Positions 1 to 64,000 of a stretch of DNA of 64,000 bases are shown here, one piece after another. Source of the DNA: Flavobacterium acetivorans (GTDB lineage: Bacteria > Bacteroidota > Bacteroidia > Flavobacteriales > Flavobacteriaceae); contig NZ_CP087132.1 in assembly GCF_020911885.1 (NCBI RefSeq), positions 2,914,001 through 2,978,000 on the forward strand, in the 5' to 3' direction. The notes beneath the pieces are model-generated. The model searched no databases. It worked only from the letters and a program-made list of their open reading frames with translations, and was not told the origin of the DNA. Positions within the stretch are counted from its first letter, which is position 1. Each line of letters starts with the position of its first letter. The position numbers and the translations under genes were made by a program.

Positions 1-427
1 ACAACGAGGACTGGTAAGACAAATGAAGAATTTCATACTTGAACTTGGAAAAGACTTCTTATTCATAGGTGAAGAATACAAGTTGCAAGTTGGTAACAGC
101 GATTTTTTCATCGACCTACTTTTCTATCACCGTGGATTACAATGCTTAGTTGCATTTGAACTCAAAGCAGACATGTTTAAGCCAGACCATTTAGGACAAC
201 TGAACTTCTACTTGGAAGCATTAGACCGAGACATAAAGAAACCAAATGAAAATCCGAGTATAGGAGTTTTATTGTGTAAGGACAAAGATAGTGAAGTTGT
301 CGAGTATGCTTTAAGCAGAAGCCTCTCTCCAACAATGGTTTCAGAGTATAAAACACAACTTCCTGACAAAAAAATATTGCAACAAAAATTACACGAGCTG
401 TTCGACAATGAAACAGATGAAAAATAA
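1..427 (+). CDS. YhcG/DUF1016-type PDDEXK nuclease, C-terminal part (5' cut by window)
   Basis: The reading frame is open to base 2, so the gene starts left of the window and the ATG at 23 is internal. The visible part is the nuclease domain of the YhcG (DUF1016) family. It has the acidic residue in FFIDLLFY, the ExK pair in AFELKAD, and the following GQLNFY, in the same order as in the full-length homologue at 8783-9796. Members are predicted PDDEXK endonucleases often found near restriction or defence genes; their substrate is not clear. An attC-like hairpin starts ten bases after the stop codon, so the gene is the cargo of a cassette. Confidence 0.75.
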   Translation, partial: QRGLVRQMKNFILELGKDFLFIGEEYKLQVGNSDFFIDLLFYHRGLQCLVAFELKADMFKPDHLGQLNFYLEALDRDIKKPNENPSIGVLLCKDKDSEVVEYALSRSLSPTMVSEYKTQLPDKKILQQKLHELFDNETDEK

Positions 428-436
428 AACCACTAC

Positions 437-493
437 TGCCAATAGCCAGAGTTCGTTGGGCTTGAAAAGTCAATAATGAAACTCCTATTGAAC
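437..493 (+). repeat. attC-like hairpin site 1
   Basis: TGCCAAT, then a stem with a GTTGGGCTT inner arm, ending in ATTGAAC. It is slightly decayed relative to the site at 1979-2036. It closes the cassette that carries the nuclease fragment; the matching cassette start is outside the window. Confidence 0.55.
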
Positions 494-502
494 GGAACCA
501 GA

Positions 503-594
503 AGTTGTGAGTCGTGAGAAGTGAATGGTGAGTGGGATTTTCGGTTTACCCCTTTCCGCCGCGGCGGAAGCCGAAAATGAGGGTGTAATTGTTT
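503..594. repeat. Degenerate GTGAGAAGTGAATGGTGAG repeat and TTTTCGG/CCGAAAA hairpin
   Basis: Short degenerate direct repeats around GTGAATGGTGAG are followed by a hairpin whose arms are ATTTTCGG and CCGAAAAT. The same pair of pieces recurs near 4250, 17325, 18960 and 21880, always between an attC-like site and the next promoter leader. No coding potential is seen. Confidence 0.5.
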
Positions 595-930
595 TTTAAG
601 CCGCCCTTATATTTTTAGACCAGAAAATCCGGGCAAGGATTTGAGCGTTGGCCGGCGGGAGTGACCCCCCGAGTCGAGTGTGAAACACGAGCGGCTGGGG
701 TCGCGATAGGGAAACCGAAACGCAGTGAGGTTCATCGAACACCAATAACAATAAGGGATTAGTGAGATAAATGCGCCCGAGATTTTCGGGATCAAAATAT
801 TGAGGCTTGATTTTTTTGTTACTTTTTTTATCAAGGAAAAAAGTAAAAATAGCTGCTATCCCCTACTCGTTCTAATATGTATGTCAAGCCATCCCTTATG
901 GGGTCTATTATAAATGAGTAAGAAGAATTT
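595..930. repeat. Long inter-cassette repeat, copy 1
   Basis: This non-coding repeat of about 300 bp has further copies at 11873-12170, 17417-17692 and 21955-22403, and a partial one at 9803-10076. It contains several hairpins: AAATCC/GGATTT near 628, then an outer GACCCC/GGGGTC stem enclosing GTGT/ACAC near 660-700. It ends in CCCCTACTCGTTCTA and CATCCCTTATGGG. Copies differ by small indels that break any shared reading frame. Confidence 0.6.
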
Positions 931-931
931 C

Positions 932-955
932 AAGAGGCCATTGCGCCTCTTTTAT
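932..955 (+). terminator. Intrinsic terminator before cassette leader
   Basis: AGAGGCCATTGCGCCTCT hairpin followed by a T run. Equivalent hairpins at 2095, 10077, 11779, 14424, 17693 and 22404 keep the pairing while bases change. Confidence 0.7.
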
Positions 956-1161
956 TATGCTCTATAATTAGGTATTACTAGCGGCAAACTACTGAAATAC
1001 CAACCTATGTAAGTACGAAAAGTATCCAACAAATAGAAAGCCCGTTTGATAATTTGTAAGAAAAATTGAATATATTTGAAATATAATAATGTAGGAGGTT
1101 TATCACTACAATCTAAACAAAATTAGGTGTATAATAGCGACCACGTTATTACTATACACTA
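955..1161 (+). promoter_or_regulatory. Cassette leader type B with promoter
   Basis: Conserved leader from the CTATAATTAGG-like word to the cassette start at 1162. A perfect Bacteroidota -7 box, TATATTTG, lies at 1071-1078. TTTG at 1045-1048 is a possible -33 box (22-bp spacer). The leader recurs at 2120, 6640, 10100, 14448 and 17718. Confidence 0.6.
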
Positions 1162-1193
1162 GTTATAAACAATTATAAAAAAAGAATATAGTC

Positions 1194-1976
1194 ATGAAAG
1201 TATTTATTAGTTGGTCTGGTGAAAGGAGCCGAAAAGTAGCAGAATTACTTGACGACTGGTTGCAATGTGTAATTCAAGCTGCAGAGCCATGGATGTCAAG
1301 TAAAGACATTGATAGAGGTGCATTATGGTTTACTGAAATTTCAGACCAGCTTGCTGGAACGGGAATTGGAATTGTTTGCTTGACAAAGGAAAACAAAGTT
1401 AAACCATGGATTTTATTTGAAAGCGGTGCTCTAGCAAAAGGAATTTCTTCTAATAGGGTTTGTACATTATTAATTGATTTAAAACCGACAGATGTTGAAA
1501 ACCCTCTAGCTCAATTTAACCATACAAAACCAAACAGAACAGGACTTTGGGAATTAGTTAGAACTATTAATGTTGCTCTAAAAGAAGAATCTTTAAAAGA
1601 AAGTATTTTAGAAAAAGTATTTGATACTTACTGGCCTCAATTTGAAGAGACTTTTAAACTTATTATTAAAGAAACCCCCGAAATGGAGGTAGAAGAAGTA
1701 AGAAGTGAAAATGACATACTGATTGAATTACTTTCTTCTGTTAGAGGAATGGATAGAAGAATGAGAATGGTTGAAAACAGAGAAATACATAATCTCAATA
1801 ACCGTGAATTGGATATAAACAGAAGACGTCCAAGAGCTTCGGAAGCTGAAAAAATGATTATAGAAATGCTTGATTCTAATATGTCACCAGAAATTGTTCA
1901 AGAAATTATGGATGACAGAAGAGTTCCATTAACTTTTATAAAAGAAACGATTGAAAATTATTTAAAGAATAAATAA
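1194..1976 (+). CDS. TIR-domain protein
   Basis: This 260-residue protein has an N-terminal TIR domain (about residues 1-140). It begins MKVFISWSG and carries the PWILFESGAL motif, whose glutamate (E76) sits where the NAD-cleaving glutamate of TIR enzymes lies. The remaining half is charged, likely helical, and matches no family I recognise. Bacterial TIR proteins commonly act in antiphage defence by consuming NAD or making signalling nucleotides, but no ThsA-like, Pycsar-like or Argonaute partner is adjacent. The gene is alone in a cassette that runs from GTTATAAACA at 1162 to GTTTAAC at 1979, behind leader B. A self-contained defence effector is likely but inferred. Confidence 0.75.
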   Translation: MKVFISWSGERSRKVAELLDDWLQCVIQAAEPWMSSKDIDRGALWFTEISDQLAGTGIGIVCLTKENKVKPWILFESGALAKGISSNRVCTLLIDLKPTDVENPLAQFNHTKPNRTGLWELVRTINVALKEESLKESILEKVFDTYWPQFEETFKLIIKETPEMEVEEVRSENDILIELLSSVRGMDRRMRMVENREIHNLNNRELDINRRRPRASEAEKMIIEMLDSNMSPEIVQEIMDDRRVPLTFIKETIENYLKNK

Positions 1977-1978
1977 CT

Positions 1979-2036
1979 GTTTAACAGCTAGAGTTTCGTT
2001 GGGCTTGAAAAGCCAACAATGAAACTCCTGTTGAAC
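1979..2036 (+). repeat. attC-like hairpin site 2
   Basis: Runs from GTTTAAC to GTTGAAC, which fit RYYYAAC and GTTRRRY. Stem arms are AACAG/CTGTT, GAGTTTC/GAAACTC and GTTGGGCTT/AAGCCAAC with CTA and AAT bulges. The left end partly complements the cassette start at 1162 (GTTATAAACA), with two bases missing. Confidence 0.65.
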
Positions 2037-2094
2037 GGAACCGGTCACTGGCAGGTACTATGGAGTTATCGTAAAGTTTTGAGAGAGAATGTCA

Positions 2095-2119
2095 AGAGGA
2101 TTTAGTGTCCTCTTTTTTT
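2095..2119 (+). terminator. Intrinsic terminator before cassette leader
   Basis: AGAGGATTTAGTGTCCTCT plus seven T. The fifth stem pair is A-T here and C-G at 933, a compensatory change. Confidence 0.7.
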
Positions 2120-2324
2120 GTGGAGTGTAATCAGTACTACTAACAATAAAACTACTGAAATACAAATCCATGTAAGTTCGAAAGGCCTGTAGTGAATAAA
2201 AAGCCTGTTTAATGATTTGTAGGAATAATTTAATACATTTGAAAGAATAACAAAACGCAACCCAATAGCGTGTATACATTCTTTTCTGGGAGGCTATGCG
2301 CTACTTTGTAGCGCATATATACAA
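2120..2324 (+). promoter_or_regulatory. Cassette leader type B with promoter and extra hairpin
   Basis: Type B leader with -7 box TACATTTG at 2234-2241. Close to the cassette start there is a strong extra hairpin, ATGCGCTAC / GTAGCGCAT, at 2295-2315, absent from the other B leaders. Confidence 0.55.
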
Positions 2325-2352
2325 GTTAGCACCAATTTGAAAAAAGAGAACA

Positions 2353-3342
2353 ATGACTACATTTAAAGGAGCAATGCGTTCATACGGAGCAGCAGTCCGA
2401 AGAATGGAACGAGAGCAGCAAAGACAAGCTCGTGAAGCGGCTAAAAGATTTAAAGAACAGCAAAAACTGCAAGAAATAGAGAATGCTCAACAAGCTGTAT
2501 CTGACTGGGAGAGTTATGTAGAAACAATTCAATCAGTTCATAAGAATTGTACAGACCCAATAGACTGGAAACAAATTGAAGAAACTGAAAAACCAAACGA
2601 ACCAATCCTTGAAACAAAAAATGAAGTTATCGCAAAAAATAAGTTAGCCAGCTTCAAGCCTTCTTTCTTTGACAAAGTTTTTGGTTCAACTCAAAAGAAA
2701 ATAAATCGATTATCGCAACAAGTTGAACAGGCTCAACAAAAAGACCAAAAAGAATTTGATATTGCCTATAAAAATTATTTGGACGAGTTGAACAATTGGA
2801 ATGAACTTCAAGAAATTAGTGCAGGAATCAAGAAAAAAGACCCTGAATCATATAAAAATGCACTTCAATATTTCGACCCATTTTCAGACATTGGAGAATT
2901 AGGAACTACAATAAGTTTCAACTTTGAAGAAAATCACATTGATATTGATTTACACGTAAACAGTTTAGATGTCATTCCCGATTATGAATTAAGACAAACT
3001 TCAACGGGAAAATTATCAAAAAAGAATATACCCAAAACACGATACAATGAGCTCTATCAAGACCATATTTGTAGTGCTTCAATGAGAATTGCAAGAGAAG
3101 TTTTTGCCTATTTACCAATTGACTATGCTCGAATTAATGCAATGGCTAAAATTGTTAATACAAAAACTGGACATTTAGAGGAGCAACCAATTTTATCTGT
3201 GATATTTCCACCTCAAACAATCGAGAGTTTAAACTTGGAAACAATTGACCCATCTGACAGCATGCAGAATTTTGTACACAATATGAATTTTAATAAAACA
3301 AAAGGTTTCTCAGTAATAGAAAAAGTAGAACTTCAAAAATAA
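2353..3342 (+). CDS. Hypothetical coiled-coil protein
   Basis: This 329-residue protein is of no family I recognise. The first 45 residues are rich in Arg, Glu and Gln (a run of MEREQQRQAREAAKRF type) and look like a long helix. A second Gln-rich helical stretch lies near residues 110-135. The last 150 residues look mixed alpha/beta, with no signal peptide or membrane segment, so it is probably cytoplasmic. It is the only gene of a cassette opening with GTTAGCACCA (2325) and closing with TGGTGCCAAT (3347). Confidence 0.7.
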   Translation: MTTFKGAMRSYGAAVRRMEREQQRQAREAAKRFKEQQKLQEIENAQQAVSDWESYVETIQSVHKNCTDPIDWKQIEETEKPNEPILETKNEVIAKNKLASFKPSFFDKVFGSTQKKINRLSQQVEQAQQKDQKEFDIAYKNYLDELNNWNELQEISAGIKKKDPESYKNALQYFDPFSDIGELGTTISFNFEENHIDIDLHVNSLDVIPDYELRQTSTGKLSKKNIPKTRYNELYQDHICSASMRIAREVFAYLPIDYARINAMAKIVNTKTGHLEEQPILSVIFPPQTIESLNLETIDPSDSMQNFVHNMNFNKTKGFSVIEKVELQK

Positions 3343-3346
3343 AAAC

Positions 3347-3411
3347 TGGTGCCAATAGCTAGAATTTCGTTGCGTGCGCAGCACGAACAATGGAGCATCT
3401 AACTGTTGTGA
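3347..3411 (+). repeat. attC-like hairpin site 3
   Basis: TGGTGCCAAT is complementary to the cassette start GTTAGCACCA at 2325 apart from two transitions. The left half, with GAATTTC and GTTGCGTGC, is intact. The right half is damaged (TGGAGCATCTAA) and ends CTGTTGTGA. No promoter leader separates it from the next gene. Confidence 0.55.
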
Positions 3412-3461
3412 GCAGGTTTACCTAATGCGACGTCCTAAAATAAGTTAACTAAAAATTTAAA

Positions 3462-4151
3462 ATGAAGCATCGAATAATATTTTTTTTAAAATTGTACTCA
3501 ATAAGTCTTTTACTCTTCTTTCTTGCAATATTTATAATAACTTTTTATATTAAAAACGTTGGAGATAGGGAAAAAGTAATTACACATTTCCCTAAAATAG
3601 CTTTAAAAAATCAGTTTGGTCAACTAAAGACAATCGATGATTACAAAGGAAAATTAATACTTGTTGATTTTTGGTTTTCAGGTTGCAAACCTTGTCTTGA
3701 AGAAATGAAATTCTTTCCACAGCTATTAAAGAAACATGACGATTTAGTAATATTAAGCATGAGTGTTGATTCTCCAATGTGGACGCAAAGTCTATTAACC
3801 GAAAAAAGGAAACCTTGGGATTTTTTAGAGGCAAAAAATAATAATTGGACGTTCTATAATATAAATAATGAAAATCTTAAATTCTTTAAAGTGTCTTCAT
3901 TTCCGACCTATTTTATAATAGATAAAAAAGGAGCTTTATTAGGCTCTCCTAAAAGTGGCCTATATGCCGTAGAAAACAAACTTGGTAATATTTTCACAGC
4001 CAATCTTTCGGTTGAAAAACATTTTAGTGCATATTCTAAAAAGGAGATTCTTAAAGTATTTCGTTTATATACAGTATTATTCTTTTTCTTTACGTTAATT
4101 TATGTTATTGTAAAATATTTTAAACGATATAAATCAAAAACCATGCACTAA
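3462..4151 (+). CDS. Membrane-anchored TlpA/ResA-like thioredoxin
   Basis: This 229-residue protein has an N-terminal membrane anchor (about residues 8-30), a periplasmic thioredoxin-like domain with the active-site pair in GCKPC (C75 and C78), and a second hydrophobic segment near the C terminus (about 200-220). The WFSGCKPC motif and FPTYFIIDKKG, which supplies the cis-proline, are typical of TlpA/ResA proteins that reduce disulphides or help maturation of secreted proteins. The second membrane segment is unusual for the family. It follows attC-like site 3 by only 50 bases with no leader, so it may depend on upstream transcription. Confidence 0.75.
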   Translation: MKHRIIFFLKLYSISLLLFFLAIFIITFYIKNVGDREKVITHFPKIALKNQFGQLKTIDDYKGKLILVDFWFSGCKPCLEEMKFFPQLLKKHDDLVILSMSVDSPMWTQSLLTEKRKPWDFLEAKNNNWTFYNINNENLKFFKVSSFPTYFIIDKKGALLGSPKSGLYAVENKLGNIFTANLSVEKHFSAYSKKEILKVFRLYTVLFFFFTLIYVIVKYFKRYKSKTMH

Positions 4152-4248
4152 AAGCTAAGTTTTCGTTGCGTGCGCAGCACGAGCAATGAAATGAAATTCA
4201 CGGTCACCACAACATAATAAATACCAACCGTAAAGCTATGTTGAAGGG
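4146..4248 (+). repeat. attC-like site 4 with enlarged loop
   Basis: CACTAAAAGCTAAG start, the usual GTTGCGTGCGCAGCACGAGC inner stem, then an insertion with ACGGT/ACCGT arms, ending in ATGTTGAAGGG. The insertion resembles that at 19840-19890. The site is degraded relative to the others. Confidence 0.45.
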
Positions 4249-4314
4249 AACCGGAACTAGTGGGTCGTGACTACAATTTTCGGTTTATCCCTTCCCTAAA
4301 GGGAGCCGAAAATG

Positions 4315-4467
4315 AGGACGTATTTCTACTAAACTTTAAAAAAAGCATTTGTTGGCGGAAAATTCCGGTGATGTGTTGCCTTCTTAAAAATAAGAATAAT
4401 CTTCTTTTTACTCAACTATTTTGTTATATTTGATGGTAATACAAAGGAGGTCTTTTCATTGACTGAC
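4315..4467 (+). promoter_or_regulatory. Cassette leader type A with promoter
   Basis: From the CATTTGTTGGCGG word through AAAATAAGAATAATC to GACTGAC before the cassette start at 4468. Perfect -7 box TATATTTG at 4425-4432; no clear -33 box. The leader recurs before 12308, 13151, 19190 and about 47055. Confidence 0.6.
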
Positions 4468-4491
4468 GTTGGCAAACATTATAAAACGACC

Positions 4492-5049
4492 ATGAAAATC
4501 ACTAGAATACTTTTTATTGTTCTCCTGCTCTTTTCTACATTTCTATCATGCAGATCAAATAAAACGTTTCACAATCAAAATAGAGAATTCGGTGCGGTCG
4601 AAAATGAAAAGAAAATTGGCAAATGGAAATATTTTTATGAAAACGGGAACTTATATCAAATTGGTCGGTTTGCGAAGAATCAGGAAGCAGGTCTGTGGAA
4701 AATTTATCATGAAAATGGCAGTTTATCACAAGTTGGGCGATTCAAGAATGGGAAGCAAAATGGTAAATGGATTTTCTACTACAATGATGGAACATTACAA
4801 GGTAAAGGAAATTTAAATCAAGGAAAACTTATTGGAAAATGGGTTTGGTATCATGAAAATGGAACACTATACACGGAACGATCTTTTAAAAATGGAAAAC
4901 TTGTTGAAATTATAAGTTCATTTGACGGAAACGGAAATACAATTAATAAAGGAACATTTTTGAAGGGAACCGGTTCAATGTACATTCATAATATTGAGGG
5001 CAAAATAATCGACAGCGTTAACTATAAATTTGGGGAAATCTTAAAATAA
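4492..5049 (+). CDS. MORN-like repeat lipoprotein
   Basis: This protein has about 185 residues from the ATG at 4492. An upstream in-frame ATG at 4459 would fall inside the leader, and only the later one gives a clean signal sequence. The signal ends in FSTFLSC, a lipobox, so it is probably exported and lipid-anchored. The rest is tandem repeats of about 22 residues (KWKYFYENGNLYQIGRF type), the toxin-antitoxin YwqK / MORN-variant repeat. Such repeats mediate binding and have no known enzyme activity. A clear paralogue lies at 47100-47654, behind the same leader. Confidence 0.75.
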   Translation: MKITRILFIVLLLFSTFLSCRSNKTFHNQNREFGAVENEKKIGKWKYFYENGNLYQIGRFAKNQEAGLWKIYHENGSLSQVGRFKNGKQNGKWIFYYNDGTLQGKGNLNQGKLIGKWVWYHENGTLYTERSFKNGKLVEIISSFDGNGNTINKGTFLKGTGSMYIHNIEGKIIDSVNYKFGEILK

Positions 5050-5050
5050 C

Positions 5051-5118
5051 GTCTGCCAACAGCTAGAATTTCGTTGCCCCTCTAGCGCGAGCATCTTGCT
5101 CGTGCCCCTAAAGAAGTT
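5051..5118 (+). repeat. attC-like hairpin site 5
   Basis: GTCTGCCAAC complements the cassette start GTTGGCAAAC at 4468. Then AGCTAGAATTTCGTTG, followed by a divergent inner hairpin GCGCGAGCA / TGCTCGTGC. The usual 3' GAAATTCCTGTTGAAC is missing, replaced by a sequence containing GTTACGG. Confidence 0.55.
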
Positions 5119-5476
5119 ACGGTTATATGCTCTGGATTTTTTACACAAACAATGCCTAATTTGCCAGGTAAAATAAATCTTTTTTTACATTTATATATAA
5201 AGACGATGGGTAGAAAATATAAGTTTGGAGAGAAAACGGGAGCTTATTTTGTGAGTTTTGCAACTAGATGCACGAGCTAGCAGGGGGATATATTTAGTAC
5301 TACTTCCGAAATTTTAACATATTTTGCTTAAAAATTACATTCTTTGTTAAAGGTTATTTCCGATGTATCGCTATTCCAGTTCTTCTTTATATTTTCGGTA
5401 CACACCCCTATAATTTTAATTATTAAAAGTTTTTAGCGTTAAATCCAATTATTAAAATAGAAAAACAAAAAGTGTT
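5119..5476. other. AT-rich spacer, no gene seen
   Basis: No coding region, known leader or terminator was recognised between attC-like site 5 and the TPR gene. The junction lacks the shared leader, so this stretch probably reflects deletion or an older insertion. Confidence 0.4.
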
Positions 5477-6277
5477 ATGAGAAATATCCTGAGAATTGTA
5501 TGTTTATTTACATTTTATAATTGTGTTGGGCAAACCAATGAAACTGATTTAGAAAAGAGAAAAAAGCAAGACCTTATCATTGGAGAACACCTTGGGAATG
5601 CTTGGAAACACATGCTGTTTTCAAAAGAATTTCAAGATAATATTGATTTAGGACTAAAAAAAGACAGTACTATTGCTTATCTATGGCAACAAAAAGCAAT
5701 GCCGTATTTTAAATCAAGAAAATGTGAAATTGGCATGCCTTTCATTGATAAAGCTGTAAAATATGATGCCAAAAGATACCAACCCTATCGTGCATTTATC
5801 AAATGTATTTTTGCCAGAAATTACAAAGAGGCAATAATTGACTTTGAAGATTGTAAGAAAAAATGGGGAAATCAATATGAAATGGACCATACTTATGATT
5901 TTTATATTGCTTTGAGTCATTTACAATTAAATGAATTTGCAATAGCAGAGAAGCTGTTAGAAATTTATGTGAGTGATATGTTAAAAAAAAATGGCGAAGC
6001 TTGGGTTCATCCAACTGCATTGTTTTATTACGGTATTTCTAAATATGAACAACAAAAATATGAGGAGGCAGATATAATTTTTGATAGAGCTTTAGCAAAT
6101 TATTCAACCTTAGCAGATGCTAAATACTATAAAGCAATTTGCCTCTCGAAATTGGGTAAAAATGAAGAATCCTTAAAATTAATGGAAGATGCAAAAGCAG
6201 ATTTTAAAAAAGGATATACACTAAATGAAGATAATACGACTTTTGAAAGATACCCATATCAGGTAATATGGAAATAA
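5477..6277 (+). CDS. Secreted TPR-repeat protein
   Basis: This 266-residue protein has a short N-terminal signal (FTFYNCVGQ, possibly a lipobox). Helical repeats of the tetratricopeptide type are visible from about residue 60 to 230, for example the segment beginning YEEADIIFDRALANY. TPR proteins are protein-protein scaffolds; nothing indicates a particular partner. No attC-like hairpin follows it, so its cassette status is unclear. Confidence 0.7.
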   Translation: MRNILRIVCLFTFYNCVGQTNETDLEKRKKQDLIIGEHLGNAWKHMLFSKEFQDNIDLGLKKDSTIAYLWQQKAMPYFKSRKCEIGMPFIDKAVKYDAKRYQPYRAFIKCIFARNYKEAIIDFEDCKKKWGNQYEMDHTYDFYIALSHLQLNEFAIAEKLLEIYVSDMLKKNGEAWVHPTALFYYGISKYEQQKYEEADIIFDRALANYSTLADAKYYKAICLSKLGKNEESLKLMEDAKADFKKGYTLNEDNTTFERYPYQVIWK

Positions 6278-6610
6278 TTTTTTTTCCATTTTTCAAAAAA
6301 CCAGATTCCACAGACTGCGGTTTCATTTGTCTACGAATGACTACTAAACAGTATTGGATATCAAGAAAGTATTTTCAAGAACAATGCATACTGTGAACTT
6401 AGAAGGTTACTAATAAGAATAACTCTTTTCGTCTTTGTGGATATTCCGCTGTAAAGGTCGCCACGATTCCTACGCTATTCGAGGTCTCCTGACCTCGAAT
6501 TACTAGCAGTTGTCTTAAAGCTAATGACGTCGAATTGCATTCATCTTTGAGATCGCCGCTCTACATCCATCCCTTATGGGGTTTACGGTAAATGAGTAAG
6601 AAGAATTTTG
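6278..6610. other. Non-coding spacer with strong palindrome
   Basis: No gene is seen. A perfect hairpin ATTCGAGGTC / GACCTCGAAT with a four-base loop lies at 6477-6500; one arm of it recurs near 28955. The end of the segment (CATCCCTTATGGGG onward) is the tail of the inter-cassette repeat that leads into leader B. Confidence 0.5.
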
Positions 6611-6837
6611 AGAGGCTATTATGGCTTTATTTTTATGGTCTATAATCAGCAATTACAACCAGTAAAACTACATAAATCTACACCCATATTAGTGCGAAAA
6701 GCATATAGCAAATAAAGAGCGCCTTTGACAATTTGTAAGAAAAAATCAGTATATTTGATTTTGAATAAATACTGACGCTTGTCATACTATCTACCATAAA
6801 TGGGTGGCTTTATATGGTTTTGTCATACGTATAAACA
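6611..6837 (+). promoter_or_regulatory. Cassette leader type B with weak terminator
   Basis: Starts with a poorer version of the GAGGC hairpin and a T-rich tract, then the B leader with -7 box TATATTTG at 6750-6757. It ends in GTATAAACAAGTTAAC, where the cassette would begin at about 6838. Confidence 0.5.
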
Positions 6838-6862
6838 AGTTAACTGTAATTTTATAAAAACT

Positions 6863-8242
6863 ATGCTTAATAAATTTCTGATAATTTTATCATTTCTTCC
6901 TTTTGTAAGTTTTTCACAATCAATTCAAAATACATATAACAATCTTCAAAAGCATTTAGAGATCAAAGATTTTACAACATCAGAAAAAATTGTTGACACT
7001 TTAATAAACTTAGAACCAAGCAACAATAATTGGATTATAAATAAGGCAGAAATAAATGCAAACCTTAATAATATAAAAAAAACGAATCAACTTCTAAGAC
7101 AAGCTTTTAATCAAGGTTATTATGTGTATGATAATTATTCTAATGAAAATGGAATTTTATATAAAAAACTTAATAAAACTAAAGAATATAATTCTTTGCT
7201 AAGTGATATAAAAACTTACTTGCATCAATTTAAGCAAAAAGAAAATACACAAACTATATCAGCAAAGGTTCCTGAAATAATGGAATGTTACGCGATTATG
7301 CTTTATTTAATTAATCCAAAGCACACACTAATTAATACAGCATTTCAGAATCATCCTTATTTCAAAAAAATAGACATTTATTTTTCAGAACATAAAAACA
7401 ATATCAATCTAATTGAATTGAGTAAACTTTATCCAGGAAAATTTGAGGATTGGATTGTCAATATGAAGGCACATCATAACTTAAGAAGTTTTTATTTTTA
7501 TGATAAATTTGATACATCAAAAATAGTTAGCTTACCTATTGAGGAAAATAAAATTGTAGCTAATTTAGTTTCTCAATTCGCAAAAGACACTAATTTTTTG
7601 AAGTTTTATGATGAAAATAAAGAATTCTATGATGCAATGAGTTCCATTATTCTAACGAACTATTCTTTTGGAAATGAAATTATTCCGTTTTTTAATAAAA
7701 ACTTCAATAAAAAAATTAACAAGTTCAATATCTTTTTCACTCCGATTTACAGTGGATGGCAACATGGACCAAGTGTCATAATTGATGATTACATCGAAAG
7801 TTTTTATTTCGGTGGAATCATGTATGTAGAAAGCAAAGAATTCTATTATCCCGATTCATACTTTTTATTCACTTTAATTTCTGAATTTGACCATGCTCCC
7901 ATTAATAAGATTTCGAGTAATTATAATGAAAAGTTCGAATCACTAAAAGAAAAATATTTGCTTTTATCGAACGGAAAAAATGTATCTTATTCGAAACTAA
8001 AAGATGCAACAAATGAATACTTAACTTGGGCGTTTGCTCTTCATTTTTTTTATGAAAATAAAGAATACGATTACTTACTATTAGAAAAAATGATAATTGA
8101 TGATATGGAGAAATACCGAGGTTTCATCCGTTTTGGCGAGTTTTGGAGTTTTTACAAAGAAGAATATATCAACTCCAAAAAATACCAAAATATAGATCAA
8201 TTTTATCCGCAAATTATATCTTGGTTAAGTAATCTAAAATAA
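6863..8242 (+). CDS. Secreted hypothetical protein
   Basis: This protein has 459 residues from the ATG at 6863. The in-frame ATG at 6800 lies inside leader B, and the later start gives a clean signal peptide (MLNKFLIILSFLPFVSFSQ). The first 100 mature residues look like one or two TPR-type helix pairs. The remaining part is rich in Tyr, Phe, Asn and Lys with no motif I know, including WQHGPSVIIDDYIESFYFGG. It is probably periplasmic or surface-exposed, of unknown function, and is closed by attC-like site 6. Confidence 0.65.
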   Translation: MLNKFLIILSFLPFVSFSQSIQNTYNNLQKHLEIKDFTTSEKIVDTLINLEPSNNNWIINKAEINANLNNIKKTNQLLRQAFNQGYYVYDNYSNENGILYKKLNKTKEYNSLLSDIKTYLHQFKQKENTQTISAKVPEIMECYAIMLYLINPKHTLINTAFQNHPYFKKIDIYFSEHKNNINLIELSKLYPGKFEDWIVNMKAHHNLRSFYFYDKFDTSKIVSLPIEENKIVANLVSQFAKDTNFLKFYDENKEFYDAMSSIILTNYSFGNEIIPFFNKNFNKKINKFNIFFTPIYSGWQHGPSVIIDDYIESFYFGGIMYVESKEFYYPDSYFLFTLISEFDHAPINKISSNYNEKFESLKEKYLLLSNGKNVSYSKLKDATNEYLTWAFALHFFYENKEYDYLLLEKMIIDDMEKYRGFIRFGEFWSFYKEEYINSKKYQNIDQFYPQIISWLSNLK

Positions 8243-8247
8243 AAACT

Positions 8248-8307
8248 TCCGCTAATAAGCAAGACTTCATGCGGTCTGCAAGACCCAGCAAGAAGTCGCT
8301 GTTGAAC
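8248..8307 (+). repeat. attC-like hairpin site 6, divergent arms
   Basis: CCGCTAATAAGC, then GACTTC/GAAGTC and GGTCT/AGACC arms, ending in CGCTGTTGAAC. The arms differ from the GAATTTC/GAAATTC and GTTGC types but stay paired, so base changes are compensated. The left end does not match a start I can find near 6838. Confidence 0.55.
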
Positions 8308-8390
8308 GAAAGCCGTCAGTATTAGCTTTGGGGAGCTTAATGGGCGTTTCAACTTATGGGGATTGCTTTCGTATTTTACTTTTTACAAAT

Positions 8391-8421
8391 CAAACTCTGA
8401 ATCGGAATTCGGAGTTTTTTT
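8391..8421 (+). terminator. Intrinsic terminator
   Basis: AAACTCTGAATCGGAATTCG followed by GAGTTT and a T run, giving AAACTC/GAGTTT and GAA/TTC arms. It would end transcripts from the secreted protein gene. Confidence 0.65.
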
Positions 8422-8538
8422 ATGGGCTTATTTGTTTTTTTGGGTCATTTTTTCTGTTTTTAAAGGAAGAAGTTATTCTTTTTATGTGTTTTAAGTCACC
8501 TTAGGGCATAGGTATCCCCATTCCGATATCGAAATTTT

Positions 8539-8780
8539 TTAAAATACAGTGCTTAAATCTTTTTTGTCAATCTTTTTTAGTTGGTTTGGAGGCGGTTTAT
8601 TGGGTGGTATTTTCTCGATGGTTTTCATGGTCTCGGTTTGACAATGCGAACACATTTTTGGATTAAAATGCAATTTTTCTTTTGCCAATTCCTGCCATGA
8701 TTTTTTCTTCCTCCCGTTTACTTTCAGTTGCTTTTTACTATGTTTGTAGATTATACCAATAATTAATTGCCGCTTTTACA
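8539..8780 (-). pseudogene. IS91-like transposase, C-terminal remnant
   Basis: The minus strand encodes about 80 open residues ending at the stop at 8539. They include KSWQELAKEKLHFNPKMCSHC and a following KTIEKIPPNKPP, which resembles the zinc-finger tail of Bacteroidota IS91 (Y2) transposases. The catalytic part is missing. The remnant ends abruptly at the start of the YhcG-type gene, which probably replaced or deleted the rest of the element. Confidence 0.6.
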
Positions 8781-8782
8781 AG

Positions 8783-9796
8783 ATGCTTCAAAACCAATCC
8801 TTAATCCCTGATATAAAAGCAATTATTGCTACTGCTAAAGACAAAGCAATTAGAGCCGTTGACAATGAACGAACTTTAATGTATTGGAATATTGGTAAAC
8901 GTATTTTTGAAGAAGAACAGCAAGGTAAAGACAGAGCAGATTACGGAACCTACCTAATTAAATTTCTTGCTGAACAATTACAACCTGAATATGGCAGTGG
9001 TTTTTCGTATCGTCAATTAAATCAATATCGCCAGTTTTACCGCAGCTTTCCAATTGTGTCCGCACTGCGGACACAATTGAGTTGGACACAATACAAATCC
9101 CTTTTAGCGATTGACAATCAAGATAAAAGAGAGTTTTATATTGCCGAAAGCGTGAAAAACAATTGGACTTCAAGACAACTCGAACGCCAAATAAACAGCA
9201 GTTTATACGAGCGCCTTTTAATGAGTACTGATAAAGAAAGTGTATTGGCAGTAGCCAAAAACGAAAAAGTACCTTCAGACGCCAGAGAGATTATAAAAGA
9301 TCCAATGTATTTAGAATTTCTAGGTCTGAAGCGTGAAGCGGCCTACTATGAAAAAGATTTGGAGCAAGCCATTATAACCCATCTGCAAGACTTTTTATTA
9401 GAATTAGGGAACGGCTTTTCATTTGTGGCAAGACAAAAACAAATCCATATTGAAGGCGATGAATTTTTTGTAGACTTGGTTTTTTACAACCGTCTACTAC
9501 AATCTTTTGTAATCATCGAAATAAAAACGCACAAACTCACACATCAGGATATCGGACAATTACAGATGTATGTAAACTATTATGACAGAGTAGAAAAACT
9601 ATCATATGAAAATCCAACTATCGGCATTTTGCTTTGTGCTAGCAAAAACGGCGGAGTAGTGAAATTCACCTTGCCGGAAAACGAAAAAAATATAGTGGCT
9701 AGTCAATACGAATTATACCTGCCAACAGAGAAGCAATTACTGGAAGAAGTAAACAAAGAGTTGGAAAACTTTCGAGAAGATAAATCAAATAATTAA
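8783..9796 (+). CDS. YhcG/DUF1016 family PDDEXK nuclease
   Basis: A full-length, 337-residue member. The N-terminal DUF1016 helical domain (about 1-165) includes YGTYLIKFLAEQL and FSYRQLNQYRQFY. The C-terminal PDDEXK domain (about 175-320) has FFVDLVFY, IIEIKTHK and GQLQMYV. Family members are predicted DNA endonucleases often found near type I restriction systems; none is nearby. The fragment at 1-427 is a homologue. The gene abuts an IS91-like relic upstream and runs straight into the inter-cassette repeat downstream with no typical attC-like site. Confidence 0.85.
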   Translation: MLQNQSLIPDIKAIIATAKDKAIRAVDNERTLMYWNIGKRIFEEEQQGKDRADYGTYLIKFLAEQLQPEYGSGFSYRQLNQYRQFYRSFPIVSALRTQLSWTQYKSLLAIDNQDKREFYIAESVKNNWTSRQLERQINSSLYERLLMSTDKESVLAVAKNEKVPSDAREIIKDPMYLEFLGLKREAAYYEKDLEQAIITHLQDFLLELGNGFSFVARQKQIHIEGDEFFVDLVFYNRLLQSFVIIEIKTHKLTHQDIGQLQMYVNYYDRVEKLSYENPTIGILLCASKNGGVVKFTLPENEKNIVASQYELYLPTEKQLLEEVNKELENFREDKSNN

Positions 9797-9802
9797 TCAA
9801 TC

Positions 9803-10076
9803 TAACACCAATAACAATAAGGGATTAGTGAGATAAATATTCCCGAGATTTTCAGGACAAAAATATTCAGGCTTGATTTTTTTGTTACTTTTTTTATCAA
9901 GGCAAATCGAAGATTATTTCATCCGTTCGCCTTTCAGGCTTGGGTCAGCGAACACCACTTATAATAAAAGTTAAGTGAGCTAAAAAAGTAAAAATAGCTG
10001 TTATCCCCTACCCGTTCTATTATTTATATCAAGTCATCCCTTATGGGGTCTATTATAAATGAGAAAGAAGAATTTA
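9803..10076. repeat. Long inter-cassette repeat, copy 5 (3' part)
   Basis: Begins at AACACCAATAACAATAAGGG and lacks the GC-rich hairpin part found in copies 1-4. An inserted segment around 9905-9985 repeats pieces of itself. Confidence 0.5.
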
Positions 10077-10100
10077 AAGAGGCCATTGGGTCTCTTTTTT
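10077..10100 (+). terminator. Intrinsic terminator before cassette leader
   Basis: AAGAGGCCATTGGGTCTCTT followed by a T run; a weaker variant of the hairpin at 933. Confidence 0.6.
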
Positions 10101-10306
10101 AATACTCAATAATCATGATTACTAGCAGTAAAACTACTGATATGTAGATCTATATAAGTACGAAAAGCAACCAACAAATAAAAAGCCCATTTGATGATTT
10201 GTAAGAAAAATTGAATATATTTGAAATACAATAATGTACGACGTTTATCACTACAATCTACCCAAAATTAGGTGTATAATAGCGACCACGTCATTACTAT
10301 GTACTA
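10101..10306 (+). promoter_or_regulatory. Cassette leader type B with promoter
   Basis: Nearly identical to the leader at 955-1161, including the segment around GGTGTATAATAGCGACCACG. The -7 box TATATTTG lies at 10216-10223. The cassette starts at 10307. Confidence 0.6.
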
Positions 10307-10395
10307 GTTGTGCTACATTCTATGTCAAAATTGCGAAAAATGAACTTTTTATCCAAAGTCAACTGTTTTAAGTAAATAATTTGTTAATTTGCGGT

Positions 10396-11178
10396 GTGGA
10401 AAAGATAGGTCACATAGAAATTAGAATTACAGGCTCAAAAGGTAATATTGAGCTTTCTCCTGATAATTATGATATTCGGGAAATTATCTCTATTCTTGAA
10501 AATGCAGAAAACTTACTTTATCCTGGAGACAAAAAAGAAAGACCGCTGATTACATATAATATTGAAAAAGGTTCTGTAAAACACATACTTAAAACCTCAA
10601 TACAATTTGTTATTGGTTTTAACGCAATAATTGGTCAAGTAAACGATGTCCAAGATATTGATTTTCTTGACTTATCAACTGCAAAAGCATTTGAAAATTT
10701 ACAAAACATTGCAGTAAAAAAAGATTATTCTTTTAGTATAAAAACTTCTTTAGAAAACACAAACGAAATAAAAGTTGATAGAACAACTCGCTACATTAGA
10801 ACAGAAGCGATTTGGGCTGATGCAGAATTCTATTTCTATGGAAAAATAACAAATGCTGGCGGAAAAGATAAAGCAAATATCCATTTACTTACTTCTGAAT
10901 TTGGTACTATTCGTATTCAAACCCCTATTAGTTTTTTAGAAGATTATGAAGAAAACTTACTTTATAAGTCTATAGGAATTAGAGCTTTAGGGAAACAACA
11001 TTCCTCTACTGGAGAAGTTGATACTTCAACATTAAAGTTTTTAGAATTGGTTGACTATCAACCAAAATACGATGACTTATATTTAAAAGGACTTAGAGAA
11101 AAAGCTAAAAAATCTTGGTTAGACGGAATTGATCCTGATACTTGGTTAAAAGAAATTAGAGGAGGTTATGATACATAA
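10396..11178 (+). CDS. Hypothetical partner of PIN-domain protein
   Basis: About 260 residues if the GTG at 10396 is used; a TTG at 10381 is an alternative and no ATG is near. No family is recognised. There is no signal peptide or membrane segment. The middle looks beta-rich (AEFYFYGKITNAGGKDKANI) and the C terminus is charged. It overlaps the PIN-domain gene by 11 bases, so the two are translationally coupled and share the cassette 10307-11669. It may hold or regulate the PIN protein, or form a nuclease complex with it, but at this length it is not a typical small antitoxin. Confidence 0.65.
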   Translation: MEKIGHIEIRITGSKGNIELSPDNYDIREIISILENAENLLYPGDKKERPLITYNIEKGSVKHILKTSIQFVIGFNAIIGQVNDVQDIDFLDLSTAKAFENLQNIAVKKDYSFSIKTSLENTNEIKVDRTTRYIRTEAIWADAEFYFYGKITNAGGKDKANIHLLTSEFGTIRIQTPISFLEDYEENLLYKSIGIRALGKQHSSTGEVDTSTLKFLELVDYQPKYDDLYLKGLREKAKKSWLDGIDPDTWLKEIRGGYDT

Positions 11179-11647
11179 ATCAGTTCTGTTAGACACAAGT
11201 TTCTTTATTAGATTTTTAAACGATAACGACCCATTATTTAAAAATGCTGATGCGTATTTTCGTTATTTCATTAAAGAAGAAATAACTATGATGATTTCAA
11301 CAATATCAATTGCAGAATATTGTGTCGGTGGAGATATTCATGAATTACCTTTGAGAAATTTACAAATTATTCCTTTTAATTTAGACCATTCAAAGAAAAC
11401 AGGAGAATTTGCTAGAATCATTTTTAAAAACAAAGGAAAATTAAAACTGAATGAAAGAAATATAATTCCAAACGACACCAAACTATTTTCTCAAGCTGAT
11501 TGTGAAAAAACAGTCGAATATTATCTATCTTCAGACAGTGAAAGTTTAAAAATTTACAATCTACTAAAAGAAGAAGTAAATCCTAAATTCACTTTTATTG
11601 ATTTAAAGGTTCCTCATCACGAAGTTTTTGGTTTACTTGATTTGTAA
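11168..11647 (+). CDS. PIN-domain protein
   Basis: This 159-residue protein opens with VLLDTSFFIRFLN, carries SIAEY near residue 50 and an acidic NDTKLFSQAD segment near residue 105. That order of acidic residues fits a PIN/VapC-like RNase fold that binds metal through conserved aspartates and glutamate. VapC toxins cut tRNA or rRNA; here the target is unknown. The gene overlaps the 260-residue partner, and the cassette closes 16 bases later with attC-like site 7. Confidence 0.7.
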   Translation: MIHKSVLLDTSFFIRFLNDNDPLFKNADAYFRYFIKEEITMMISTISIAEYCVGGDIHELPLRNLQIIPFNLDHSKKTGEFARIIFKNKGKLKLNERNIIPNDTKLFSQADCEKTVEYYLSSDSESLKIYNLLKEEVNPKFTFIDLKVPHHEVFGLLDL

Positions 11648-11662
11648 AATTAAAGAACGATC

Positions 11663-11720
11663 GCACAATAGCTAGAGTTTCGTTGGGCTTGAAAAGCCAA
11701 CAATGAAACTCCTGTTGAAC
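11663..11720 (+). repeat. attC-like hairpin site 7
   Basis: GCACAAT complements the cassette start GTTGTGC at 10307 apart from the last base. The rest is almost identical to site 2, with GAGTTTC/GAAACTC and GTTGGGCTT/AAGCCAAC arms, ending in GTTGAAC. Confidence 0.65.
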
Positions 11721-11778
11721 GGAACCGATTAGATGTCCGTCAACTATGGAGTTATCGTAGAATGAGTTTTAGAATTTC

Positions 11779-11807
11779 AAGGGGACCTATAGTCCTCTTT
11801 TTTTTGA
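11779..11807 (+). terminator. Intrinsic terminator
   Basis: AAGGGGACCTATAGTCCTCTT plus T run. Stem AGGGGAC/GTCCTCT with one G-T pair, another sequence variant of the conserved hairpin. Confidence 0.65.
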
Positions 11808-11872
11808 AGTAGTTTTTCAGTTGGTTTTAATGTGTTTTTCCTTCACTTTCGGGTATAAGTTTCCGTTTTACC

Positions 11873-12170
11873 CCCGCCCTTATAGTTGCCAGACTAGAAA
11901 ATCCGGGCAAGGATTTGAGCGTTGGCCGGCGGGAGTGACCCCCGAGTCGAGTGTGAAACACGAGCGGCTGGGGTCACGATAGGAAAACCGAAACGCAGTG
12001 AGGTTCATCGAACACCAATAACAATAAGGGATTAGTGAGATAAATGCGCCCGAGATTTTCAGGACAAAAATATTCAGGCTTGATTTTTTTGTTACTTTTT
12101 TTATCAAGGCAAAAAGTAAAAGATTGGAATCATCCCCTACTCGTTCTATTATTTATATCAAGCCATCCTC
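11873..12170. repeat. Long inter-cassette repeat, copy 2
   Basis: Same multi-hairpin repeat as 595-930, with one C fewer in the C run near 11940. The preceding 60 bases (from GAAGTAGTTTTTCAG) recur at about 22428-22485. Confidence 0.6.
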
Positions 12171-12307
12171 CTATACTTGAAAAACGCATTTATTGTCGGG
12201 AAATTCCAGTGATGTGTTGCATTCTTAAAAATAAGAATAATCTTCTTTTATAGAGGGATTTTGTTATATTTGAGGGTAATGTAACGGAGGTTTTTTCACA
12301 GACTGCC
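12171..12307 (+). promoter_or_regulatory. Cassette leader type A with promoter
   Basis: Leader A with -7 box TATATTTG at 12265-12272, ending in GACTGCC before the cassette start at 12308. Confidence 0.6.
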
Positions 12308-12310
12308 GTT

Positions 12311-12913
12311 GTGAGTAACCCAAAAAGAAACATCGTGCAAAAAAGATACGAAATATTAAAATCCTTACCAGTTTATGGAGAATTGTATATTCCAATTTCA
12401 GAAGACAATGAACCTTTTTATTCTGAAGGATTTGCAGTGAGGTTTTTCAAAAAAGATGGTAAAAGCTGGGATGCGAATTTCAAACTTGGTTGGACAGGTT
12501 TTAATGCTGTTTATGAATTCAATAATGAGAATTTTATTTTGGTAATCGCCGGAGGTACAGGTTATTTAATAAACCCTGAATCCACTATACCTATAAATGT
12601 TTTTGGAGTTGGATTCTTAAGCGCAATAAAATCCGAGAATAATAAAATTATATTGCAAGATATAACTGATTTGACGATTATTGAACCTACTGGTGAAAAA
12701 TGGCATACTGAAAGAATATCTTGGGATGGAATTAAAGATTTAAAACTTGAAGGAAATATTGTGAGTGGTCTTTCATTTGACCCTATAAATGACCGTGATG
12801 AATGGGTTGAATTTATAGTTAATCTCGAAAATCGAAATGTTCAAGGTGGAAGTTACAGACAGTATGAAATCAAATCTATTGAACGAAAAAACAAGTGGTG
12901 GAAATTTTGGTAA
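12311..12913 (+). CDS. Hypothetical protein starting inside the cassette end
   Basis: This 200-residue protein has no recognised family. It contains YSEGFAVRFFKKDGKSW and a likely beta-rich core, and ends in the aromatic KNKWWKFW. No signal peptide is seen, so it is probably cytoplasmic. The only plausible start is the GTG at 12311, which is part of the cassette terminal word GTTGTGAGTAACCC (12308-12321). The coding frame therefore begins inside the recombination site. The cassette closes with the complementary word three bases after the stop. Confidence 0.7.
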   Translation: MSNPKRNIVQKRYEILKSLPVYGELYIPISEDNEPFYSEGFAVRFFKKDGKSWDANFKLGWTGFNAVYEFNNENFILVIAGGTGYLINPESTIPINVFGVGFLSAIKSENNKIILQDITDLTIIEPTGEKWHTERISWDGIKDLKLEGNIVSGLSFDPINDRDEWVEFIVNLENRNVQGGSYRQYEIKSIERKNKWWKFW

Positions 12914-12915
12914 AT

Positions 12916-12980
12916 GGGCTTACTCACAATCGAGACAGCTCCGCCAGCAACTGACGGAGTGCGCCTCTCACGCATCCCCT
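12916..12980 (+). repeat. attC-like site 8, second hairpin family
   Basis: GGGCTTACTCACAAT pairs with the start GTTGTGAGTAACCC at 12308 over 13 of 14 bases, with one extra C. It continues into a different hairpin, CTCCGCCAG / CTGACGGAG, and ends before CCCCTACCCGTTC. The same family occurs at 24718-24795. Confidence 0.6.
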
Positions 12981-12984
12981 ACCC

Positions 12985-13150
12985 GTTCTATTATTCATAT
13001 CAAGTCATCCTCCTAAACTTGAAAAACGCATTTGTTGGCGGGAAATTCCGGTGATGTGTTGCATTCTTAAAAATAAGAATAATCTTCTTTTTATATAGGG
13101 ATTTTGTTATATTTGAGGGTAATACAACGGAGGTTTTTTCACAGACTGAC
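12985..13150 (+). promoter_or_regulatory. Cassette leader type A with promoter
   Basis: Leader A with -7 box TATATTTG at 13108-13115, ending in GACTGAC at the cassette start 13151. Confidence 0.6.
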
Positions 13151-13199
13151 GTTGTGCGTCATTTTTGACGAAACGTGGAAAAAACAAAAAACAACAATT

Positions 13200-14291
13200 A
13201 TGATTAAATATAACAAAATCAAAACGAACTATTTAATACTTATTTTATCATTTTTATTTAATTCTTGTGTTGGACAAATTACAGAATCAATACCAGTTAA
13301 AATTTCAAAAATTCATAAAGATAGTATTAGTCTAAAGGCAGAAACGCAACCTGAATATAGAAATAGTGTACATGATAAAGATTACCAAGGAAACCAAATA
13401 AGTGGTGTTATTCGAACTGTTTTTCAAGACAGCAAAGGAAATTTTTGGTTTGGAACACAATCTGGTCTTAGTCGTTATGATAAGAATGGACTTGTTTATT
13501 TTGTACTAAAAGATTACAATGGACAAAAAGTAACAGTTCATGTCATTATTGAAGATAAAATTGGAAATATCTGGATAGGTTATGATCGTGGCATTGCAAA
13601 ATTTGATGGTAACTATTTTACAATGTATTATGAAAATGAAACCAAGAAAATTGGTGGTCTTTGGAGCATGACAATGGATAAAAAAGGAATGCTTTGGGTA
13701 GGAACAACTCAAGGTGTTTATACATTTGATGGAGAGAAATTTTCGCCGTTTGAAATTCCTGAAGGAAAGATAAATCCCGATGTGGGAATTAGTACAACCA
13801 AAATGATTCATTCCATTATAGAAGACAGTAAAGGTAAAATGTGGTTTGCAACGAATGGAGGTGTATATATTTATGATGGAACTACTTTAACAAACCTATC
13901 TGAAAAAGAAGGTCTTCAATCTAATTTTGTGGGTCAAATAATTGAAAGTAAAGATGGAAATTTTTGGATTTCGACCTCCAAAGGACTTTATAAATACGAT
14001 GGAAACACTGTTATAAATGTAACTGAAAACCTATTAAACAAAAATGAAGGAATTGGTTGCATTTTAGAAGATAATAACGGTACACTTTGGTTTAATGCAA
14101 ACAAACGTGACATTTATAGTTACAGCAACAAAGTATTCACTAAAATTGAAAGTAAAGAAGGTGAATTTAAACCTTTCCCATTTACTATTTATCAAGATAA
14201 ACAAGAACGCATTTGGTTTGTTGGTCTTAAAGGCGCTTATCGCTTAGAAAATAATGCGTTTATAAATGTAAACAGAAATGGACCTTGGTAA
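13200..14291 (+). CDS. Two-component-regulator-propeller lipoprotein
   Basis: This protein has about 363 residues from the ATG at 13200; the in-frame start at 13104 would lie inside leader A. The signal ends in LFNSC, a lipobox. The mature part is a series of about seven propeller repeats of the Reg_prop type, each with a GNIWIGYDRGIAKFDG-like strand, as in the periplasmic sensor half of hybrid two-component systems. No kinase, membrane or output domain follows, so the propeller stands alone. It may bind a ligand or a partner at the cell surface. The cassette ends are 13151 and 14312. Confidence 0.75.
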   Translation: MIKYNKIKTNYLILILSFLFNSCVGQITESIPVKISKIHKDSISLKAETQPEYRNSVHDKDYQGNQISGVIRTVFQDSKGNFWFGTQSGLSRYDKNGLVYFVLKDYNGQKVTVHVIIEDKIGNIWIGYDRGIAKFDGNYFTMYYENETKKIGGLWSMTMDKKGMLWVGTTQGVYTFDGEKFSPFEIPEGKINPDVGISTTKMIHSIIEDSKGKMWFATNGGVYIYDGTTLTNLSEKEGLQSNFVGQIIESKDGNFWISTSKGLYKYDGNTVINVTENLLNKNEGIGCILEDNNGTLWFNANKRDIYSYSNKVFTKIESKEGEFKPFPFTIYQDKQERIWFVGLKGAYRLENNAFINVNRNGPW

Positions 14292-14300
14292 AATTTAAAA

Positions 14301-14363
14301 CGAACGCACAACAGCTAAGATTTCGTTGCGTGCGCAGCACGAACAATAAAATTCCTGTTGAAC
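14301..14363 (+). repeat. attC-like hairpin site 9
   Basis: CGAACGCACAAC complements the cassette start GTTGTGCGTC at 13151 with one mismatch. It continues into AGCTAAGATTTCGTTGCGTG and ends AATTCCTGTTGAAC. Confidence 0.65.
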
Positions 14364-14423
14364 GGAACCGATTACATGTCCGTCAACTATGGGGATTACG
14401 ATAAATGAGTAAGAAGAATTTCA

Positions 14424-14447
14424 AGAGGCCATTGCGCCTCTTTTTTT
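14424..14447 (+). terminator. Intrinsic terminator before cassette leader
   Basis: AGAGGCCATTGCGCCTCT plus seven T, identical in stem to 933-950. Confidence 0.7.
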
Positions 14448-14618
14448 ATGGTCTATAATCAGGTTTACTAGCAGTAAAACTACTGAAATGTAAATCTATA
14501 TAAGCACGAAAGGGCTACGGTGAATTAAAAGTGCTTTTAATGATTTGTAAGAAAAATTGAATATATTTGATTTTGAATAAAGTATGGTAGCTGTCACGCC
14601 TATCTACCTAAAAGTAGA
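14448..14618 (+). promoter_or_regulatory. Cassette leader type B with promoter, next to transposase remnant
   Basis: Leader B with -7 box TATATTTG at 14562-14569. The expected cassette start is replaced by a transposase tail, so this promoter has lost its cassette. Confidence 0.55.
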
Positions 14619-14843
14619 GTGATAGGCCTGATTTTTACTGCCTACAATCTGCGACGAATTTTTAACTTGATTGACCACAATCTATTAAAACAATATCTAA
14701 AAGTATTGGCTTTACATTTTGGTACTCTGAAAGCGATTTTTGAAGCTTTTTATGGCCTATTTTATTTTAATAATCATAAAGCGACTTTTGCCAGAAAGAA
14801 TTTTAATTGTAGTTTAAATCATATATATTTACTCAATGATTAA
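14619..14843 (+). pseudogene. Transposase C-terminal remnant (IS1182-like)
   Basis: The frame from 14619 encodes LIFTAYNLRRIFNLI followed by a short helical tail, the usual C-terminal end of IS1182-type DDE transposases (the YNLRR motif). Everything upstream, including the catalytic residues, is missing; leader B sits there instead. The family call rests on this one motif. Confidence 0.5.
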
Positions 14844-14882
14844 CCAAATAAAGTTCGTGTAAAGGTTTTTAGACGAACTGAC
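14800..14882 (+). promoter_or_regulatory. Cassette leader type C
   Basis: AATTGTAGTTTAAATCAT, then TATATTTAC (one base off the -7 box), then AGGTTTTTAGACGAACTGAC just before the cassette start GTTAGCAGC at 14883. It recurs near 19925, 21000 and 24028. The next genes here are on the minus strand, so its transcript would run antisense to them. Confidence 0.5.
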
Positions 14883-14919
14883 GTTAGCAGCAAACTTTAC
14901 CTAAACTACTGAAGACAAA

Positions 14920-15921
14920 CTACTTGATCTTGACAATGACTTTTCCTTTAGCACGACCACTTGAAACGTAGTACATTGCTTCGTTCATTTGCTCAAACGA
15001 AAATACTTTGTCAACGACAGGACGAATGACACCTGTTTCAATCAATTTTCCAATTTCTGACAACTGTCTTCCATTTGCTTGCATAAACAGAAACGAATAA
15101 TCAACATTGAGTTTTTTCGCTTGTTTCCTGACCTTGTAGCTTAAAAAGAAAATCGCTGTTTTCATAAACCACGACAAACCAATTTCTTTTGCAAAAGCAG
15201 TATCAGGTGGACCTGAAATAGAAATGACTTTTCCACCTGGCTTCAAAATTCGCAACGACTTTTCAAGAGTTTTTTCGTCTTGACTGTTCAACACCAAATC
15301 GTAATCTTTCAAAATGGTTTCAAAATCTTGCGTTTTGTAATCAATCACAACATCAGCTCCAAGGCTTTTTACTAACTCAAAATTATCGGCACTTGTAGTT
15401 GTGGCAACAGCGGCGCCCAAATGTTTCGCCATCTGGATGGCAATCGTTCCGACACCGCCTGAACCTGCTTGTATAAAAACTTTCTGACCTTTTTTAAGAT
15501 TTGCTTTTTCAACAAACGCTTGCCAAACCGTTAATGCAGCCAACGGAAAAGAAGCTGCTTCTTCCATTGAAATAGTTGCGGGTTTCAAGGCAACATCGTT
15601 TTCATTGACAGCAATGTATTCGGCAAATGTGCCGATACGAAAATCGGCAGGACGAGCAAAAACGTCATCGCTCATTTTGAAACGACTGACTTTTGAGCCA
15701 ACGCCAATAACCGTTCCCGCAACATCGTGTCCCAAAATCAATGGAAATTTGTAAGGCAACAACAACTTAAATTCGCCACTTTTTAGTTTGGCATCTAACT
15801 GATTGATACTTGCCGAATTGACTTGAATTAAAACTTCGTTTTCTTTGGCAACAGGCTTTGGAACTTCTGTTAGTTGAAGTTTGTCTTCCTTCCTGTAACG
15901 GTTTATTGTGTATGCTTTCAT
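14920..15921 (-). CDS. NADP-dependent quinone oxidoreductase-like (MDR)
   Basis: This 333-residue medium-chain dehydrogenase/reductase has an N-terminal GroES-like domain (LGHDVAGTVIGVG) and a Rossmann domain with the nucleotide loop AGSGGVGTIAIQMAK. The zinc-binding residues of alcohol dehydrogenases are missing, which points to the zinc-free quinone or enone reductases. It probably reduces a reactive electrophile with NADPH. It lies 11 bases after an SDR gene on the same strand and shares its promoter, next to a divergent HxlR-type regulator. All three sit in one cassette, 14883-17219. Confidence 0.8.
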   Translation of the reverse strand: MKAYTINRYRKEDKLQLTEVPKPVAKENEVLIQVNSASINQLDAKLKSGEFKLLLPYKFPLILGHDVAGTVIGVGSKVSRFKMSDDVFARPADFRIGTFAEYIAVNENDVALKPATISMEEAASFPLAALTVWQAFVEKANLKKGQKVFIQAGSGGVGTIAIQMAKHLGAAVATTTSADNFELVKSLGADVVIDYKTQDFETILKDYDLVLNSQDEKTLEKSLRILKPGGKVISISGPPDTAFAKEIGLSWFMKTAIFFLSYKVRKQAKKLNVDYSFLFMQANGRQLSEIGKLIETGVIRPVVDKVFSFEQMNEAMYYVSSGRAKGKVIVKIK

Positions 15922-15932
15922 CTTGTTTTTTT

Positions 15933-16697
15933 TTATTGTAAATATTTTTCTGCTTTCTTTGGATTAACCAAGCTGAAAGCCAATTTCGGAAAAATACGAT
16001 TAAGGTAATAGAAAGTACCTGTATAACCCATACGAATTGTGTATTGGTCTTTTTGCAATCCTGCAATCAATCCTTTTATCAATTTTTCGGGGCTCATTTT
16101 TTTTACTTTTCGGTGTGCTATAAGTTCAGTTTCTACTGCAGGAGGCAACAACTCAAATACTTTTACATTACTGTTAGCAATTCGCAAATGCTCACGAAGC
16201 GACTTTGTGTAAAACGCCAAAGCAGTTTTTGTTGCCGAATAAGTTGCTTCAAGCAATGACGGAACATAACTTAAAACGGAAGTTGTGTTGATAATCGCAC
16301 TTTCTTTTTTTGATTTCAGCATATCCAAAAAAAGATTGTTCAGACGAATAACTGCCAAGTAATTTATGTTCATTTCATATTCCGCCCCTTCAAAATGTTT
16401 GTCGCTTGCAACACTTAAATTTGACGGCATTACGCCAACACCTGCATTGTTGTATAGAATATCAATTCCGCCCAAACTCTTAACTTGATTGTAAAGCGAA
16501 ATCGCATCTTCTTCATTCGCAACATCGCTTTTTATCGCAATTACATTGGGATACAGTTTTTTTGCCGAATCTAATTTGTCTTGACTTCTGCCTGTTATGA
16601 TAACTTTTGCACCAATTTCCAAGAATTGTTTTGTGGCTTCAAGTCCAATACCAGCACTACCACCAGTAATCAATATTGTTTTGTTTCTTAAGTCCAT
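15933..16697 (-). CDS. Short-chain dehydrogenase/reductase
   Basis: This 254-residue classical SDR has TGGSAGIGLE at the N terminus (cofactor binding), NNAGVG, and the catalytic YSATK. The substrate is not known; the sequence resembles DltE-type oxidoreductases. It is the first gene of the minus-strand pair controlled by the HxlR region. Pairing of an SDR, a quinone reductase and an HxlR regulator is common for electrophile or quinone stress responses. Confidence 0.8.
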   Translation of the reverse strand: MDLRNKTILITGGSAGIGLEATKQFLEIGAKVIITGRSQDKLDSAKKLYPNVIAIKSDVANEEDAISLYNQVKSLGGIDILYNNAGVGVMPSNLSVASDKHFEGAEYEMNINYLAVIRLNNLFLDMLKSKKESAIINTTSVLSYVPSLLEATYSATKTALAFYTKSLREHLRIANSNVKVFELLPPAVETELIAHRKVKKMSPEKLIKGLIAGLQKDQYTIRMGYTGTFYYLNRIFPKLAFSLVNPKKAEKYLQ

Positions 16698-16734
16698 ATT
16701 TTGCTTTGAGTTTATTTATTTATTTGTAAATTTG

Positions 16735-16783
16735 CTTGCGATTTGCAAGTACAAAGATATCAAACAACTTTTAATTTGCAAGT
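16735..16783. promoter_or_regulatory. Candidate HxlR operator in divergent promoter
   Basis: Inverted repeat CTTGC-GATTT-GCAAG at 16735-16749, plus ATTTGCAAGT repeated directly at 16741-16750 and 16774-16783, 33 bp (three helical turns) apart. It lies between the SDR and HxlR starts, so it could control both. Confidence 0.5.
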
Positions 16784-16801
16784 GGTTTTTAAGAATAAAT
16801 T

Positions 16802-17218
16802 ATGAAAAACACTAAAAAAAGGTCAGATTGTCCCGTTAGTTCTTCCCTTGACATTTGGGGAGACAAGTGGTCGTTGCTAATTGTGAGAGATTTAATGTTC
16901 GCAAAACAATGCACTTATGGTGACTTTTTGAAATCAGACGAAAAAATTGCGACCAATATTTTGGCTTCACGACTTCAAACGCTTGAAGAAAACAAAATCA
17001 TTACAAAATCAGACCACCCAGAAAGTAAAGCGAAAGTTTTATACAAACTGACACAAAAAGGAATTGATTTATTGCCTTTAATGATTGAAATAAATTTGTG
17101 GGCGGAAAAGTATTATGACTTACCAGCCGACAGAAAAGCAATGTTGAAAGAAGTGAAAAAGGACAAAGAAAAATTTATTAAAACAGCAACCAAAGACTTG
17201 AAAAAAAGCAGCAGCTAA
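16802..17218 (+). CDS. HxlR-family transcriptional regulator
   Basis: This 138-residue winged-helix protein has CPVSSSLDIWGDKWSLLIVRD at its N terminus, the HxlR signature with the conserved redox- or electrophile-sensing cysteine position, and the recognition region ILASRLQTLEENKII. HxlR proteins respond to quinones, aldehydes or thiol stress and usually repress a divergent reductase. Here the SDR and quinone reductase are divergent. The gene ends within a few bases of attC-like site 10. Confidence 0.85.
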   Translation: MKNTKKRSDCPVSSSLDIWGDKWSLLIVRDLMFAKQCTYGDFLKSDEKIATNILASRLQTLEENKIITKSDHPESKAKVLYKLTQKGIDLLPLMIEINLWAEKYYDLPADRKAMLKEVKKDKEKFIKTATKDLKKSSS

Positions 17219-17309
17219 TAGCTAGAATTTCGTTGCGTGCGCAGCACGAACACCCGAGTCCCGATAATTATCGGGACGAACGGACGTAGTAATGAAATTC
17301 CTGTTGAAC
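17212..17309 (+). repeat. attC-like site 10 with enlarged loop
   Basis: CAGCTAAT (related to the start GTTAGCAGC at 14883), GAATTTC/GAAATTC and GTTGCGTGC/GCACGAAC arms, ending in GTTGAAC. About 40 bases are inserted after GCACGAAC, including the hairpin TCCCGATAATTATCGGGA. The loop expansion recalls the variable terminal structure of attC sites. Confidence 0.6.
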
Positions 17310-17416
17310 GGAACCGGAGGTTGTGAATGGTGAGAAGTGAGTTGTGAATGGTGAGTGGAATTTTCGGTTTACCCCCTTCCCTAAAGGGAGCCGAAAATTT
17401 AAGACGTGATTTCTTT

Positions 17417-17692
17417 TAAGCCGCCCTTATATTTTTAGACCAGAAAATCCGGGCAAGGATTTGAGCGTTGGCCGGCGGGAGTGACCCCCGAGTCGAGTGT
17501 GAAACACGAGCGCCTGGGGTCACGATAGGGAAATAGGCCTGAGATTTTCAGGACAAAAATATTCAGGCTTGATTTTTTGTTTCTTTTGCATCAAGGCAAA
17601 AGAAAAAGATTGGCTTCATTCCCTACTCGTTCTATTATTTATATCAAGCCATCCCTTATGGGTTTTACGATAAATGGGTTATAAGAATGTCA
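17417..17692. repeat. Long inter-cassette repeat, copy 3
   Basis: Same GC-rich hairpins as copy 1, but shortened after the GGGGTC arm; it continues to the CATCCCTTATGGG tail. Confidence 0.55.
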
Positions 17693-17717
17693 AGAGGATT
17701 TCGCATCCTCTTTTTTT
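17693..17717 (+). terminator. Intrinsic terminator before cassette leader
   Basis: AGAGGATTTCGCATCCTCT plus seven T; again A-T instead of C-G at the fifth stem pair. Confidence 0.7.
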
Positions 17718-17885
17718 ATGGTCTATAATCAGGTATTACTAGTGGTGAAACTACTGAAATGCGGATCTATGTAAGTACGAAAAGTCTGCGGTGAATAAAA
17801 AGTCCATTTGATGCTTTGTAGGAATAAAGTAATATGTTTTATTTTAAATAAAATATGTATCTTGTCATACCTATATACAAGTGAA
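17718..17885 (+). promoter_or_regulatory. Cassette leader type B, altered promoter
   Basis: Leader B whose -7 box has decayed to TATGTTTT at about 17833. It ends in CCTATATACAAGTG; a CCTCTTATAATTAGAG word at 17903-17920 looks like the remnant of an attC-like left end. Confidence 0.45.
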
Positions 17886-17956
17886 TGGCAACCAAAACGA
17901 CCTCTTATAATTAGAGCATATATTAATCTGCATATTTTCCGGAACTTTGTAGTGTT

Positions 17957-18769
17957 ATGGCAAAAATAAATGTACAAGACAGAGAAATTACTATTATTGC
18001 GTTTGAAGAACGAGATTATATTTCGCTTACGGATATGGCAAATGCCAAAGAAGGCGCAAGCCGAGCAGCTGATGTAATAAAAAATTGGATTAGAACCCGT
18101 TATACACTTGAATTTTTGGGGACTTGGGAGCAAATCAACAATCTCAATTTTAAAGTGGTGGAATTTGACCACTTTAAAATGCAGGCAGGTTTACCAAGTT
18201 TTGTATTGAGCGTTTCGGATTGGATTGAGAAAACAAATGCCATTGGAATAATCGTAAGAAAAGGTAAATATGGAGGAACGTATGCCCATAAAGATATTGC
18301 CTTTGAATTTGGTTCCGCTATAAGCGTTCCGTTTAAACTGTATTTGATAACCGAATTTCAACGACTAAAGGAAGAAGAACAAAGGCAATTAGGTTGGACA
18401 GCAAAACGAGAATTAGCTAAACTCAATTATCACATTCATACGGATGCCATTAAGCACAATTTGATACCGCAAGAACTTTCATCTGCACAGACATCAGTCA
18501 TTTATGCAAATGAAGCGGACGTACTGAATGTTGCACTATTTGGAATTACAGCCAAGCAATGGCGAGAAGTAAATCCCGATTTGAAAGGTAATATCCGTGA
18601 CTATGCGACAATCAACGAACTGATTTGTTTGTCAAATATGGAAAATCTAAACGCTGTTTTCATCAACGAAAAAATCCCACAAAAAGAACGATTGATAAAA
18701 CTGAATAAAATTGCAATCCAACAAATGGGTATATTGCAGGACGTTGAAAAACGGAAACTATTAAAATAA
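17957..18769 (+). CDS. KilA-N domain protein, copy 1
   Basis: This 270-residue protein has a KilA-N domain (DYISLTDMANAK, then KGKYGGTYAHKDIAFEF near residue 110) and a conserved C-terminal region containing ANEADVLNVALFG. KilA-N is a DNA-binding fold common in phages, large DNA viruses and bacterial mobile elements; the role here is unknown. A paralogue of the same length and layout lies at 20105-20920. The gene is followed by attC-like site 11, 130 bases after the stop. Confidence 0.8.
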   Translation: MAKINVQDREITIIAFEERDYISLTDMANAKEGASRAADVIKNWIRTRYTLEFLGTWEQINNLNFKVVEFDHFKMQAGLPSFVLSVSDWIEKTNAIGIIVRKGKYGGTYAHKDIAFEFGSAISVPFKLYLITEFQRLKEEEQRQLGWTAKRELAKLNYHIHTDAIKHNLIPQELSSAQTSVIYANEADVLNVALFGITAKQWREVNPDLKGNIRDYATINELICLSNMENLNAVFINEKIPQKERLIKLNKIAIQQMGILQDVEKRKLLK

Positions 18770-18898
18770 CAATAAGAATAGTCCATGCTTTTGGTAGCAC
18801 ATTTGCAATTCGCTCCAACCAACTGCACAAAGGCAAAATTGCAATAGACCCAACGCAGTACGAAAAGGAGAAAACCAAAGCGATAAAAAGAAGGGAGG

Positions 18899-18954
18899 TC
18901 TCATAACAGTTAGAGTTGCGTGCGCAGTACGAAAAATGACAGCTGCTGTTGAAG
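18899..18954 (+). repeat. attC-like hairpin site 11
   Basis: TCTCATAACAGTTAGAG, a shortened GTTGCGTGCGCAGTACGA stem, ending in GCTGCTGTTGAAG. No complementary cassette start was found upstream of the KilA-N gene. Confidence 0.5.
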
Positions 18955-19034
18955 GGAACTGGAAATCGTGAATGGTGAGAAGTGAATGGTGAGTGAAATT
19001 TTCGGTTTATCCCTTCCCTAAAGGGTGTCGAAAA

Positions 19035-19189
19035 TGAGGAAGTATGTCTTAAAATTACTTGAAAATCGCATTTGTTAGCGGGAAATTCCGGTGAGGTGTT
19101 GCCTTCTTAAAAATAAGAATAATCTTCTTTTTACAATGGTATTTTGTTATATTTGGTCGTAATACGACGGGGGCTATTTATAGACTGGC
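19035..19189 (+). promoter_or_regulatory. Cassette leader type A with promoter
   Basis: Leader A with -7 box TATATTTG at 19148-19155, ending in GACTGGC just before the cassette start GTTATAAGC at 19190. Confidence 0.6.
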
Positions 19190-19217
19190 GTTATAAGCAA
19201 TCATAAAAAAAGAAGAA

Positions 19218-19721
19218 ATGAATTGGGATACATTTTATTATTTAATTTTTGTTCCTATCATCATAATAAATACAATTATTTATTTCGCAAAAAATAATAA
19301 AAATCCAAATAAAAAAAATATAGTTCTTAAAAACTATGATTTTACGCAAAAATCTGAAGAGGATAAATTTGTTATTGAATCAGCATTCAACAAAAACCTT
19401 GAAAAATTAATGCAAATAACACCGCAAACAATTTATCATTTCAGAAAAATTAATGATGCCGAAGAAAAAGAACTCAAACTTGAATTCTTTTTTTACACTA
19501 ACAAGGCAAAAAAAGCAGAAAAGCTTGTAGCAGAATTAAAAAAAATAAATTATACTGTAAAACAAAGTGTTAGTGAGAAAGATAATAAGATATTTATTAT
19601 TACTGGCTGGACAACAAAAATAAAAATGAGTGATGAAATTGTAAAAAAATGGACAAACCAAATGTGCATACTTGGTTATAATTTTGACTGTGAATTTGAT
19701 TTTTTAGAAACTACTAAATAA
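19218..19721 (+). CDS. Membrane-anchored RraB-like protein
   Basis: This 167-residue protein has one N-terminal membrane segment (about residues 5-23) and a soluble C-terminal domain. Its LEFFFYTNKAKKAEKL, FIITGWTTKIKMSDE and NFDCEFDFLE motifs match the ribonuclease E inhibitor RraB fold (DUF1260). RraB of enterobacteria binds RNase E. Bacteroidota RNases differ, so the partner is unknown, and the membrane anchor is not part of classical RraB. It is the only gene of a cassette with perfect 9-base terminal complementarity. Confidence 0.65.
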   Translation: MNWDTFYYLIFVPIIIINTIIYFAKNNKNPNKKNIVLKNYDFTQKSEEDKFVIESAFNKNLEKLMQITPQTIYHFRKINDAEEKELKLEFFFYTNKAKKAEKLVAELKKINYTVKQSVSEKDNKIFIITGWTTKIKMSDEIVKKWTNQMCILGYNFDCEFDFLETTK

Positions 19722-19754
19722 AGTACAAAATAACAAAGAATGTAGAAAACGGCA

Positions 19755-19898
19755 GCTTATAACAGTTAGACTTTCGTTGCGTGTGCAGCACTAACACCCG
19801 AGTCCCGATAGAGTTATCGGGACGAACGGACGTAGTAATGAAATGAAATTCACGGCCTCCAAAACAAAATAAAAACCAGCCGTAAAACTGTGTTGAAT
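19755..19898 (+). repeat. attC-like site 12 with very long loop
   Basis: GCTTATAAC is the exact complement of the cassette start GTTATAAGC at 19190. After the usual CTTTCGTTGCGTG arm the loop holds a CCCGATAGAGTTATCGGG hairpin and an ACGGC/GCCGT segment like that in site 4. It ends in GTGTTGAAT. At about 144 bases it is the longest site here. Confidence 0.6.
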
Positions 19899-19919
19899 GG
19901 AACCGAGATAGTTACAAAA

Positions 19920-20104
19920 AAAATTAATTGTAGTTTAAATCATTATATATTTACTTGCTAACTTCAGGAAAACGGTAATTATTTCGAAGTATGATTTTAA
20001 TATAAAACCATTTTCCTGAGATTAAGAAAATTGTTCAGAAAAACAACAATTTTTAATCCCATCGAATTCGATGGATTTAGAAAGCTAAAATTAAAAGAGT
20101 AAGT
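19920..20104. promoter_or_regulatory. Leader C fragment before second KilA-N gene
   Basis: Contains AATTGTAGTTTAAATCATTA and a TATATTTAC box near 19950, then diverges from the other C leaders before GTT is reached. Nothing else recognised. Confidence 0.4.
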
Positions 20105-20920
20105 ATGGCTAAGAATAAAAAAATAAATGTACAGGGAAAAGAAATTACAATAATTCAGTCTAACAGTCTGGATTTTATTTCTATAACTGATATGTTAAAA
20201 GCAAAAGATGGTGACTTCTTCATTTCTGATTGGTTAAGAAACAGAAATACTATTGAATATTTGGGAATTTGGGAACGAATCCATAATCCGGATTTTAATT
20301 ATGGCGAATTTGCCATAATTAAAAGTCAGGCAGGATTAAACAACTATAAACTCAGCGTGAAAGAATGGGTTGAAAAAACAAATGCTATTGGTATCAAAGC
20401 TACATCAGGCAGATATGGTGGAACTTATGCCCATCAGGATATTGCTTTTGAATTTGGAATGTGGATTAGTGCCGAATTTAAAATTTATTTAGTTAAAGAA
20501 TTCCAACGTCTTAAAGAAGAAGAAAGTAATACCAAAAAACTCGAATGGAATTTGCAAAGAACCATTTCCAAAATTAATTATAGAATTCATACCGACGCCA
20601 TTAAAGAAAACTTGATTCCAGAAACAATTGCACCGGCTCAGAGAAATTTTGTCTATGCTGACGAAGCCGATGTCTTGAATACTGCTTTGTTTGGAAAAAC
20701 GGCTAAGCAATGGCGTGAAGTAAATCCATTACAAAAAGGAAATATCAGAGACGAAGCTTCCATCGAACAATTGGTGGTTCTGTCTAATCTCGAAAGCATC
20801 AATGCCATGCTAATTCAACAAGGGATTAGCCAACCCGAAAGATTACAAAAATTAAATTCCCTTGCTATTAGCCAAATGAAATCATTATTCAGCAGCAATT
20901 CTTTAAACAAACTCAAGTAA
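20105..20920 (+). CDS. KilA-N domain protein, copy 2
   Basis: This 271-residue paralogue of the protein at 17957-18769 is collinear throughout: LDFISITDMLKAKDG, GRYGGTYAHQDIAFEF and YADEADVLNTALFGKTAKQW correspond to the same segments in copy 1. Its probable role is DNA binding, with unknown target. Unlike copy 1 it has no attC-like hairpin behind it and only part of leader C in front. It may have lost its ends or never been a cassette. Confidence 0.8.
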   Translation: MAKNKKINVQGKEITIIQSNSLDFISITDMLKAKDGDFFISDWLRNRNTIEYLGIWERIHNPDFNYGEFAIIKSQAGLNNYKLSVKEWVEKTNAIGIKATSGRYGGTYAHQDIAFEFGMWISAEFKIYLVKEFQRLKEEESNTKKLEWNLQRTISKINYRIHTDAIKENLIPETIAPAQRNFVYADEADVLNTALFGKTAKQWREVNPLQKGNIRDEASIEQLVVLSNLESINAMLIQQGISQPERLQKLNSLAISQMKSLFSSNSLNKLK

Positions 20921-20994
20921 ATGCAAACCATCAGCGACTATATGCCATCGGAGGTCGGTTTTAGGGTGTTTCCATCACGAATGCCTATCAAAAA

Positions 20995-21095
20995 GAGGAA
21001 TAATTGTTGTTTTAAATACCTTATATTTACTTTCTAATTAACAAAAATCAGTTCGTTTAGAGGTTTTTAGTCCGATAGCTATCGGACTTACTGAT
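20995..21095 (+). promoter_or_regulatory. Cassette leader type C
   Basis: AATTGTTGTTTTAAATAC, a TATATTTAC-like box, ATCAGTTCGTTTAGAGG, and a TCCGATAGCTATCGGA hairpin insertion at 21071-21086, directly before the cassette start at 21096. Confidence 0.5.
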
Positions 21096-21128
21096 GTTAG
21101 CGGATACCAGTTGAAAAATAAAATACTT

Positions 21129-21779
21129 ATGAAAGAAGAATTTATAACATTTGAAAAATTTAATGACCAAAATTCAGCAAAAGAATTAGGCGAATTAATA
21201 GCTGAACAAAACATTGAATTTTTGTTAGAAGACAATTCTTTGAGTTTCGACCCAACTTTTGCTAACAATGGTTTTGGAAAAGAATATTGCATAAAACTCA
21301 AAAAAAGGGATTTTGAAAAAGCCAACAAAATTTTAACTGATAAAGCTGTTAAAGAAATTAATGATATTGATAAAGATTATTATTTGTTGAGTTTTTCTGA
21401 CTACGAATTAATTGACGTAGTTTCAAAGAGCGATGAATGGAATAAATTTGACGTTTCACTTGCTAAAAAATTGCTTAAAGAAAGAGGCAAAGAAATTACA
21501 TCCGAAGAAATCGAAAAAATTAAACAACAACGAATTGTAGAATTATCAAAACCTGAAGAAGGCCAAAAAAATTATATAATTTTAGGATATATAACTGCAT
21601 TTTTGGGCGGATTATTGGGGATTTTTATCGGTTGGCATTTACTAACTTATAAAAAAACGTTACCAAATGGAAACCGAATTTATGCTTATTCAGAAAATGA
21701 CAGAAAACAGGGAAATCGAATTTTAATAATTGGCGCAATATTTCTTGTATTTTGGCTGACAATTAAAATTCTGAATTAA
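21129..21779 (+). CDS. DUF2007-type membrane protein
   Basis: About 216 residues from the ATG at 21129. The N-terminal part (FEKFNDQNSAKELGELIAE, then YCIKLKKRDFEKANKIL) resembles the DUF2007 'putative signal transducing' fold, a small PII-like domain. Two membrane segments follow near residues 150-170 and 195-213. Function is unknown. It is the single gene of a cassette with the best-defined ends in the window: GTTAGCGGATACC at 21096 and GGCATCCGCTAAC at 21792. Confidence 0.65.
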   Translation: MKEEFITFEKFNDQNSAKELGELIAEQNIEFLLEDNSLSFDPTFANNGFGKEYCIKLKKRDFEKANKILTDKAVKEINDIDKDYYLLSFSDYELIDVVSKSDEWNKFDVSLAKKLLKERGKEITSEEIEKIKQQRIVELSKPEEGQKNYIILGYITAFLGGLLGIFIGWHLLTYKKTLPNGNRIYAYSENDRKQGNRILIIGAIFLVFWLTIKILN

Positions 21780-21791
21780 ACCGCATATTCT

Positions 21792-21867
21792 GGCATCCGC
21801 TAACAGCTAAGCTTCGTTGCGTGCGAAGCACGAACGATGATCCCGATAATTATCGGGAGTGTTGAAC
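21792..21867 (+). repeat. attC-like hairpin site 13
   Basis: GGCATCCGCTAAC pairs with GTTAGCGGATACC at 21096 over 12 of 13 bases. Then AGCTAAGCTTCGTTGCGTGC, a TCCCGATAATTATCGGGA hairpin as loop, and GTTGAAC at 21861. Confidence 0.7.
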
Positions 21868-21954
21868 GGAACCAGAGCTGGTGAATCGTGAAAAGTGATT
21901 GGCATTTTCGGTTTACCCCGTCCCTAAAGGAAGCCAAAAATTTAGAGCGTAATT

Positions 21955-22403
21955 ACTTTTAAGGCGCCCTTATAGTTGCCAGACTAGAAAATCCGGGTAA
22001 GGATTTGAGCGTTGGCCGGCGGGAGTGCCCCCCGAGTCGAGTGTGAAACACGAGCGGCTGGGGTCGCGATAGGAAAACCGAAACGCAGTGAGGTTCATCG
22101 AACACCAATAACAATAAGGGATTAGTGAGATAAATACGTCCGAGATTTTCGGCCCCGATGGCGATCGGGAGCAACTATTCAGGCTTGAAATCGAAGATTC
22201 ACGAAATCAAAAATTTAAATATTAACCTGAGTATTTTTTTGTTACTTTTTTCATCAAGACAAATCAAAGATTCAGTGAGCACCGCTAAAAAAACAAAAAT
22301 TAAGCGAGCTAAAAAAGTAAAAGATTGGAATCATCCCCTACTCGTTCTATTATATCAAACCATCCCTTATGGGTTTTACGATAAATGAGTAAGAAGAATT
22401 TCA
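21955..22403. repeat. Long inter-cassette repeat, copy 4
   Basis: Includes the full multi-hairpin unit and a longer 3' part with internal insertions around 22150-22330. It ends in CATCCCTTATGGG. Confidence 0.6.
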
Positions 22404-22430
22404 AGAGGCCATTGCGCCTCTTTTTTTTGA
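22404..22430 (+). terminator. Intrinsic terminator
   Basis: AGAGGCCATTGCGCCTCT plus eight T. Confidence 0.7.
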
Positions 22431-22707
22431 AGTAGTTTTTCAGTTGGTTTTAATGTGTTTTTCCTTCACTTTCGGGTATAAGTACCCTTACCCATAAAGT
22501 TAGTTTTCACAGGGATTGGTGTTTTGGCTACTGCCAAGATACCAAGCAGGCGGACCGTGCTGGTCGAAAACTGCTATTCGGCCTAAATCATTTTGTTAAT
22601 TTAAATTATGTATTCACTTATATTGCAAATAATTATTTACTAAATTTGAAAAAACATCATTTACTCTAGAAGAGTAATAACCAAATTAGTACTAATTTTA
22701 AAGCTCA
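22431..22707. other. Spacer before kinase gene
   Basis: The first 55 bases repeat those at 11806-11862. The rest shows no leader A, B or C and no gene. The kinase gene may therefore not be a cassette, or may have lost its leader. Confidence 0.4.
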
Positions 22708-23796
22708 ATGAAAATAAAAGAAAATCCAAATTCAGATACAGCATATCATTTTGACAATTTTTTTAATATCTCAGCTGATCTGATTTGTATTGCCGGATTT
22801 GATGGTTATTTTAAGAGAATAAATGCGGCTGTATCGCAATTATTAGGGTATTCAGATGAAGAATTGTATGCTAGTCCTATAAATACATTCGTTTATGCTC
22901 CAGATCTTAAAATCACAATCGAAACGAGAGAACAAGTATATAAAAATAAACCGCTGTTAAATTTTGAAAACAGATACTTAACTAAAACGGGAGAGATTGT
23001 ATGGTTATCTTGGACATCGATGCCTGTTGAAGATGAAAAATTAGTATATGCAATTGCTAAAAATATTACCCATAAAAAACAAATTGAAGATGAGCGAAAT
23101 ATACTCCTAGCAAATCTAACCAAAATAAATAAAGACCTCAAGCACTTATCTTATACGACTTCGCATGACTTAAAATCACCTGTAAATAATTTGCTATCCA
23201 TATTTAATCTTATTGATAGTACTAAAATTAATGATAAAGAAACACTTGAATTTTTAGCTGTACTAAAAACAACGACAGAGCGTTTAAGTCAAACTTTAAA
23301 AAAATCTGTAGCCGAATTAATTCACAAAGACGAGTTAAATGCTTCTATTGAACCATTAAGTTTAAACGAGAATTTAAATGAAGTAGTACTTTCTATAAAC
23401 TCCTTAATAATAAATTCAAGAATTAAAATCACCATTGATTTTGACGTAGTTCCTACTATTAATTTCAATAAGGAATACTTGAAAAGTATATTCTTGAACT
23501 TAATTACAAATTCAATTAAATATTCAAAACCAAACACTTACCCTTCTATTTCTATTACTTCTAAACGAACAAATGGAAAAAATCAATTAATCTATTCTGA
23601 TAATGGACTGGGTTTTGATATGGATAATGTGCGAGATAAAATATTTGGTCTACACCAAAAGTTTAACAATCATATTGATAGCAGTGGAGTAGGACTTTAT
23701 TTAATTTACAATCACATCACTAATTTAGGTGGTCGTATTGAAGTGAAAAGTCAAATAAATGAGGGTGCAGAATTCACAATAACTTTTAAGGACTAA
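22708..23796 (+). CDS. PAS-domain sensor histidine kinase (soluble)
   Basis: This 362-residue protein has one PAS domain (about 15-130, with GFDGYFKRINAAVSQLLGY) and a HisKA/HATPase core: the phosphoacceptor histidine in YTTSHDLKSPVNN, the N box NLITNSIKYSKP, and the GVGLYLIYNHI glycine box. No membrane segment is seen, so it senses a cytoplasmic signal. No response regulator is adjacent. It lies within the array but without recognisable cassette ends. Confidence 0.8.
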   Translation: MKIKENPNSDTAYHFDNFFNISADLICIAGFDGYFKRINAAVSQLLGYSDEELYASPINTFVYAPDLKITIETREQVYKNKPLLNFENRYLTKTGEIVWLSWTSMPVEDEKLVYAIAKNITHKKQIEDERNILLANLTKINKDLKHLSYTTSHDLKSPVNNLLSIFNLIDSTKINDKETLEFLAVLKTTTERLSQTLKKSVAELIHKDELNASIEPLSLNENLNEVVLSINSLIINSRIKITIDFDVVPTINFNKEYLKSIFLNLITNSIKYSKPNTYPSISITSKRTNGKNQLIYSDNGLGFDMDNVRDKIFGLHQKFNNHIDSSGVGLYLIYNHITNLGGRIEVKSQINEGAEFTITFKD

Positions 23797-24027
23797 AAAA
23801 CAAAACAACTTCAAAAAAAGTTGATTAAATTCCCGCTGATACTAATTATTATGTATTGAATTAATTGTGAAAGTGCAACTGATTTGTATCTAAAAAAACG
23901 GTGGTGCGGATTTTCAATCCGTGCCCGCAAACAAATTCAATTAAGAAAATAATCCTAATGATACGGAATTGTATTCCCTCGATTCACCGCGGCGGAAAAC
24001 GGAACCGGAGGTAGTCTTGAAAGAGAA
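23797..24027. other. Spacer with small hairpin
   Basis: Holds a GCGGATT/AATCCGT hairpin near 23906-23924, and around 23995 a GGAACCGGAG word like the one that follows intact attC-like sites. No gene seen. Confidence 0.4.
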
Positions 24028-24107
24028 ATAATTGTAGTTTAAATCAGCTATATTTACTTTATAATTAACAAAAATCAGTTCGTTTAGAGTTTTTTAGACG
24101 TACTGAC
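24028..24107 (+). promoter_or_regulatory. Cassette leader type C
   Basis: AATTGTAGTTTAAATCAGC, TATATTTAC, ATCAGTTCGTTTAGAG and GACGTACTGAC before the cassette start at 24108. Confidence 0.55.
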
Positions 24108-24200
24108 GTTATGGGCATTTTTACCGAAACCAAGGAAATAACGCATTTTGAGTAATTTCTATCCTAAAAAAATACTCTAAAAGAAGAAATTTAAACAAAA

Positions 24201-24719
24201 ATGAGAAAATATATATTCTATTCATTCATTACAATAACTATAATATTTATTCTGATTCCATTCGTTTTCCTTGAAATATATGAACTAGGTTATTCTATGA
24301 AAAAAGTGTTTGATAACATAATGATATTTGGAATTTTATCATTTATCATTTCATTATTTTTTCACGAAAGTATTTTTCGCCCTACAGAAGCAAAAAACAA
24401 AATATTCTATATTTTTATAAAAGGATTTAAAATATTATTTGGGACATTTTTTTCATTTATATTTATATGTGGAATAATTTCTGGTTTGTTGTTAAGCATT
24501 AACTCATACGTTGGAAAGCAAGAAATTATAAATTTAAAAAGTAAAATTATAAGTACAAATGAAACAACCTCAAAAAACGGGTTAAAGCATTATTACATTA
24601 CTGTCGAAATCCCAAACGAAAAACGTGATGTAGAACTTAAAGTTAAACGACAATATCTGAAAGGAGAAACGTTTGAAGGACAGATATACAAAGGAAGTCT
24701 AAAAATGTACTATAAATAA
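24201..24719 (+). CDS. Hypothetical membrane protein
   Basis: This 172-residue protein has three predicted membrane segments in the first 110 residues (near 8-27, 43-58 and 78-100) and a soluble C-terminal tail of about 65 residues (KNGLKHYYITVEIPNEKRDV). No family is recognised. It is the only gene of the last cassette of the array, with ends GTTATGGGCATTTTT (24108) and AAAAACTGCCCATAAT (24718); its stop codon TAA overlaps the start of the site. Confidence 0.65.
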   Translation: MRKYIFYSFITITIIFILIPFVFLEIYELGYSMKKVFDNIMIFGILSFIISLFFHESIFRPTEAKNKIFYIFIKGFKILFGTFFSFIFICGIISGLLLSINSYVGKQEIINLKSKIISTNETTSKNGLKHYYITVEIPNEKRDVELKVKRQYLKGETFEGQIYKGSLKMYYK

Positions 24720-24795
24720 AAACTGCCCATAATGAGTAGACGGCTCCGCCAGAACCTGACGGAGTGAGCCTCTCTCGCATCCCCTACTCGTTCTA
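24718..24795 (+). repeat. attC-like site 14, second hairpin family
   Basis: AAAAACTGCCCATAAT pairs with the start GTTATGGGCATTTTT at 24108 over 14 positions. The inner stem is GGCTCCGCCAG / CTGACGGAGTGAGCC, and GAGTAG/CTACTC closes it before GTT. It is the same type as site 8. Confidence 0.65.
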
Positions 24796-24824
24796 ATATG
24801 TATGTCAAGCCATCCTCCTATACT

Positions 24825-24872
24825 CGAAAAACGCATTTGTTGGCGGGAAATTCCGGTGAGCTGTTGCATGTG
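24825..24872. repeat. Truncated leader A
   Basis: CGCATTTGTTGGCGGGAAAT and GGTGAGCTGTTGCA of leader A are present, then the sequence switches to the IS relic, so the promoter part is lost. Confidence 0.5.
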
Positions 24873-24927
24873 GACATGCTAACTTAGTGAGCATAGAAAA
24901 TTAAGAAATAAATCTTAATTTTAGCTT

Positions 24928-25190
24928 ATGAAATAAGTGGGTAAAATTTATCATGAAGCTTTCAAAGAGAAAGCAGTTGAGTTAGGAGCGAACAGTCACC
25001 CTATATCGAGCCCGGAGAGCTTCAAATAGTTGAAATTATTGCTCTAGCTAAAGGGATAAAACAGAACTTAGACTTGCAAAGCTTGTTATCGAAAAAGAAG
25101 TGATTTAAAAGCTTTAAAAAATTAACAAGCGATTTAATCTATAATAGACTGGTGTTCAGTCTGCATCTCAGTAAAGACTCGGAAGATAAA
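24928..25190 (+). pseudogene. IS3-family OrfA remnant
   Basis: After an in-frame stop, the frame reads GKIYHEAFKEKAVELGAN, typical of the N-terminal helix-turn-helix of IS3-family OrfA proteins. It then degenerates, with more stops and shifts. No OrfB is recognisable. The rest of this gap up to 25385 shows no gene. Confidence 0.6.
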
Positions 25191-25385
25191 ATTTCAAGAA
25201 TATGTCAAAAAAATTAGGCTTAGCTGATTAGCCCTTAGATCTAAAATAGTATAGGACCGACTTTTTTAGCAGTTTAAGCAATAGGATCGCTCAAGTGCCC
25301 CGAATTTATTTATTAAAAATTCCAGTAGATGAAATAGAGTCATTGAAATTAACAAAGACATTAGTCTAACTTAAATTTATAAATC

Positions 25386-27980
25386 ATGGGACACCATCTT
25401 TTATCCATTTCTGAAACCTTTCAACTCCTTGCCACAAAGAAACAAGGGCTGTCTGAGGAAGAAGTGCAAGAACGCCAGAAAGAATATGGTAAAAATGAGC
25501 TTGTAGAAAAAAAGAAACCATCATTGTTTGTTTTGTTGTTGTATCAATTTAAAGATGTAATGATCTTTATTTTGCTGATAGCAGCCGTAATATCTTTTGC
25601 TGTTGGCGACATCAAAGACACGGTGGTTATTTTGATCATCGTACTGTTAAATGCCATCATTGGCTTTGTACAGGAATACCGGGCAGAGAAAGCCATGTCG
25701 GCATTAAAAAAGACGTCATCCCTCCATGCCACCGTTCGCCGGGCTGAAAATATTGTTCAAATTTCTGTTTCCGAATTAGTTCCGGGAGATATTGTAATCC
25801 TTGAAGCCGGTATGTTGGTTCCTGCTGATATTCGTCTTAGTGAAAGCTATTCGTTAAAAATTGAAGAAGCATCGCTTACTGGAGAATCTCATGCGATAGA
25901 AAAAAATACCGATACAATAACGGTCAAAAATTCTCCGCTTGGCGATCGTTTTAACATGGCTTACAAAACCACGGTGGTGTCCTACGGTCGTGGAGAAGGC
26001 ATCGTAGTAGCTACGGGAATGAATACCGAAATTGGGCGCATCGCTCAACTGCTTCAGGAAGAGGAAATAAAAACCCCATTGCAAAAACGCTTAGCTGATT
26101 TCAGTAAAAAATTGTCATTTGTAGTCATCTTTATTTGTGTTGTTATTTACGGAGCTGGTTTGTTGCGCGGCGAAGATCCAATTAAAATGTTGCTTACCGC
26201 CATATCCGTTGCAGTTGCGGCCATTCCCGAAGCATTGCCTGCCGTAATCACCATTGCTTTGTCATTGGGAGCTAAACGGATGTTTGGTCAAAATGCACTC
26301 ATCCGTAAACTCCCTGCTGTTGAAACGCTGGGCTCTGTTACCTACATCTGTTCCGACAAAACAGGAACAATCACCCAAAATAAAATGACGGTGATGGATG
26401 TTTGGATCGCAGCAGATGCACCAGCCGTAAATGCAATTTCAGTAGAGCAATTGTTGTTGCTTTCAATGGAACTGAATCATGATGTCGTTAAAGATGAAAA
26501 CAACCAGCTCAAAGGCGACCCTACCGAAGTGGCCTTAGTTAGTTATGCCCGCAATAATGAAAAATATGACAAGCAATGGTTGACTCATTTTAAAAGAGTA
26601 CACGAATTACCTTTTGATTCGGTTCGCAAACTCATGACAACCGCATATCCACTAGAGGGGCAATGGCTGATTGTGACAAAAGGAGCAGTAGAAAATATTC
26701 TCAGTATAAGCAAAGAAACAAACAAAGATGAAATAAATAATGTAACCCTAGCTTTTGCACAGCAAGGCAAGCGGGTCTTGGCCTATGCTTTAAAAGTTGT
26801 TGCAGTTTTGCCCGAAACCATATCTGCTGACACTATTGAGAACAATATGTCTTTTATAGGGTTGGCTGCTATGATAGACCCTCCCCGTGCTGAAGCCATA
26901 CAAGCCATTGCCGATTGCCATGCAGCAGGTATTACCCCAGTGATGATTACAGGCGACCATCCCACAACTGCAAAAGCAATTGCTATCAAAACGGGAATTT
27001 TAAAACATAAAACCGATAGAGTCATTAGCGGTGCAGCGCTAGCAAATCTTTCGGAGGAAGAGTTTGAAAAAGAAATAGAATACATAAAAGTGTATGCCCG
27101 TGTTTCGCCCGAACAAAAACTGAATATTGTAAAAGCCTTGCAAAATAAAAATCAATTTGTAGCCATGACAGGCGATGGAGTGAATGATGCCCCTGCATTG
27201 AAGCGGGCCAATATTGGTATTGCAATGGGCATCACCGGAACTGATGTGGCCAAAGAAGCGGCGCACATGATTTTGCTGGACGATAATTTTGCCACCATCA
27301 TCCGTGCTGTAAAGGAAGGACGTAGGATTTTTGACAATATCCGCAAGTTTATTAAATACACCATGACCAGCAATAGTGGCGAAGTATGGACTATTTTTCT
27401 TGCGCCGCTTATCGGCTTACCCATTCCGCTACTACCTATCCATATCCTATGGATAAATCTTGTTACCGATGGTTTGCCTGGACTTGCTTTCGCAACAGAA
27501 TCTGCAGAAAAGAATATTTTGAATCGGCCGCCACGAAAACCTGATGAAAGCATTTTTGCAGCTGGCATTGGCATTCACATCCTCTGGGTTGGTTTGCTGA
27601 TGGGGGCAATTTGTATTGGCGTACAGGGTTGGGCAATTCATACAGGCAGTGATAAATGGATGACAATGGTATTTACCGTTTTGAGTATGTCTCAAATGGG
27701 ACATGCGATGGCGATCCGCAGCGATTGGCAATCCCTTTTTAGACAAGGTATATTCGGGAACAAACAATTGTTTTTTTCAGTACTACTGACATTCGTTTTG
27801 CAAATGTCAGTTATTTATATTCCTTTTTTACAAGAGATATTCAGAACGCAAGCACTTACTTTGTTTGAGTTGTTTCTTTGTCTCACTTTCTCAAGTATTG
27901 TATTTTGGGCAGTGGAAACTGAAAAATGGGTTAAAAGAAAAAAAGAAAAATCAAGACTAAAAAATGCGGGAGAAAATTAA
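25386..27980 (+). CDS. P-type cation-transporting ATPase (P2-type)
   Basis: This 864-residue pump has an N-terminal cation-ATPase domain, actuator motif LTGES, phosphorylation motif SDKTGTIT (around residue 320), hinge GDGVNDAPALK, and ten likely membrane helices. The M4 sequence VAAIPEALPAV and the M6 ILWINLVTDGLPGLA segment resemble SERCA-like Ca2+ pumps of bacteria; Ca2+ export is likely but Mg2+, Mn2+ or Na+ cannot be excluded. It is probably in the inner membrane. The DNA is visibly less AT-rich than the neighbouring cassettes. It stands alone next to an IS3 relic, which suggests separate acquisition. Confidence 0.85.
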   Translation: MGHHLLSISETFQLLATKKQGLSEEEVQERQKEYGKNELVEKKKPSLFVLLLYQFKDVMIFILLIAAVISFAVGDIKDTVVILIIVLLNAIIGFVQEYRAEKAMSALKKTSSLHATVRRAENIVQISVSELVPGDIVILEAGMLVPADIRLSESYSLKIEEASLTGESHAIEKNTDTITVKNSPLGDRFNMAYKTTVVSYGRGEGIVVATGMNTEIGRIAQLLQEEEIKTPLQKRLADFSKKLSFVVIFICVVIYGAGLLRGEDPIKMLLTAISVAVAAIPEALPAVITIALSLGAKRMFGQNALIRKLPAVETLGSVTYICSDKTGTITQNKMTVMDVWIAADAPAVNAISVEQLLLLSMELNHDVVKDENNQLKGDPTEVALVSYARNNEKYDKQWLTHFKRVHELPFDSVRKLMTTAYPLEGQWLIVTKGAVENILSISKETNKDEINNVTLAFAQQGKRVLAYALKVVAVLPETISADTIENNMSFIGLAAMIDPPRAEAIQAIADCHAAGITPVMITGDHPTTAKAIAIKTGILKHKTDRVISGAALANLSEEEFEKEIEYIKVYARVSPEQKLNIVKALQNKNQFVAMTGDGVNDAPALKRANIGIAMGITGTDVAKEAAHMILLDDNFATIIRAVKEGRRIFDNIRKFIKYTMTSNSGEVWTIFLAPLIGLPIPLLPIHILWINLVTDGLPGLAFATESAEKNILNRPPRKPDESIFAAGIGIHILWVGLLMGAICIGVQGWAIHTGSDKWMTMVFTVLSMSQMGHAMAIRSDWQSLFRQGIFGNKQLFFSVLLTFVLQMSVIYIPFLQEIFRTQALTLFELFLCLTFSSIVFWAVETEKWVKRKKEKSRLKNAGEN

Positions 27981-27999
27981 ATATTCCTGCCAGCCATCG

Positions 28000-28099
28000 G
28001 GTTTTCTCCCGAATTGACAGCTATACGTTGACCCCGACAATTATCGGGACTCGGGTGTTCCTACTATGCAAGCATCGAAAATTTAACTGTTAGCGGCTC
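28000..28099 (-). repeat. attC-like site in reverse orientation
   Basis: On the minus strand: GAGCCGCTAACAGTTAAATT, a loop with a CCCGATAATTGTCGGGG hairpin, then AGCTGTCAATTCGG. It resembles sites 10 and 13 and directly follows the YozG-like gene, whose stop codon lies inside GCTAAC. No matching start was found on the far side of the DUF2975 gene. Confidence 0.45.
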
Positions 28100-28317
28100 G
28101 TTTTTATTTCTTTGTCGTCTACATATTCCAAAATATCTCCTGGCTGACAATCCAAAACATTGCATATTGTTTCTAAGGTACTAAATCTGATGGCCTTTGC
28201 TTTTCCAGTCTTTAATATTGAAAGGTTGGATAAAGTCAAACCGACTTTGTCTGAAAGTTCATTGAGAGACATTTTCCGTTTAGCCATTACAACGTCTAAG
28301 TTTACAATAATTGCCAT
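28090..28317 (-). CDS. YozG-like HTH regulator
   Basis: This 75-residue Cro/C1-type helix-turn-helix protein (SLNELSDKVGLTLSNLSILK, then LETICNVLDCQPGDILEY) is of the YozG family, which is usually paired with a DUF2975 membrane protein, as here. It probably controls that pair; its signal is unknown. It starts three bases after the stop of the DUF2975 gene. Confidence 0.85.
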   Translation of the reverse strand: MAIIVNLDVVMAKRKMSLNELSDKVGLTLSNLSILKTGKAKAIRFSTLETICNVLDCQPGDILEYVDDKEIKTSR

Positions 28318-28320
28318 AGC

Positions 28321-28809
28321 TTAAATGGTTAAGTCATTTTCAGATTTCATCTCAATGGCATTTTGAAAAAGCTTTTCCAAAACTGAGGCAAATACCGACA
28401 CAACAAAAGGAATACAAGCAAAAAGGAAACCGTAAAGCAACAAACCTGGGGCATCATCTTCTTCTGCAATAGGAAATAGTAAGGGTACAAAACCTATCAT
28501 TAATAATAAACCCCCAATTAGAGAAGCATACTTTATGCTCCGAAATGCTGTCACGGAAAATTTTGAAAAGCCTAAGTTCCGGTCTATTAACACTAAAAGT
28601 TTCCAAGATTGCTGAAGAACAAAAAAGTATGGAATAGTAACGGCATACAGTACTATTACAATTCCCAAAATAGCAGTCGGTGCATAAGGAAATTCAGCCA
28701 AGGCACCTTTGTATAAATTCGGCAAAGCAAAAACAGCCAACATCAAAACGATTAACCCCATAAAAACCAAGGTAGTTTTTAACAGCAGATTAGCACTTTT
28801 TTCCAACAT
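28321..28809 (-). CDS. DUF2975 membrane protein
   Basis: 162 residues if the ATG at 28809 is used (MLEKSANLLLKTTLVFMGL). An upstream ATG at 28893 would add 28 residues that look like translated promoter DNA. Four membrane segments are visible. The function of DUF2975 proteins is unknown; they nearly always occur with a YozG-like regulator, which follows immediately. Confidence 0.8.
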   Translation of the reverse strand: MLEKSANLLLKTTLVFMGLIVLMLAVFALPNLYKGALAEFPYAPTAILGIVIVLYAVTIPYFFVLQQSWKLLVLIDRNLGFSKFSVTAFRSIKYASLIGGLLLMIGFVPLLFPIAEEDDAPGLLLYGFLFACIPFVVSVFASVLEKLFQNAIEMKSENDLTI

Positions 28810-29051
28810 ATCAAGAAGTTTATAAATTAGTATTATCCTGCTAAAATAATAAAAATTTATTGAAAAACGATTAATTTTTATTATTTTAAGCAAATTATAT
28901 CGTCTTTATGAGTTTAGAAAAACTCTATTTTACCGGATAGCCCAGCGTTTGCTGGTAATTCGAGGTCAGGAGATCATACCAAGGCAAAAACCGTACTTAG
29001 CAACACTAAAGCGGATGGAACAATTCATCGCTTTAGCACTAACAGATGGAT

Positions 29052-30209
29052 TCATATTGACAGTATATATTTTTGCGGTGAGATTCCTGTAATACTTTTA
29101 AAACTGGTAAAAAAAGGATTATAGGAGGCAAATCCCACCTCTTTTGCCAAGGAATCAATTGTATTTGTTTTTAAATAGTTTGATTCAATTAATAGAATGG
29201 AATGCTGAATTCGGATTTTCTTTTTGTAATCTGAAAAGGAGATTTTAGAATGATATTTATACAGATAATTTAAATGGCTATTTGGGATATTTAATTTTAG
29301 TGCTAAATCATTCATTGAAAATTTCGAGTCTTTAAACAATTCAAATTCTACAGCAATTTTCTCGATTTCACTAATATAGCGTTCAATATTTGGATCAATT
29401 TTCTCTTTTAGTTTGCTATCTTGAAGGTTTTTTTGGTCTTTGTTGGATTCCATAATCCAATCAGTATCTAATGGTAAATTGAAGGTAGCGGATTCTTTTA
29501 TGGGAGTATTAAAAATAGTATATCCATAAAGTATTTCCGGCGAAATTAAAACTTTAAAAAAGGTCAATATCCATACTATCGCACCAAGCCACTGAAAACG
29601 TTCGCCAGCAACAAAACCCTGACGATTGTCTTCTAAAAAGAGAGTCATAAAAAGTTTGATCGAATTCAGTAGTAGGATGATAAACAAAAAAAGAGTCCAT
29701 TTTTTAATTAAGCTAGCGTATTTAGCATTAATTATGGGGCTGTCTTTTTGGTTCCAAACATTCTTATTCAAGAGGTAATAAGCCAGAAAACAATAGCTTA
29801 TATTATACAGAAATAATACGAAAAAGGTAGAGAAATAAAAAAAAGCAGGAAGTTCATCATTTGCACTGACGATGGATATATTTAGGGCCAAAAATACAAT
29901 CGGAAAAACAAAATGGACAAGATCTTTCTTTATAAATAACTTCTGATTGGCAATTAAATTTTTAAAATACAAATAATAACTGGGGATGATCAGTATTAGA
30001 AACTTGTTGTAATTAATATAATATTCTTTTAAAAAACCTAAATAACCAAAGGAGAAAAATCCGTTTAATAAAAAACGAATTGAAATTAAAACAAAAATCA
30101 GAGTTAAATAAAAATTCATCATTCTATTTACCCTGTAGTTTGATAGCGTAATGATTACGGTTAAAATACCAAATAAGCCGGTAATGATGAAAAGTAAGTT
30201 TACAATCAA
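29052..30209 (-). CDS. Membrane-bound AraC-family regulator
   Basis: This 385-residue protein has seven or so hydrophobic segments in the first 230 residues and a C-terminal AraC-type double helix-turn-helix (about 270-385, with FSMNDLALKLNIPNSHLNYLY and IDSLAKEVGFASYNPF). This layout, a membrane sensor fused directly to AraC, is common in Bacteroidota. Its nearest divergent neighbour is the surface locus starting at 30527, which it may regulate. Confidence 0.8.
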   Translation of the reverse strand: MIVNLLFIITGLFGILTVIITLSNYRVNRMMNFYLTLIFVLISIRFLLNGFFSFGYLGFLKEYYINYNKFLILIIPSYYLYFKNLIANQKLFIKKDLVHFVFPIVFLALNISIVSANDELPAFFYFSTFFVLFLYNISYCFLAYYLLNKNVWNQKDSPIINAKYASLIKKWTLFLFIILLLNSIKLFMTLFLEDNRQGFVAGERFQWLGAIVWILTFFKVLISPEILYGYTIFNTPIKESATFNLPLDTDWIMESNKDQKNLQDSKLKEKIDPNIERYISEIEKIAVEFELFKDSKFSMNDLALKLNIPNSHLNYLYKYHSKISFSDYKKKIRIQHSILLIESNYLKTNTIDSLAKEVGFASYNPFFTSFKSITGISPQKYILSI

Positions 30210-30526
30210 AATTTATATTTTTTGAAATGAAATTAAAAAGCAATTTTTATTCCAATTGCCAGAATGCAAAAATATAAATATATCGAGTAGTAATTCCATC
30301 TTTTGGGTAACAAAAAAATTAAAAATTAACTAATTTGTTTTTAAATCGACAGTAACAGCATCTCTTTTTTTATTCCTAAACTGTTTTTTATTTCAGAATT
30401 TTCGTGCTTAAAAAGTTACTAAAAACTAAAAAACTCTTACTATTTTTCTTTATTTGTGCATTTCATCGGATTTATGTTGCTAAACATCGATTTTTTTGTT
30501 TTACTATTGCTCAAAATTAAATTCGC
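30210..30526. other. Divergent intergenic region
   Basis: AT-rich region between the membrane AraC gene and the surface locus. No clear TAnnTTTG box or operator palindrome could be assigned. Confidence 0.35.
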
Positions 30527-31009
30527 ATGAAGTATTTACTTTTGTTGTTCAGTATCACTTTTCAAGGGCAAGTCCTGCACCATCAAATGCTTTCTTCTCA
30601 AGGACTGTCAACTAAAACAGTTGATGGTTTGATCATAAAACAAACCATTGGTCAGCAAAGTTTGGCAGGGACTGCTACCCATAAAGATTATGTTGTTATG
30701 CAAGGATTTCAGCAAGGTCTGTGGGGCAAATATATTGCTTCCAACGCTATAGCTACAATCGAGGGCATTAAAATCACAAGCTACCCCAACCCCTTTATTA
30801 CAAGCATTAATTTTCAATTTTCAAAACCGCTTATGGATGTTATATCCATTTCAATTTTTGATATCATGGGACGCTTGATTTACGAACAAAAGAAAAAATC
30901 GAACAATACTATTCTGACTATTGATTTGGCATCACTACCCACTTCCGAATATTTAGTCCGATTGAATGCCACTAACCTCAACTACTATACAAAAATTATT
31001 AAACGATGA
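30527..31009 (+). CDS. Short T9SS sorting-domain protein
   Basis: This 160-residue protein has a weak N-terminal signal and a type A type IX secretion C-terminal domain (YPNPFITSINFQF, FDIMGRLIYE, ending YTKIIKR). The passenger is only about 60 residues. Such proteins are exported by the T9SS and attached or released at the surface. Its stop overlaps the next start (ATGA), so it is the first gene of a coupled operon with the outer-membrane protein and the adhesin. Confidence 0.75.
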   Translation: MKYLLLLFSITFQGQVLHHQMLSSQGLSTKTVDGLIIKQTIGQQSLAGTATHKDYVVMQGFQQGLWGKYIASNAIATIEGIKITSYPNPFITSINFQFSKPLMDVISISIFDIMGRLIYEQKKKSNNTILTIDLASLPTSEYLVRLNATNLNYYTKIIKR

Positions 31010-31626
31010 TAAAAAACTACCTACTAATTGCCTTTTTAATCACGTCTTTCCAATTGTTTTCTCAAGAAGCCTATTTTTTGGCCGGGAGTAATTTTACCAA
31101 ATATGTTTTCAAAAGTTCAAATGGAACTATGGCCACACCACTTCAAAGCGGTACTGGTTCAAGCTATGAAATGGGATTTTCTACACCAACGAAAACAGAA
31201 AAATTTTATTACAACATAGCCCTAACATTAAACGAGTACAACGCTGTGGCGGGTTCTCAGTTTGAAAGTTATAGATGGGACACCAAATATATAGGAGTTC
31301 AAAATGCGGCAACTTATAATTTCGATGTTTTCAATGATTTTCAATTGACTTTAAAAGGAGGAGTTACTCTTTCGACAATTATTTACGGCAAGCAAAATAG
31401 CAATGGAGCTATTTATGATTTAATGAGGCAAGCTGAATTTTCAGGAATAGTACTTTCGCCCTTCGTTGGGGTTCAAACACGTTATAAAGTAAATGATTTG
31501 GGCTATTTAAGTCTTGGGTACGCTTTTTCACAAAGTCTAAAACCATTTAACACTTTCCCAGAAAAACTATCCTTTAATACGAATCAAATTCTATTCGGTA
31601 TTCATTTTGCAATTAATAAAAAATAA
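31006..31626 (+). CDS. Outer-membrane beta-barrel-like protein
   Basis: This 206-residue protein has a signal peptide (MIKNYLLIAFLITSFQLFSQ) and alternating aromatic/polar strands ending in FGIHFAINKK, which fit a small beta-barrel. Role unknown; its position between a T9SS cargo and a long adhesin suggests it helps anchor or assemble the surface structure. It overlaps the previous gene by four bases and lies two bases before the next. Confidence 0.65.
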   Translation: MIKNYLLIAFLITSFQLFSQEAYFLAGSNFTKYVFKSSNGTMATPLQSGTGSSYEMGFSTPTKTEKFYYNIALTLNEYNAVAGSQFESYRWDTKYIGVQNAATYNFDVFNDFQLTLKGGVTLSTIIYGKQNSNGAIYDLMRQAEFSGIVLSPFVGVQTRYKVNDLGYLSLGYAFSQSLKPFNTFPEKLSFNTNQILFGIHFAINKK

Positions 31627-31628
31627 TT

Positions 31629-34295
31629 ATGAAAAAGATAACTTTACTTTTATTCTTATTTGTTTCATCGGTAATTTATTCTCAGAAAAACGGCATCAGC
31701 TATCAGGCCATTATTTTTAATCCAAATGGAGGGAAAGTTCCCGGGATAAATAACAGCAATGAACCTTTGGCCAATAAAAACATCTGTTTGCAATTCACCA
31801 TTATTGATAGTGACACCAGAACCGAATACCAGGAAACCATAAATACAACGACAGATGCATTTGGGATGGTAAATACCATTATAGGTTCGGGAAATCAATC
31901 GGCCGGTTATGCTGCATCATTTTCAAATATATACTGGACGTCTGATCAAAAAAGTTTGAAAGTAGCATTGGATATCAATGGAAAATGCGCCACTTTTGTA
32001 GAAATCAGCAACCAGATTTTCACTTCGGTTCCTTCTGCTTTTTCTGCACAAAACGCTGAAAACGTTACTGGCGTGGTATCCATTGAAAGCGGTGGTACAA
32101 ATGCTGTTACCGTTTTGGGAGCTAAGACTAATTTGGCTCTTGAAAAGGTCGATAACACCAGTGATTTGAGTAAACCAATTAGTACGGCCACCCAAATAAT
32201 ATTAAATCTAAAAGAAGATTCCGCTAACAAAAGTACAGATCTTACTATAGATGCTAATTCGAATGTTAAATATCCAACGGTACAAGCAGTTAAAACTTAT
32301 ATTGACGCAAACACATCAACAGGATCGGCAGGACTGGCTGCAGAAACAGCAAGAGCTTCAGCAGCAGAATTAGCCAATGCCAATGCGATAGCTTCAAATA
32401 CTATAGCAATTACTGCCAATGCCAACGCAATTGCGGCAGAAGCAACAACAGCCAGAGCGGCAGAATTAGCCAATGCCAATGCGATAGCTTCAAATACTAC
32501 AGCAATTATTACAAATACAAACGCAATTGCGACAGAAGCCATAACAGCGAGAGCAGCAGAATTAGCCAATGCCAATGCAATAGCTTCAAACACTACAGCA
32601 ATAACAGCAGAAGCAATAACAGCCAGAGCGGCAGAATTAGCTTTAACGAATAATTTGGCAACAGAAGCCACAACGGCAAGAGCAGCGGAATTAGCCAATG
32701 CCAATTCAATAGCCACAAATACTACAGCAATAACTACAAATGCAAACGCAATTGCGGCAGAAGCGGCAACAGCCAGAGCGGCAGAATTGGCCAATGCCAA
32801 TGCGATAGCCACAAATACTACTGCAATTATTATAAATGCAAACGCAATTTCGGCAGAAGCGGCAACAGCCAGAGCGGCAGAATTAGCTTTAACGAATAAT
32901 TTGGCAACAGAAGCTACAACGGCAAGAGCAGCGGAATTGGCCAATGCAGATGCTATTAGTTCGGAAACTTCAAGAGCCACTGCAGCCGAAGGTGTTTTGA
33001 CCACAAGCATCGCAAATGAAGCCGGCACAAGAGCCACAGCAGACGCTAGTTTGACAACCCAATTGACCGCAGAAGCAGCAACAGCGAGAGCAGCAGAATT
33101 GGCCAACGCCAATGCGATAGCCACAAATACTACAGCAATTACTGCAAATACCAACGCAATTGCAGCAGAAGCAATAACAGCCAGAGCGGCAGAATTAACC
33201 AACGCCAATGCGATAGCTGCAAATACTACAGCAATAACTACAAATGCAAACGCAATTGCGACAGAAGCGGCAACAGCCAGAGCGGCAGAATTAACCAACG
33301 CCAATGCGATAGCTGCAAATACTACAGCCATAACTACAAATGAAAACGCAATTACGGCAGAAGCGGCAACAGCCAGAGCAGCAGAATTGGCCAATGCCAC
33401 AGCAATCACTGCGGAGACAACTAGAGCCACTGCAGCCGAAGGCCTTTTGAACACAAGTATTGCTACAGAAACAACAAACCGTACCAATGCAGACAACTCT
33501 TTGTCTACCAATTTGGCAACGGAAGTGACCAATAGAACCAATGCCGATGTGTTAAAAGAAGATTTAGTGAATAAAAGTACTGATGTGACAACTGATGGAG
33601 CCTCAGATATCAAATATCCAAGTGTGAAATCGGTGAAAACTTATGTTGATAATGCCAATGCAACCAATGCCAATTTAACGGGACCTATAACAAGTGTTGG
33701 AAATACTACCTCAGTAGCTTCCCAAACGGGGACAGGTTCAAAATTTGTAATGGATACGGCAGCAACATTGGTGACTCCGGTTTTGGGTGTCGCTACAGCA
33801 ACGAGTGTCAACGGAACAGCGATTCCTACATCAAAAACATTGGTGGTAACGACTGATAAATTAAACGCATTGGCGGCTACTACTTCGGCAGAACTAGCCG
33901 GAATCATTTCAGACGAAACCGGAACGGGAACTGTCATTTTATCGGACTCTCCAATCTTTACGGGAACGCCATCTTTACCAACAGGAACAATTGGCGTGAC
34001 ACAAACAGCAGGAAATAATACCACGGCTGTGGCAACTACGGCTTTTGTAAAAACAGCAATTTCTAATGCCATTATAGAAGTTAGCGATGAATTTACGGCA
34101 ACTGCATCACAAACGGCTTTTACTCTAACCCAAGCTCCATCATCAAATAGTAAGGTTAAAATGTATGTAAATGGAATTAGAATTAGCAATACTGCTTATT
34201 CTGTATCTGAAACAACTTTAACATATAATCCAGTTAATAATGGTAATTATAGTTTAACAGCAGGAGATAGAATTCAAATTGATTTTTATTATTAA
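31629..34295 (+). CDS. Long repeat-stalk surface protein
   Basis: An 888-residue secreted protein (signal MKKITLLLFLFVSSVIYSQ). Residues about 20-150 form a head domain. Residues about 235-600 consist of about 13 degenerate repeats of roughly 28 residues (RAAELANANAIASNTTAI type), likely a trimeric coiled-coil stalk like those of YadA-type or tail-fibre proteins. The tail contains GTPSLPTGTIGVTQTAGNNT, the 'TTAVATTAFV' type motif seen in phage-fibre proteins, and a beta-rich end (VYVNGIRISNTAYSVS-like). It is probably an adhesin or sheath protein. The near-identical 84-base DNA repeats can recombine to change stalk length. Confidence 0.75.
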   Translation: MKKITLLLFLFVSSVIYSQKNGISYQAIIFNPNGGKVPGINNSNEPLANKNICLQFTIIDSDTRTEYQETINTTTDAFGMVNTIIGSGNQSAGYAASFSNIYWTSDQKSLKVALDINGKCATFVEISNQIFTSVPSAFSAQNAENVTGVVSIESGGTNAVTVLGAKTNLALEKVDNTSDLSKPISTATQIILNLKEDSANKSTDLTIDANSNVKYPTVQAVKTYIDANTSTGSAGLAAETARASAAELANANAIASNTIAITANANAIAAEATTARAAELANANAIASNTTAIITNTNAIATEAITARAAELANANAIASNTTAITAEAITARAAELALTNNLATEATTARAAELANANSIATNTTAITTNANAIAAEAATARAAELANANAIATNTTAIIINANAISAEAATARAAELALTNNLATEATTARAAELANADAISSETSRATAAEGVLTTSIANEAGTRATADASLTTQLTAEAATARAAELANANAIATNTTAITANTNAIAAEAITARAAELTNANAIAANTTAITTNANAIATEAATARAAELTNANAIAANTTAITTNENAITAEAATARAAELANATAITAETTRATAAEGLLNTSIATETTNRTNADNSLSTNLATEVTNRTNADVLKEDLVNKSTDVTTDGASDIKYPSVKSVKTYVDNANATNANLTGPITSVGNTTSVASQTGTGSKFVMDTAATLVTPVLGVATATSVNGTAIPTSKTLVVTTDKLNALAATTSAELAGIISDETGTGTVILSDSPIFTGTPSLPTGTIGVTQTAGNNTTAVATTAFVKTAISNAIIEVSDEFTATASQTAFTLTQAPSSNSKVKMYVNGIRISNTAYSVSETTLTYNPVNNGNYSLTAGDRIQIDFYY

Positions 34296-34323
34296 ACTAA
34301 CAATGTTTTAAAGAATCAAATAG

Positions 34324-35826
34324 ATGAATAGATTTAATTTGACGTTTATGGTAGATAAATTTTCCAATCACATTAATTGTTTGTTGCTAATTTTAATAAC
34401 CTTTATTTACTCAGGAAATGCACAAACACCAGCTGGTTTTAATCTTGTAGCTTATGAGGGATTTGACTATACTAGCAATTCATCATTATTGAATGCCAGT
34501 GGAGGCACAGGTTGGACTACTAATTGGATAAAGACTTATGATAATAAATATTTAAAAACCTCAACAACTGGATTTACTTATTCAGGCTTGACCACAACCG
34601 GGCTTAAGGCAGTATTTGACGGTACTTGTTATGGCACTTGTACAACAGTTATTGCTGCTTTAAAAAGATCATTTCCGTTGCAAAATCAAGGGGTTGTTTA
34701 TTTTCAATTTATGTCGATTTTTGAAGCTTCTCCAGGAGGAGGAACTCCTACCATCAGACTTTTTAATGGAGCAACACCAACTGGCGGTATTGGATCGACT
34801 AGTGGTTCAAATATGTCTATTTTAGCGGCTTCTCTTGCTAATTTGAGTTCTTCTTCAGGAAGTTTGAGTGCACAAAATTTGGTAGTGGTTCGTATAGACT
34901 ATAACTTGAATAAAACAGAAATGTGGATTAATCCGGACTTATCCACTTTTAATTATTTGAATCCAACGAGTCCATCTGCAACAGCAACTGGTTTTGCTCC
35001 AGCAATGGATCGATTTGATATTTTTATTAGATCGGGTAGTATTGATGAAATTGCCATTTTTAAACAAATTCCAACAGTAGATAAATATGGAAAAATAGAG
35101 GCAAATATTCCTAAATCCATAAATAAAAATGGGATTGTAGGTTATGGAAATGGATTGACCCAAAACGGAAAAGTAATTTCGCCGGTAAAGAATGGATTGA
35201 CAGCAATAACAGCAGCAACAAGCGCTTATCAAATCAAACAAGACTATCCATCGTCTCCGGATGGATTGTATTGGATAAGCAACTCTAATATTAATGGAGG
35301 AATTCCTTTTCAGATTTATGCCGACATGACTACCGATGGAGGAGGATGGACATTGATTATGTGTAATGCAAGCACTGCTGGATGGGATTATAGCAATGCT
35401 ATTTCATTAAACACTTCTTCTCCCAGTATTACTTCCAATTATTCTATTATTGGTTGGGCTGACTATATTAAAAAAAGCAGTAGTGGTTTTCAATACATGA
35501 TTGATGCAACTACTAGAATGAGTTTTGGGGGTATTTGGACGGCTAATGGAAATTATAGTTTTGTAAAAACAGATAATTCTCAAACAAATATAACACTTAA
35601 CACAAAATTCGGAACTTGGAATTATGTCAGTAATGATGGTATTAGTGAAAGAATGCCGTGGCATCAAAACGATTGCGGAACCATAACTACAGATGATGGA
35701 GGAGGAAATTGGTGGGGTACATTGATTTCTACGTGTAACGGTTGGAATCCAACTCCTTGGATAGATAATGCAGGTGGTGGAGTAAGTAATCCAAATCCAG
35801 ACATCATTTGGTATTGGGTACGATAA
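34324..35826 (+). CDS. Secreted protein with fibrinogen-like C-terminal domain
   Basis: This 500-residue protein has a signal peptide (about 1-34, ending SGNAQ), a beta-rich N-terminal half that looks like a lectin/LamG fold, and a C-terminal fibrinogen-like domain starting around residue 300 (YPSSPDGLYWI, then DGGGWTLIMCN, ending DIIWYWVR). Such domains bind sugars or proteins. No T9SS tail is visible. It follows the stalk protein by 28 bases and probably belongs to the same adhesion operon. Confidence 0.75.
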   Translation: MNRFNLTFMVDKFSNHINCLLLILITFIYSGNAQTPAGFNLVAYEGFDYTSNSSLLNASGGTGWTTNWIKTYDNKYLKTSTTGFTYSGLTTTGLKAVFDGTCYGTCTTVIAALKRSFPLQNQGVVYFQFMSIFEASPGGGTPTIRLFNGATPTGGIGSTSGSNMSILAASLANLSSSSGSLSAQNLVVVRIDYNLNKTEMWINPDLSTFNYLNPTSPSATATGFAPAMDRFDIFIRSGSIDEIAIFKQIPTVDKYGKIEANIPKSINKNGIVGYGNGLTQNGKVISPVKNGLTAITAATSAYQIKQDYPSSPDGLYWISNSNINGGIPFQIYADMTTDGGGWTLIMCNASTAGWDYSNAISLNTSSPSITSNYSIIGWADYIKKSSSGFQYMIDATTRMSFGGIWTANGNYSFVKTDNSQTNITLNTKFGTWNYVSNDGISERMPWHQNDCGTITTDDGGGNWWGTLISTCNGWNPTPWIDNAGGGVSNPNPDIIWYWVR

Positions 35827-35871
35827 CCCTACATTTTTTAATAATTTTCGGTTAAATAACTGAGGTAATAG

Positions 35872-37176
35872 CTACAAACTATTGTTTTTCAACAGCTTGA
35901 TTTTTAAATTGATGTATTGCAATTGAAGATTGTTTTTTAAGCCATCGTATTCGGCTTTCAGCAATTGATTTTTTACAGCCGAAAAAACGATGGCTTCTAC
36001 TCTACCGCTTGCAAATTTTGCTTGCATGGTGGTAAAGGAAGCTTTGGCATACTTTTGTCGGTTGTTTAATTTCTGTTGCAATTGCAAACAATTCTTTTTA
36101 TTTTGTTCCTCTAATACCAATTGTTTATCCAACTCTTGTTTTACTTGTTCTGTAACTAATTTGGCTTTTTCGCTTTCTATTTTTGATGCCATTATTCGCT
36201 TGTTATTCCTAAATCCGTTAAAAATAGGAATCGCTAGTTGCATGCCTAGTTGCTGGCTTTTATTATCGGATAATTGATTCGAAAATGAATCTGTAAAACC
36301 ATTTGCATTCTTAATGTTTTTATAATAAAAAGTGGAATAGCCATAATAGGCCGTAAGCACGGGTAAATTAGTTGCCCTGGATGCAGCAATGCTTTTCAGG
36401 CTATTTTGATACTGAAATTCAGCACGTTTTATTTTTGGGTTATAAGTTGTGTTTTCCACCAAATCGGAAGCATTTTCATTGAAATAAATCTCCAGAACAA
36501 CCGTGTCGGTTTCGATATCAGTCGCATTCATCAACTGAAACAATTGCTTTTTTTGAATACCGTATACTTGTTGTGTTGCTATATAGCTGTTTTCTTCTTC
36601 AGAATAGCTCAATTGCATGTCGTACAAATCACTTTGGGCTTTGCTTCCAATAGCCACTTCCTTAGTAATTCGATCTAAATTGAAAGCCGCTTGCTGCAAT
36701 TGTTCTTTCTGAATTTTTAATAATTCCTGGGTATAAAGCGCTTGATAATAACTCTCTAAAAGCTGTAGTTTGTATTCGTTTTCAACCACTTCTTTTTCAG
36801 CTTTAGCGAGTTCAATACTAATTTTATCTTTTTTCGCATTGGCAAAAGCGCTAAAATCAATCAGATTGGTTTTGGCATTCAAAAAGAAATTATCGTTTTG
36901 AATATTCGAACTTACTCTACCGTTAGTCGAAGGATCGATGGTAGAACCAAAATTGTAGCTCTGTTCCCCATACAAATTAACCGAAGGCAGCATTCGGTTT
37001 AAAACCGAGTTTTGTGATTGCTGAGTTCTTTTTATTTCAAGTGTTTTTATTTTAATTTCGATATTATTCTGCAATGCCAGATCCATGCATTTAGTAAGCG
37101 ACCAAGGATTTCCTTGGCCATTTACTAAAGCAAAAAATAAAAAAAAGGCAAACGTTATGATTCGTTTTTTATTCAT
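35872..37176 (-). CDS. TolC-family outer-membrane efflux protein
   Basis: This 434-residue protein has a signal peptide (FFLFFALVNGQ) and the long alpha-helical coiled segments of the OEP family, with NNIEIKIKTLEIKRTQQS near the N terminus. It forms the outer-membrane channel of a tripartite pump. It is the last gene of the operon and overlaps the upstream permease by eight bases. Confidence 0.85.
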   Translation of the reverse strand: MNKKRIITFAFFLFFALVNGQGNPWSLTKCMDLALQNNIEIKIKTLEIKRTQQSQNSVLNRMLPSVNLYGEQSYNFGSTIDPSTNGRVSSNIQNDNFFLNAKTNLIDFSAFANAKKDKISIELAKAEKEVVENEYKLQLLESYYQALYTQELLKIQKEQLQQAAFNLDRITKEVAIGSKAQSDLYDMQLSYSEEENSYIATQQVYGIQKKQLFQLMNATDIETDTVVLEIYFNENASDLVENTTYNPKIKRAEFQYQNSLKSIAASRATNLPVLTAYYGYSTFYYKNIKNANGFTDSFSNQLSDNKSQQLGMQLAIPIFNGFRNNKRIMASKIESEKAKLVTEQVKQELDKQLVLEEQNKKNCLQLQQKLNNRQKYAKASFTTMQAKFASGRVEAIVFSAVKNQLLKAEYDGLKNNLQLQYINLKIKLLKNNSL

Positions 37177-39589
37177 ATTTCAAATATTTTAAAACATCAA
37201 CTCTTGTTGCCTGATACGCTCGTGAAAGCACAATTAGCAACGTTAATGCCAGCAAACCAATAAACCCAATTAAGAAAGGATAAATAGCTATCTCAATTCT
37301 GAAAGCGAAGTTCTCCAACCATCTATTCAATAAATAATAGACCGGAATTACCGCAATCAAAAATCCAATTATGCAATACAAAATGTACTGTTTAGAGAGC
37401 TCTTTCAGTAAAATATTGGTTTCGGCACCCAGCGTCTTTCTGATGGCAATTTCTTTCATGCGCCTTTGAATTGAATAGGAAGCCAAAGCAAATAACCCAA
37501 AAAGAGCAATCAAAATCACCACAACATTCAGTAGCGAAAAGAGATTTTTCTGTTTCACATACGTTTCATAGGTTCTGGCATATTGCTTGTCCACAAAATC
37601 GTATTTAAATGGATATTCAGTATCTACAGTTGCCCATAATTTTTCGATATCTGATAGTGTGTTTTCCATGTTATCCGACTTCAATTTTACGTAAACATGA
37701 CTTATTTCGCCCGCCATATCCAAGGTTTTTAAATGATAAAAGGTCATTGGCGGAACATTTACTTCCGGACTTAGTAAATTAAAATCTTTTACAACACCGA
37801 TAATCTTTAATTTCTGATTTCTCATTACAACTTCTTGGCCAATTGGATCTTTTATATTCATTAGCTTTTGAGCAGTTTCATTTATCAGAACAGAATTAAG
37901 TGTATCTGAGGCCAATTGTTTACTAAAACCTCTTCCTTTTACCATTTTTATGTTCATCAATTCCAGCATTCCAAAATCAATTCCAACATTTTTTTCTTTA
38001 AACAAAACATCATTATATAAAATAGGGGTTAATGAACTGTCCTGTCCATCAAAAGAAATATTTCCTGTTGAAACATTCTCGACTCCTTTTATTTTAGAAA
38101 GCTTTTCTTTGATAGTTGTGTATTTGTTGTAGATATGCTGCCCAACATCTTCTGTTTCATAATCTGATTTCGAAAAATTCAAACTAATATCAATTACCTG
38201 ATGGGCTTTGAAACCTAAATCTTTATTGCTTAAATATTTCACCTGCTGAAAAACAATATTAGACCCAATTATAAAAAATGTTGCAATAGAGAACTGGAAA
38301 ATCAACATGCCATTGCGTAGCCAAAGTCCAGTTTTACTTCTGCTGAAATTCCCTTTCAAAACTTTTAATGTTTCGAAATTTGAAACATAAACTGCCGGGA
38401 ATACTCCTGCAAGTATCACCGTAATGATAAAAATAAGAATCAACTGCATATAAAACTGACTGCCGGTAACGATTAAGTTTTTATTTAAAAATTCATTGTA
38501 ATACGGCAAAGTCAACTCGACAACCACTAAAGCCAACAAGATAGAAAAGGAACTCATTAAAATGGTTTCAAAAATAAATTGCCTGATAATATTGCCCTTA
38601 GAAGCACCAACAATTTTACGGATACCTATTTCTTTGGCTCGTTTTATGGCATTGGCTGTAGCTAAATTAATGTAATTGACAATGGACAAAATGAGAATCA
38701 AAACTGATAATCCCACCATAATTAGCAAAAATTGATAATTGCCTCTTCCTTCAGGATAAGCATCTGTGACAGAATGCAGTCGGGCTGTGGACAGCGGTTC
38801 CATAAAGACCGTAAAATGGCCTATTTTCTTTTCCATTTCCTTGAGCGAAAAGCCTGCTTGTTTTGCACTCGGGACAATAACTTCGTTATAATATGCTTTT
38901 TCTAGCAACAATCTGGTGGCTTCCGCTTTTGATGGATCTTTCAGTTTTAATAAAAGTTTTAGCGCAAAAAGACCCTGTTGGTTTTCGGGATTCGTTAAAT
39001 CTTTCAATCTATTAACTACAATATCTGGTGCTATGGACGAATTTCCTTGTATGCGGTAAACCGCGCGAACAACACTCATAGCATCCAAGTAATTTAGCTG
39101 TTTGCCAATTGGGTTTTCGTCTCCAAAAACTCTTTGGGCAAGTTCTTCAGAAATAGCAATATTGGTTTCATCTGTCACAGCCGAAACAGCATTCCCTTTT
39201 ATGATTTTAAAAGGAAAGAGAGAAAAGAAATCACTTTCTGCATTAATAATTTTATCTACTGCTTCTTTCTTTCCATTATAAATAATTTTGCCTTTTTGAT
39301 ACCAATTCTCGGCAAAAACAATCTTTTCGACATTAGGATCTTTATCGAGATAGGTTTTCAATCGTGCCGAATGTTCTGCCATCACAGGCATATCGGTCAA
39401 TTGAACCAAAACCTGATAGACTTTCTCTTTTTCAGGATTCCAGTCATTATAACTCTGTTCGTCGTTCCAATACAGCAAAGCAAAAATCAATCCTGCAATT
39501 CCAATTGATAATCCTACAACATTCAAAGCCGTAAAAAGCTTGTTGTTTTTGATATGGTAAATAAATATGTTAGTCCAATTTTTTATCAT
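37169..39589 (-). CDS. MacB-type ABC transporter permease, copy 2
   Basis: This 806-residue protein has the MacB/FtsX layout: one N-terminal membrane helix, a large periplasmic domain, an FtsX domain with three helices (about 285-420), a second periplasmic domain, and a final FtsX domain (about 680-800, with ALASYSIQRRMKEIAIRKTLG). It is a close paralogue of the permease at 39592. There is no ATPase domain, so it uses the separate subunit at 42026. The substrates are probably peptides or other toxic compounds. Confidence 0.85.
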   Translation of the reverse strand: MIKNWTNIFIYHIKNNKLFTALNVVGLSIGIAGLIFALLYWNDEQSYNDWNPEKEKVYQVLVQLTDMPVMAEHSARLKTYLDKDPNVEKIVFAENWYQKGKIIYNGKKEAVDKIINAESDFFSLFPFKIIKGNAVSAVTDETNIAISEELAQRVFGDENPIGKQLNYLDAMSVVRAVYRIQGNSSIAPDIVVNRLKDLTNPENQQGLFALKLLLKLKDPSKAEATRLLLEKAYYNEVIVPSAKQAGFSLKEMEKKIGHFTVFMEPLSTARLHSVTDAYPEGRGNYQFLLIMVGLSVLILILSIVNYINLATANAIKRAKEIGIRKIVGASKGNIIRQFIFETILMSSFSILLALVVVELTLPYYNEFLNKNLIVTGSQFYMQLILIFIITVILAGVFPAVYVSNFETLKVLKGNFSRSKTGLWLRNGMLIFQFSIATFFIIGSNIVFQQVKYLSNKDLGFKAHQVIDISLNFSKSDYETEDVGQHIYNKYTTIKEKLSKIKGVENVSTGNISFDGQDSSLTPILYNDVLFKEKNVGIDFGMLELMNIKMVKGRGFSKQLASDTLNSVLINETAQKLMNIKDPIGQEVVMRNQKLKIIGVVKDFNLLSPEVNVPPMTFYHLKTLDMAGEISHVYVKLKSDNMENTLSDIEKLWATVDTEYPFKYDFVDKQYARTYETYVKQKNLFSLLNVVVILIALFGLFALASYSIQRRMKEIAIRKTLGAETNILLKELSKQYILYCIIGFLIAVIPVYYLLNRWLENFAFRIEIAIYPFLIGFIGLLALTLLIVLSRAYQATRVDVLKYLKYE

Positions 39590-39591
39590 TA

Positions 39592-42021
39592 TTATTCGTA
39601 TTTTAAATAGTGTAAAACATCCACTCTTGTGGCTTGATAGGCTCTTGATAAGACTACCAAAAGGGTCAAAAACAGTAAACCGATAAATCCAATTATAAAT
39701 GGATAAATAGAAATATCAATTCGATAAGCAAAATTATCTAACCACTGGTTCAGCAAATAATACACCGGAAATAAAGCAATCCCAAATCCGATTACACTAA
39801 AAATGACATATTGCTTGGAGAGTTCTTTCAGCAAAACATTAGTTTCGGCACCAAGGGTTTTTCGGATGGCAATTTCTTTCATTCGCCTTTCAATAGAATA
39901 GGAAGCCAAGGCAAACAACCCAAAAAGGGCGATTAGAATTACGACTACATTCAACAAAGAGAAAAGGTTTTTTTGTTTTACATAGGTTTTATACGTTCGC
40001 TTGTAGTTTTTATCAATAAAACTATATTGAAAAGGGTAATCAGCATCCACATGTTTAACCCAAAATTTTTCTATATCAGCGATTGTTTGTTCGGTATCAT
40101 CTGATTTTATTTTGACATAAACATGATTGATGTTTCCAATCATCCAATCGATAGTTTTGAAGTGAAAAAACACCATTGGCGGTATTCTGCCCTGTGGGCT
40201 ATAGAGGCTAAAATCTTTGACAACTCCAACAATTTTAAGATTGCTCCCGTTCCAATTGACCATTTTCCCAATTGGATTATTCTCGTTCATCATCTTTAAA
40301 GCAGTCTCGTTCACCATCATTGAATTAATGGTATCGGAAGCAATTTTTGGATTCAAATAGCGACCCTGGGCCATACCAATTTTCATCATTTCGAGCATGC
40401 CAAAATCAATTCCTATATTTTGCCCCTGAATGTTGATTCCTTTATAACTAAAACTCGAAGAAGAATCGTTTCCTCCACCAAATTTGAATGCTCCGGTTGC
40501 TACTTGCTCTACTCCTTTGATTTTTGAAATTTCTGTTTTTACCGTTTTGTAACGATTGAAGATCAGTTCTTCTGCATTTTTTGCATTTCGAATGGCTTCG
40601 GGTTTAAAATAAAAGATTTCTAAAACCTGTTCTCCCGAGAAACCTAGGTTTTTATTACTTAGATAACGGACTTGTTCAAAGACGATATAGGAACCAATAA
40701 TAAAGAAAGAGGCAATAGCAAATTGTAAAATCAGCATGCCGTTTCGCAGCCATACACCACTTTTGCTTCTTGCAAAATTTCCTTTTAAAACCTTTAAGGA
40801 TTCAAAATTAGAGACATAAATGGCTGGAAATAGACCTGCACAAATGATTGTAATTAAAAAAATGAATGCAATTTGCAGGTAAAACTGACTTCCATAGATG
40901 ATTAATTCTTTATCCAAGAACTCATTATAGTGCGGTAATGCCAGTTCAACAATGACCAGCGCCAGTAAAATAGAAATGGAAACCGTAATTACAGTCTCAA
41001 ATAAAAATTGCTTGATGATATCCAACTTTGAGGCTCCAACAATTTTTCTCACGCCTACTTCTTTGGCACGACGAATGGCATTGGCTGTAGCTAGATTGAC
41101 ATAGTTCACAATGGACAAGATTAAAATCAAAATTGATAATCCTAACATGATTAACAAAAACTGATAATTCCCTTTACCTTCGGGTGATCCTTGTCCTAAG
41201 GTATGCAACCTCGAAACAGAAAGCGGTTCTAGAATGAAATTGAAAGTGCCATACTTCTCCTGATATTCTTTTGGACTAATTCCTTCTTGTTTTGCTTCTT
41301 TTAGTATTTTATTCTGATAATAAATTGCATTCAGTTTAGCCGAGAGTTGACTCGTTTTTGAAGGATCTTTTAATTTGATATACCAACCAGAGTTAAAATT
41401 ACCCCAGCTATTTTGGTCTAAGTCTATTCTTGCCTTCATGTTGTTGACCACAGCATCAGGAGCTATAGAAGAGTTTCCTGTAATTTTGTATACCGCAGTG
41501 ACCGTTAAAAATTGGTTTTCAAATTGAATTTGTTTGCCTATTGGATTCTCAGCTCCAAAAAAAAGTGCCGCTGTTTTTTCACTCATTGCCATACTATTTT
41601 CGTATTGCAAGACCGTTTTTGGATTTCCTTTCACAAACTCAAAAGGGAAAAATTCAAAAAAATCATTCTGACTGTTGAACAGTTTTTCAATAATTATTTT
41701 TTTGCCATTGTACTTATAAAGTGGTGATTGGTACCAATTTTCGCAATACAGCATCTTTTCAATAGTAGGATCATTTTTTAAAAATGGGGCAAATGTCACT
41801 GGTGCATTTGTCCAAACATTATTTTCCCCTAAATCGACTAAAACTTGAAAAACGGTATCTTTCTCTGGATTCCATTCGTTGTAGCTGTGTTCGTCATTCC
41901 AATATAGTATAGCGAAAATCAATCCCGCAACTCCTATAGCCAACCCTAAAACATTCAAAGCCGTAAAGAGCTTGTTGTTTTTGGTGTGATATAAGAATAT
42001 ATTAATCCAGTTTTTTAGCAT
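39592..42021 (-). CDS. MacB-type ABC transporter permease, copy 1
   Basis: This 809-residue protein is collinear with the next gene (copy 2), including both FtsX domains and the RRMKEIAIRKTLGAETN motif. The two are separated by two bases. They probably form a heterodimeric permease, which is common in Bacteroidota pumps. It lies five bases after the ATPase gene. Confidence 0.85.
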   Translation of the reverse strand: MLKNWINIFLYHTKNNKLFTALNVLGLAIGVAGLIFAILYWNDEHSYNEWNPEKDTVFQVLVDLGENNVWTNAPVTFAPFLKNDPTIEKMLYCENWYQSPLYKYNGKKIIIEKLFNSQNDFFEFFPFEFVKGNPKTVLQYENSMAMSEKTAALFFGAENPIGKQIQFENQFLTVTAVYKITGNSSIAPDAVVNNMKARIDLDQNSWGNFNSGWYIKLKDPSKTSQLSAKLNAIYYQNKILKEAKQEGISPKEYQEKYGTFNFILEPLSVSRLHTLGQGSPEGKGNYQFLLIMLGLSILILILSIVNYVNLATANAIRRAKEVGVRKIVGASKLDIIKQFLFETVITVSISILLALVIVELALPHYNEFLDKELIIYGSQFYLQIAFIFLITIICAGLFPAIYVSNFESLKVLKGNFARSKSGVWLRNGMLILQFAIASFFIIGSYIVFEQVRYLSNKNLGFSGEQVLEIFYFKPEAIRNAKNAEELIFNRYKTVKTEISKIKGVEQVATGAFKFGGGNDSSSSFSYKGINIQGQNIGIDFGMLEMMKIGMAQGRYLNPKIASDTINSMMVNETALKMMNENNPIGKMVNWNGSNLKIVGVVKDFSLYSPQGRIPPMVFFHFKTIDWMIGNINHVYVKIKSDDTEQTIADIEKFWVKHVDADYPFQYSFIDKNYKRTYKTYVKQKNLFSLLNVVVILIALFGLFALASYSIERRMKEIAIRKTLGAETNVLLKELSKQYVIFSVIGFGIALFPVYYLLNQWLDNFAYRIDISIYPFIIGFIGLLFLTLLVVLSRAYQATRVDVLHYLKYE

Positions 42022-42025
42022 AATT

Positions 42026-42739
42026 CTAGTTGTTGGAAGTAGTTACTAAAACATCTACATTTCTACGATTCAATTTTTCAGAAAGTACAATTCCATCCTT
42101 CATCAAAATAGTTTTCTGTGAAAATGAAGCGTCATAATCAGAGTGCGTAACCATTAGGATTGTGGCGCCGTTGGTATGTAAATCGGTTAGTAATTCCATT
42201 ACTTCGTTTCCATTTTTACTATCCAAATTTCCTGTAGGTTCATCGGCAAGAATAATTTTGGGATCATTAATTAAAGCTCTTGCCACCGCCACACGTTGTT
42301 GTTGTCCTCCGGAAAGTTGTTGCGGATAATGTTTCAATCGATGTGAAATGTTCAGTTTTTGAGCGATTGCTTCTACTTTTTGTTTTCTTTCTGATGATGG
42401 CACTTTGTTGTAAATTAGCGGTAATTCGATATTATCATAAACTGATAATTCATCAATCAGGTTGAAATTTTGAAAAATGAAGCCAATATTTTCTTTTCGA
42501 ACCTTTGATTTTCCTTTTTCTTTCAATCCAATCATTTCCTGATCCAGCAATTGATAACTCCCTCCAGAGGCGCTGTCAAGCAGTCCTACAATATTTAACA
42601 GAGTGGATTTTCCGCTTCCTGAAGGACCCATAATGGAGACAAAATCACCTTGATTAATGGTCAAGGAAACATCACTTAGGGCTTTTGTTTCAATTTCTTC
42701 TGTTCTAAAAATTTTCGAAAGGTTTTTAATGTTGATCAT
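42026..42739 (-). CDS. ABC transporter ATP-binding protein (MacB/LolD type)
   Basis: This 237-residue ATPase has Walker A GPSGSGKST, signature LSGGQQQRVAVARAL, and Walker B IILADEPTGNLDS. It powers the two tandem permeases and is in the same operon. Confidence 0.9.
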   Translation of the reverse strand: MINIKNLSKIFRTEEIETKALSDVSLTINQGDFVSIMGPSGSGKSTLLNIVGLLDSASGGSYQLLDQEMIGLKEKGKSKVRKENIGFIFQNFNLIDELSVYDNIELPLIYNKVPSSERKQKVEAIAQKLNISHRLKHYPQQLSGGQQQRVAVARALINDPKIILADEPTGNLDSKNGNEVMELLTDLHTNGATILMVTHSDYDASFSQKTILMKDGIVLSEKLNRRNVDVLVTTSNN

Positions 42740-42844
42740 AATTATTGTTCGTTTTTTGATTGATGTTTTTAAAATTGTTTAATCGTTTAATTGATATTCT
42801 ATTACATTCATAATTTACAATTCATAATTCATAATTGTTTTTCT

Positions 42845-44083
42845 TTATTCTAAGTTCAAAACTTCTGATAGTTTATAATCTTTATAAGAGGAAGCAATAA
42901 CTTTATCTCCTGGTTTTAATCCGTCTAAAACTTCATAATAGAGCGGATTTTCTCTTCCTAATTTAATAGCTCTTCTTTCAGCTTTATTTCCGTTTACAAC
43001 AAATATCCATTTGCCATTGGTCTCTTCATTGAAGCTTCCTTTCGAAAGTAATTTTGTCTTTGTTTTTTCGGATAAATTTAATTTTACTCCAAAGCTTAAT
43101 CCTTGCTTTAAATCCATTTTATCTGTAACGATAAAATCTAATTCCACTTGAAATCTGCCATTTTTTACTTCCGGAATAACTTTCGTAATCTTTACATCGA
43201 TGGATTTGTTTTCAAAATCTACCGTTCCTTTTTGGTTTTCCGAAACTCTGTCCAAATAAAACTCATCAACATCAGCCACTAATTTATATCCTTTTTGGTC
43301 GTCAATAAAACCAATGCTGGTGTTTTGGGCATAGGTCTTTCCCAGTATCGGTTCAAATGATGAAAGTCTTCCGGAAATTGGCGCTGTAACCAAAAAATTC
43401 TTTTTATTAGTTCGCAGAATTCCGAGACTTTTGTTCATAATACCAATCGATTGATTGAGTTGTCCAATCTGAATTTGATTCGCCTGTTTTTCCTTGCTCA
43501 CACTTTGTTTGATGATACTCATTCGCTCTTTTTGAAAACGGTAATTTTCTTTGGTTTTTTCCCATTCGCTTTTAGCGAGAATCTCCTGCTCAAAAAGATT
43601 CTTATTGGTGTCCAATAAATTTTTAGCATCCAGATAATCGTGCTCAATCGCAATCAAATCTTTGCCTAAATTCAATTCCTGATTTCTTAAATCGAGTTTG
43701 GCTTTGTTCAGATTATTTATCTGTTCAATAATAGCCGTCTCCTGTTGCATATAAGCTAATTCAGCATTTGGATTGTATAATCTTGCCAACGATTGCCCTT
43801 TGGTAACCATATCTCCGTTTCCGACAAATATTTCCTGTACCGCTCCGCCTTCAATTATATTAATCAACATTGAATTTACAGGAACCGCTTTGGCCTGAAA
43901 AGACATGAAATCTTCAAAGAAACCATCTTCAACTGTTTTGATCGTAATTTCTTCTTTTTTTACATTCAGACTTCTTTTTTTGGTAGCCGATGTAAAAACG
44001 ATATAACCCAAAACTAAGATAATGGGCAATGCGATTATTAGATACTTTTTTTTGTTATTTTTACTTTTGATTATGGTGTCCAT
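42845..44083 (-). CDS. HlyD/MacA-type periplasmic adaptor
   Basis: This 412-residue adaptor has one N-terminal membrane helix (about 15-30), a barrel-sandwich domain, a long coiled hairpin (about 110-215) and C-terminal beta domains (KWIFVVNGNKAERRAI). It links the ABC permeases to the TolC protein. It is the first gene of the pump operon, behind the palindromes at 44184. Confidence 0.85.
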   Translation of the reverse strand: MDTIIKSKNNKKKYLIIALPIILVLGYIVFTSATKKRSLNVKKEEITIKTVEDGFFEDFMSFQAKAVPVNSMLINIIEGGAVQEIFVGNGDMVTKGQSLARLYNPNAELAYMQQETAIIEQINNLNKAKLDLRNQELNLGKDLIAIEHDYLDAKNLLDTNKNLFEQEILAKSEWEKTKENYRFQKERMSIIKQSVSKEKQANQIQIGQLNQSIGIMNKSLGILRTNKKNFLVTAPISGRLSSFEPILGKTYAQNTSIGFIDDQKGYKLVADVDEFYLDRVSENQKGTVDFENKSIDVKITKVIPEVKNGRFQVELDFIVTDKMDLKQGLSFGVKLNLSEKTKTKLLSKGSFNEETNGKWIFVVNGNKAERRAIKLGRENPLYYEVLDGLKPGDKVIASSYKDYKLSEVLNLE

Positions 44084-44106
44084 TGTTGCTTATTTGTTGT
44101 AGATAA

Positions 44107-44122
44107 AGTGATTATCGTGCCG
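44107..44122 (-). promoter_or_regulatory. Possible sigma-54 promoter of pump operon
   Basis: Minus strand CGGCACG (-24; consensus TGGCACG) with TCAC ten bases after GG where TTGC is expected. The -24 element is good, the -12 element is weak (two mismatches). It lies 24 bp before the adaptor start and is judged possible because the divergent regulator is a sigma-54 activator. Confidence 0.4.
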
Positions 44123-44183
44123 AAAAATTAAAATTTGTAACTGCCTTATTTATACCTTTTTATTTTTAATGCTATTTTTAAGC

Positions 44184-44209
44184 TGTCCATTATTGGACAT
44201 CTTTTGTCC
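44184..44209. promoter_or_regulatory. Palindromic activator site between pump and regulator
   Basis: TGTCCATTATTGGACA is a perfect palindrome (44184-44199). A third half-site TGTCC at 44205-44209 makes a second inverted pair GGACA/TGTCC. It is placed 60-90 bp upstream of the possible sigma-54 promoter, as expected for an NtrC-type enhancer. Confidence 0.55.
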
Positions 44210-44223
44210 GCAATCGAACACTA

Positions 44224-45573
44224 ATGAAGAAAACAAACGCCTCCATTTTAATCATAGACGACCAAGAAGACATTCTTTTTGCTTCTAAAATGTTTCTTAA
44301 AAAGCATTTTGAAAACATTTTTACGCTGAACAACCCAAAATTGGTGGTCGAATTATTGGCAAAAAATACCATCGATGTCGTTTTATTAGACATGAATTAC
44401 AGAATAGGTTTTGAAGATGGCAGAGAAGGATTGTATTTGCTGAAAGAAATAAAAACGCTTTCGCCAAAAACGGTTGTTATTTTAATGACAGCCTTTGGTA
44501 AAGTGGAAACTGCGGTTGAAGGTTTAAAATCGGGTGCTTTTGATTATATTCTAAAGCCTTGGGAGAATCAAAAATTGCTCAGTGTTGTAAAACAAGCTGT
44601 CGATATAAGTCGGAAAGAACAGAAGAAATCCAATCCTGCCGAACCGATTGCTCGTTTTTTTATTGGCAATTCGGATGCGATAAAGAAAGCCTATTCATTG
44701 GCAGATAAAGTGGCGAAAACGGATGCGAATGTTTTAATCCTTGGCGAAAACGGAACCGGTAAATTTGTTTTATCGCATCATATTTACAGCCAGTCCGACA
44801 GGAAAAATGCTCCTTTTATTCATGTTGATTTGGGTTCTTTGAATGCGAATATTTTTGAAAGCGAATTATTTGGCTATGCCAAAGGTGCTTTTACAGATGC
44901 CAAAACTGATACTCCGGGGCGTTTTGAAATGGCTCAAAATGGGACTATTTTTTTAGATGAAATAGGAAATGTTCCCTTGCATTTACAATCTAAACTGTTG
45001 CAGATAATCCAAACCAAAACCGTTACCCGATTAGGTGAATCAAAACCCAGACCGTTGAATGTTCGTATTATTAGCGCGACGAATCTAAATTTAAAACAAG
45101 AAGTGGCCGATAAAAACTTTAGAGAGGATTTATACTACCGGATTAATACGATGGAAATCATCTTGCCCCCTTTGCGGGAACGAATCGAAGATAAACTGCC
45201 GTTAGCCGAATATCTTCTGCAAAAAATGATGGACAAATATGAGCGAAACGAAATTACTTTTGATAAAAAAGTAATAGAACCAATAGAAAAGCACGCTTGG
45301 AATGGTAACATTCGCGAAATGGAAAACCGAATAGAACGCGCCGTGATACTTTGCGAAAATAATCTCATCACGGTTTCCGATTTGGATTTGGAACAGATAA
45401 CTATTTATGAAGAAAATCTGGAAGATATCCAACTTTCTTCAATTGAAAAGGCAACTGTCGAAAGAGCACTTCTTAAAAACAATAATAATATCAGTAAAAC
45501 AGCGGAAGAATTAGGCTTGTCAAGAGGCGCATTATACAGGCGTTTGGACAAATACAACATCAGTACCAATTAA
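44224..45573 (+). CDS. Sigma-54-dependent response regulator (NtrC family)
   Basis: This 449-residue protein has a receiver domain (phosphoacceptor D56 in VVLLDMNY), an AAA+ domain with GENGTGK and FLDEIGN, and a Fis-type helix-turn-helix (ISKTAEELGLSRGALYRRLD). The sigma-54 contact loop reads GAFTDA rather than GAFTGA, a variant I believe is frequent in this phylum. It probably activates the divergent efflux operon. The kinase gene starts two bases after its stop. Confidence 0.9.
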   Translation: MKKTNASILIIDDQEDILFASKMFLKKHFENIFTLNNPKLVVELLAKNTIDVVLLDMNYRIGFEDGREGLYLLKEIKTLSPKTVVILMTAFGKVETAVEGLKSGAFDYILKPWENQKLLSVVKQAVDISRKEQKKSNPAEPIARFFIGNSDAIKKAYSLADKVAKTDANVLILGENGTGKFVLSHHIYSQSDRKNAPFIHVDLGSLNANIFESELFGYAKGAFTDAKTDTPGRFEMAQNGTIFLDEIGNVPLHLQSKLLQIIQTKTVTRLGESKPRPLNVRIISATNLNLKQEVADKNFREDLYYRINTMEIILPPLRERIEDKLPLAEYLLQKMMDKYERNEITFDKKVIEPIEKHAWNGNIREMENRIERAVILCENNLITVSDLDLEQITIYEENLEDIQLSSIEKATVERALLKNNNNISKTAEELGLSRGALYRRLDKYNISTN

Positions 45574-45574
45574 T

Positions 45575-46915
45575 ATGTTTAAATCCTCAAAAATATATCA
45601 CCAGCTTTTTTTACGATTGATTTTTATTATCCTCTGTTCAGGAATTTCAATCTTTATCTTTTATGACAAATTGGTTTTTACCACTTTGTTTGTAGTTTTC
45701 ATCATTAGCTTACTTATCATAGAAATGTATTTTTATATTAAAAGTGCTTTTTCGCTTTATGAAAGAACGATTAGTGCCATATTAAGAAATGATTTTACCT
45801 CTGATTTTTCTAAACATAAGGCGTATAAAAACTATGCTGACTTGTTTCATTTATATGAAAATCTGAAAAACAAACAAAAGGAAGAGGTTTCAAAAGACAT
45901 CGTTTACCGATCGATTTTAAACACGATAGAAACCGGAATTATTATTTTACAAAAGCAGGAAAATGATTGGAATATCTTTTTGATGAACGATTATTTTTCT
46001 GAACATTTTGATGTGCCAAAAGTTTCGAAATGGAAATATCTGAAAAGTCAGTTGCCTTCTTTGTGTACAATTATTGAGGAACAGGATTTTCAGGAAATTA
46101 AAACATCATTAGAGATACGGGTAAATCAGCAAGACACACAAACATTTGTATTGCAGACTTCGAGAAGTGCAATTTACAATCAGGATTATTTTGTTGTATT
46201 GCTGGATTCAATTCAGAATGTAATAGAGAAAAAAGAGAAAGAAGCCTGGGGTAATTTAATGAAAGTGATTTCCCATGAATTATTAAACTCGATTACACCT
46301 ATTCGATCGCTTTCGCAAAATCTACACGAGCTAGTCCAACAAGAAACCATTTCATCAGAAGATTTAGACGACATGAAAACCAGCGTGAGCACGATGTTGA
46401 GACGAAGTGATCATTTGCAGCAATTTGTGGAAAGTTATCGAAAGTTGGCCATGTTGCCTACACCTAAAAAAGAAAGAACGAGTCTTAAGAACTTAATTTA
46501 CAGCTGTTTTAAAATCATGAATCCACTTTTTCAAAAAGAAGAAATCGAAGTTGTGAATGCTATTTCTGATAGCAATAATTGGTTGGAAATAGATTTAAAA
46601 CAAATGGAACAAGTATTCATCAACTTATTGACCAATTGTATTTATGCTTTAAAAGAGAGCGAAAAAAAACAAATATTTATTTCGGCTGAAACCAAAGAGA
46701 ACAGGACTTTTATCACTATTGCAGACAATGGAAAAGGCATTGAACCCGAAATAGAAAATAAAATATTCTTACCGTTTTTCACCACCCGAAAAGAAGGAGC
46801 CGGCATTGGGCTCACCTTGTCTAAAAATATTATCGAAGCGCATGGCGGTTATCTCGCCTATAGAAAAAATGAAGATGATAAAACTACTTTTGTGATTTGC
46901 CTTATAGTTAACTAA
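45575..46915 (+). CDS. Membrane sensor histidine kinase (NtrY-like)
   Basis: This 446-residue protein has two membrane helices (about 12-50), a PAS-like linker (about 110-210), and a HisKA-like segment with H234 in KVISHELLNSITPIRSLSQ. It also has an N box (NLLTNCIYALKES) and the GAGIGLTLSKNIIEAHGG glycine box. It pairs with the response regulator just upstream and probably senses envelope stress or the pump's substrate. Confidence 0.9.
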   Translation: MFKSSKIYHQLFLRLIFIILCSGISIFIFYDKLVFTTLFVVFIISLLIIEMYFYIKSAFSLYERTISAILRNDFTSDFSKHKAYKNYADLFHLYENLKNKQKEEVSKDIVYRSILNTIETGIIILQKQENDWNIFLMNDYFSEHFDVPKVSKWKYLKSQLPSLCTIIEEQDFQEIKTSLEIRVNQQDTQTFVLQTSRSAIYNQDYFVVLLDSIQNVIEKKEKEAWGNLMKVISHELLNSITPIRSLSQNLHELVQQETISSEDLDDMKTSVSTMLRRSDHLQQFVESYRKLAMLPTPKKERTSLKNLIYSCFKIMNPLFQKEEIEVVNAISDSNNWLEIDLKQMEQVFINLLTNCIYALKESEKKQIFISAETKENRTFITIADNGKGIEPEIENKIFLPFFTTRKEGAGIGLTLSKNIIEAHGGYLAYRKNEDDKTTFVICLIVN

Positions 46916-46919
46916 TTGT

Positions 46920-47054
46920 ATCTGCTAAAATCGAAAAACACGTTTGCTAGCGGGAAATTCCGGTGAGCTGTAGCCTTCTTAAAATAAGAATTATCCTCTT
47001 TTTATATTGGCATTTTGTTATATTTGATAATAATACAACGGAGGCTATTCTGAT
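46920..47054 (+). promoter_or_regulatory. Isolated cassette leader type A with promoter
   Basis: CGTTTGCTAGCGGGAAAT, AAAATAAGAATTATCC and -7 box TATATTTG at 47019-47026. The match to the leaders at 4315, 12171, 12985 and 19035 covers about 120 bases. It stands alone, 22 kb from the array. Confidence 0.6.
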
Positions 47055-47099
47055 ACGTTGTTGGAAAACATTAAAAAACAAACCCTAAGAACAGCATTT

Positions 47100-47654
47100 A
47101 TGAATAGATTATTGCTAATGTTTATTACATTTTTAACTTTGACTTCTTGCAATATACAAAGGGAATTCTACGAAAATGGGAATCTCAAAGCAAAAGGAAA
47201 AATCTCTAATAAACTAAAAAAGGGAAAGTGGAAACTTTTCTATGATAACGGAAATTTGTTTCAACTTGGAAATTACTCCAATGGAAAGGAAATAGGCGAA
47301 TGGAAAATATTTCACGAAAATGGTAAATTGAGACAAATTGGAAAATTTAATAATGGGAAACAAACTGCTGAGTGGAATTTCTTTCACTCCAACGGAAATC
47401 GAGAAGGAATTGGCACTCTTATAGATGGGAAAAAAGTTGGAATTTGGAAATGGTATCACCTCAACGGTTCCATCTACACAGAAAGGGAATGGAATAATGG
47501 AAAACTAGTTCAAATTATATCCTGCTACGATGGGCAAGGTACCAGACTAGATAAAGGAACTTTATCTAACGGAAATGGCACAATGAAACTATATGATATC
47601 AACGGAAAGTTGCTAGAAACAATACGTTATGAAAATGGCGAATATATAAATTAA
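47100..47654 (+). CDS. MORN-like repeat lipoprotein, isolated cassette
   Basis: 184 residues from the ATG at 47100; an upstream start at 47058 lies at the cassette end and spoils the signal peptide. The lipobox is LTLTSC. It has the same 22-residue repeats as the protein at 4492 (KWKLFYDNGNLFQLGNY and on), and the two are collinear. It sits between a kinase gene and the TetR gene, transcribed from its own leader A. Only a damaged end (GATTGCTGACAGCCTG) follows, so this is probably an old cassette insertion. Confidence 0.75.
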   Translation: MNRLLLMFITFLTLTSCNIQREFYENGNLKAKGKISNKLKKGKWKLFYDNGNLFQLGNYSNGKEIGEWKIFHENGKLRQIGKFNNGKQTAEWNFFHSNGNREGIGTLIDGKKVGIWKWYHLNGSIYTEREWNNGKLVQIISCYDGQGTRLDKGTLSNGNGTMKLYDINGKLLETIRYENGEYIN

Positions 47655-47788
47655 CGATTGCTGACAGCCTGTAAAAATAACGTTTAAATTATTTATAAAG
47701 TATTGCTTGTATTCACAAACAAAATCAACACAGGAAGAACGATAGGATTTTAATGATAATCTATTTAAAATCTACTGTCTGTATATTG

Positions 47789-48331
47789 TTAGAACTGGGC
47801 AGTCTTATATTTTTGTTGTACTAATTTTGTTAAGGCCGTTTCAGTTGTGGAATCCAATTGTTGTGAGGCAAAATGTTTCCACATCCCATCGATATAAATC
47901 AATAATAGTTCTGCTTCCAAAGTTGGATTCTCATACTTTAATTTCGAAAAAATGACTATTAATTTTTCATAGCAAGGCTTCATGAAAGTATCATGGTATT
48001 TTTGAGAAATCAAATTGAGTGCAATGATTTTATGTTGCATTCTCCAAAAATCGGGATGTGAATCCACTAAAATTCTGGGAACCTCAACAATTTTTAAAAT
48101 GTATTCTAATCCGTTTTCATTATTCAAATAATTAGAAATTAATCTTGTGGCCTCTTGATAACCTTGTTTGATAATTTCCTCTAATAATTTTTCTTTGGTA
48201 CCAAAATGCTTAAAAATCAAAGCCTCAGAAGTTTCCGCCTCAGAAGCTATTGATTTTGTAGAGGTAGCCCGCGCTCCATTTTCTGTAAAGAGTTTAAGAG
48301 CCGCGTCGAGTATGTCTTTTTTTTTGCTCAT
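47789..48331 (-). CDS. TetR-family regulator of aromatic operon
   Basis: This 180-residue protein has an N-terminal TetR helix-turn-helix (ALKLFTENGARATSTKSIASEA, GTKEKLLEEI) and a variable ligand domain. It is the last gene of the minus-strand benzoate/catechol operon, 36 bases after pcaF. It is a good candidate to bind the two operators at 58546-58581 and respond to an aromatic acid or CoA ester; this is inferred from position. Confidence 0.8.
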   Translation of the reverse strand: MSKKKDILDAALKLFTENGARATSTKSIASEAETSEALIFKHFGTKEKLLEEIIKQGYQEATRLISNYLNNENGLEYILKIVEVPRILVDSHPDFWRMQHKIIALNLISQKYHDTFMKPCYEKLIVIFSKLKYENPTLEAELLLIYIDGMWKHFASQQLDSTTETALTKLVQQKYKTAQF

Positions 48332-48367
48332 CAGTAAATTATTTAGATTGCGAGCGTTTTTATATTT

Positions 48368-49576
48368 TTAAACTCTTTCAATGATTACCGCATACCCTTG
48401 TCCAACACCAATGCACATGGTTGCCAAGGCATATCGCTTTTCTAAACGTTGCAAGGATAAAGCAGCGCTGTACACTATTCTGGTTCCTGACATTCCCAAT
48501 GGATGTCCCAAGGCAATTGCTCCTCCATTTATGTTAACTCTAGTATCATTATCTTGAAGTCCTAAAGCTCTTGTACAGGCCAAACTTTGAGCTGCGAAGG
48601 CTTCATTCAATTCAATAATATCGATATCATTCAATGTCAATCCGGCTTTCGCCAAAGCTTGTTGCGTTGCCGTAACGGGGCCAATTCCCATAATTCGAGG
48701 TTCAACACCCACCACAGCCGAACTTACGATTCGGGCTAAGGGTTTTAAATTGTATTTTTTTACTGCTTCGCCAGAAGCTATAAAAGTAGCGGCAGCACCA
48801 TCATTCAATCCCGAAGCATTACCGGCAGTAACCGTTCCGTCTGCCTTAAAAGCGGGTTTTAATTTAGCCAATGTTTCTATAGTTGTGCTCGCTCTGACGA
48901 ATTCATCTTCAGAAAAAACAATCGGTTCGCCTTTTCGCTGCGGAATACTAACGGGAATAATTTCTTGTGCCAAGACACCATTTTCTTGTGCTTTTGCCGC
49001 TTTCATTTGTGAATTGTAAGCGAAAAAATCCTGATCTTCCCGACTGATATCATACAAATCCACTAAATTTTCGGCGGTAATTCCCATAGGATCTACGCCA
49101 TACATCTGTTTCATTTTTGGGTTTACAAAACGCCATCCAAAACTGGAATCTTCCATTTTAGAATCGGTTCCATACGCTTTTGATGCTTTTGAAATCACCA
49201 AGGGGCCATGTGTCATGTGCTCTACTCCACCGGCAATAAAAACAGCGCCATCTCCCGCTTTAATAGCTCTTGATGCTCCAATAATTGCCGACATTCCTGA
49301 GGCACACAGTCTATTAACCGTTTCTCCCGGAACCGTAACCGGTAATCCTGCCAGCAATGAAGCCATTCGAGCTACATTGCGATTGTCTTCTCCGGCTTGA
49401 TTGTGACAGCCTAAAATAACATCATCAATGGCATCGGGTGGAATATTTGGATTTCTATTTACTAATTCCGCAATAACAATTGCGGCTAAATCATCTGCTC
49501 TGACAGCCGAAAGTGTTCCGCCAAAACTTCCTATTGGCGTTCGGATTCCATCTATTATATAGGCTTCTGTATTCAT
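48368..49576 (-). CDS. pcaF: Beta-ketoadipyl-CoA thiolase
   Basis: This 402-residue thiolase has the acyl-accepting cysteine C91 in NRLCASGMSA, the HxG motif in GGAIALGHPLGMSG, and the second cysteine in CIGVGQGYA. It cleaves beta-ketoadipyl-CoA to acetyl-CoA and succinyl-CoA, the last step of the pathway encoded here. The general thiolase fold alone does not prove the substrate; the operon does. Confidence 0.85.
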   Translation of the reverse strand: MNTEAYIIDGIRTPIGSFGGTLSAVRADDLAAIVIAELVNRNPNIPPDAIDDVILGCHNQAGEDNRNVARMASLLAGLPVTVPGETVNRLCASGMSAIIGASRAIKAGDGAVFIAGGVEHMTHGPLVISKASKAYGTDSKMEDSSFGWRFVNPKMKQMYGVDPMGITAENLVDLYDISREDQDFFAYNSQMKAAKAQENGVLAQEIIPVSIPQRKGEPIVFSEDEFVRASTTIETLAKLKPAFKADGTVTAGNASGLNDGAAATFIASGEAVKKYNLKPLARIVSSAVVGVEPRIMGIGPVTATQQALAKAGLTLNDIDIIELNEAFAAQSLACTRALGLQDNDTRVNINGGAIALGHPLGMSGTRIVYSAALSLQRLEKRYALATMCIGVGQGYAVIIERV

Positions 49577-49592
49577 TTTTATTGCTTTTAAA

Positions 49593-50111
49593 TTATAATT
49601 CTTCTTGTGGAATATTTGCTTTTTTTCTCCAATAATTAATTACTGTCGATGTACTAATGGTAATCGATAATCCAATAAAACAGCCCGTTGTTACTGATAT
49701 AAACCGTTCTACCGCTCCTATCCATGACATTTGCGTCTGTTCATGAATCAATACAATGATGAGTGCCACAATGGCGGTTCGCGCCACATTCATTAGATTA
49801 AAAAAATAACAAGTGGCTATGGAAAGTATTATACCCAATAATAACATATAGACATTGGGTGCATGAATAAAAAAACAAAGCAATCCTATTCCGGAGCCAA
49901 TTAGGTTCGATTTAAACCGTTCAATCGATAAACGCCGCGCATCTTTTGCTTCGGGCGAAATCACCAAAATAATAGAGAGCAGAGTCCAATACAGTTCATA
50001 TTCGGGGAAACTCAAATACAATTGATAGCCAATTAAAAACCCAATAAGGCATTTGAACCCATAAATAATTAAATCAGACCCGATACTGTAGCGTATTAAC
50101 TTGTTTAGCAT
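49593..50111 (-). CDS. FUSC-like membrane protein
   Basis: This 172-residue protein has about five membrane helices, similar to the FUSC/aromatic-acid exporter membrane domain but without the usual second half. In this operon it may protect from or export aromatic acids such as benzoate or muconate. Function is inferred. Confidence 0.6.
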   Translation of the reverse strand: MLNKLIRYSIGSDLIIYGFKCLIGFLIGYQLYLSFPEYELYWTLLSIILVISPEAKDARRLSIERFKSNLIGSGIGLLCFFIHAPNVYMLLLGIILSIATCYFFNLMNVARTAIVALIIVLIHEQTQMSWIGAVERFISVTTGCFIGLSITISTSTVINYWRKKANIPQEEL

Positions 50112-50163
50112 TCGATTAGGATTAAAATTAAAAGACTAAGATAATTCTATTCTATCCTTCTTT

Positions 50164-51510
50164 TTATGCTAATTGTTCTACAAATTTTGCTTCTGTTCTT
50201 TCCCGAACTTCATCTAAAGTTGCTCCCGGCATTAATTCTATTAAAGTCAATTTGTCATCAATATATTTGAAAACGGCCAATTCCGTAATTACCATATCTA
50301 CCGACCCTAAAGTCGTTAAAGGCAGGGTACATGTCGGTACAATTTTAGAACTTCCGTCTCTGTTGTTGTGATTCATGGTAATAATCAGCGTTTTTGCTCC
50401 TGAGGCCAAATCCATTGCGCCGCCAACTCCCAATAAAGGTTGTCCGGGAACAGCCCAATTGGCAAGATTGGCATGCTCATCCACTTCTAAACCGCCCATT
50501 ACAGCAACATCAACGTGTTTTCCACGAATCATAGCAAAAGAGTCTGCACTGTCAAAATAACTGCTTCCCGGTACTGCCGTAACTGGAATTTTCCCTGCAT
50601 TAACAGGATAATTCATTGCTCCTCCTCCATCTACAGGTTCTGGACCAACACCTAACATTCCGTTTTCAGTGTGTAAAATAACACCGTGTTCGGGTGTAAT
50701 TAAATCCGCTACTAAGGTTGGAATTCCGATTCCTAAATTGACTACATCTCCTTCTTTCAATTCCTGTAACGCGCGTTTAGCCATATTCATACGGTCTTCG
50801 CTTACTTTTTTTCCTTTACTCACCGATGCTGATGAACCTAAGTCTTCCAAAGTAAGTGTCGCTTGAACCAAGTAATCGATGTAACATCCTGCTGTGTGAA
50901 TGTAATTGGGATCTAAAGTGCCTTCCGGTACGATTTCTTCTACTTCAGCAATAACTAAATCTGCTGCTGTTGCCATAGCGCGATTGAAATTTTGCTCTGT
51001 CATACGATAGATCAAATTCCCAGCCGTATCCGCTTTCCACGCTCTGATAAAAGCTACGTTTCCGCGAATTCCTTTCACAAAAACCTGTTCAACACTATCA
51101 ATTATTTTGGTTTCTTTCCCTTCTGCAATAGGCGTTCCGGCTGCGGTTGGCGTATAAAAACCACCTATTCCTGCCCCTCCGGCTCGTAAGGCTTCTGCCA
51201 AAGTTCCTTGCGGTATCAATTCATATTCCACAATTCCATCCTGAGCCGCTTTCACCGCTTCGGGATTAGAGGTGAAAAAAGAACCAATCATTTTTTTTAA
51301 TTGTCCGTTTCTTAACAAACGTCCGCCCCCAATTCCCGCTTCGCCTACATTGTTTCCAATAAAAGTGATGTTTTTAGTTTCCGTTTTCGATAAAGCATCC
51401 ATTAAATGGACTGGATTTCCCGTCATCCCAAAACCACCTTGCAATAAGGTATCGCCATCTTTTACAAATGCTGCAGCTTGTTCGGTTGTTATTTGTGGAA
51501 CTGTTTTCAT
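50164..51510 (-). CDS. pcaIJ: 3-oxoadipate CoA-transferase, fused subunits A and B
   Basis: 448 residues from the ATG at 51510; an upstream in-frame ATG at 51573 would overlap pcaD. The N-terminal half is the PcaI-type subunit ([16 protein letters not shown]). The C-terminal half is the PcaJ-type subunit with the catalytic glutamate in [11 protein letters not shown] and [11 protein letters not shown]. The enzyme moves CoA from succinyl-CoA to beta-ketoadipate. In many proteobacteria the two subunits are separate genes; here they are fused, as in SCOT-like enzymes. Confidence 0.85.
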
Positions 51511-51520
51511 TATATATTTT

Positions 51521-52300
51521 TTAATTTTTAATAAATTCAATAAGTAGTTTTGTAAAATCATCAGCTTCTTCAATATTTGAAATATGAGCTGTTTTTAAAG
51601 CAGCCAAAATCGAATTTGGGATTTTTTCCATTAGAAAATCACCATCTTTTATGGTTGTTACCAAATCCTCTGTGCCGGAAATAATTAAGGTTGGCGCTGA
51701 AATTTTGGAAACTTCAGCTGTAAAATCAGCATCCCGAACCGCGGCACAACAAGAAATATATCCGGCCAACGGCGTTTGTACAAACGTTGCTAAAACCGCA
51801 TCAACCTCCGCTTTATTTTCTGTAACAAATTCAGTTGTAAACCAGCGCTCTTGGGTTCCTGAAACGATACTGTTCAAACCATTTTGTCGAACGGCGTCTA
51901 TTCGGGAATTCCAGCCTTCTTTGTTTCCAATTTTTACGGCAGTATTACAAATTATCAGTTTGTTCAAGCGTTCTGGTGCGTGAATTCCGAGCCATTGTCC
52001 GGTCAATCCGCCAATAGACAATCCGCAGAAATTTACTTTTTCGATTTTCAGATAATCCAATAAATCCAATACATCCTTCCCCAGCATTTCAATAGAATAT
52101 TCCCCTTCAACAACTTTGCTTTTTCCATGACCTCGAGTGTCGTAACGTAAGATATTGAATTCCTGACCCAGCAATTCCACTTGTTTATCCCACATCGTCA
52201 AATCAGTTCCCAATGAATTAGAAAAAACAATAGTTTGCTCTTTCTTGAAATCATCAAATACGTAATTCAATGTTGTATGCTGCATTTTTATTTTTGACAT
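51521..52300 (-). CDS. pcaD: 3-oxoadipate enol-lactonase
   Basis: This 259-residue alpha/beta hydrolase has nucleophile serine in [19 protein letters not shown], and the catalytic histidine region [12 protein letters not shown]. It hydrolyses the enol-lactone made by CatC to beta-ketoadipate. Good agreement in length and order with PcaD proteins. Confidence 0.85.
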
Positions 52301-52315
52301 TATTTCATTTTTATA

Positions 52316-53104
52316 TTAACCCAAATCGCCACCAGCAACCGGAATTGTAATTCCTGTGATATACGAAGCCTCATCAGATGCCAGAAAAAGTATGGCTGAA
52401 GTTTGTTCTTCAATAGTTCCGTAGCGTTTCATTAAACTCGATTCGGTCGTTTGATTGGCTACTTCTTGTCTCCATATTTTTTCCTGAACCGAATCTGGAG
52501 TTTCATTGCGGGGAATCAAGCGTTCTGGAGCTTCGGTTCCGCCTGGCGCAACTGCATTAACCCGAATATTTTTCTCAGCATATTCAAATGCCATAGCGGC
52601 TGTGAGGGCATTTACACCCCCTTTTGCAGCAGCATAAGGAACCCGATTAATTCCTCTGGTAGCCACCGAAGAAACATTCACGATTACCCCTGCTTTTTGT
52701 TCCAACATTACTGGAAGAACGGCACGACAGCCCCAAAGCGTTGGGAAAAGGGAACGCCGAATTTCTTTTTCTATCTGATCTTCTTCATAGCTTGCAAAAG
52801 GTTTCATCCAGATGGTGCCTCCCACGTTATTAATCAAAATGTCTATTCTTCCAAACTTTGCAACAGCTTGTTCCACTACCGATTGAAAGCCTGAGAATTG
52901 CTCCAAATCGGCAATGACTGCAAGTGTTTTATTTTTTTGGTCTTCACTCAATTCTGAAGTTATCTCCTTTACAATTGGAGAGCGATCAATTAATACAACC
53001 GAAGCGCCTTCTGCTAAAACTTGCAGGGCAACGGTTTTTCCGATTCCTTGAGCGGCACCGGTAACAAGGACTACTTTTCCTGAAAATCTATTGGAGTGAA
53101 TCAT
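52316..53104 (-). CDS. benD: Benzoate cis-diol dehydrogenase
   Basis: This 262-residue SDR has TGAAQGIGKTVA, NNVGG, and catalytic YAAAK. It oxidises the cis-diol made by BenABC to catechol with NAD+. It follows benC by 16 bases. Confidence 0.85.
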   Translation of the reverse strand: MIHSNRFSGKVVLVTGAAQGIGKTVALQVLAEGASVVLIDRSPIVKEITSELSEDQKNKTLAVIADLEQFSGFQSVVEQAVAKFGRIDILINNVGGTIWMKPFASYEEDQIEKEIRRSLFPTLWGCRAVLPVMLEQKAGVIVNVSSVATRGINRVPYAAAKGGVNALTAAMAFEYAEKNIRVNAVAPGGTEAPERLIPRNETPDSVQEKIWRQEVANQTTESSLMKRYGTIEEQTSAILFLASDEASYITGITIPVAGGDLG

Positions 53105-53120
53105 TTTTAGTATTTAAAAA

Positions 53121-54140
53121 TTATGCTTTTACACTTTCCTGCCCCGTTGGAACAAATTTTTCCATGTAAAAATTAACATGTTGAATGGCCTCTTTGTCAA
53201 GTGTCGTTTTTACCGCTTCAACCATCGCATTGGGTCCGCAGATATAAATATCGTAGGCTTTATCACCCAGAAGCTCTTTGTTAATCCATTGGGTAACAAA
53301 TCCTTTATCATGTCCTTCGGCTTGTTCATCAGAAGTACAAGTGAATAGTTGTAATGGCATAATTTCACTAAACGCTTTCAAACGTTCCAATTCCACCACA
53401 TTCTCCCTAGTCGTAGCTCCGTAAAACAAATGAATTGGTGTCGTATTATTTTCTGCTTTTAGCTTTTCAAGCATGGCCATAAAAGGAGCGATTCCTGTAC
53501 CGCCTGCAATAAAGATTAAATCACGTTGAACCTCTCTTAAATAAAAGCTCCCCAAAGGAGTTACAATATTTAATTCCCCACCTACAGTTGCCTCATTTTT
53601 TAAATAAGTACTCATCAATCCTCCGGGAACTAATTTGATTAAAAACTCCCCTTCAGCTGTATCAGGTTGTGAACTGTATGAATACGATCGGGTTTGTGAA
53701 GTTCTCGGAACCTCAATATTTACATATTGTCCCGGAAGAAATTCGAAAGAACTCCCGTCAGCAGCACCTAGTTTTAATTGGTATATTTCTGAAGACAATC
53801 GGTTTAATTCCTTGATTTGGGTCGTTATGGCTGTAGATTTTACTTTACAAGCAGCTGAACTGGCCAAAATATCCACCACAAGGTCTGATTTTGGTCTCAC
53901 TTGACAAGCAAGCGCAAAACCCGCTTCGGCTTCTTCATCTGATAAGGCTTCTTCGATATAGTCTCCTGCATCAAAAGTTCCTGATCTCATTTTACATTTA
54001 CAAGTACCACAAGCGCCATCAGCGCAATCTAACGGAATGTTTATCCCCACACGATACGCCGTTTCTGCCACGGTTTCATTGGGTAGACTCTCTATAAATC
54101 GGGTAAGTCCGTCCTCAAAATTTAATGCTATTTTTGCCAT
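53121..54140 (-). CDS. benC: Benzoate 1,2-dioxygenase reductase
   Basis: This 339-residue protein has an N-terminal plant-type [2Fe-2S] ferredoxin domain (C39, C44, C47 and C79), an FAD domain with RSYSYSS, and an NAD domain with GGTGIAPFMAMLE and YICGPNAMV. It passes electrons from NADH to BenAB. Confidence 0.9.
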   Translation of the reverse strand: MAKIALNFEDGLTRFIESLPNETVAETAYRVGINIPLDCADGACGTCKCKMRSGTFDAGDYIEEALSDEEAEAGFALACQVRPKSDLVVDILASSAACKVKSTAITTQIKELNRLSSEIYQLKLGAADGSSFEFLPGQYVNIEVPRTSQTRSYSYSSQPDTAEGEFLIKLVPGGLMSTYLKNEATVGGELNIVTPLGSFYLREVQRDLIFIAGGTGIAPFMAMLEKLKAENNTTPIHLFYGATTRENVVELERLKAFSEIMPLQLFTCTSDEQAEGHDKGFVTQWINKELLGDKAYDIYICGPNAMVEAVKTTLDKEAIQHVNFYMEKFVPTGQESVKA

Positions 54141-54149
54141 TATTTTTGT

Positions 54150-54635
54150 TTAAATATGATATATGTCAAGCAGTTGTCGAATGTAATCGTTCTTCAGAAT
54201 GACCTTTTTATTGGTGATTAAAAAGGAATCTCCCTCTTTTTTCAAAGTATAAAAGGAAGTACCAAAAAACTGATCCAATTTATTGTATCGGAAACTCAAT
54301 GTATTCCAGTTGAAACGTATTTTAACCTCCTCCTTATTTTCTTCCAAGATTTCAATATTTGAAATCATGTGATTCGTTCTGGTATCTGGTAGTGTAGCGC
54401 TAGAACGTTCCGTTCTGATTCTGAAAATCCGATCTTCCAATCCGTAACGATTTGGATAATAAATCAGCGAAACTTCTGTTTCATGATTGGTTGTTAATTT
54501 ATCTTCATCGTCCCAACAGGGCATCCAAAATTCCACATTTTCATCATATAACTGGAGCCATTCATCCCATTGTTTGTCATCTAAATATCTTGCTTCCTGA
54601 TAAACAAATGCTTGTATTTTCTCGTAATTACTCAT
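54150..54635 (-). CDS. benB: Benzoate 1,2-dioxygenase small subunit
   Basis: This 161-residue protein is of the ring-hydroxylating dioxygenase beta family ([19 protein letters not shown]). It has no metal site and supports the BenA trimer. Its start overlaps the end of benA by eight bases. Confidence 0.9.
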
Positions 54636-55986
54636 TTTGCAAAATGTTTTCTTTGTTAATCAATTCCTCTTTGTCCAAAGCTGCTGCCAAAGTTTCAGCC
54701 CAATACTGGTGTTGCATCAGGAACAATCCTTCGTCTTCCGTTCTGATTCCGCTTAATTTTGGATTGATTCCCATAGCAATAGCATGTTCATCAGGACCAT
54801 AAACCCAATTCTCAGCACCACGGCTGACATCGTTCCAAGGCATCGTTTTCGATAAATAACTTTCTTGGCAGGATCTAAATTCTTCCAAATCATCAGGGGT
54901 TCCCATTCCGGTCACATTGAAGAAGTCTTCATATTGGCGAAGACGCAAAGCTCGGTCTGCCGCAGCTTCATTTTTCGGAGCAAAACAATAAATAGTTACT
55001 TCTGTTTTATCTACGGCAATAGGACGGCATACCCGAATTTGGGTAGAAAACTGATCCATCAAATACACATTGGGATAAAGAGCCAGATTGCGTGTTTCAT
55101 TGACAATAAAATTGGTTCTTTCTTCGCCAAGAGTATTATTTAGTCGATCCAACTGACTGTACAATGGTCGCACTTCCGGATTTAGCATCTTGGTCCAAAG
55201 CAGCATATGGCCATTTTCAAAACCATATACTCCACCCACACTTTTTGACCAGCCGTTTGGATCTACCGCTTGCACTCCTTCTTCTCTACGGTTCCCCATA
55301 GTAGCCACATAATTCCAATGTACCGAACTTACATGGTAGCCATCGGCTCCATTTTCCATTTGTAATTTCCAATTGGCGTCGTAGGTATAGGTAGATGATC
55401 CCTTTACTACTTCCAATCCAAATTCAGACTGGTCTACCATTTGATCGATAATCAGTTTGGTATCTCCCAAGTATTCTTCCAACGAAGAAGAAGCCGGATT
55501 TAGGCTGCCAAATAAAAATCCTTTGTAGGATTCAAACTTGGCTATTTTTTTTAGATCATGTGAACCATTAGTATTAAATCCTTCTGGATATCCTGCATCT
55601 TTTCCATCTTTTACTTTTAATAATTTGCCCGAATTATTAAAGGTCCACCCATGAAAAGGACAGGTATAAGTTGATTTATTTCCTTTTTTATAACGACAAA
55701 GTTGGGCTCCTCTATGGCTGCACGCATTGATAAAAGCATTCAATTCACCTTCTTTATTGCGTGAAATGAAAATGGATTGTCTGCCAATATGAGTCGTAAA
55801 ATAATCGTTCAATTCTGTAATCTGACTTTCATGTGCCAAATACACCCAATTGTTTTCGAAAATATATTTCATTTCCAATTCGAACAACTCCGGATTGGTA
55901 AAGGATTCTCTGTTATGACGATACAAACCTTTTGCAACGTTGTGCTCCAATAGGCTTTCTAGATATTCTTTATTTAATTTTCCCAT
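54628..55986 (-). CDS. benA: Benzoate 1,2-dioxygenase large subunit
   Basis: This 452-residue protein has a Rieske [2Fe-2S] site from C89/H91 (ACSHRG) and C109/H112 (CPFHGW), and a mononuclear iron site in [13 protein letters not shown] plus a C-terminal aspartate. It makes the benzoate cis-diol with O2. Overall length and motif order match BenA, but toluate or anthranilate as substrate cannot be excluded. Confidence 0.9.
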
Positions 55987-56113
55987 TTCTGTTGTTTATT
56001 AGTAGTCATAACCGATCCGCTCCGGAGTTATTTTCGAGAAAATCGATTCGATTTATTCCTTCTCTTGGGGTTCTTCAGATTCGAAAAATGGTAATAGACC
56101 TTTTATTAAGTGA

Positions 56114-57040
56114 TTATGCTACAGATTCGGCTCTTAATCGTTCTACTTCAGCATCATGAATTCCTTCCACTTCTTTGTGTAAAGTGAAGTCGAAATCGAT
56201 TGAGGAAAATGGCTTGTCTAATCCTTTTTCTTTGATTTTCTCCGCATCCGTAATTACGCTAAGATCCGGAACTAAACCTTCACGGGTTGCGAAAGCAAAA
56301 TCATCCCATAAGTAAGGATCTCCTTCAAAATTAATTTGAGTTGTCAGTTTTCTAAACGCTGGTGCTGAAACAAAGAAATGAATGTGAGAAGGACGATTTC
56401 CATGACGGCCAATAGCACTTAAAAGTGTTTCCGTTGAACCACCTGGAGGAACTGCGTAGCCAGAAGGAAGAATACTGCGGAATTGATAGTTTCCAGCTTC
56501 ATCCGTTACTATTGTTCCGCGTAAATTGAAATCACTTTGCGATTGGTCAAAATAAGAATAATTCCCTTTTAGGTTCGCATGCCAAACTTCAACTAATGCA
56601 TTTGGAATTGGATTATTATCTTCATCCAAAACTTTTCCTTGCATGAATAAAATTTCCCCTTGCTCTACTTCAGTTCCATCGTCTATGCGTGCAAAACCCT
56701 TTGATTTTGGTGCACCTGCAACATAAAGTGGCCCTTCAATCGTTCTTGGTGTTCCTCCTGTTATTCCTGCCGCTTCTTCTTCTTCATCCATGCGCAAGTC
56801 CAAGAAATGTTCTATTCCTAATCCCGCTGCAATTAAACCATATTCTCCATTTTGACCCGCTTGCGTTAAGAAATTAACTGCTGTCCAAACTTCATCCGGT
56901 TGGATGTCTAAATCTTCGATGGTATAAAACAAATCACGAAGGATTCTGTTTACAATTGCTTTTGCTCTTTCGCTTCCCGCTTCTACTTTTTCAGTACTCT
57001 CAATTTTTTCGAGTAATCCGTCTATTTGTGCTCTAGTCAT
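56114..57040 (-). CDS. catA: Catechol 1,2-dioxygenase
   Basis: This 308-residue intradiol dioxygenase has an N-terminal dimer domain, followed by EGPLYVAGAPKS (first Tyr ligand), LKGNYSYFDQ, YQFRSILPSGYAVP (second Tyr), and RPSHIHFF with the two His ligands of Fe(III). It opens catechol to cis,cis-muconate. Confidence 0.9.
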   Translation of the reverse strand: MTRAQIDGLLEKIESTEKVEAGSERAKAIVNRILRDLFYTIEDLDIQPDEVWTAVNFLTQAGQNGEYGLIAAGLGIEHFLDLRMDEEEEAAGITGGTPRTIEGPLYVAGAPKSKGFARIDDGTEVEQGEILFMQGKVLDEDNNPIPNALVEVWHANLKGNYSYFDQSQSDFNLRGTIVTDEAGNYQFRSILPSGYAVPPGGSTETLLSAIGRHGNRPSHIHFFVSAPAFRKLTTQINFEGDPYLWDDFAFATREGLVPDLSVITDAEKIKEKGLDKPFSSIDFDFTLHKEVEGIHDAEVERLRAESVA

Positions 57041-57087
57041 GATAGTGATTTTATAATTTATGATAGTTTTTTTGATTATTTGATAGC

Positions 57088-57378
57088 TTACAATTCTCCT
57101 TCTTTAATAGAAGAATAATGTTTGCATAATGATTTTACTTCAATTTCCATAAACGGAAAAAGGGGTAAATTGCTCAGAATCTCATGAAGTTCCGCCGGAC
57201 TTTCTACATTGAAAATACTGATATTGGAATACTTCCCGACGATTCTCCAAATGTCAACCCATTTTCCGCTGCGTTGCAAATCTTGGGACATTGCTTTTTC
57301 TTTTGCTTTTAATTCGTTTACAAAATTCACATCTAAATCATGCGGAATTTTTACGGTCATTTCTACGTGGAATAACAT
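57088..57378 (-). CDS. catC: Muconolactone isomerase
   Basis: This 96-residue protein opens with MLFHVEMTVKIPHDLD and has the IWRIVGKYSNISIFNVESP segment typical of CatC, which converts muconolactone to the enol-lactone. It lies between catB and catA. Confidence 0.9.
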   Translation of the reverse strand: MLFHVEMTVKIPHDLDVNFVNELKAKEKAMSQDLQRSGKWVDIWRIVGKYSNISIFNVESPAELHEILSNLPLFPFMEIEVKSLCKHYSSIKEGEL

Positions 57379-57389
57379 AATGCTGATTT

Positions 57390-58511
57390 TTATTTACGTT
57401 TATATTGATTGAGTTTATCTAAATCTAATTCCAAGCCTAAACCCGGACCTTGTGGAATTTTCATCGAAGCATTTGAAAATTCTACTTTGGTTTTTACAAT
57501 ATCATCCGTTAACAATAACGGTCCGAAAAGTTCCGTTCCCCAAGACATTGTTTTCAAAGTACTAAAAGCATGCGCCGAAGCCACAGAACCGATTGTTCCT
57601 TCCAATAATGTACCGCCATACAAACTGATATCAGCAGCTTCTGCAATCGCAGCCACTTTTAAAACATTATGCAATCCGCCTGATTTTCCTATTTTTAATG
57701 CAAAAACATCGCCTCCTCTTATTTTAGCTAATTTGTAAGCATCGGAACTATCGTTCAAGGCTTCATCGGCCATGATAGGCACGGTAAACATTTTGGTCAA
57801 ACGAGCCAAACCTTCAAAATTTTCTTTAACTATGGGCTGTTCAATCAAATCAATTCCAGCTTCTTGAAGTTTAGCAATACTGATTTTTGCGGTGCTTTCG
57901 TCCCAAGCCTGATTTACATCTACCGTTACTTTTGCTCTGTCTCCCAACGCTTTTTTGATAGCAGCAACGTGCGCAATTGAAATTTCCGGAGCTTGCCATC
58001 CTATTTTTAATTTGAAAGTAGTGTGTCTTCCAATGGCTAAAAGATGTTCGGCTTCTTCAATATCCTGTTGTGTATTTCCGCTGGCCAAAGTCCATAAAAC
58101 GGGTAAAGTTTCGGTAATTGCACCTCCTAATAAAGTAGCGACAGAAACACCCAATCGTTTTCCCTGCGCATCTAGAAGTGCTGTTTCAATTCCTGATTTT
58201 GCAATTCGGTTGCCCTTAATGTTTTTTTCAATCCAAAACATGGCTTTGTGAATATTGGTAGCATCCTGACCCACTAATAAAGGAGCAAAATAAGTATCAA
58301 TATTGAGTTTCATACTTTCCGGAGATTCCTCTCCATAACTCAATCCCCCAATGGTTGTTGCTTCGCCAATTCCTTCCATTCCATCACTGCAGAACAAACG
58401 AATGATAACCATCGTTTGTTTTTTCATCACCGTCATCGAGAGATGATGCGGGCGAATGGTTGGCAAATCAACCAAGATGGCTTCAATTTTTTCAATAGTA
58501 GGCTTATTCAT
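57390..58511 (-). CDS. catB: Muconate cycloisomerase
   Basis: This 373-residue enolase-superfamily enzyme has the catalytic KxK in TFKLKIGW, metal ligands in VDVNQAW, IEQP and ADEALND, and FALKIGKSGG. It cyclises cis,cis-muconate to muconolactone. It is the first gene of the operon. Chloromuconate or dipeptide epimerase activity is less likely given catA and catC next to it. Confidence 0.88.
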   Translation of the reverse strand: MNKPTIEKIEAILVDLPTIRPHHLSMTVMKKQTMVIIRLFCSDGMEGIGEATTIGGLSYGEESPESMKLNIDTYFAPLLVGQDATNIHKAMFWIEKNIKGNRIAKSGIETALLDAQGKRLGVSVATLLGGAITETLPVLWTLASGNTQQDIEEAEHLLAIGRHTTFKLKIGWQAPEISIAHVAAIKKALGDRAKVTVDVNQAWDESTAKISIAKLQEAGIDLIEQPIVKENFEGLARLTKMFTVPIMADEALNDSSDAYKLAKIRGGDVFALKIGKSGGLHNVLKVAAIAEAADISLYGGTLLEGTIGSVASAHAFSTLKTMSWGTELFGPLLLTDDIVKTKVEFSNASMKIPQGPGLGLELDLDKLNQYKRK

Positions 58512-58545
58512 TTCTTAGTATCTATATTTATATGATTTCGACAGA

Positions 58546-58581
58546 AGTGAGTACTTACTCCTATATAATTGAGCGCTCACT
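58546..58581. promoter_or_regulatory. Twin operator before catB operon
   Basis: Two near-palindromes, AGTGAGTACTTACT (58546-58559) and ATTGAGCGCTCACT (58568-58581), have centres exactly 22 bp apart, about two helical turns. Consensus TGAGYRCT. This is the pattern of a TetR-type repressor binding as two dimers on one DNA face. The rest of the gap to 58863 shows no gene. Confidence 0.6.
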
Positions 58582-58863
58582 TACTGTTTGATTATCACAA
58601 ATTTAGAACTAAAGGCAGGGTCAAAAATTGGATAAATTTGTTATTAATGAGACAAATCAAACAAATAGACAAAAACATAACCATTTGTTTATAATAGCTT
58701 TAAATATAAAAAAAAGACAAAAAAGACCTGTTTTCCTTTAAAAAGTAGGACAAACGAGATCTTTTGCTGTAAAATGGAAAATAAAATTGTGAAAACCGCT
58801 TCATCAGTACGACTTATCACTATCTCATTTTCATAATTGAGGAGGTAAAAGACCAATGGGAAA

Positions 58864-59742
58864 TTATTGGCCTGCTACTTGATTTCTGTATTCTTTGGGA
58901 GTGGTTCCGCTTTTTTTCTTAAACAAACGGGTAAAATAAGCCGGATCTTCCATATCTAATTCATAGGAGATTTCGGCAATTGTCATATCAAAATTGCGGA
59001 GATAAATTTTAGCTTCGTCAATAAAAAAATTAATGACAATGTCTTTTGGCGATAAACCGGAAACATCCTTACAAATTCGGTTGAGATGTCCGCTTGAAAT
59101 ATTTAAACGGCTAGCATAGTCCTCAATACTTATTTTAAAAGACTTTTGTTCCTTTATCAATTGAACAAAGCGTCGGTAATATATTTTATTTTTATTATCT
59201 GAAACATTAATAACAGATTTAGTTTCAAATATACGATACAAACGCAACAGCATCATACCTACCAAGTAGTGTAAAGCATATTGTTTCCCTGGCAAATCAT
59301 CATAATATTCCGAAATGCATTTTTGGATAGTAGCAAAAGTATCGGTGATTAATTTATCGTTTTCGTCCAGTTTTGAAATATGAATTTCGTCTATCGTATT
59401 GATGATATCCGTATCGAGCTTTAACATGTTTTCCAATGACTTATCATAAAGTGAGATAACCCATCCTTTAGTATCAGCATTCATGCGCAATCCATGACTG
59501 CTGTTCTTTGGAATAGAAAAAAAAGAAAGGCTCTCTACAATGGTACTTCCGCCATTAATTATTAATTCCAGAGAACCGCTTTCGACAACAAAAATTTGGA
59601 AAAGTTCACTGTGGGCATGAGGTTTAATATACCATTGGTGGCGTTTTGCAGTCATTTCCATAGGAGTAATATGAATAATATCCCTAACCATATCGATAGA
59701 GCTATCACCATAAATTCCCTTAAAAAATAATTTATTTCCCAT
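58864..59742 (-). CDS. AraC-family regulator
   Basis: This 292-residue protein has an N-terminal cupin sensor domain (PHAHSELFQIFVVESG) and a C-terminal AraC helix-turn-helix pair (ISIEDYASRLNISSGHLNRI, ITEISYEL-like then YFTRLFKKKSGTTPKEYR). By position upstream of catB it may activate aromatic degradation, like PobR-type AraC regulators. It follows the kinase gene by six bases. Confidence 0.8.
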   Translation of the reverse strand: MGNKLFFKGIYGDSSIDMVRDIIHITPMEMTAKRHQWYIKPHAHSELFQIFVVESGSLELIINGGSTIVESLSFFSIPKNSSHGLRMNADTKGWVISLYDKSLENMLKLDTDIINTIDEIHISKLDENDKLITDTFATIQKCISEYYDDLPGKQYALHYLVGMMLLRLYRIFETKSVINVSDNKNKIYYRRFVQLIKEQKSFKISIEDYASRLNISSGHLNRICKDVSGLSPKDIVINFFIDEAKIYLRNFDMTIAEISYELDMEDPAYFTRLFKKKSGTTPKEYRNQVAGQ

Positions 59743-59748
59743 GTCTGC

Positions 59749-61131
59749 CTATCCGTACTTTTTTATTGTCTCTAAAGGTAAGCTAAATTTGAAGGTACTC
59801 CCTTTTCCGAATTCGCTTTCTGCCCAGATTTTTCCTTGGTGTTTTTTTATAAATTCGCTGCAAACCAATAATCCCAACCCGGTTCCACTTTCGTTTTCTG
59901 TTCCTCTTTGGGTGACTTTTTTGTCAATTTTAAACAATTTTTCTTTTATTTTATCAGGAATTCCTATACCGTTGTCTATGATAGATACCTCAACTTTTTG
60001 AGGGTATTTTTGCAACTTTACAACTATTTCACCCTGTTTTTCTGTAAATTTAATTGCATTGGTCAGCAAGTTGCGCACTACGGTATCAATCATGTTTTTG
60101 TCTGCCTCAATTTCGATCAGTTCAGTCGCTTCAAACGAAAGGCTAATGTTTTTATTTAATGCTATATTTTTATTCAGTTCAATATTTTCTTTGATTAATG
60201 TGTTTAATGCTACTTTTTTCGGACTGTAATCTATCGTTCCAGTTTGCACTTGTGACCAATCCAAAAGATTTTCGAGCAATTTGTAGCTGTTTTTGTTCGA
60301 TTCATGAAGCATTTCTATAATTTCTATAATTTCTTCACGATTGTAATCCTCAATGTTATTGGCTACTATCTTGGACAGCTCGACTGATGATCCCAATGGT
60401 CCTCTCAGGTCATGGGCAATGATAGAAAAGAACTGGTTTTTGTCTTTTAAAAGTTTCTGGATCTTAAGTTCTTGCTTTTCTTTTACAAGCAATAAAAAAC
60501 CAACCGTACCAATAAGAGTGAGTAGAAACAAGCAAATATTATAAAAACTCTCAAAAACACTAGATGAAAAAAAGTATTTCTGTGGATTCAAATAAATATA
60601 AATCATTCTTAAAACAATCAGTATTTCAAATCCGGCATAGCAAAGCCCGTATAAAAGCCGGAAAAAATTGTGCTTCTTTTCCATAAAATAGCCAATGGTT
60701 GGTGGCAAATAAATGGCAAACAATCCAATAGACACAACTAATATGCGCGTGTTAACCGTACTCTCTAATAAGGTTGCCATATTGAAAAGCAAGGCAGCTG
60801 CAAGAGTAATCCCTATTTGTAAACGATACCGTTTTCTTAATTTTGATTTGAGCATCGCTGTTATCGCTATCGTTTCATAACAAGCTGACGATAAAATAAT
60901 CATATTGGCTATATTGATAGAGACAAAATCAGGAACTATACCTCGTAAAAGCAGCATGAGCCATCCTAAGGTCATTAATAGTTTTCCATAAGCAAACCAT
61001 TTTAAGACTTTTCTGTTCTCTGTGGTAGCATACGAAAAGGAATAACTAAAAATAAGAATACTGATAAACAAGTTTGCCCAAAAATAGAGTTGAAAAACGG
61101 TTTTTGGATCTAACGGTAAAAATTGAAACAT
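59749..61131 (-). CDS. Membrane sensor histidine kinase
   Basis: This 460-residue protein has seven likely membrane helices in the first 220 residues, HisKA with FSIIAHDLRGPLGSSVE, N box NLLTNAIKFTEK, and the glycine boxes DNGIGIP and GTGLGLLVC. It is transcribed together with the AraC gene. No receiver domain is nearby, so the phosphate target is unknown. Confidence 0.85.
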   Translation of the reverse strand: MFQFLPLDPKTVFQLYFWANLFISILIFSYSFSYATTENRKVLKWFAYGKLLMTLGWLMLLLRGIVPDFVSINIANMIILSSACYETIAITAMLKSKLRKRYRLQIGITLAAALLFNMATLLESTVNTRILVVSIGLFAIYLPPTIGYFMEKKHNFFRLLYGLCYAGFEILIVLRMIYIYLNPQKYFFSSSVFESFYNICLFLLTLIGTVGFLLLVKEKQELKIQKLLKDKNQFFSIIAHDLRGPLGSSVELSKIVANNIEDYNREEIIEIIEMLHESNKNSYKLLENLLDWSQVQTGTIDYSPKKVALNTLIKENIELNKNIALNKNISLSFEATELIEIEADKNMIDTVVRNLLTNAIKFTEKQGEIVVKLQKYPQKVEVSIIDNGIGIPDKIKEKLFKIDKKVTQRGTENESGTGLGLLVCSEFIKKHQGKIWAESEFGKGSTFKFSLPLETIKKYG

Positions 61132-61605
61132 TATAGATTTTAGTGTGTTAAAGAAAAAAAAGCATGTTTCAAATATACAAATTTAGGATACAATCAAGAG
61201 TGCTGTAAGTGCATAATTCTATTTTTAGGAATCCGGCAAATCACTTTGACAACCAATGCTGCACCTCCACGAAGTGCTTTGCTGCTTTCTTTGTTAAAAT
61301 AGAATAGTCTCTGCTTTTTTTCATTGGATTATAAAATGAGGTGGATTTGTGGTTTAAAAGAACAATACATGGCAAAAAAGTAATTTTCTGGGTGTTGCAA
61401 TTAGAAAGTATCCTTCGACAGTGATTTCAGAACCGATTATAGCGTTTCCTCCAAAAATTATAAAGCCGTTTTGTACTGCTAATGTTTTGCCTTAAATTTG
61501 CAGCACTGTCTCAAACAGCAGAACATGATTAACTCAGCATCCATTGTATCGACTAATTTTTTTCTTATAGAGGGGATTTAAGAGCAAGCTAAATACAGAA
61601 AAAAA
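61132..61605 (+). promoter_or_regulatory. Intergenic region with promoter of the monooxygenase gene
   Basis: TTTG at 61470-61473 and TAAATTTG at 61493-61500, 19 bp apart, make the best -33/-7 promoter in this part of the window. It points to the monooxygenase gene with a leader of about 100 bases. No gene is seen in the rest of the gap. Confidence 0.55.
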
Positions 61606-63051
61606 TTGAAAAAAGAAGAAACAACTTGGGCTATGTGTCAGGAATGTCAGGGACGCGGTAAAAAAAGCCGTGGGCTTAGCGATAAAGCGCGACGCAGCTA
61701 CCAGATGGCAGTCGAACAATTTCAAAAAACGCAAGAAGGAACAGCTCCGGTTCGTCCTAAGGCGCACCTCTACTCCTGCTCACATTGTGGCGGATCCGGC
61801 TTAATCCCTTCAGCTAGCCCTCCTATAGCCGATAAAGGAAATTACCCACATCTGGCTATTATTGGTGGCGGTATCGGAGGCGTGGCTCTGGCTGTGGCTT
61901 GTTTACACCGCGGAATCCCTTTTACTCTTTATGAGCGCGACAGCAACTTTGAGGCTCGATCTCAGGGCTACGGACTCACCTTGCAACAAGCCAGTAAGGC
62001 AATTGAAGGATTGGGTATCTTCTCGCTAAAAGAAGGGGTAATTTCAACAAGACATCTGGTTCATACTACAGAAGGAAAAGTGATCGGGGAATGGGGCGTT
62101 CGAAAGTGGATACCATCCGATACAAAAACATTTACAAAACGTTCCAATATACATATCGCCCGACAGTCTTTGCGCTTGGCACTACTGGAACAACTCGGCG
62201 AACATGATGCTGTGCAATGGGGTCATCAATTAGTCCATTTTAAAGAATCTGAGGGTGAAGGCCTCGATCTGCGTTTTCAAGTCAACGGAGAAATAAAGAA
62301 TGCCAAGGCAGATCTTGTAGTGGGTGCTGATGGTATTCGTAGCGCCGTGCGCAGTTTGCTGATTGCTGAGGACACCAGCCCTTTGCGTTACCTGGGTTGT
62401 ATTGTGATCTTGGGTATTTGCCCTTTAAAGGCTCTCGAAGGGCTTGATAGTTCTTTACTGGATTCAGCCACTGTATTTCAAACCGCCAATGGCAACGAGC
62501 GCATTTACATGATGCCTTATACCGCAGATTCGATCATGTGGCAACTTAGTTTTCCAATGGCAGAAAATGAGGCTAAGGCCTTAAGTGCTCAAGGACCACA
62601 AGCACTTAAGGAAGAAGGCTGCCGCAGAACTCAGTGGCACAATCCTATTCCTCAGATTTTAGCGGCTACATTAGAGACTCAAATTTCAGGCTATCCCGTC
62701 TATGACCGGGAATTACTCGATTCCGCATTGTTGGAAAAAGCGGGAGCAGTGACGCTAATTGGAGATGCGGCGCACCCTATGAGTCCGTTCAAAGGACAGG
62801 GCGCAAACCAAGCGCTATTGGACGCACTTACACTGGCTCGTGCCATCACAAAAGGATGCAGAGTTGCATCTCAATGGAGAAATGCGGGACTAAGAGCAGA
62901 TGTATTAACGGAATTTGAAGCCGAAATGCTGGCACGCTCTGCTGTCAAAGTGAAAGATTCAGCCGCCGCCGCCAACTTCCTCCATTCCGAAATTGTGCTT
63001 CATGAAGGTGATGAGCCGAGAGGACGCTGCCTAAAGAAAAAAGACGCCTAA
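61606..63051 (+). CDS. FAD-dependent monooxygenase with DnaJ-like cysteine module
   Basis: 481 residues from the TTG at 61606; an ATG at 61633 would start just before the first cysteine. Residues 11-63 hold two CxxCxGxG units (C11/C14 and C58/C61), a DnaJ-type zinc site split by a helix. From residue 82 a class A flavin monooxygenase follows: IIGGGIGG, GADGIRSAVRS, and GDAAHPMSPFKGQGANQALL. The enzyme should hydroxylate an aromatic or similar compound with NAD(P)H and O2. The gene is less AT-rich than its neighbours, which suggests transfer. The role next to the benzoate operon is unknown. Confidence 0.75.
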   Translation: MKKEETTWAMCQECQGRGKKSRGLSDKARRSYQMAVEQFQKTQEGTAPVRPKAHLYSCSHCGGSGLIPSASPPIADKGNYPHLAIIGGGIGGVALAVACLHRGIPFTLYERDSNFEARSQGYGLTLQQASKAIEGLGIFSLKEGVISTRHLVHTTEGKVIGEWGVRKWIPSDTKTFTKRSNIHIARQSLRLALLEQLGEHDAVQWGHQLVHFKESEGEGLDLRFQVNGEIKNAKADLVVGADGIRSAVRSLLIAEDTSPLRYLGCIVILGICPLKALEGLDSSLLDSATVFQTANGNERIYMMPYTADSIMWQLSFPMAENEAKALSAQGPQALKEEGCRRTQWHNPIPQILAATLETQISGYPVYDRELLDSALLEKAGAVTLIGDAAHPMSPFKGQGANQALLDALTLARAITKGCRVASQWRNAGLRADVLTEFEAEMLARSAVKVKDSAAAANFLHSEIVLHEGDEPRGRCLKKKDA

Positions 63052-63296
63052 CATTAAAAGAGACTCAGCCTACACCCCATTACAAAAATTCCCCTCCACT
63101 GAGGGCGGGCCAGCGGGCGGCAATTATTTATGCTTGTTGTGAATTGCTATTAAGAGAAGTAACTAAAAAATGGACGATGCCTTTAAGAAATTGGAGAATT
63201 GTTTTAAACCAATTTACCCTTATATTTGAAAAAAGGCTCCGACTATAAAATCGAAGCTTCAACTTTTCAACTTACACACTTTATGGGACAGTGTCT

Positions 63297-64000
63297 TTAA
63301 ATCTTAGCATCCAGTATGTTATCTGGTTTGTTTATTGTAGGATCATACCAATCTGCTTTATCATTAGCCCAGTTTATCCATTCTTGAAGCTCGGTAGTTA
63401 ATGTCTTGGTTTCAATAGCTTTTTGGTATTCGGCTTGAATGTATTGCCGAATTAATTGGGATTTATTGTATTGTTCCGAAAGAGCAACCAATTTATTAAA
63501 TTTAGCAACTTCTTTCTCTTTTTGTTTTTTGATTTCTTCCTTACGTTTTACTTCGGCATCGGATTCTAATCTCCATAAGCGTGATGCTTCTTGTTGTTTC
63601 TTTTCTTCTTGAGCATAGATTTCAAGTTTGGCAACAATACGAGCTAATAATTTTTCGATTTTTACTTTACCATCCCGCCATTCTTTTTCTCCTGAGTAGC
63701 GACCTATTTTTAAAATAAATTCCCCAGTTGGAATATATTCGGAAGTACCATAAGTAGTTGTTGCGGGTACTCTTTTGGAAGCTTCCCTTAAATCAAAATC
63801 AATGTAAATGGTATCAATTAAAATACAGGTGTTTTGATGTTCTTCTCCCAATGTATGGCCTCTGTATCGAAGTAATTTGATTAGTGCATCCATAAAACAT
63901 AAGGCTCTCTGTTTGTGTTTTTCGCCTACTCTGATAGGATATCGTAACTTTTTATATTTTCCATAAAAAGCATCACCTTTACTTTCTTTCCAATACTCTT
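63297..64000 (-). CDS. Hypothetical protein, 5' end beyond window
   Basis: The minus-strand frame is open to the window end: 35 further codons lie before the ATG at 63893 without a stop (EYWKESKGDAFYGKYKKL and on). The gene is therefore cut, and that ATG may be internal. The visible 233 residues include IDTIYIDFDLREASKRVPAT, a charged helical region (KRKEEIKKQKEKEVAKF) and a Trp-rich end (EWINWANDKADWYDP). I do not recognise the family; no signal or membrane segment is visible. Confidence 0.65.
   Translation of the reverse strand, partial: EYWKESKGDAFYGKYKKLRYPIRVGEKHKQRALCFMDALIKLLRYRGHTLGEEHQNTCILIDTIYIDFDLREASKRVPATTTYGTSEYIPTGEFILKIGRYSGEKEWRDGKVKIEKLLARIVAKLEIYAQEEKKQQEASRLWRLESDAEVKRKEEIKKQKEKEVAKFNKLVALSEQYNKSQLIRQYIQAEYQKAIETKTLTTELQEWINWANDKADWYDPTINKPDNILDAKI

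Follow-up and report, generated by a model that had tools for sequence, protein, structure and literature searches.

We analysed a window of 64,000 nucleotides from Flavobacterium acetivorans (contig NZ_CP087132.1) and found that it probably belongs to a chromosomal cassette array of the integron type, in a decayed part without integrase, which was invaded by an IS91-family element (here called E) and whose fused units were multiplied. The modules of the array carry private ends, the first bases of a module (GTT plus a word) being complementary to its own last bases (a word plus AAC or AAT). These ends are the R' and R'' boxes of integrons. Each module would thus be a gene cassette, and R' and R'' would pair in the folded strand of its recombination site. 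The cassettes of the window are as follows:

1162–1985, plus strand: cassette, weak private ends (pairing); TIR-domain ORF at 1194–1976
2325–3356, plus strand: cassette, private ends (pairing, including the stricter test); ORF at 2353–3342
4468–5060, plus strand: cassette, private ends (pairing, including the stricter test); MORN-repeat ORF
10307–11669, plus strand: cassette, private ends (pairing, including the stricter test); ORFs at 10381–11178 and 11168–11647
12308–12930, plus strand: cassette, private ends (11-module pairing); right side without the common hairpin
13151–14312, plus strand: cassette, private ends (pairing, including the stricter test); Reg_prop ORF
14883–17219, plus strand: cassette, weak private ends (pairing); three ORFs, of which two are minus-strand
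19190–19763, plus strand: cassette, private ends (pairing, including the stricter test); RraB-like ORF
21096–21804, plus strand: cassette, private ends (pairing, including the stricter test)
24108–24733, plus strand: cassette, private ends (11-module pairing); right side without the common hairpin

The private ends of these ten modules had been noticed in a sequence-only reading, which proposed a comparison with shuffled pairings of starts and ends. For the ten modules and one more (6839–8256), some of whose ends were chosen by eye, the pairing scores of own starts and ends summed to 223.5, while permuted pairings had a mean of 129.9 and a maximum of 202.5, and none of 100,000 permutations reached the own score. 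In a stricter test (n = 8), starts were taken from the leader context only and ends from the hairpin context only, with complementarity ignored. The module ends at 12930 and 24733 lack a hairpin of the common type and were therefore left out; paired with their own starts, they scored 25.5 and 27.5 in the 11-module test. The own sum of the stricter test was 154.5 against a permuted mean of 89.1, no other pairing being as high; three of 100,000 permutations tied with it and none exceeded it, roughly as many ties as the identity permutation would itself produce. Thus, the self-matching of the ends was confirmed. The ends of 6839–8256 are unmatched (own score 13.5, lower than several of its foreign pairings), and 1162–1985 and 14883–17219, described earlier as weaker versions, are indeed weak: when the partner is freely picked by complementarity, another GTT scores best.

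A fragment of an integron-type integrase is located about 14 kb before the window, and this genome contains only this fragment. In its Flavobacteriaceae relatives the integrase is followed directly by attI and then by cassettes with matching R'/R'' boxes and attC hairpins; intact integrase and cassettes, together with four insertions of E, were also found in an array of the same genus (L092). In total, 80 named loci contained 202 attC-like sites downstream of the integrase on its strand versus one upstream. When seven loci that had also been in the training set were removed, this association was 179 versus 1 (43 of 49 loci). The R'' of the first cassette pairs with a GTT located 91–145 nt past the integrase in 49 of 53 loci, so that attI adjoins the integrase and is joined at G/TT to the first cassette, as expected of an integron; its commonest form is TATATAAACAA/GTT, 91–145 nt after the integrase. 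The attC sites of the relatives are mostly about 120 nt long (some about 60 or 180–200 nt) and fold into imperfect hairpins with R'' and R' matched in each cassette. They covary strongly (96.6% paired; 67 double-changed cells versus 17.2 in shuffled alignments), one-sided changes being almost nil. A search for the attI motif over 36 sequence sources revealed no empty attI, and an extended hairpin precedes most of the listed sites; no cassette was recognised in two contexts among the loci compared or among the matches listed.

The private ends might also have nothing to do with integrons and represent, for example, mRNA pairing or target words of a transposon. It is consistent with this that the integrase is missing in the window, where recombination is something we infer; against it, the same words act as R' and R'' in the 49 of 53 integrase-linked loci, and left flanks chosen by complementarity alone coincide with attI-like or attC ends. 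We regard such an origin as highly improbable and follow the earlier interpretation of the ends as R' and R''.

The Flavobacteriaceae system resembles an integron but lacks one of its defining features, the IntI-specific patch, which is held to be essential for IntI. In the alignment to 2a3v, the patch region comprises 24 residues in the query versus 67 in 2a3v, and the spacing between motifs is 65–66 residues in 24 relatives versus 107 in IntI1. The TIGR02249 scores were 193 and 197 bits, the cut-off being 265, and most of the relatives have an extra N-terminal stretch of about 95 residues. The sequence-only reading had suggested a search of the genome for a tyrosine recombinase with the IntI patch; the genome contains the integrase fragment, whose intact relatives are patchless. 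It should be mentioned that the NCBI family NF040815 already has 'integron integrase' in its name, and one relative from a Chryseobacterium plasmid is so annotated. The recombinase tree has long branches; one of its rows (L241) was no recombinase, and the row labelled E_YR_L092 contained the intact L092 integrase instead of the enzyme of E.

Of the attC sites, the window itself shows the R boxes. The attC model (R1) found no site in it at E<=0.5, although this model scores the attC sites of this genus low (about 23–45 bits), so that the absence is not absolute, and an Rfam search at gathering thresholds gave no matches. The window is not a plain attC-only array of the kind that had been proposed. 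Some proteins of the window match candidate anti-phage defence families, and its cargo may for this reason consist of useful genes.

What adjoins most cassettes of the window is the left end of E. Homologous copies of E have a length of 2.3–2.4 kb, with R'' at the left flank and differing attC bodies at the right. The left end is a hairpin of about 50–55 nt closed by GTTGAAC, which covaries strongly (95.8% paired; 50 double-changed cells versus 14.7 shuffled), and the right end is GTTCAAC. E encodes a Y2-type IS91 transposase (NF033538, 437 bits; Y2_Tnp and Zn_Tnp_IS91 domains) and also a Y-recombinase. The latter was considered as the integron integrase, but its location within E and its antisense orientation to the array spoke against this. 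As in IS91, a target of the GAAC kind adjoins the origin end: AAC or AAT terminates every left flank listed, in one case as GGAAC, although the script sought AAC and AAT only and would have missed other targets. Because the right end of E itself ends in AAC, a 3-bp target duplication would be indistinguishable. A strong attC stem was revealed at 25 of 56 right ends versus 12 of 1098 control sites; the remaining 31 have no strong stem, and some of them lie in other DNA. Judging from these flanks, E appears to insert at AAC, often just inside the R'' of an attC, between R'' and the remainder of the site.

In this genome the right-end pattern was found only in two intact copies of E, and the window modules have left ends of E without a right end. 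The pieces of E and of the integrase revealed in the window are listed below:

444–499, plus strand: left end of E (1–57), sequence match to E; hairpin model R2 at 437–493
964–1078, plus strand: integrase 3'-end remnant and start of the attI/promoter stretch, sequence match
1986–2119, plus strand: left end of E (1–135), broken where the integrase remnant starts; R2 and match to E
2144–2233, plus strand: integrase 3'-end remnant, sequence match
3350–3403, plus strand: hairpin end of E (R2, 45.3 bits)
4146–4201, plus strand: hairpin end of E (R2, 41.8 bits)
6660–6744, plus strand: integrase 3'-end remnant, sequence match
8250–8307, plus strand: divergent hairpin end of E (R2, 33.8 bits)
10124–10223, plus strand: integrase 3'-end remnant and start of the attI/promoter stretch, sequence match
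11670–11860, plus strand: left end of E (1–191), R2; 96.3% identical to the intact copy of the same genome
14313–14447, plus strand: left end of E (1–135), broken as at 2119; R2 and match to E
14470–14572, plus strand: integrase 3'-end remnant, sequence match
17213–17316, plus strand: hairpin end of E, its hairpin containing an extra palindrome; R2 and match to E
17745–17820, plus strand: integrase 3'-end remnant, sequence match
18901–18954, plus strand: divergent hairpin end of E (R2, 31.2 bits)
21798–21867, plus strand: hairpin end of E, closed by GTTGAAC and containing an extra palindrome (R2)
22395–22580, plus strand: inner piece of E (102–288), 93.6% identical, from the antisense 3' end of the IS91 transposase gene

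The constant GTTGAAC side, together with the 300–900 bp of shared leader behind it, had puzzled the sequence-only reading. The leader is now largely accounted for by truncated ends of E and by integrase 3'-end remnants, which occur in six leaders (none was found in the leaders ending in ACTGACG/TT), while the GTTGAAC side does not belong to the cassette: it is the hairpin end of E inserted after R''. A very large attC, with the leader as its loop of 300–900 nt, was rejected, as no pairing of the leader ends with the bases following R'' was seen by eye and the constant side is accounted for by E.

GTTRRRY is the consensus box of integron attC sites. GTTGAAC agrees with it, the hairpin covaries, and R'' is correctly placed, so that a cassette circle would have a matched site; the 55-nt hairpin with GTTGAAC could then be each cassette's own short attC in an attC-only array such as the sequence-only reading proposed. 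We consider this improbable: copies of E outside attC (L216, L227) begin with the same hairpin, and the attC bodies following the right ends of E are varied, which assigns the hairpin to E and not to the cassette. Alternatively, E itself could be a gene cassette moved by the integrase, with GTTGAAC as R', GTTCAAC as R'' and the following attC as its own. The two words are exact complements, GTTGAAC has the position expected of R', about 50 nt into the left end, and three of the four E copies of L092 precede near-identical attC bodies. However, a cassette would retain its attC, whereas the DNA following 57 right ends varies widely and the preceding hairpin is constant, and we find this explanation rather unlikely. 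The two readings are not exclusive, since E, once inserted by transposition, may in addition be moved as a cassette.

In the explanation that we prefer, the platform, intact in the relatives, consists of a patchless tyrosine recombinase, attI and attC sites, and in the genus of the window E inserts at AAC, often separating R'' from the other parts of attC. Fused units comprising an end of E, an integrase remnant, the attI/promoter stretch and a cassette were probably multiplied as whole units; the most likely mechanism is one-ended rolling-circle transposition starting at the hairpin end of E and stopping at the AAC of a downstream R''. Two leaders have one junction in common, at which position 135 of E is followed by the integrase 3'-end remnant. 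The modules could also have been multiplied without such transposition, through tandem duplication or ordinary homologous recombination involving repeats, and we take this as a realistic possibility: the leaders share long repeats, and most genome fragments of IS801, a relative of IS91, were judged to be reorganisations (PMC3189936). On the other hand, the genes of the modules are unrelated, so that duplication alone would be insufficient and every unit would need a new cassette.

More tentatively, it can be hypothesized that Bacteroidota possess a large integron lineage of their own with a patchless Xer-like recombinase, and that the ends of a rolling-circle transposon imitate R', R'' and the hairpin. 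Inserted just inside the R'' of attC, the transposon would leave the host cassette a substitute hairpin, become a cassette with a stolen attC, and carry attI-promoter-cassette units through the genome.

In search listings of the open-licence PMC literature, we found neither integrons of Flavobacteriaceae nor IS91 elements targeting attC described. For Bacteroidetes proper, IntegronFinder 2.0 names a single complete integron, that of Salinibacter ruber (PMC9024848). Surveys based on the IntI patch report integrons as nearly absent from Bacteroidetes; here, attC-like sites of this type (E<=1e-6) were found in 94 genomes out of a sample of 296 from the phylum. The integron described would be a little-noticed kind of gene-capture system, with a recombinase lacking a part held essential. 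Should folded attC sites prove to be recombined by the patchless enzyme, the patch requirement for single-strand recombination needs revision. An element aiming at attC would illustrate the ways in which arrays of cassettes get broken up, frozen and supplied with new promoters.

The system shares with known integrons the recombinase gene, the adjoining attI, same-strand cassettes with private R'/R'' words, a folded attC with a conserved mismatch and arrays of small unrelated genes, but its recombinase has no IntI patch, scores below the TIGR02249 cut-off and mostly carries the additional N-terminal stretch. As in CALIN (attC clusters without integrase), the cassettes here have no intact integrase nearby; unlike in CALIN, attC bodies were not found in the window and a transposon end adjoins most cassettes. 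The Delta-attI-type cassettes known from class 1 and 2 integrons (PMC12901181) likewise have attI pieces between cassettes, whereas in the present array many modules carry the attI piece behind remnants of the transposon and the integrase. E resembles IS91, IS801 and ISCR in its Y2 transposase with a zinc domain, GAAC-like target, truncated copies and possible carriage of neighbours, and differs from them in its Y-recombinase, its hairpin end of about 50 nt and its frequent location inside attC at R''. Group IIC-attC introns and IS1111-attC are attC-targeting elements as well; they share attC-aimed insertion with E and differ from it in enzymes, ends and insertion point.

The private ends of the window's modules proved to be specific to each module. 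The sequence-only reading had held that a module's opening bases, GTT and a word after it, complement its own last ones, and a comparison of 11 modules with all pairings of starts and ends bore this out: the own-pair sum was 223.5, against a permuted mean of 129.9 and maximum of 202.5, and none of 100,000 permutations reached it. In a stricter test, with starts taken from leader context only and ends from hairpin context only (n = 8 modules left), the own sum was 154.5 against a mean of 89.1; the 3 of 100,000 permutations that equalled it correspond to about the expected frequency of the identity permutation. Modules 1162–1985 and 14883–17219, previously regarded as weaker versions, indeed paired weakly, and the start and end of module 6839–8256 failed to pair. 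When the left partner was picked by complementarity alone for 54 ends, the left flanks of the well-matched cases were attI-like ends or ends of ~140-nt attC repeats, and the right side of most ends was a 55-nt hairpin plus GTTGAAC. Two module ends without this hairpin (12931–13064 and 24734–24869) have in common another repeat, of ~130 nt, which opens with a CTCCGCCAG..CTGACGGAG hairpin and may belong to one end of another element.

The window (2,914,001–2,978,000) belongs to a chromosome of 3.56 Mb, and none of the genome's recombinases reaches the TIGR02249 cut-off. Just ahead of a cassette start, ~14 kb before the window, lies a tyrosine-recombinase fragment: 107 aa from the C-terminal part. 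A search with this fragment as the query found relatives (E ≤ 1e-20) in 177 of the 299 genomes sampled from the family and, in its own genome, nothing but itself at this threshold. The family's residues R, K, HxxR, H and Y are conserved in the integrase alignment. The alignment to 2a3v breaks at a stretch of 67 residues in 2a3v for which the query has 24, and the lysine motif is separated from HxLRH by 65–66 residues in 24 relatives versus 107 in IntI1. TIGR02249 scores (193 and 197 bits) are below the cut-off of 265, and the NCBI family NF040815 scores 204 and 208 (cut-off 220); the name of the latter contains "integron integrase", so the resemblance has already been noticed. The integrase appears to work like that of an integron but lacks the patch by which integron integrases are recognized. 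One relative (51.6% identity over 74%) is located on a Chryseobacterium plasmid (L237, NZ_CP041688.1), where a gene for a group II intron maturase follows it; the system may be mobile.

Twelve loci around integrase relatives were read. On the 3' side of the recombinase, on the same strand, a short AT-rich segment contains a promoter-like TAnnTTTG (found by eye). In many of the loci it is followed by cassettes whose private ends match and by repeats of ~120 nt. Neighbouring private ends match in most of the 23 pairs listed, and some mismatches arose because the list skipped repeats. Across 26 aligned repeats, 96.6% of cells are paired, with 67 both-sided changes versus 17.2 in shuffles and almost no one-sided ones; an A.C mismatch is invariant in 28 of 28 repeat rows checked. 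G-T pairs are almost lacking, which suggests that attC folds as DNA, not RNA.

A covariance model of these attC (R1) was run on the best 80 of 247 loci from the integrase alignment, including Tamlana, Winogradskyella, Polaribacter, Algibacter, Muricauda, Tenacibaculum and Flavobacterium. It gave 205 sites at E ≤ 0.01: on the integrase strand 202 downstream (327 kb) versus 1 upstream (727 kb), and on the opposite strand one on each side. Of the 80 loci, 56 extend 1 kb or more downstream, and 50 of these contain a site, as do 3 of the 24 ending within 1 kb of the integrase. Without the seven loci that share contigs with the R1 training loci, the counts were 179 downstream versus 1 upstream, with a site in 43 of 49 loci. 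That 24 of the 80 contigs (within L106–L185) stop so early is expected if cassette arrays break assemblies, and the system is probably undercounted. Independently, the R'' of the first cassette was predicted to match a GTT beside the integrase (span searched up to 420 nt). The best match scored at least 16 in 49 of 53 loci, and no match of this score was found there in L114, L121, L148 and L181. All 49 matched GTT sites lie 91–145 nt past the integrase match end, most commonly in the context TATATAAACAA/GTT, and the mean score was 18.7 for the own locus versus 10.8 for the R'' of other loci. Across the phylum (11 candidates per genome scored, strict filters) R1 matched 94 of 296 sampled genomes at E ≤ 1e-6; the window's own genome gave no match under these settings.

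On the constant GTTGAAC side, array comparison places the hairpin, with GTTGAACGG, at the left end of a 2.3–2.4 kb IS91-family element, E. The 55-nt hairpin is 95.8% paired, with 50 double-changed cells versus 14.7. E codes for an IS91-family transposase and a Y-recombinase, both antisense to the array. Of its right ends, 57 were listed; since the search for them used the constant end, what it shows is that the DNA after them differs. A strong attC stem follows 25 of the 56 right ends with at least 200 nt, versus 12 of 1098 random AAC sites in the same loci; the remaining ones sit elsewhere (e.g., L216, L227). Among 299 genomes sampled from the genus, 39 carry the right end (≤1 mismatch). Two intact copies in the own genome, outside which no E right end was found there, are 99.36% identical and lie in different attC, which indicates recent movement of E. 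In L092, from the same genus, an intact integrase heads an array with four E insertions, each separating R'' from the attC body, and the cassettes retain matching ends. Short copies (322–337 nt) with both ends, found in L218, L219, L220, L222, L225, L230 and L091, resemble non-autonomous miniature elements.

In the window, R1, which scores the attC of the genus low, found no attC; a model of the E hairpin (R2) gave ten hairpins at E ≤ 0.1. Pieces of E are present, and the last codons of the integrase gene occur in six leaders.

Pieces of E and integrase remnants (window coordinates unless a locus is named)
444–499, E piece
964–1078, integrase-gene remnant in leader
1986–2119, E piece, stops at E position 135
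2144–2233, integrase-gene remnant in leader
6660–6744, integrase-gene remnant in leader
10124–10223, integrase-gene remnant in leader
11670–11860, E piece
14313–14447, E piece, stops at E position 135
14470–14572, integrase-gene remnant in leader
17291–17316, E piece
17745–17820, integrase-gene remnant in leader
22395–22580, E piece
L039:10070–11062, E's own Y-recombinase, beside the IS91 transposase

The E ends at 2119 and 14447 lie ~25 nt before an integrase remnant, and their identical break suggests the copying of a single fused unit; duplication of modules through homologous recombination is a live alternative to transposition, and movement of E as a cassette is another. Several leaders finish attI-like (ACTA/GTT, ACAA/GTT); in those finishing ACTGACG/TT, a scan for the integrase 3' end found no remnant. 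A ~186-nt repeat family in the leaders (602–787, 11875–12060, 17421–17606, 21965–22150) lies outside E and the integrase gene, as far as comparison with both shows.

PADLOC was run on nine window proteins and a tenth from L041; three of the nine match candidate defence families, and the L041 protein also matches TIR-type families.

Window proteins matched by PADLOC
1194–1976, TIR-TM match
8783–9796, YhcG/DUF1016-type nuclease, PDC-S02 match (candidate anti-phage defence)
17957–18769, KilA-N protein, PDC-S22 match (candidate anti-phage defence)

The latter two sit between modules with verified ends, outside them, and the KilA-N protein has a paralogue at 20105–20920. An otherwise plus-strand module contains two minus-strand oxidoreductase-like ORFs (14920–16697), adjoined by a plus-strand ORF (16802–17218).

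Judging from the anatomy, the integrase of the relatives most likely recombines folded attC with attI in the manner of integrons. In the window's lineage, it has been reduced to a fragment and E has invaded attC at R''. Since R'' ends in AAC, as does the right end of E, a unit that runs from the E hairpin up to the following R'' could move by itself, which would produce the pattern seen. IS91 relatives such as IS801 begin at a single end and may terminate at a target-like sequence, sometimes taking neighbours along (PMC3189936). Searches of the open-licence PMC literature yielded no description of such a Flavobacteriaceae integron or of an attC-targeting IS91 system. For Bacteroidetes proper, one complete integron is reported in PMC9024848, and the nearest analogue for attI pieces inside arrays is the Delta-attI cassettes (PMC12901181).
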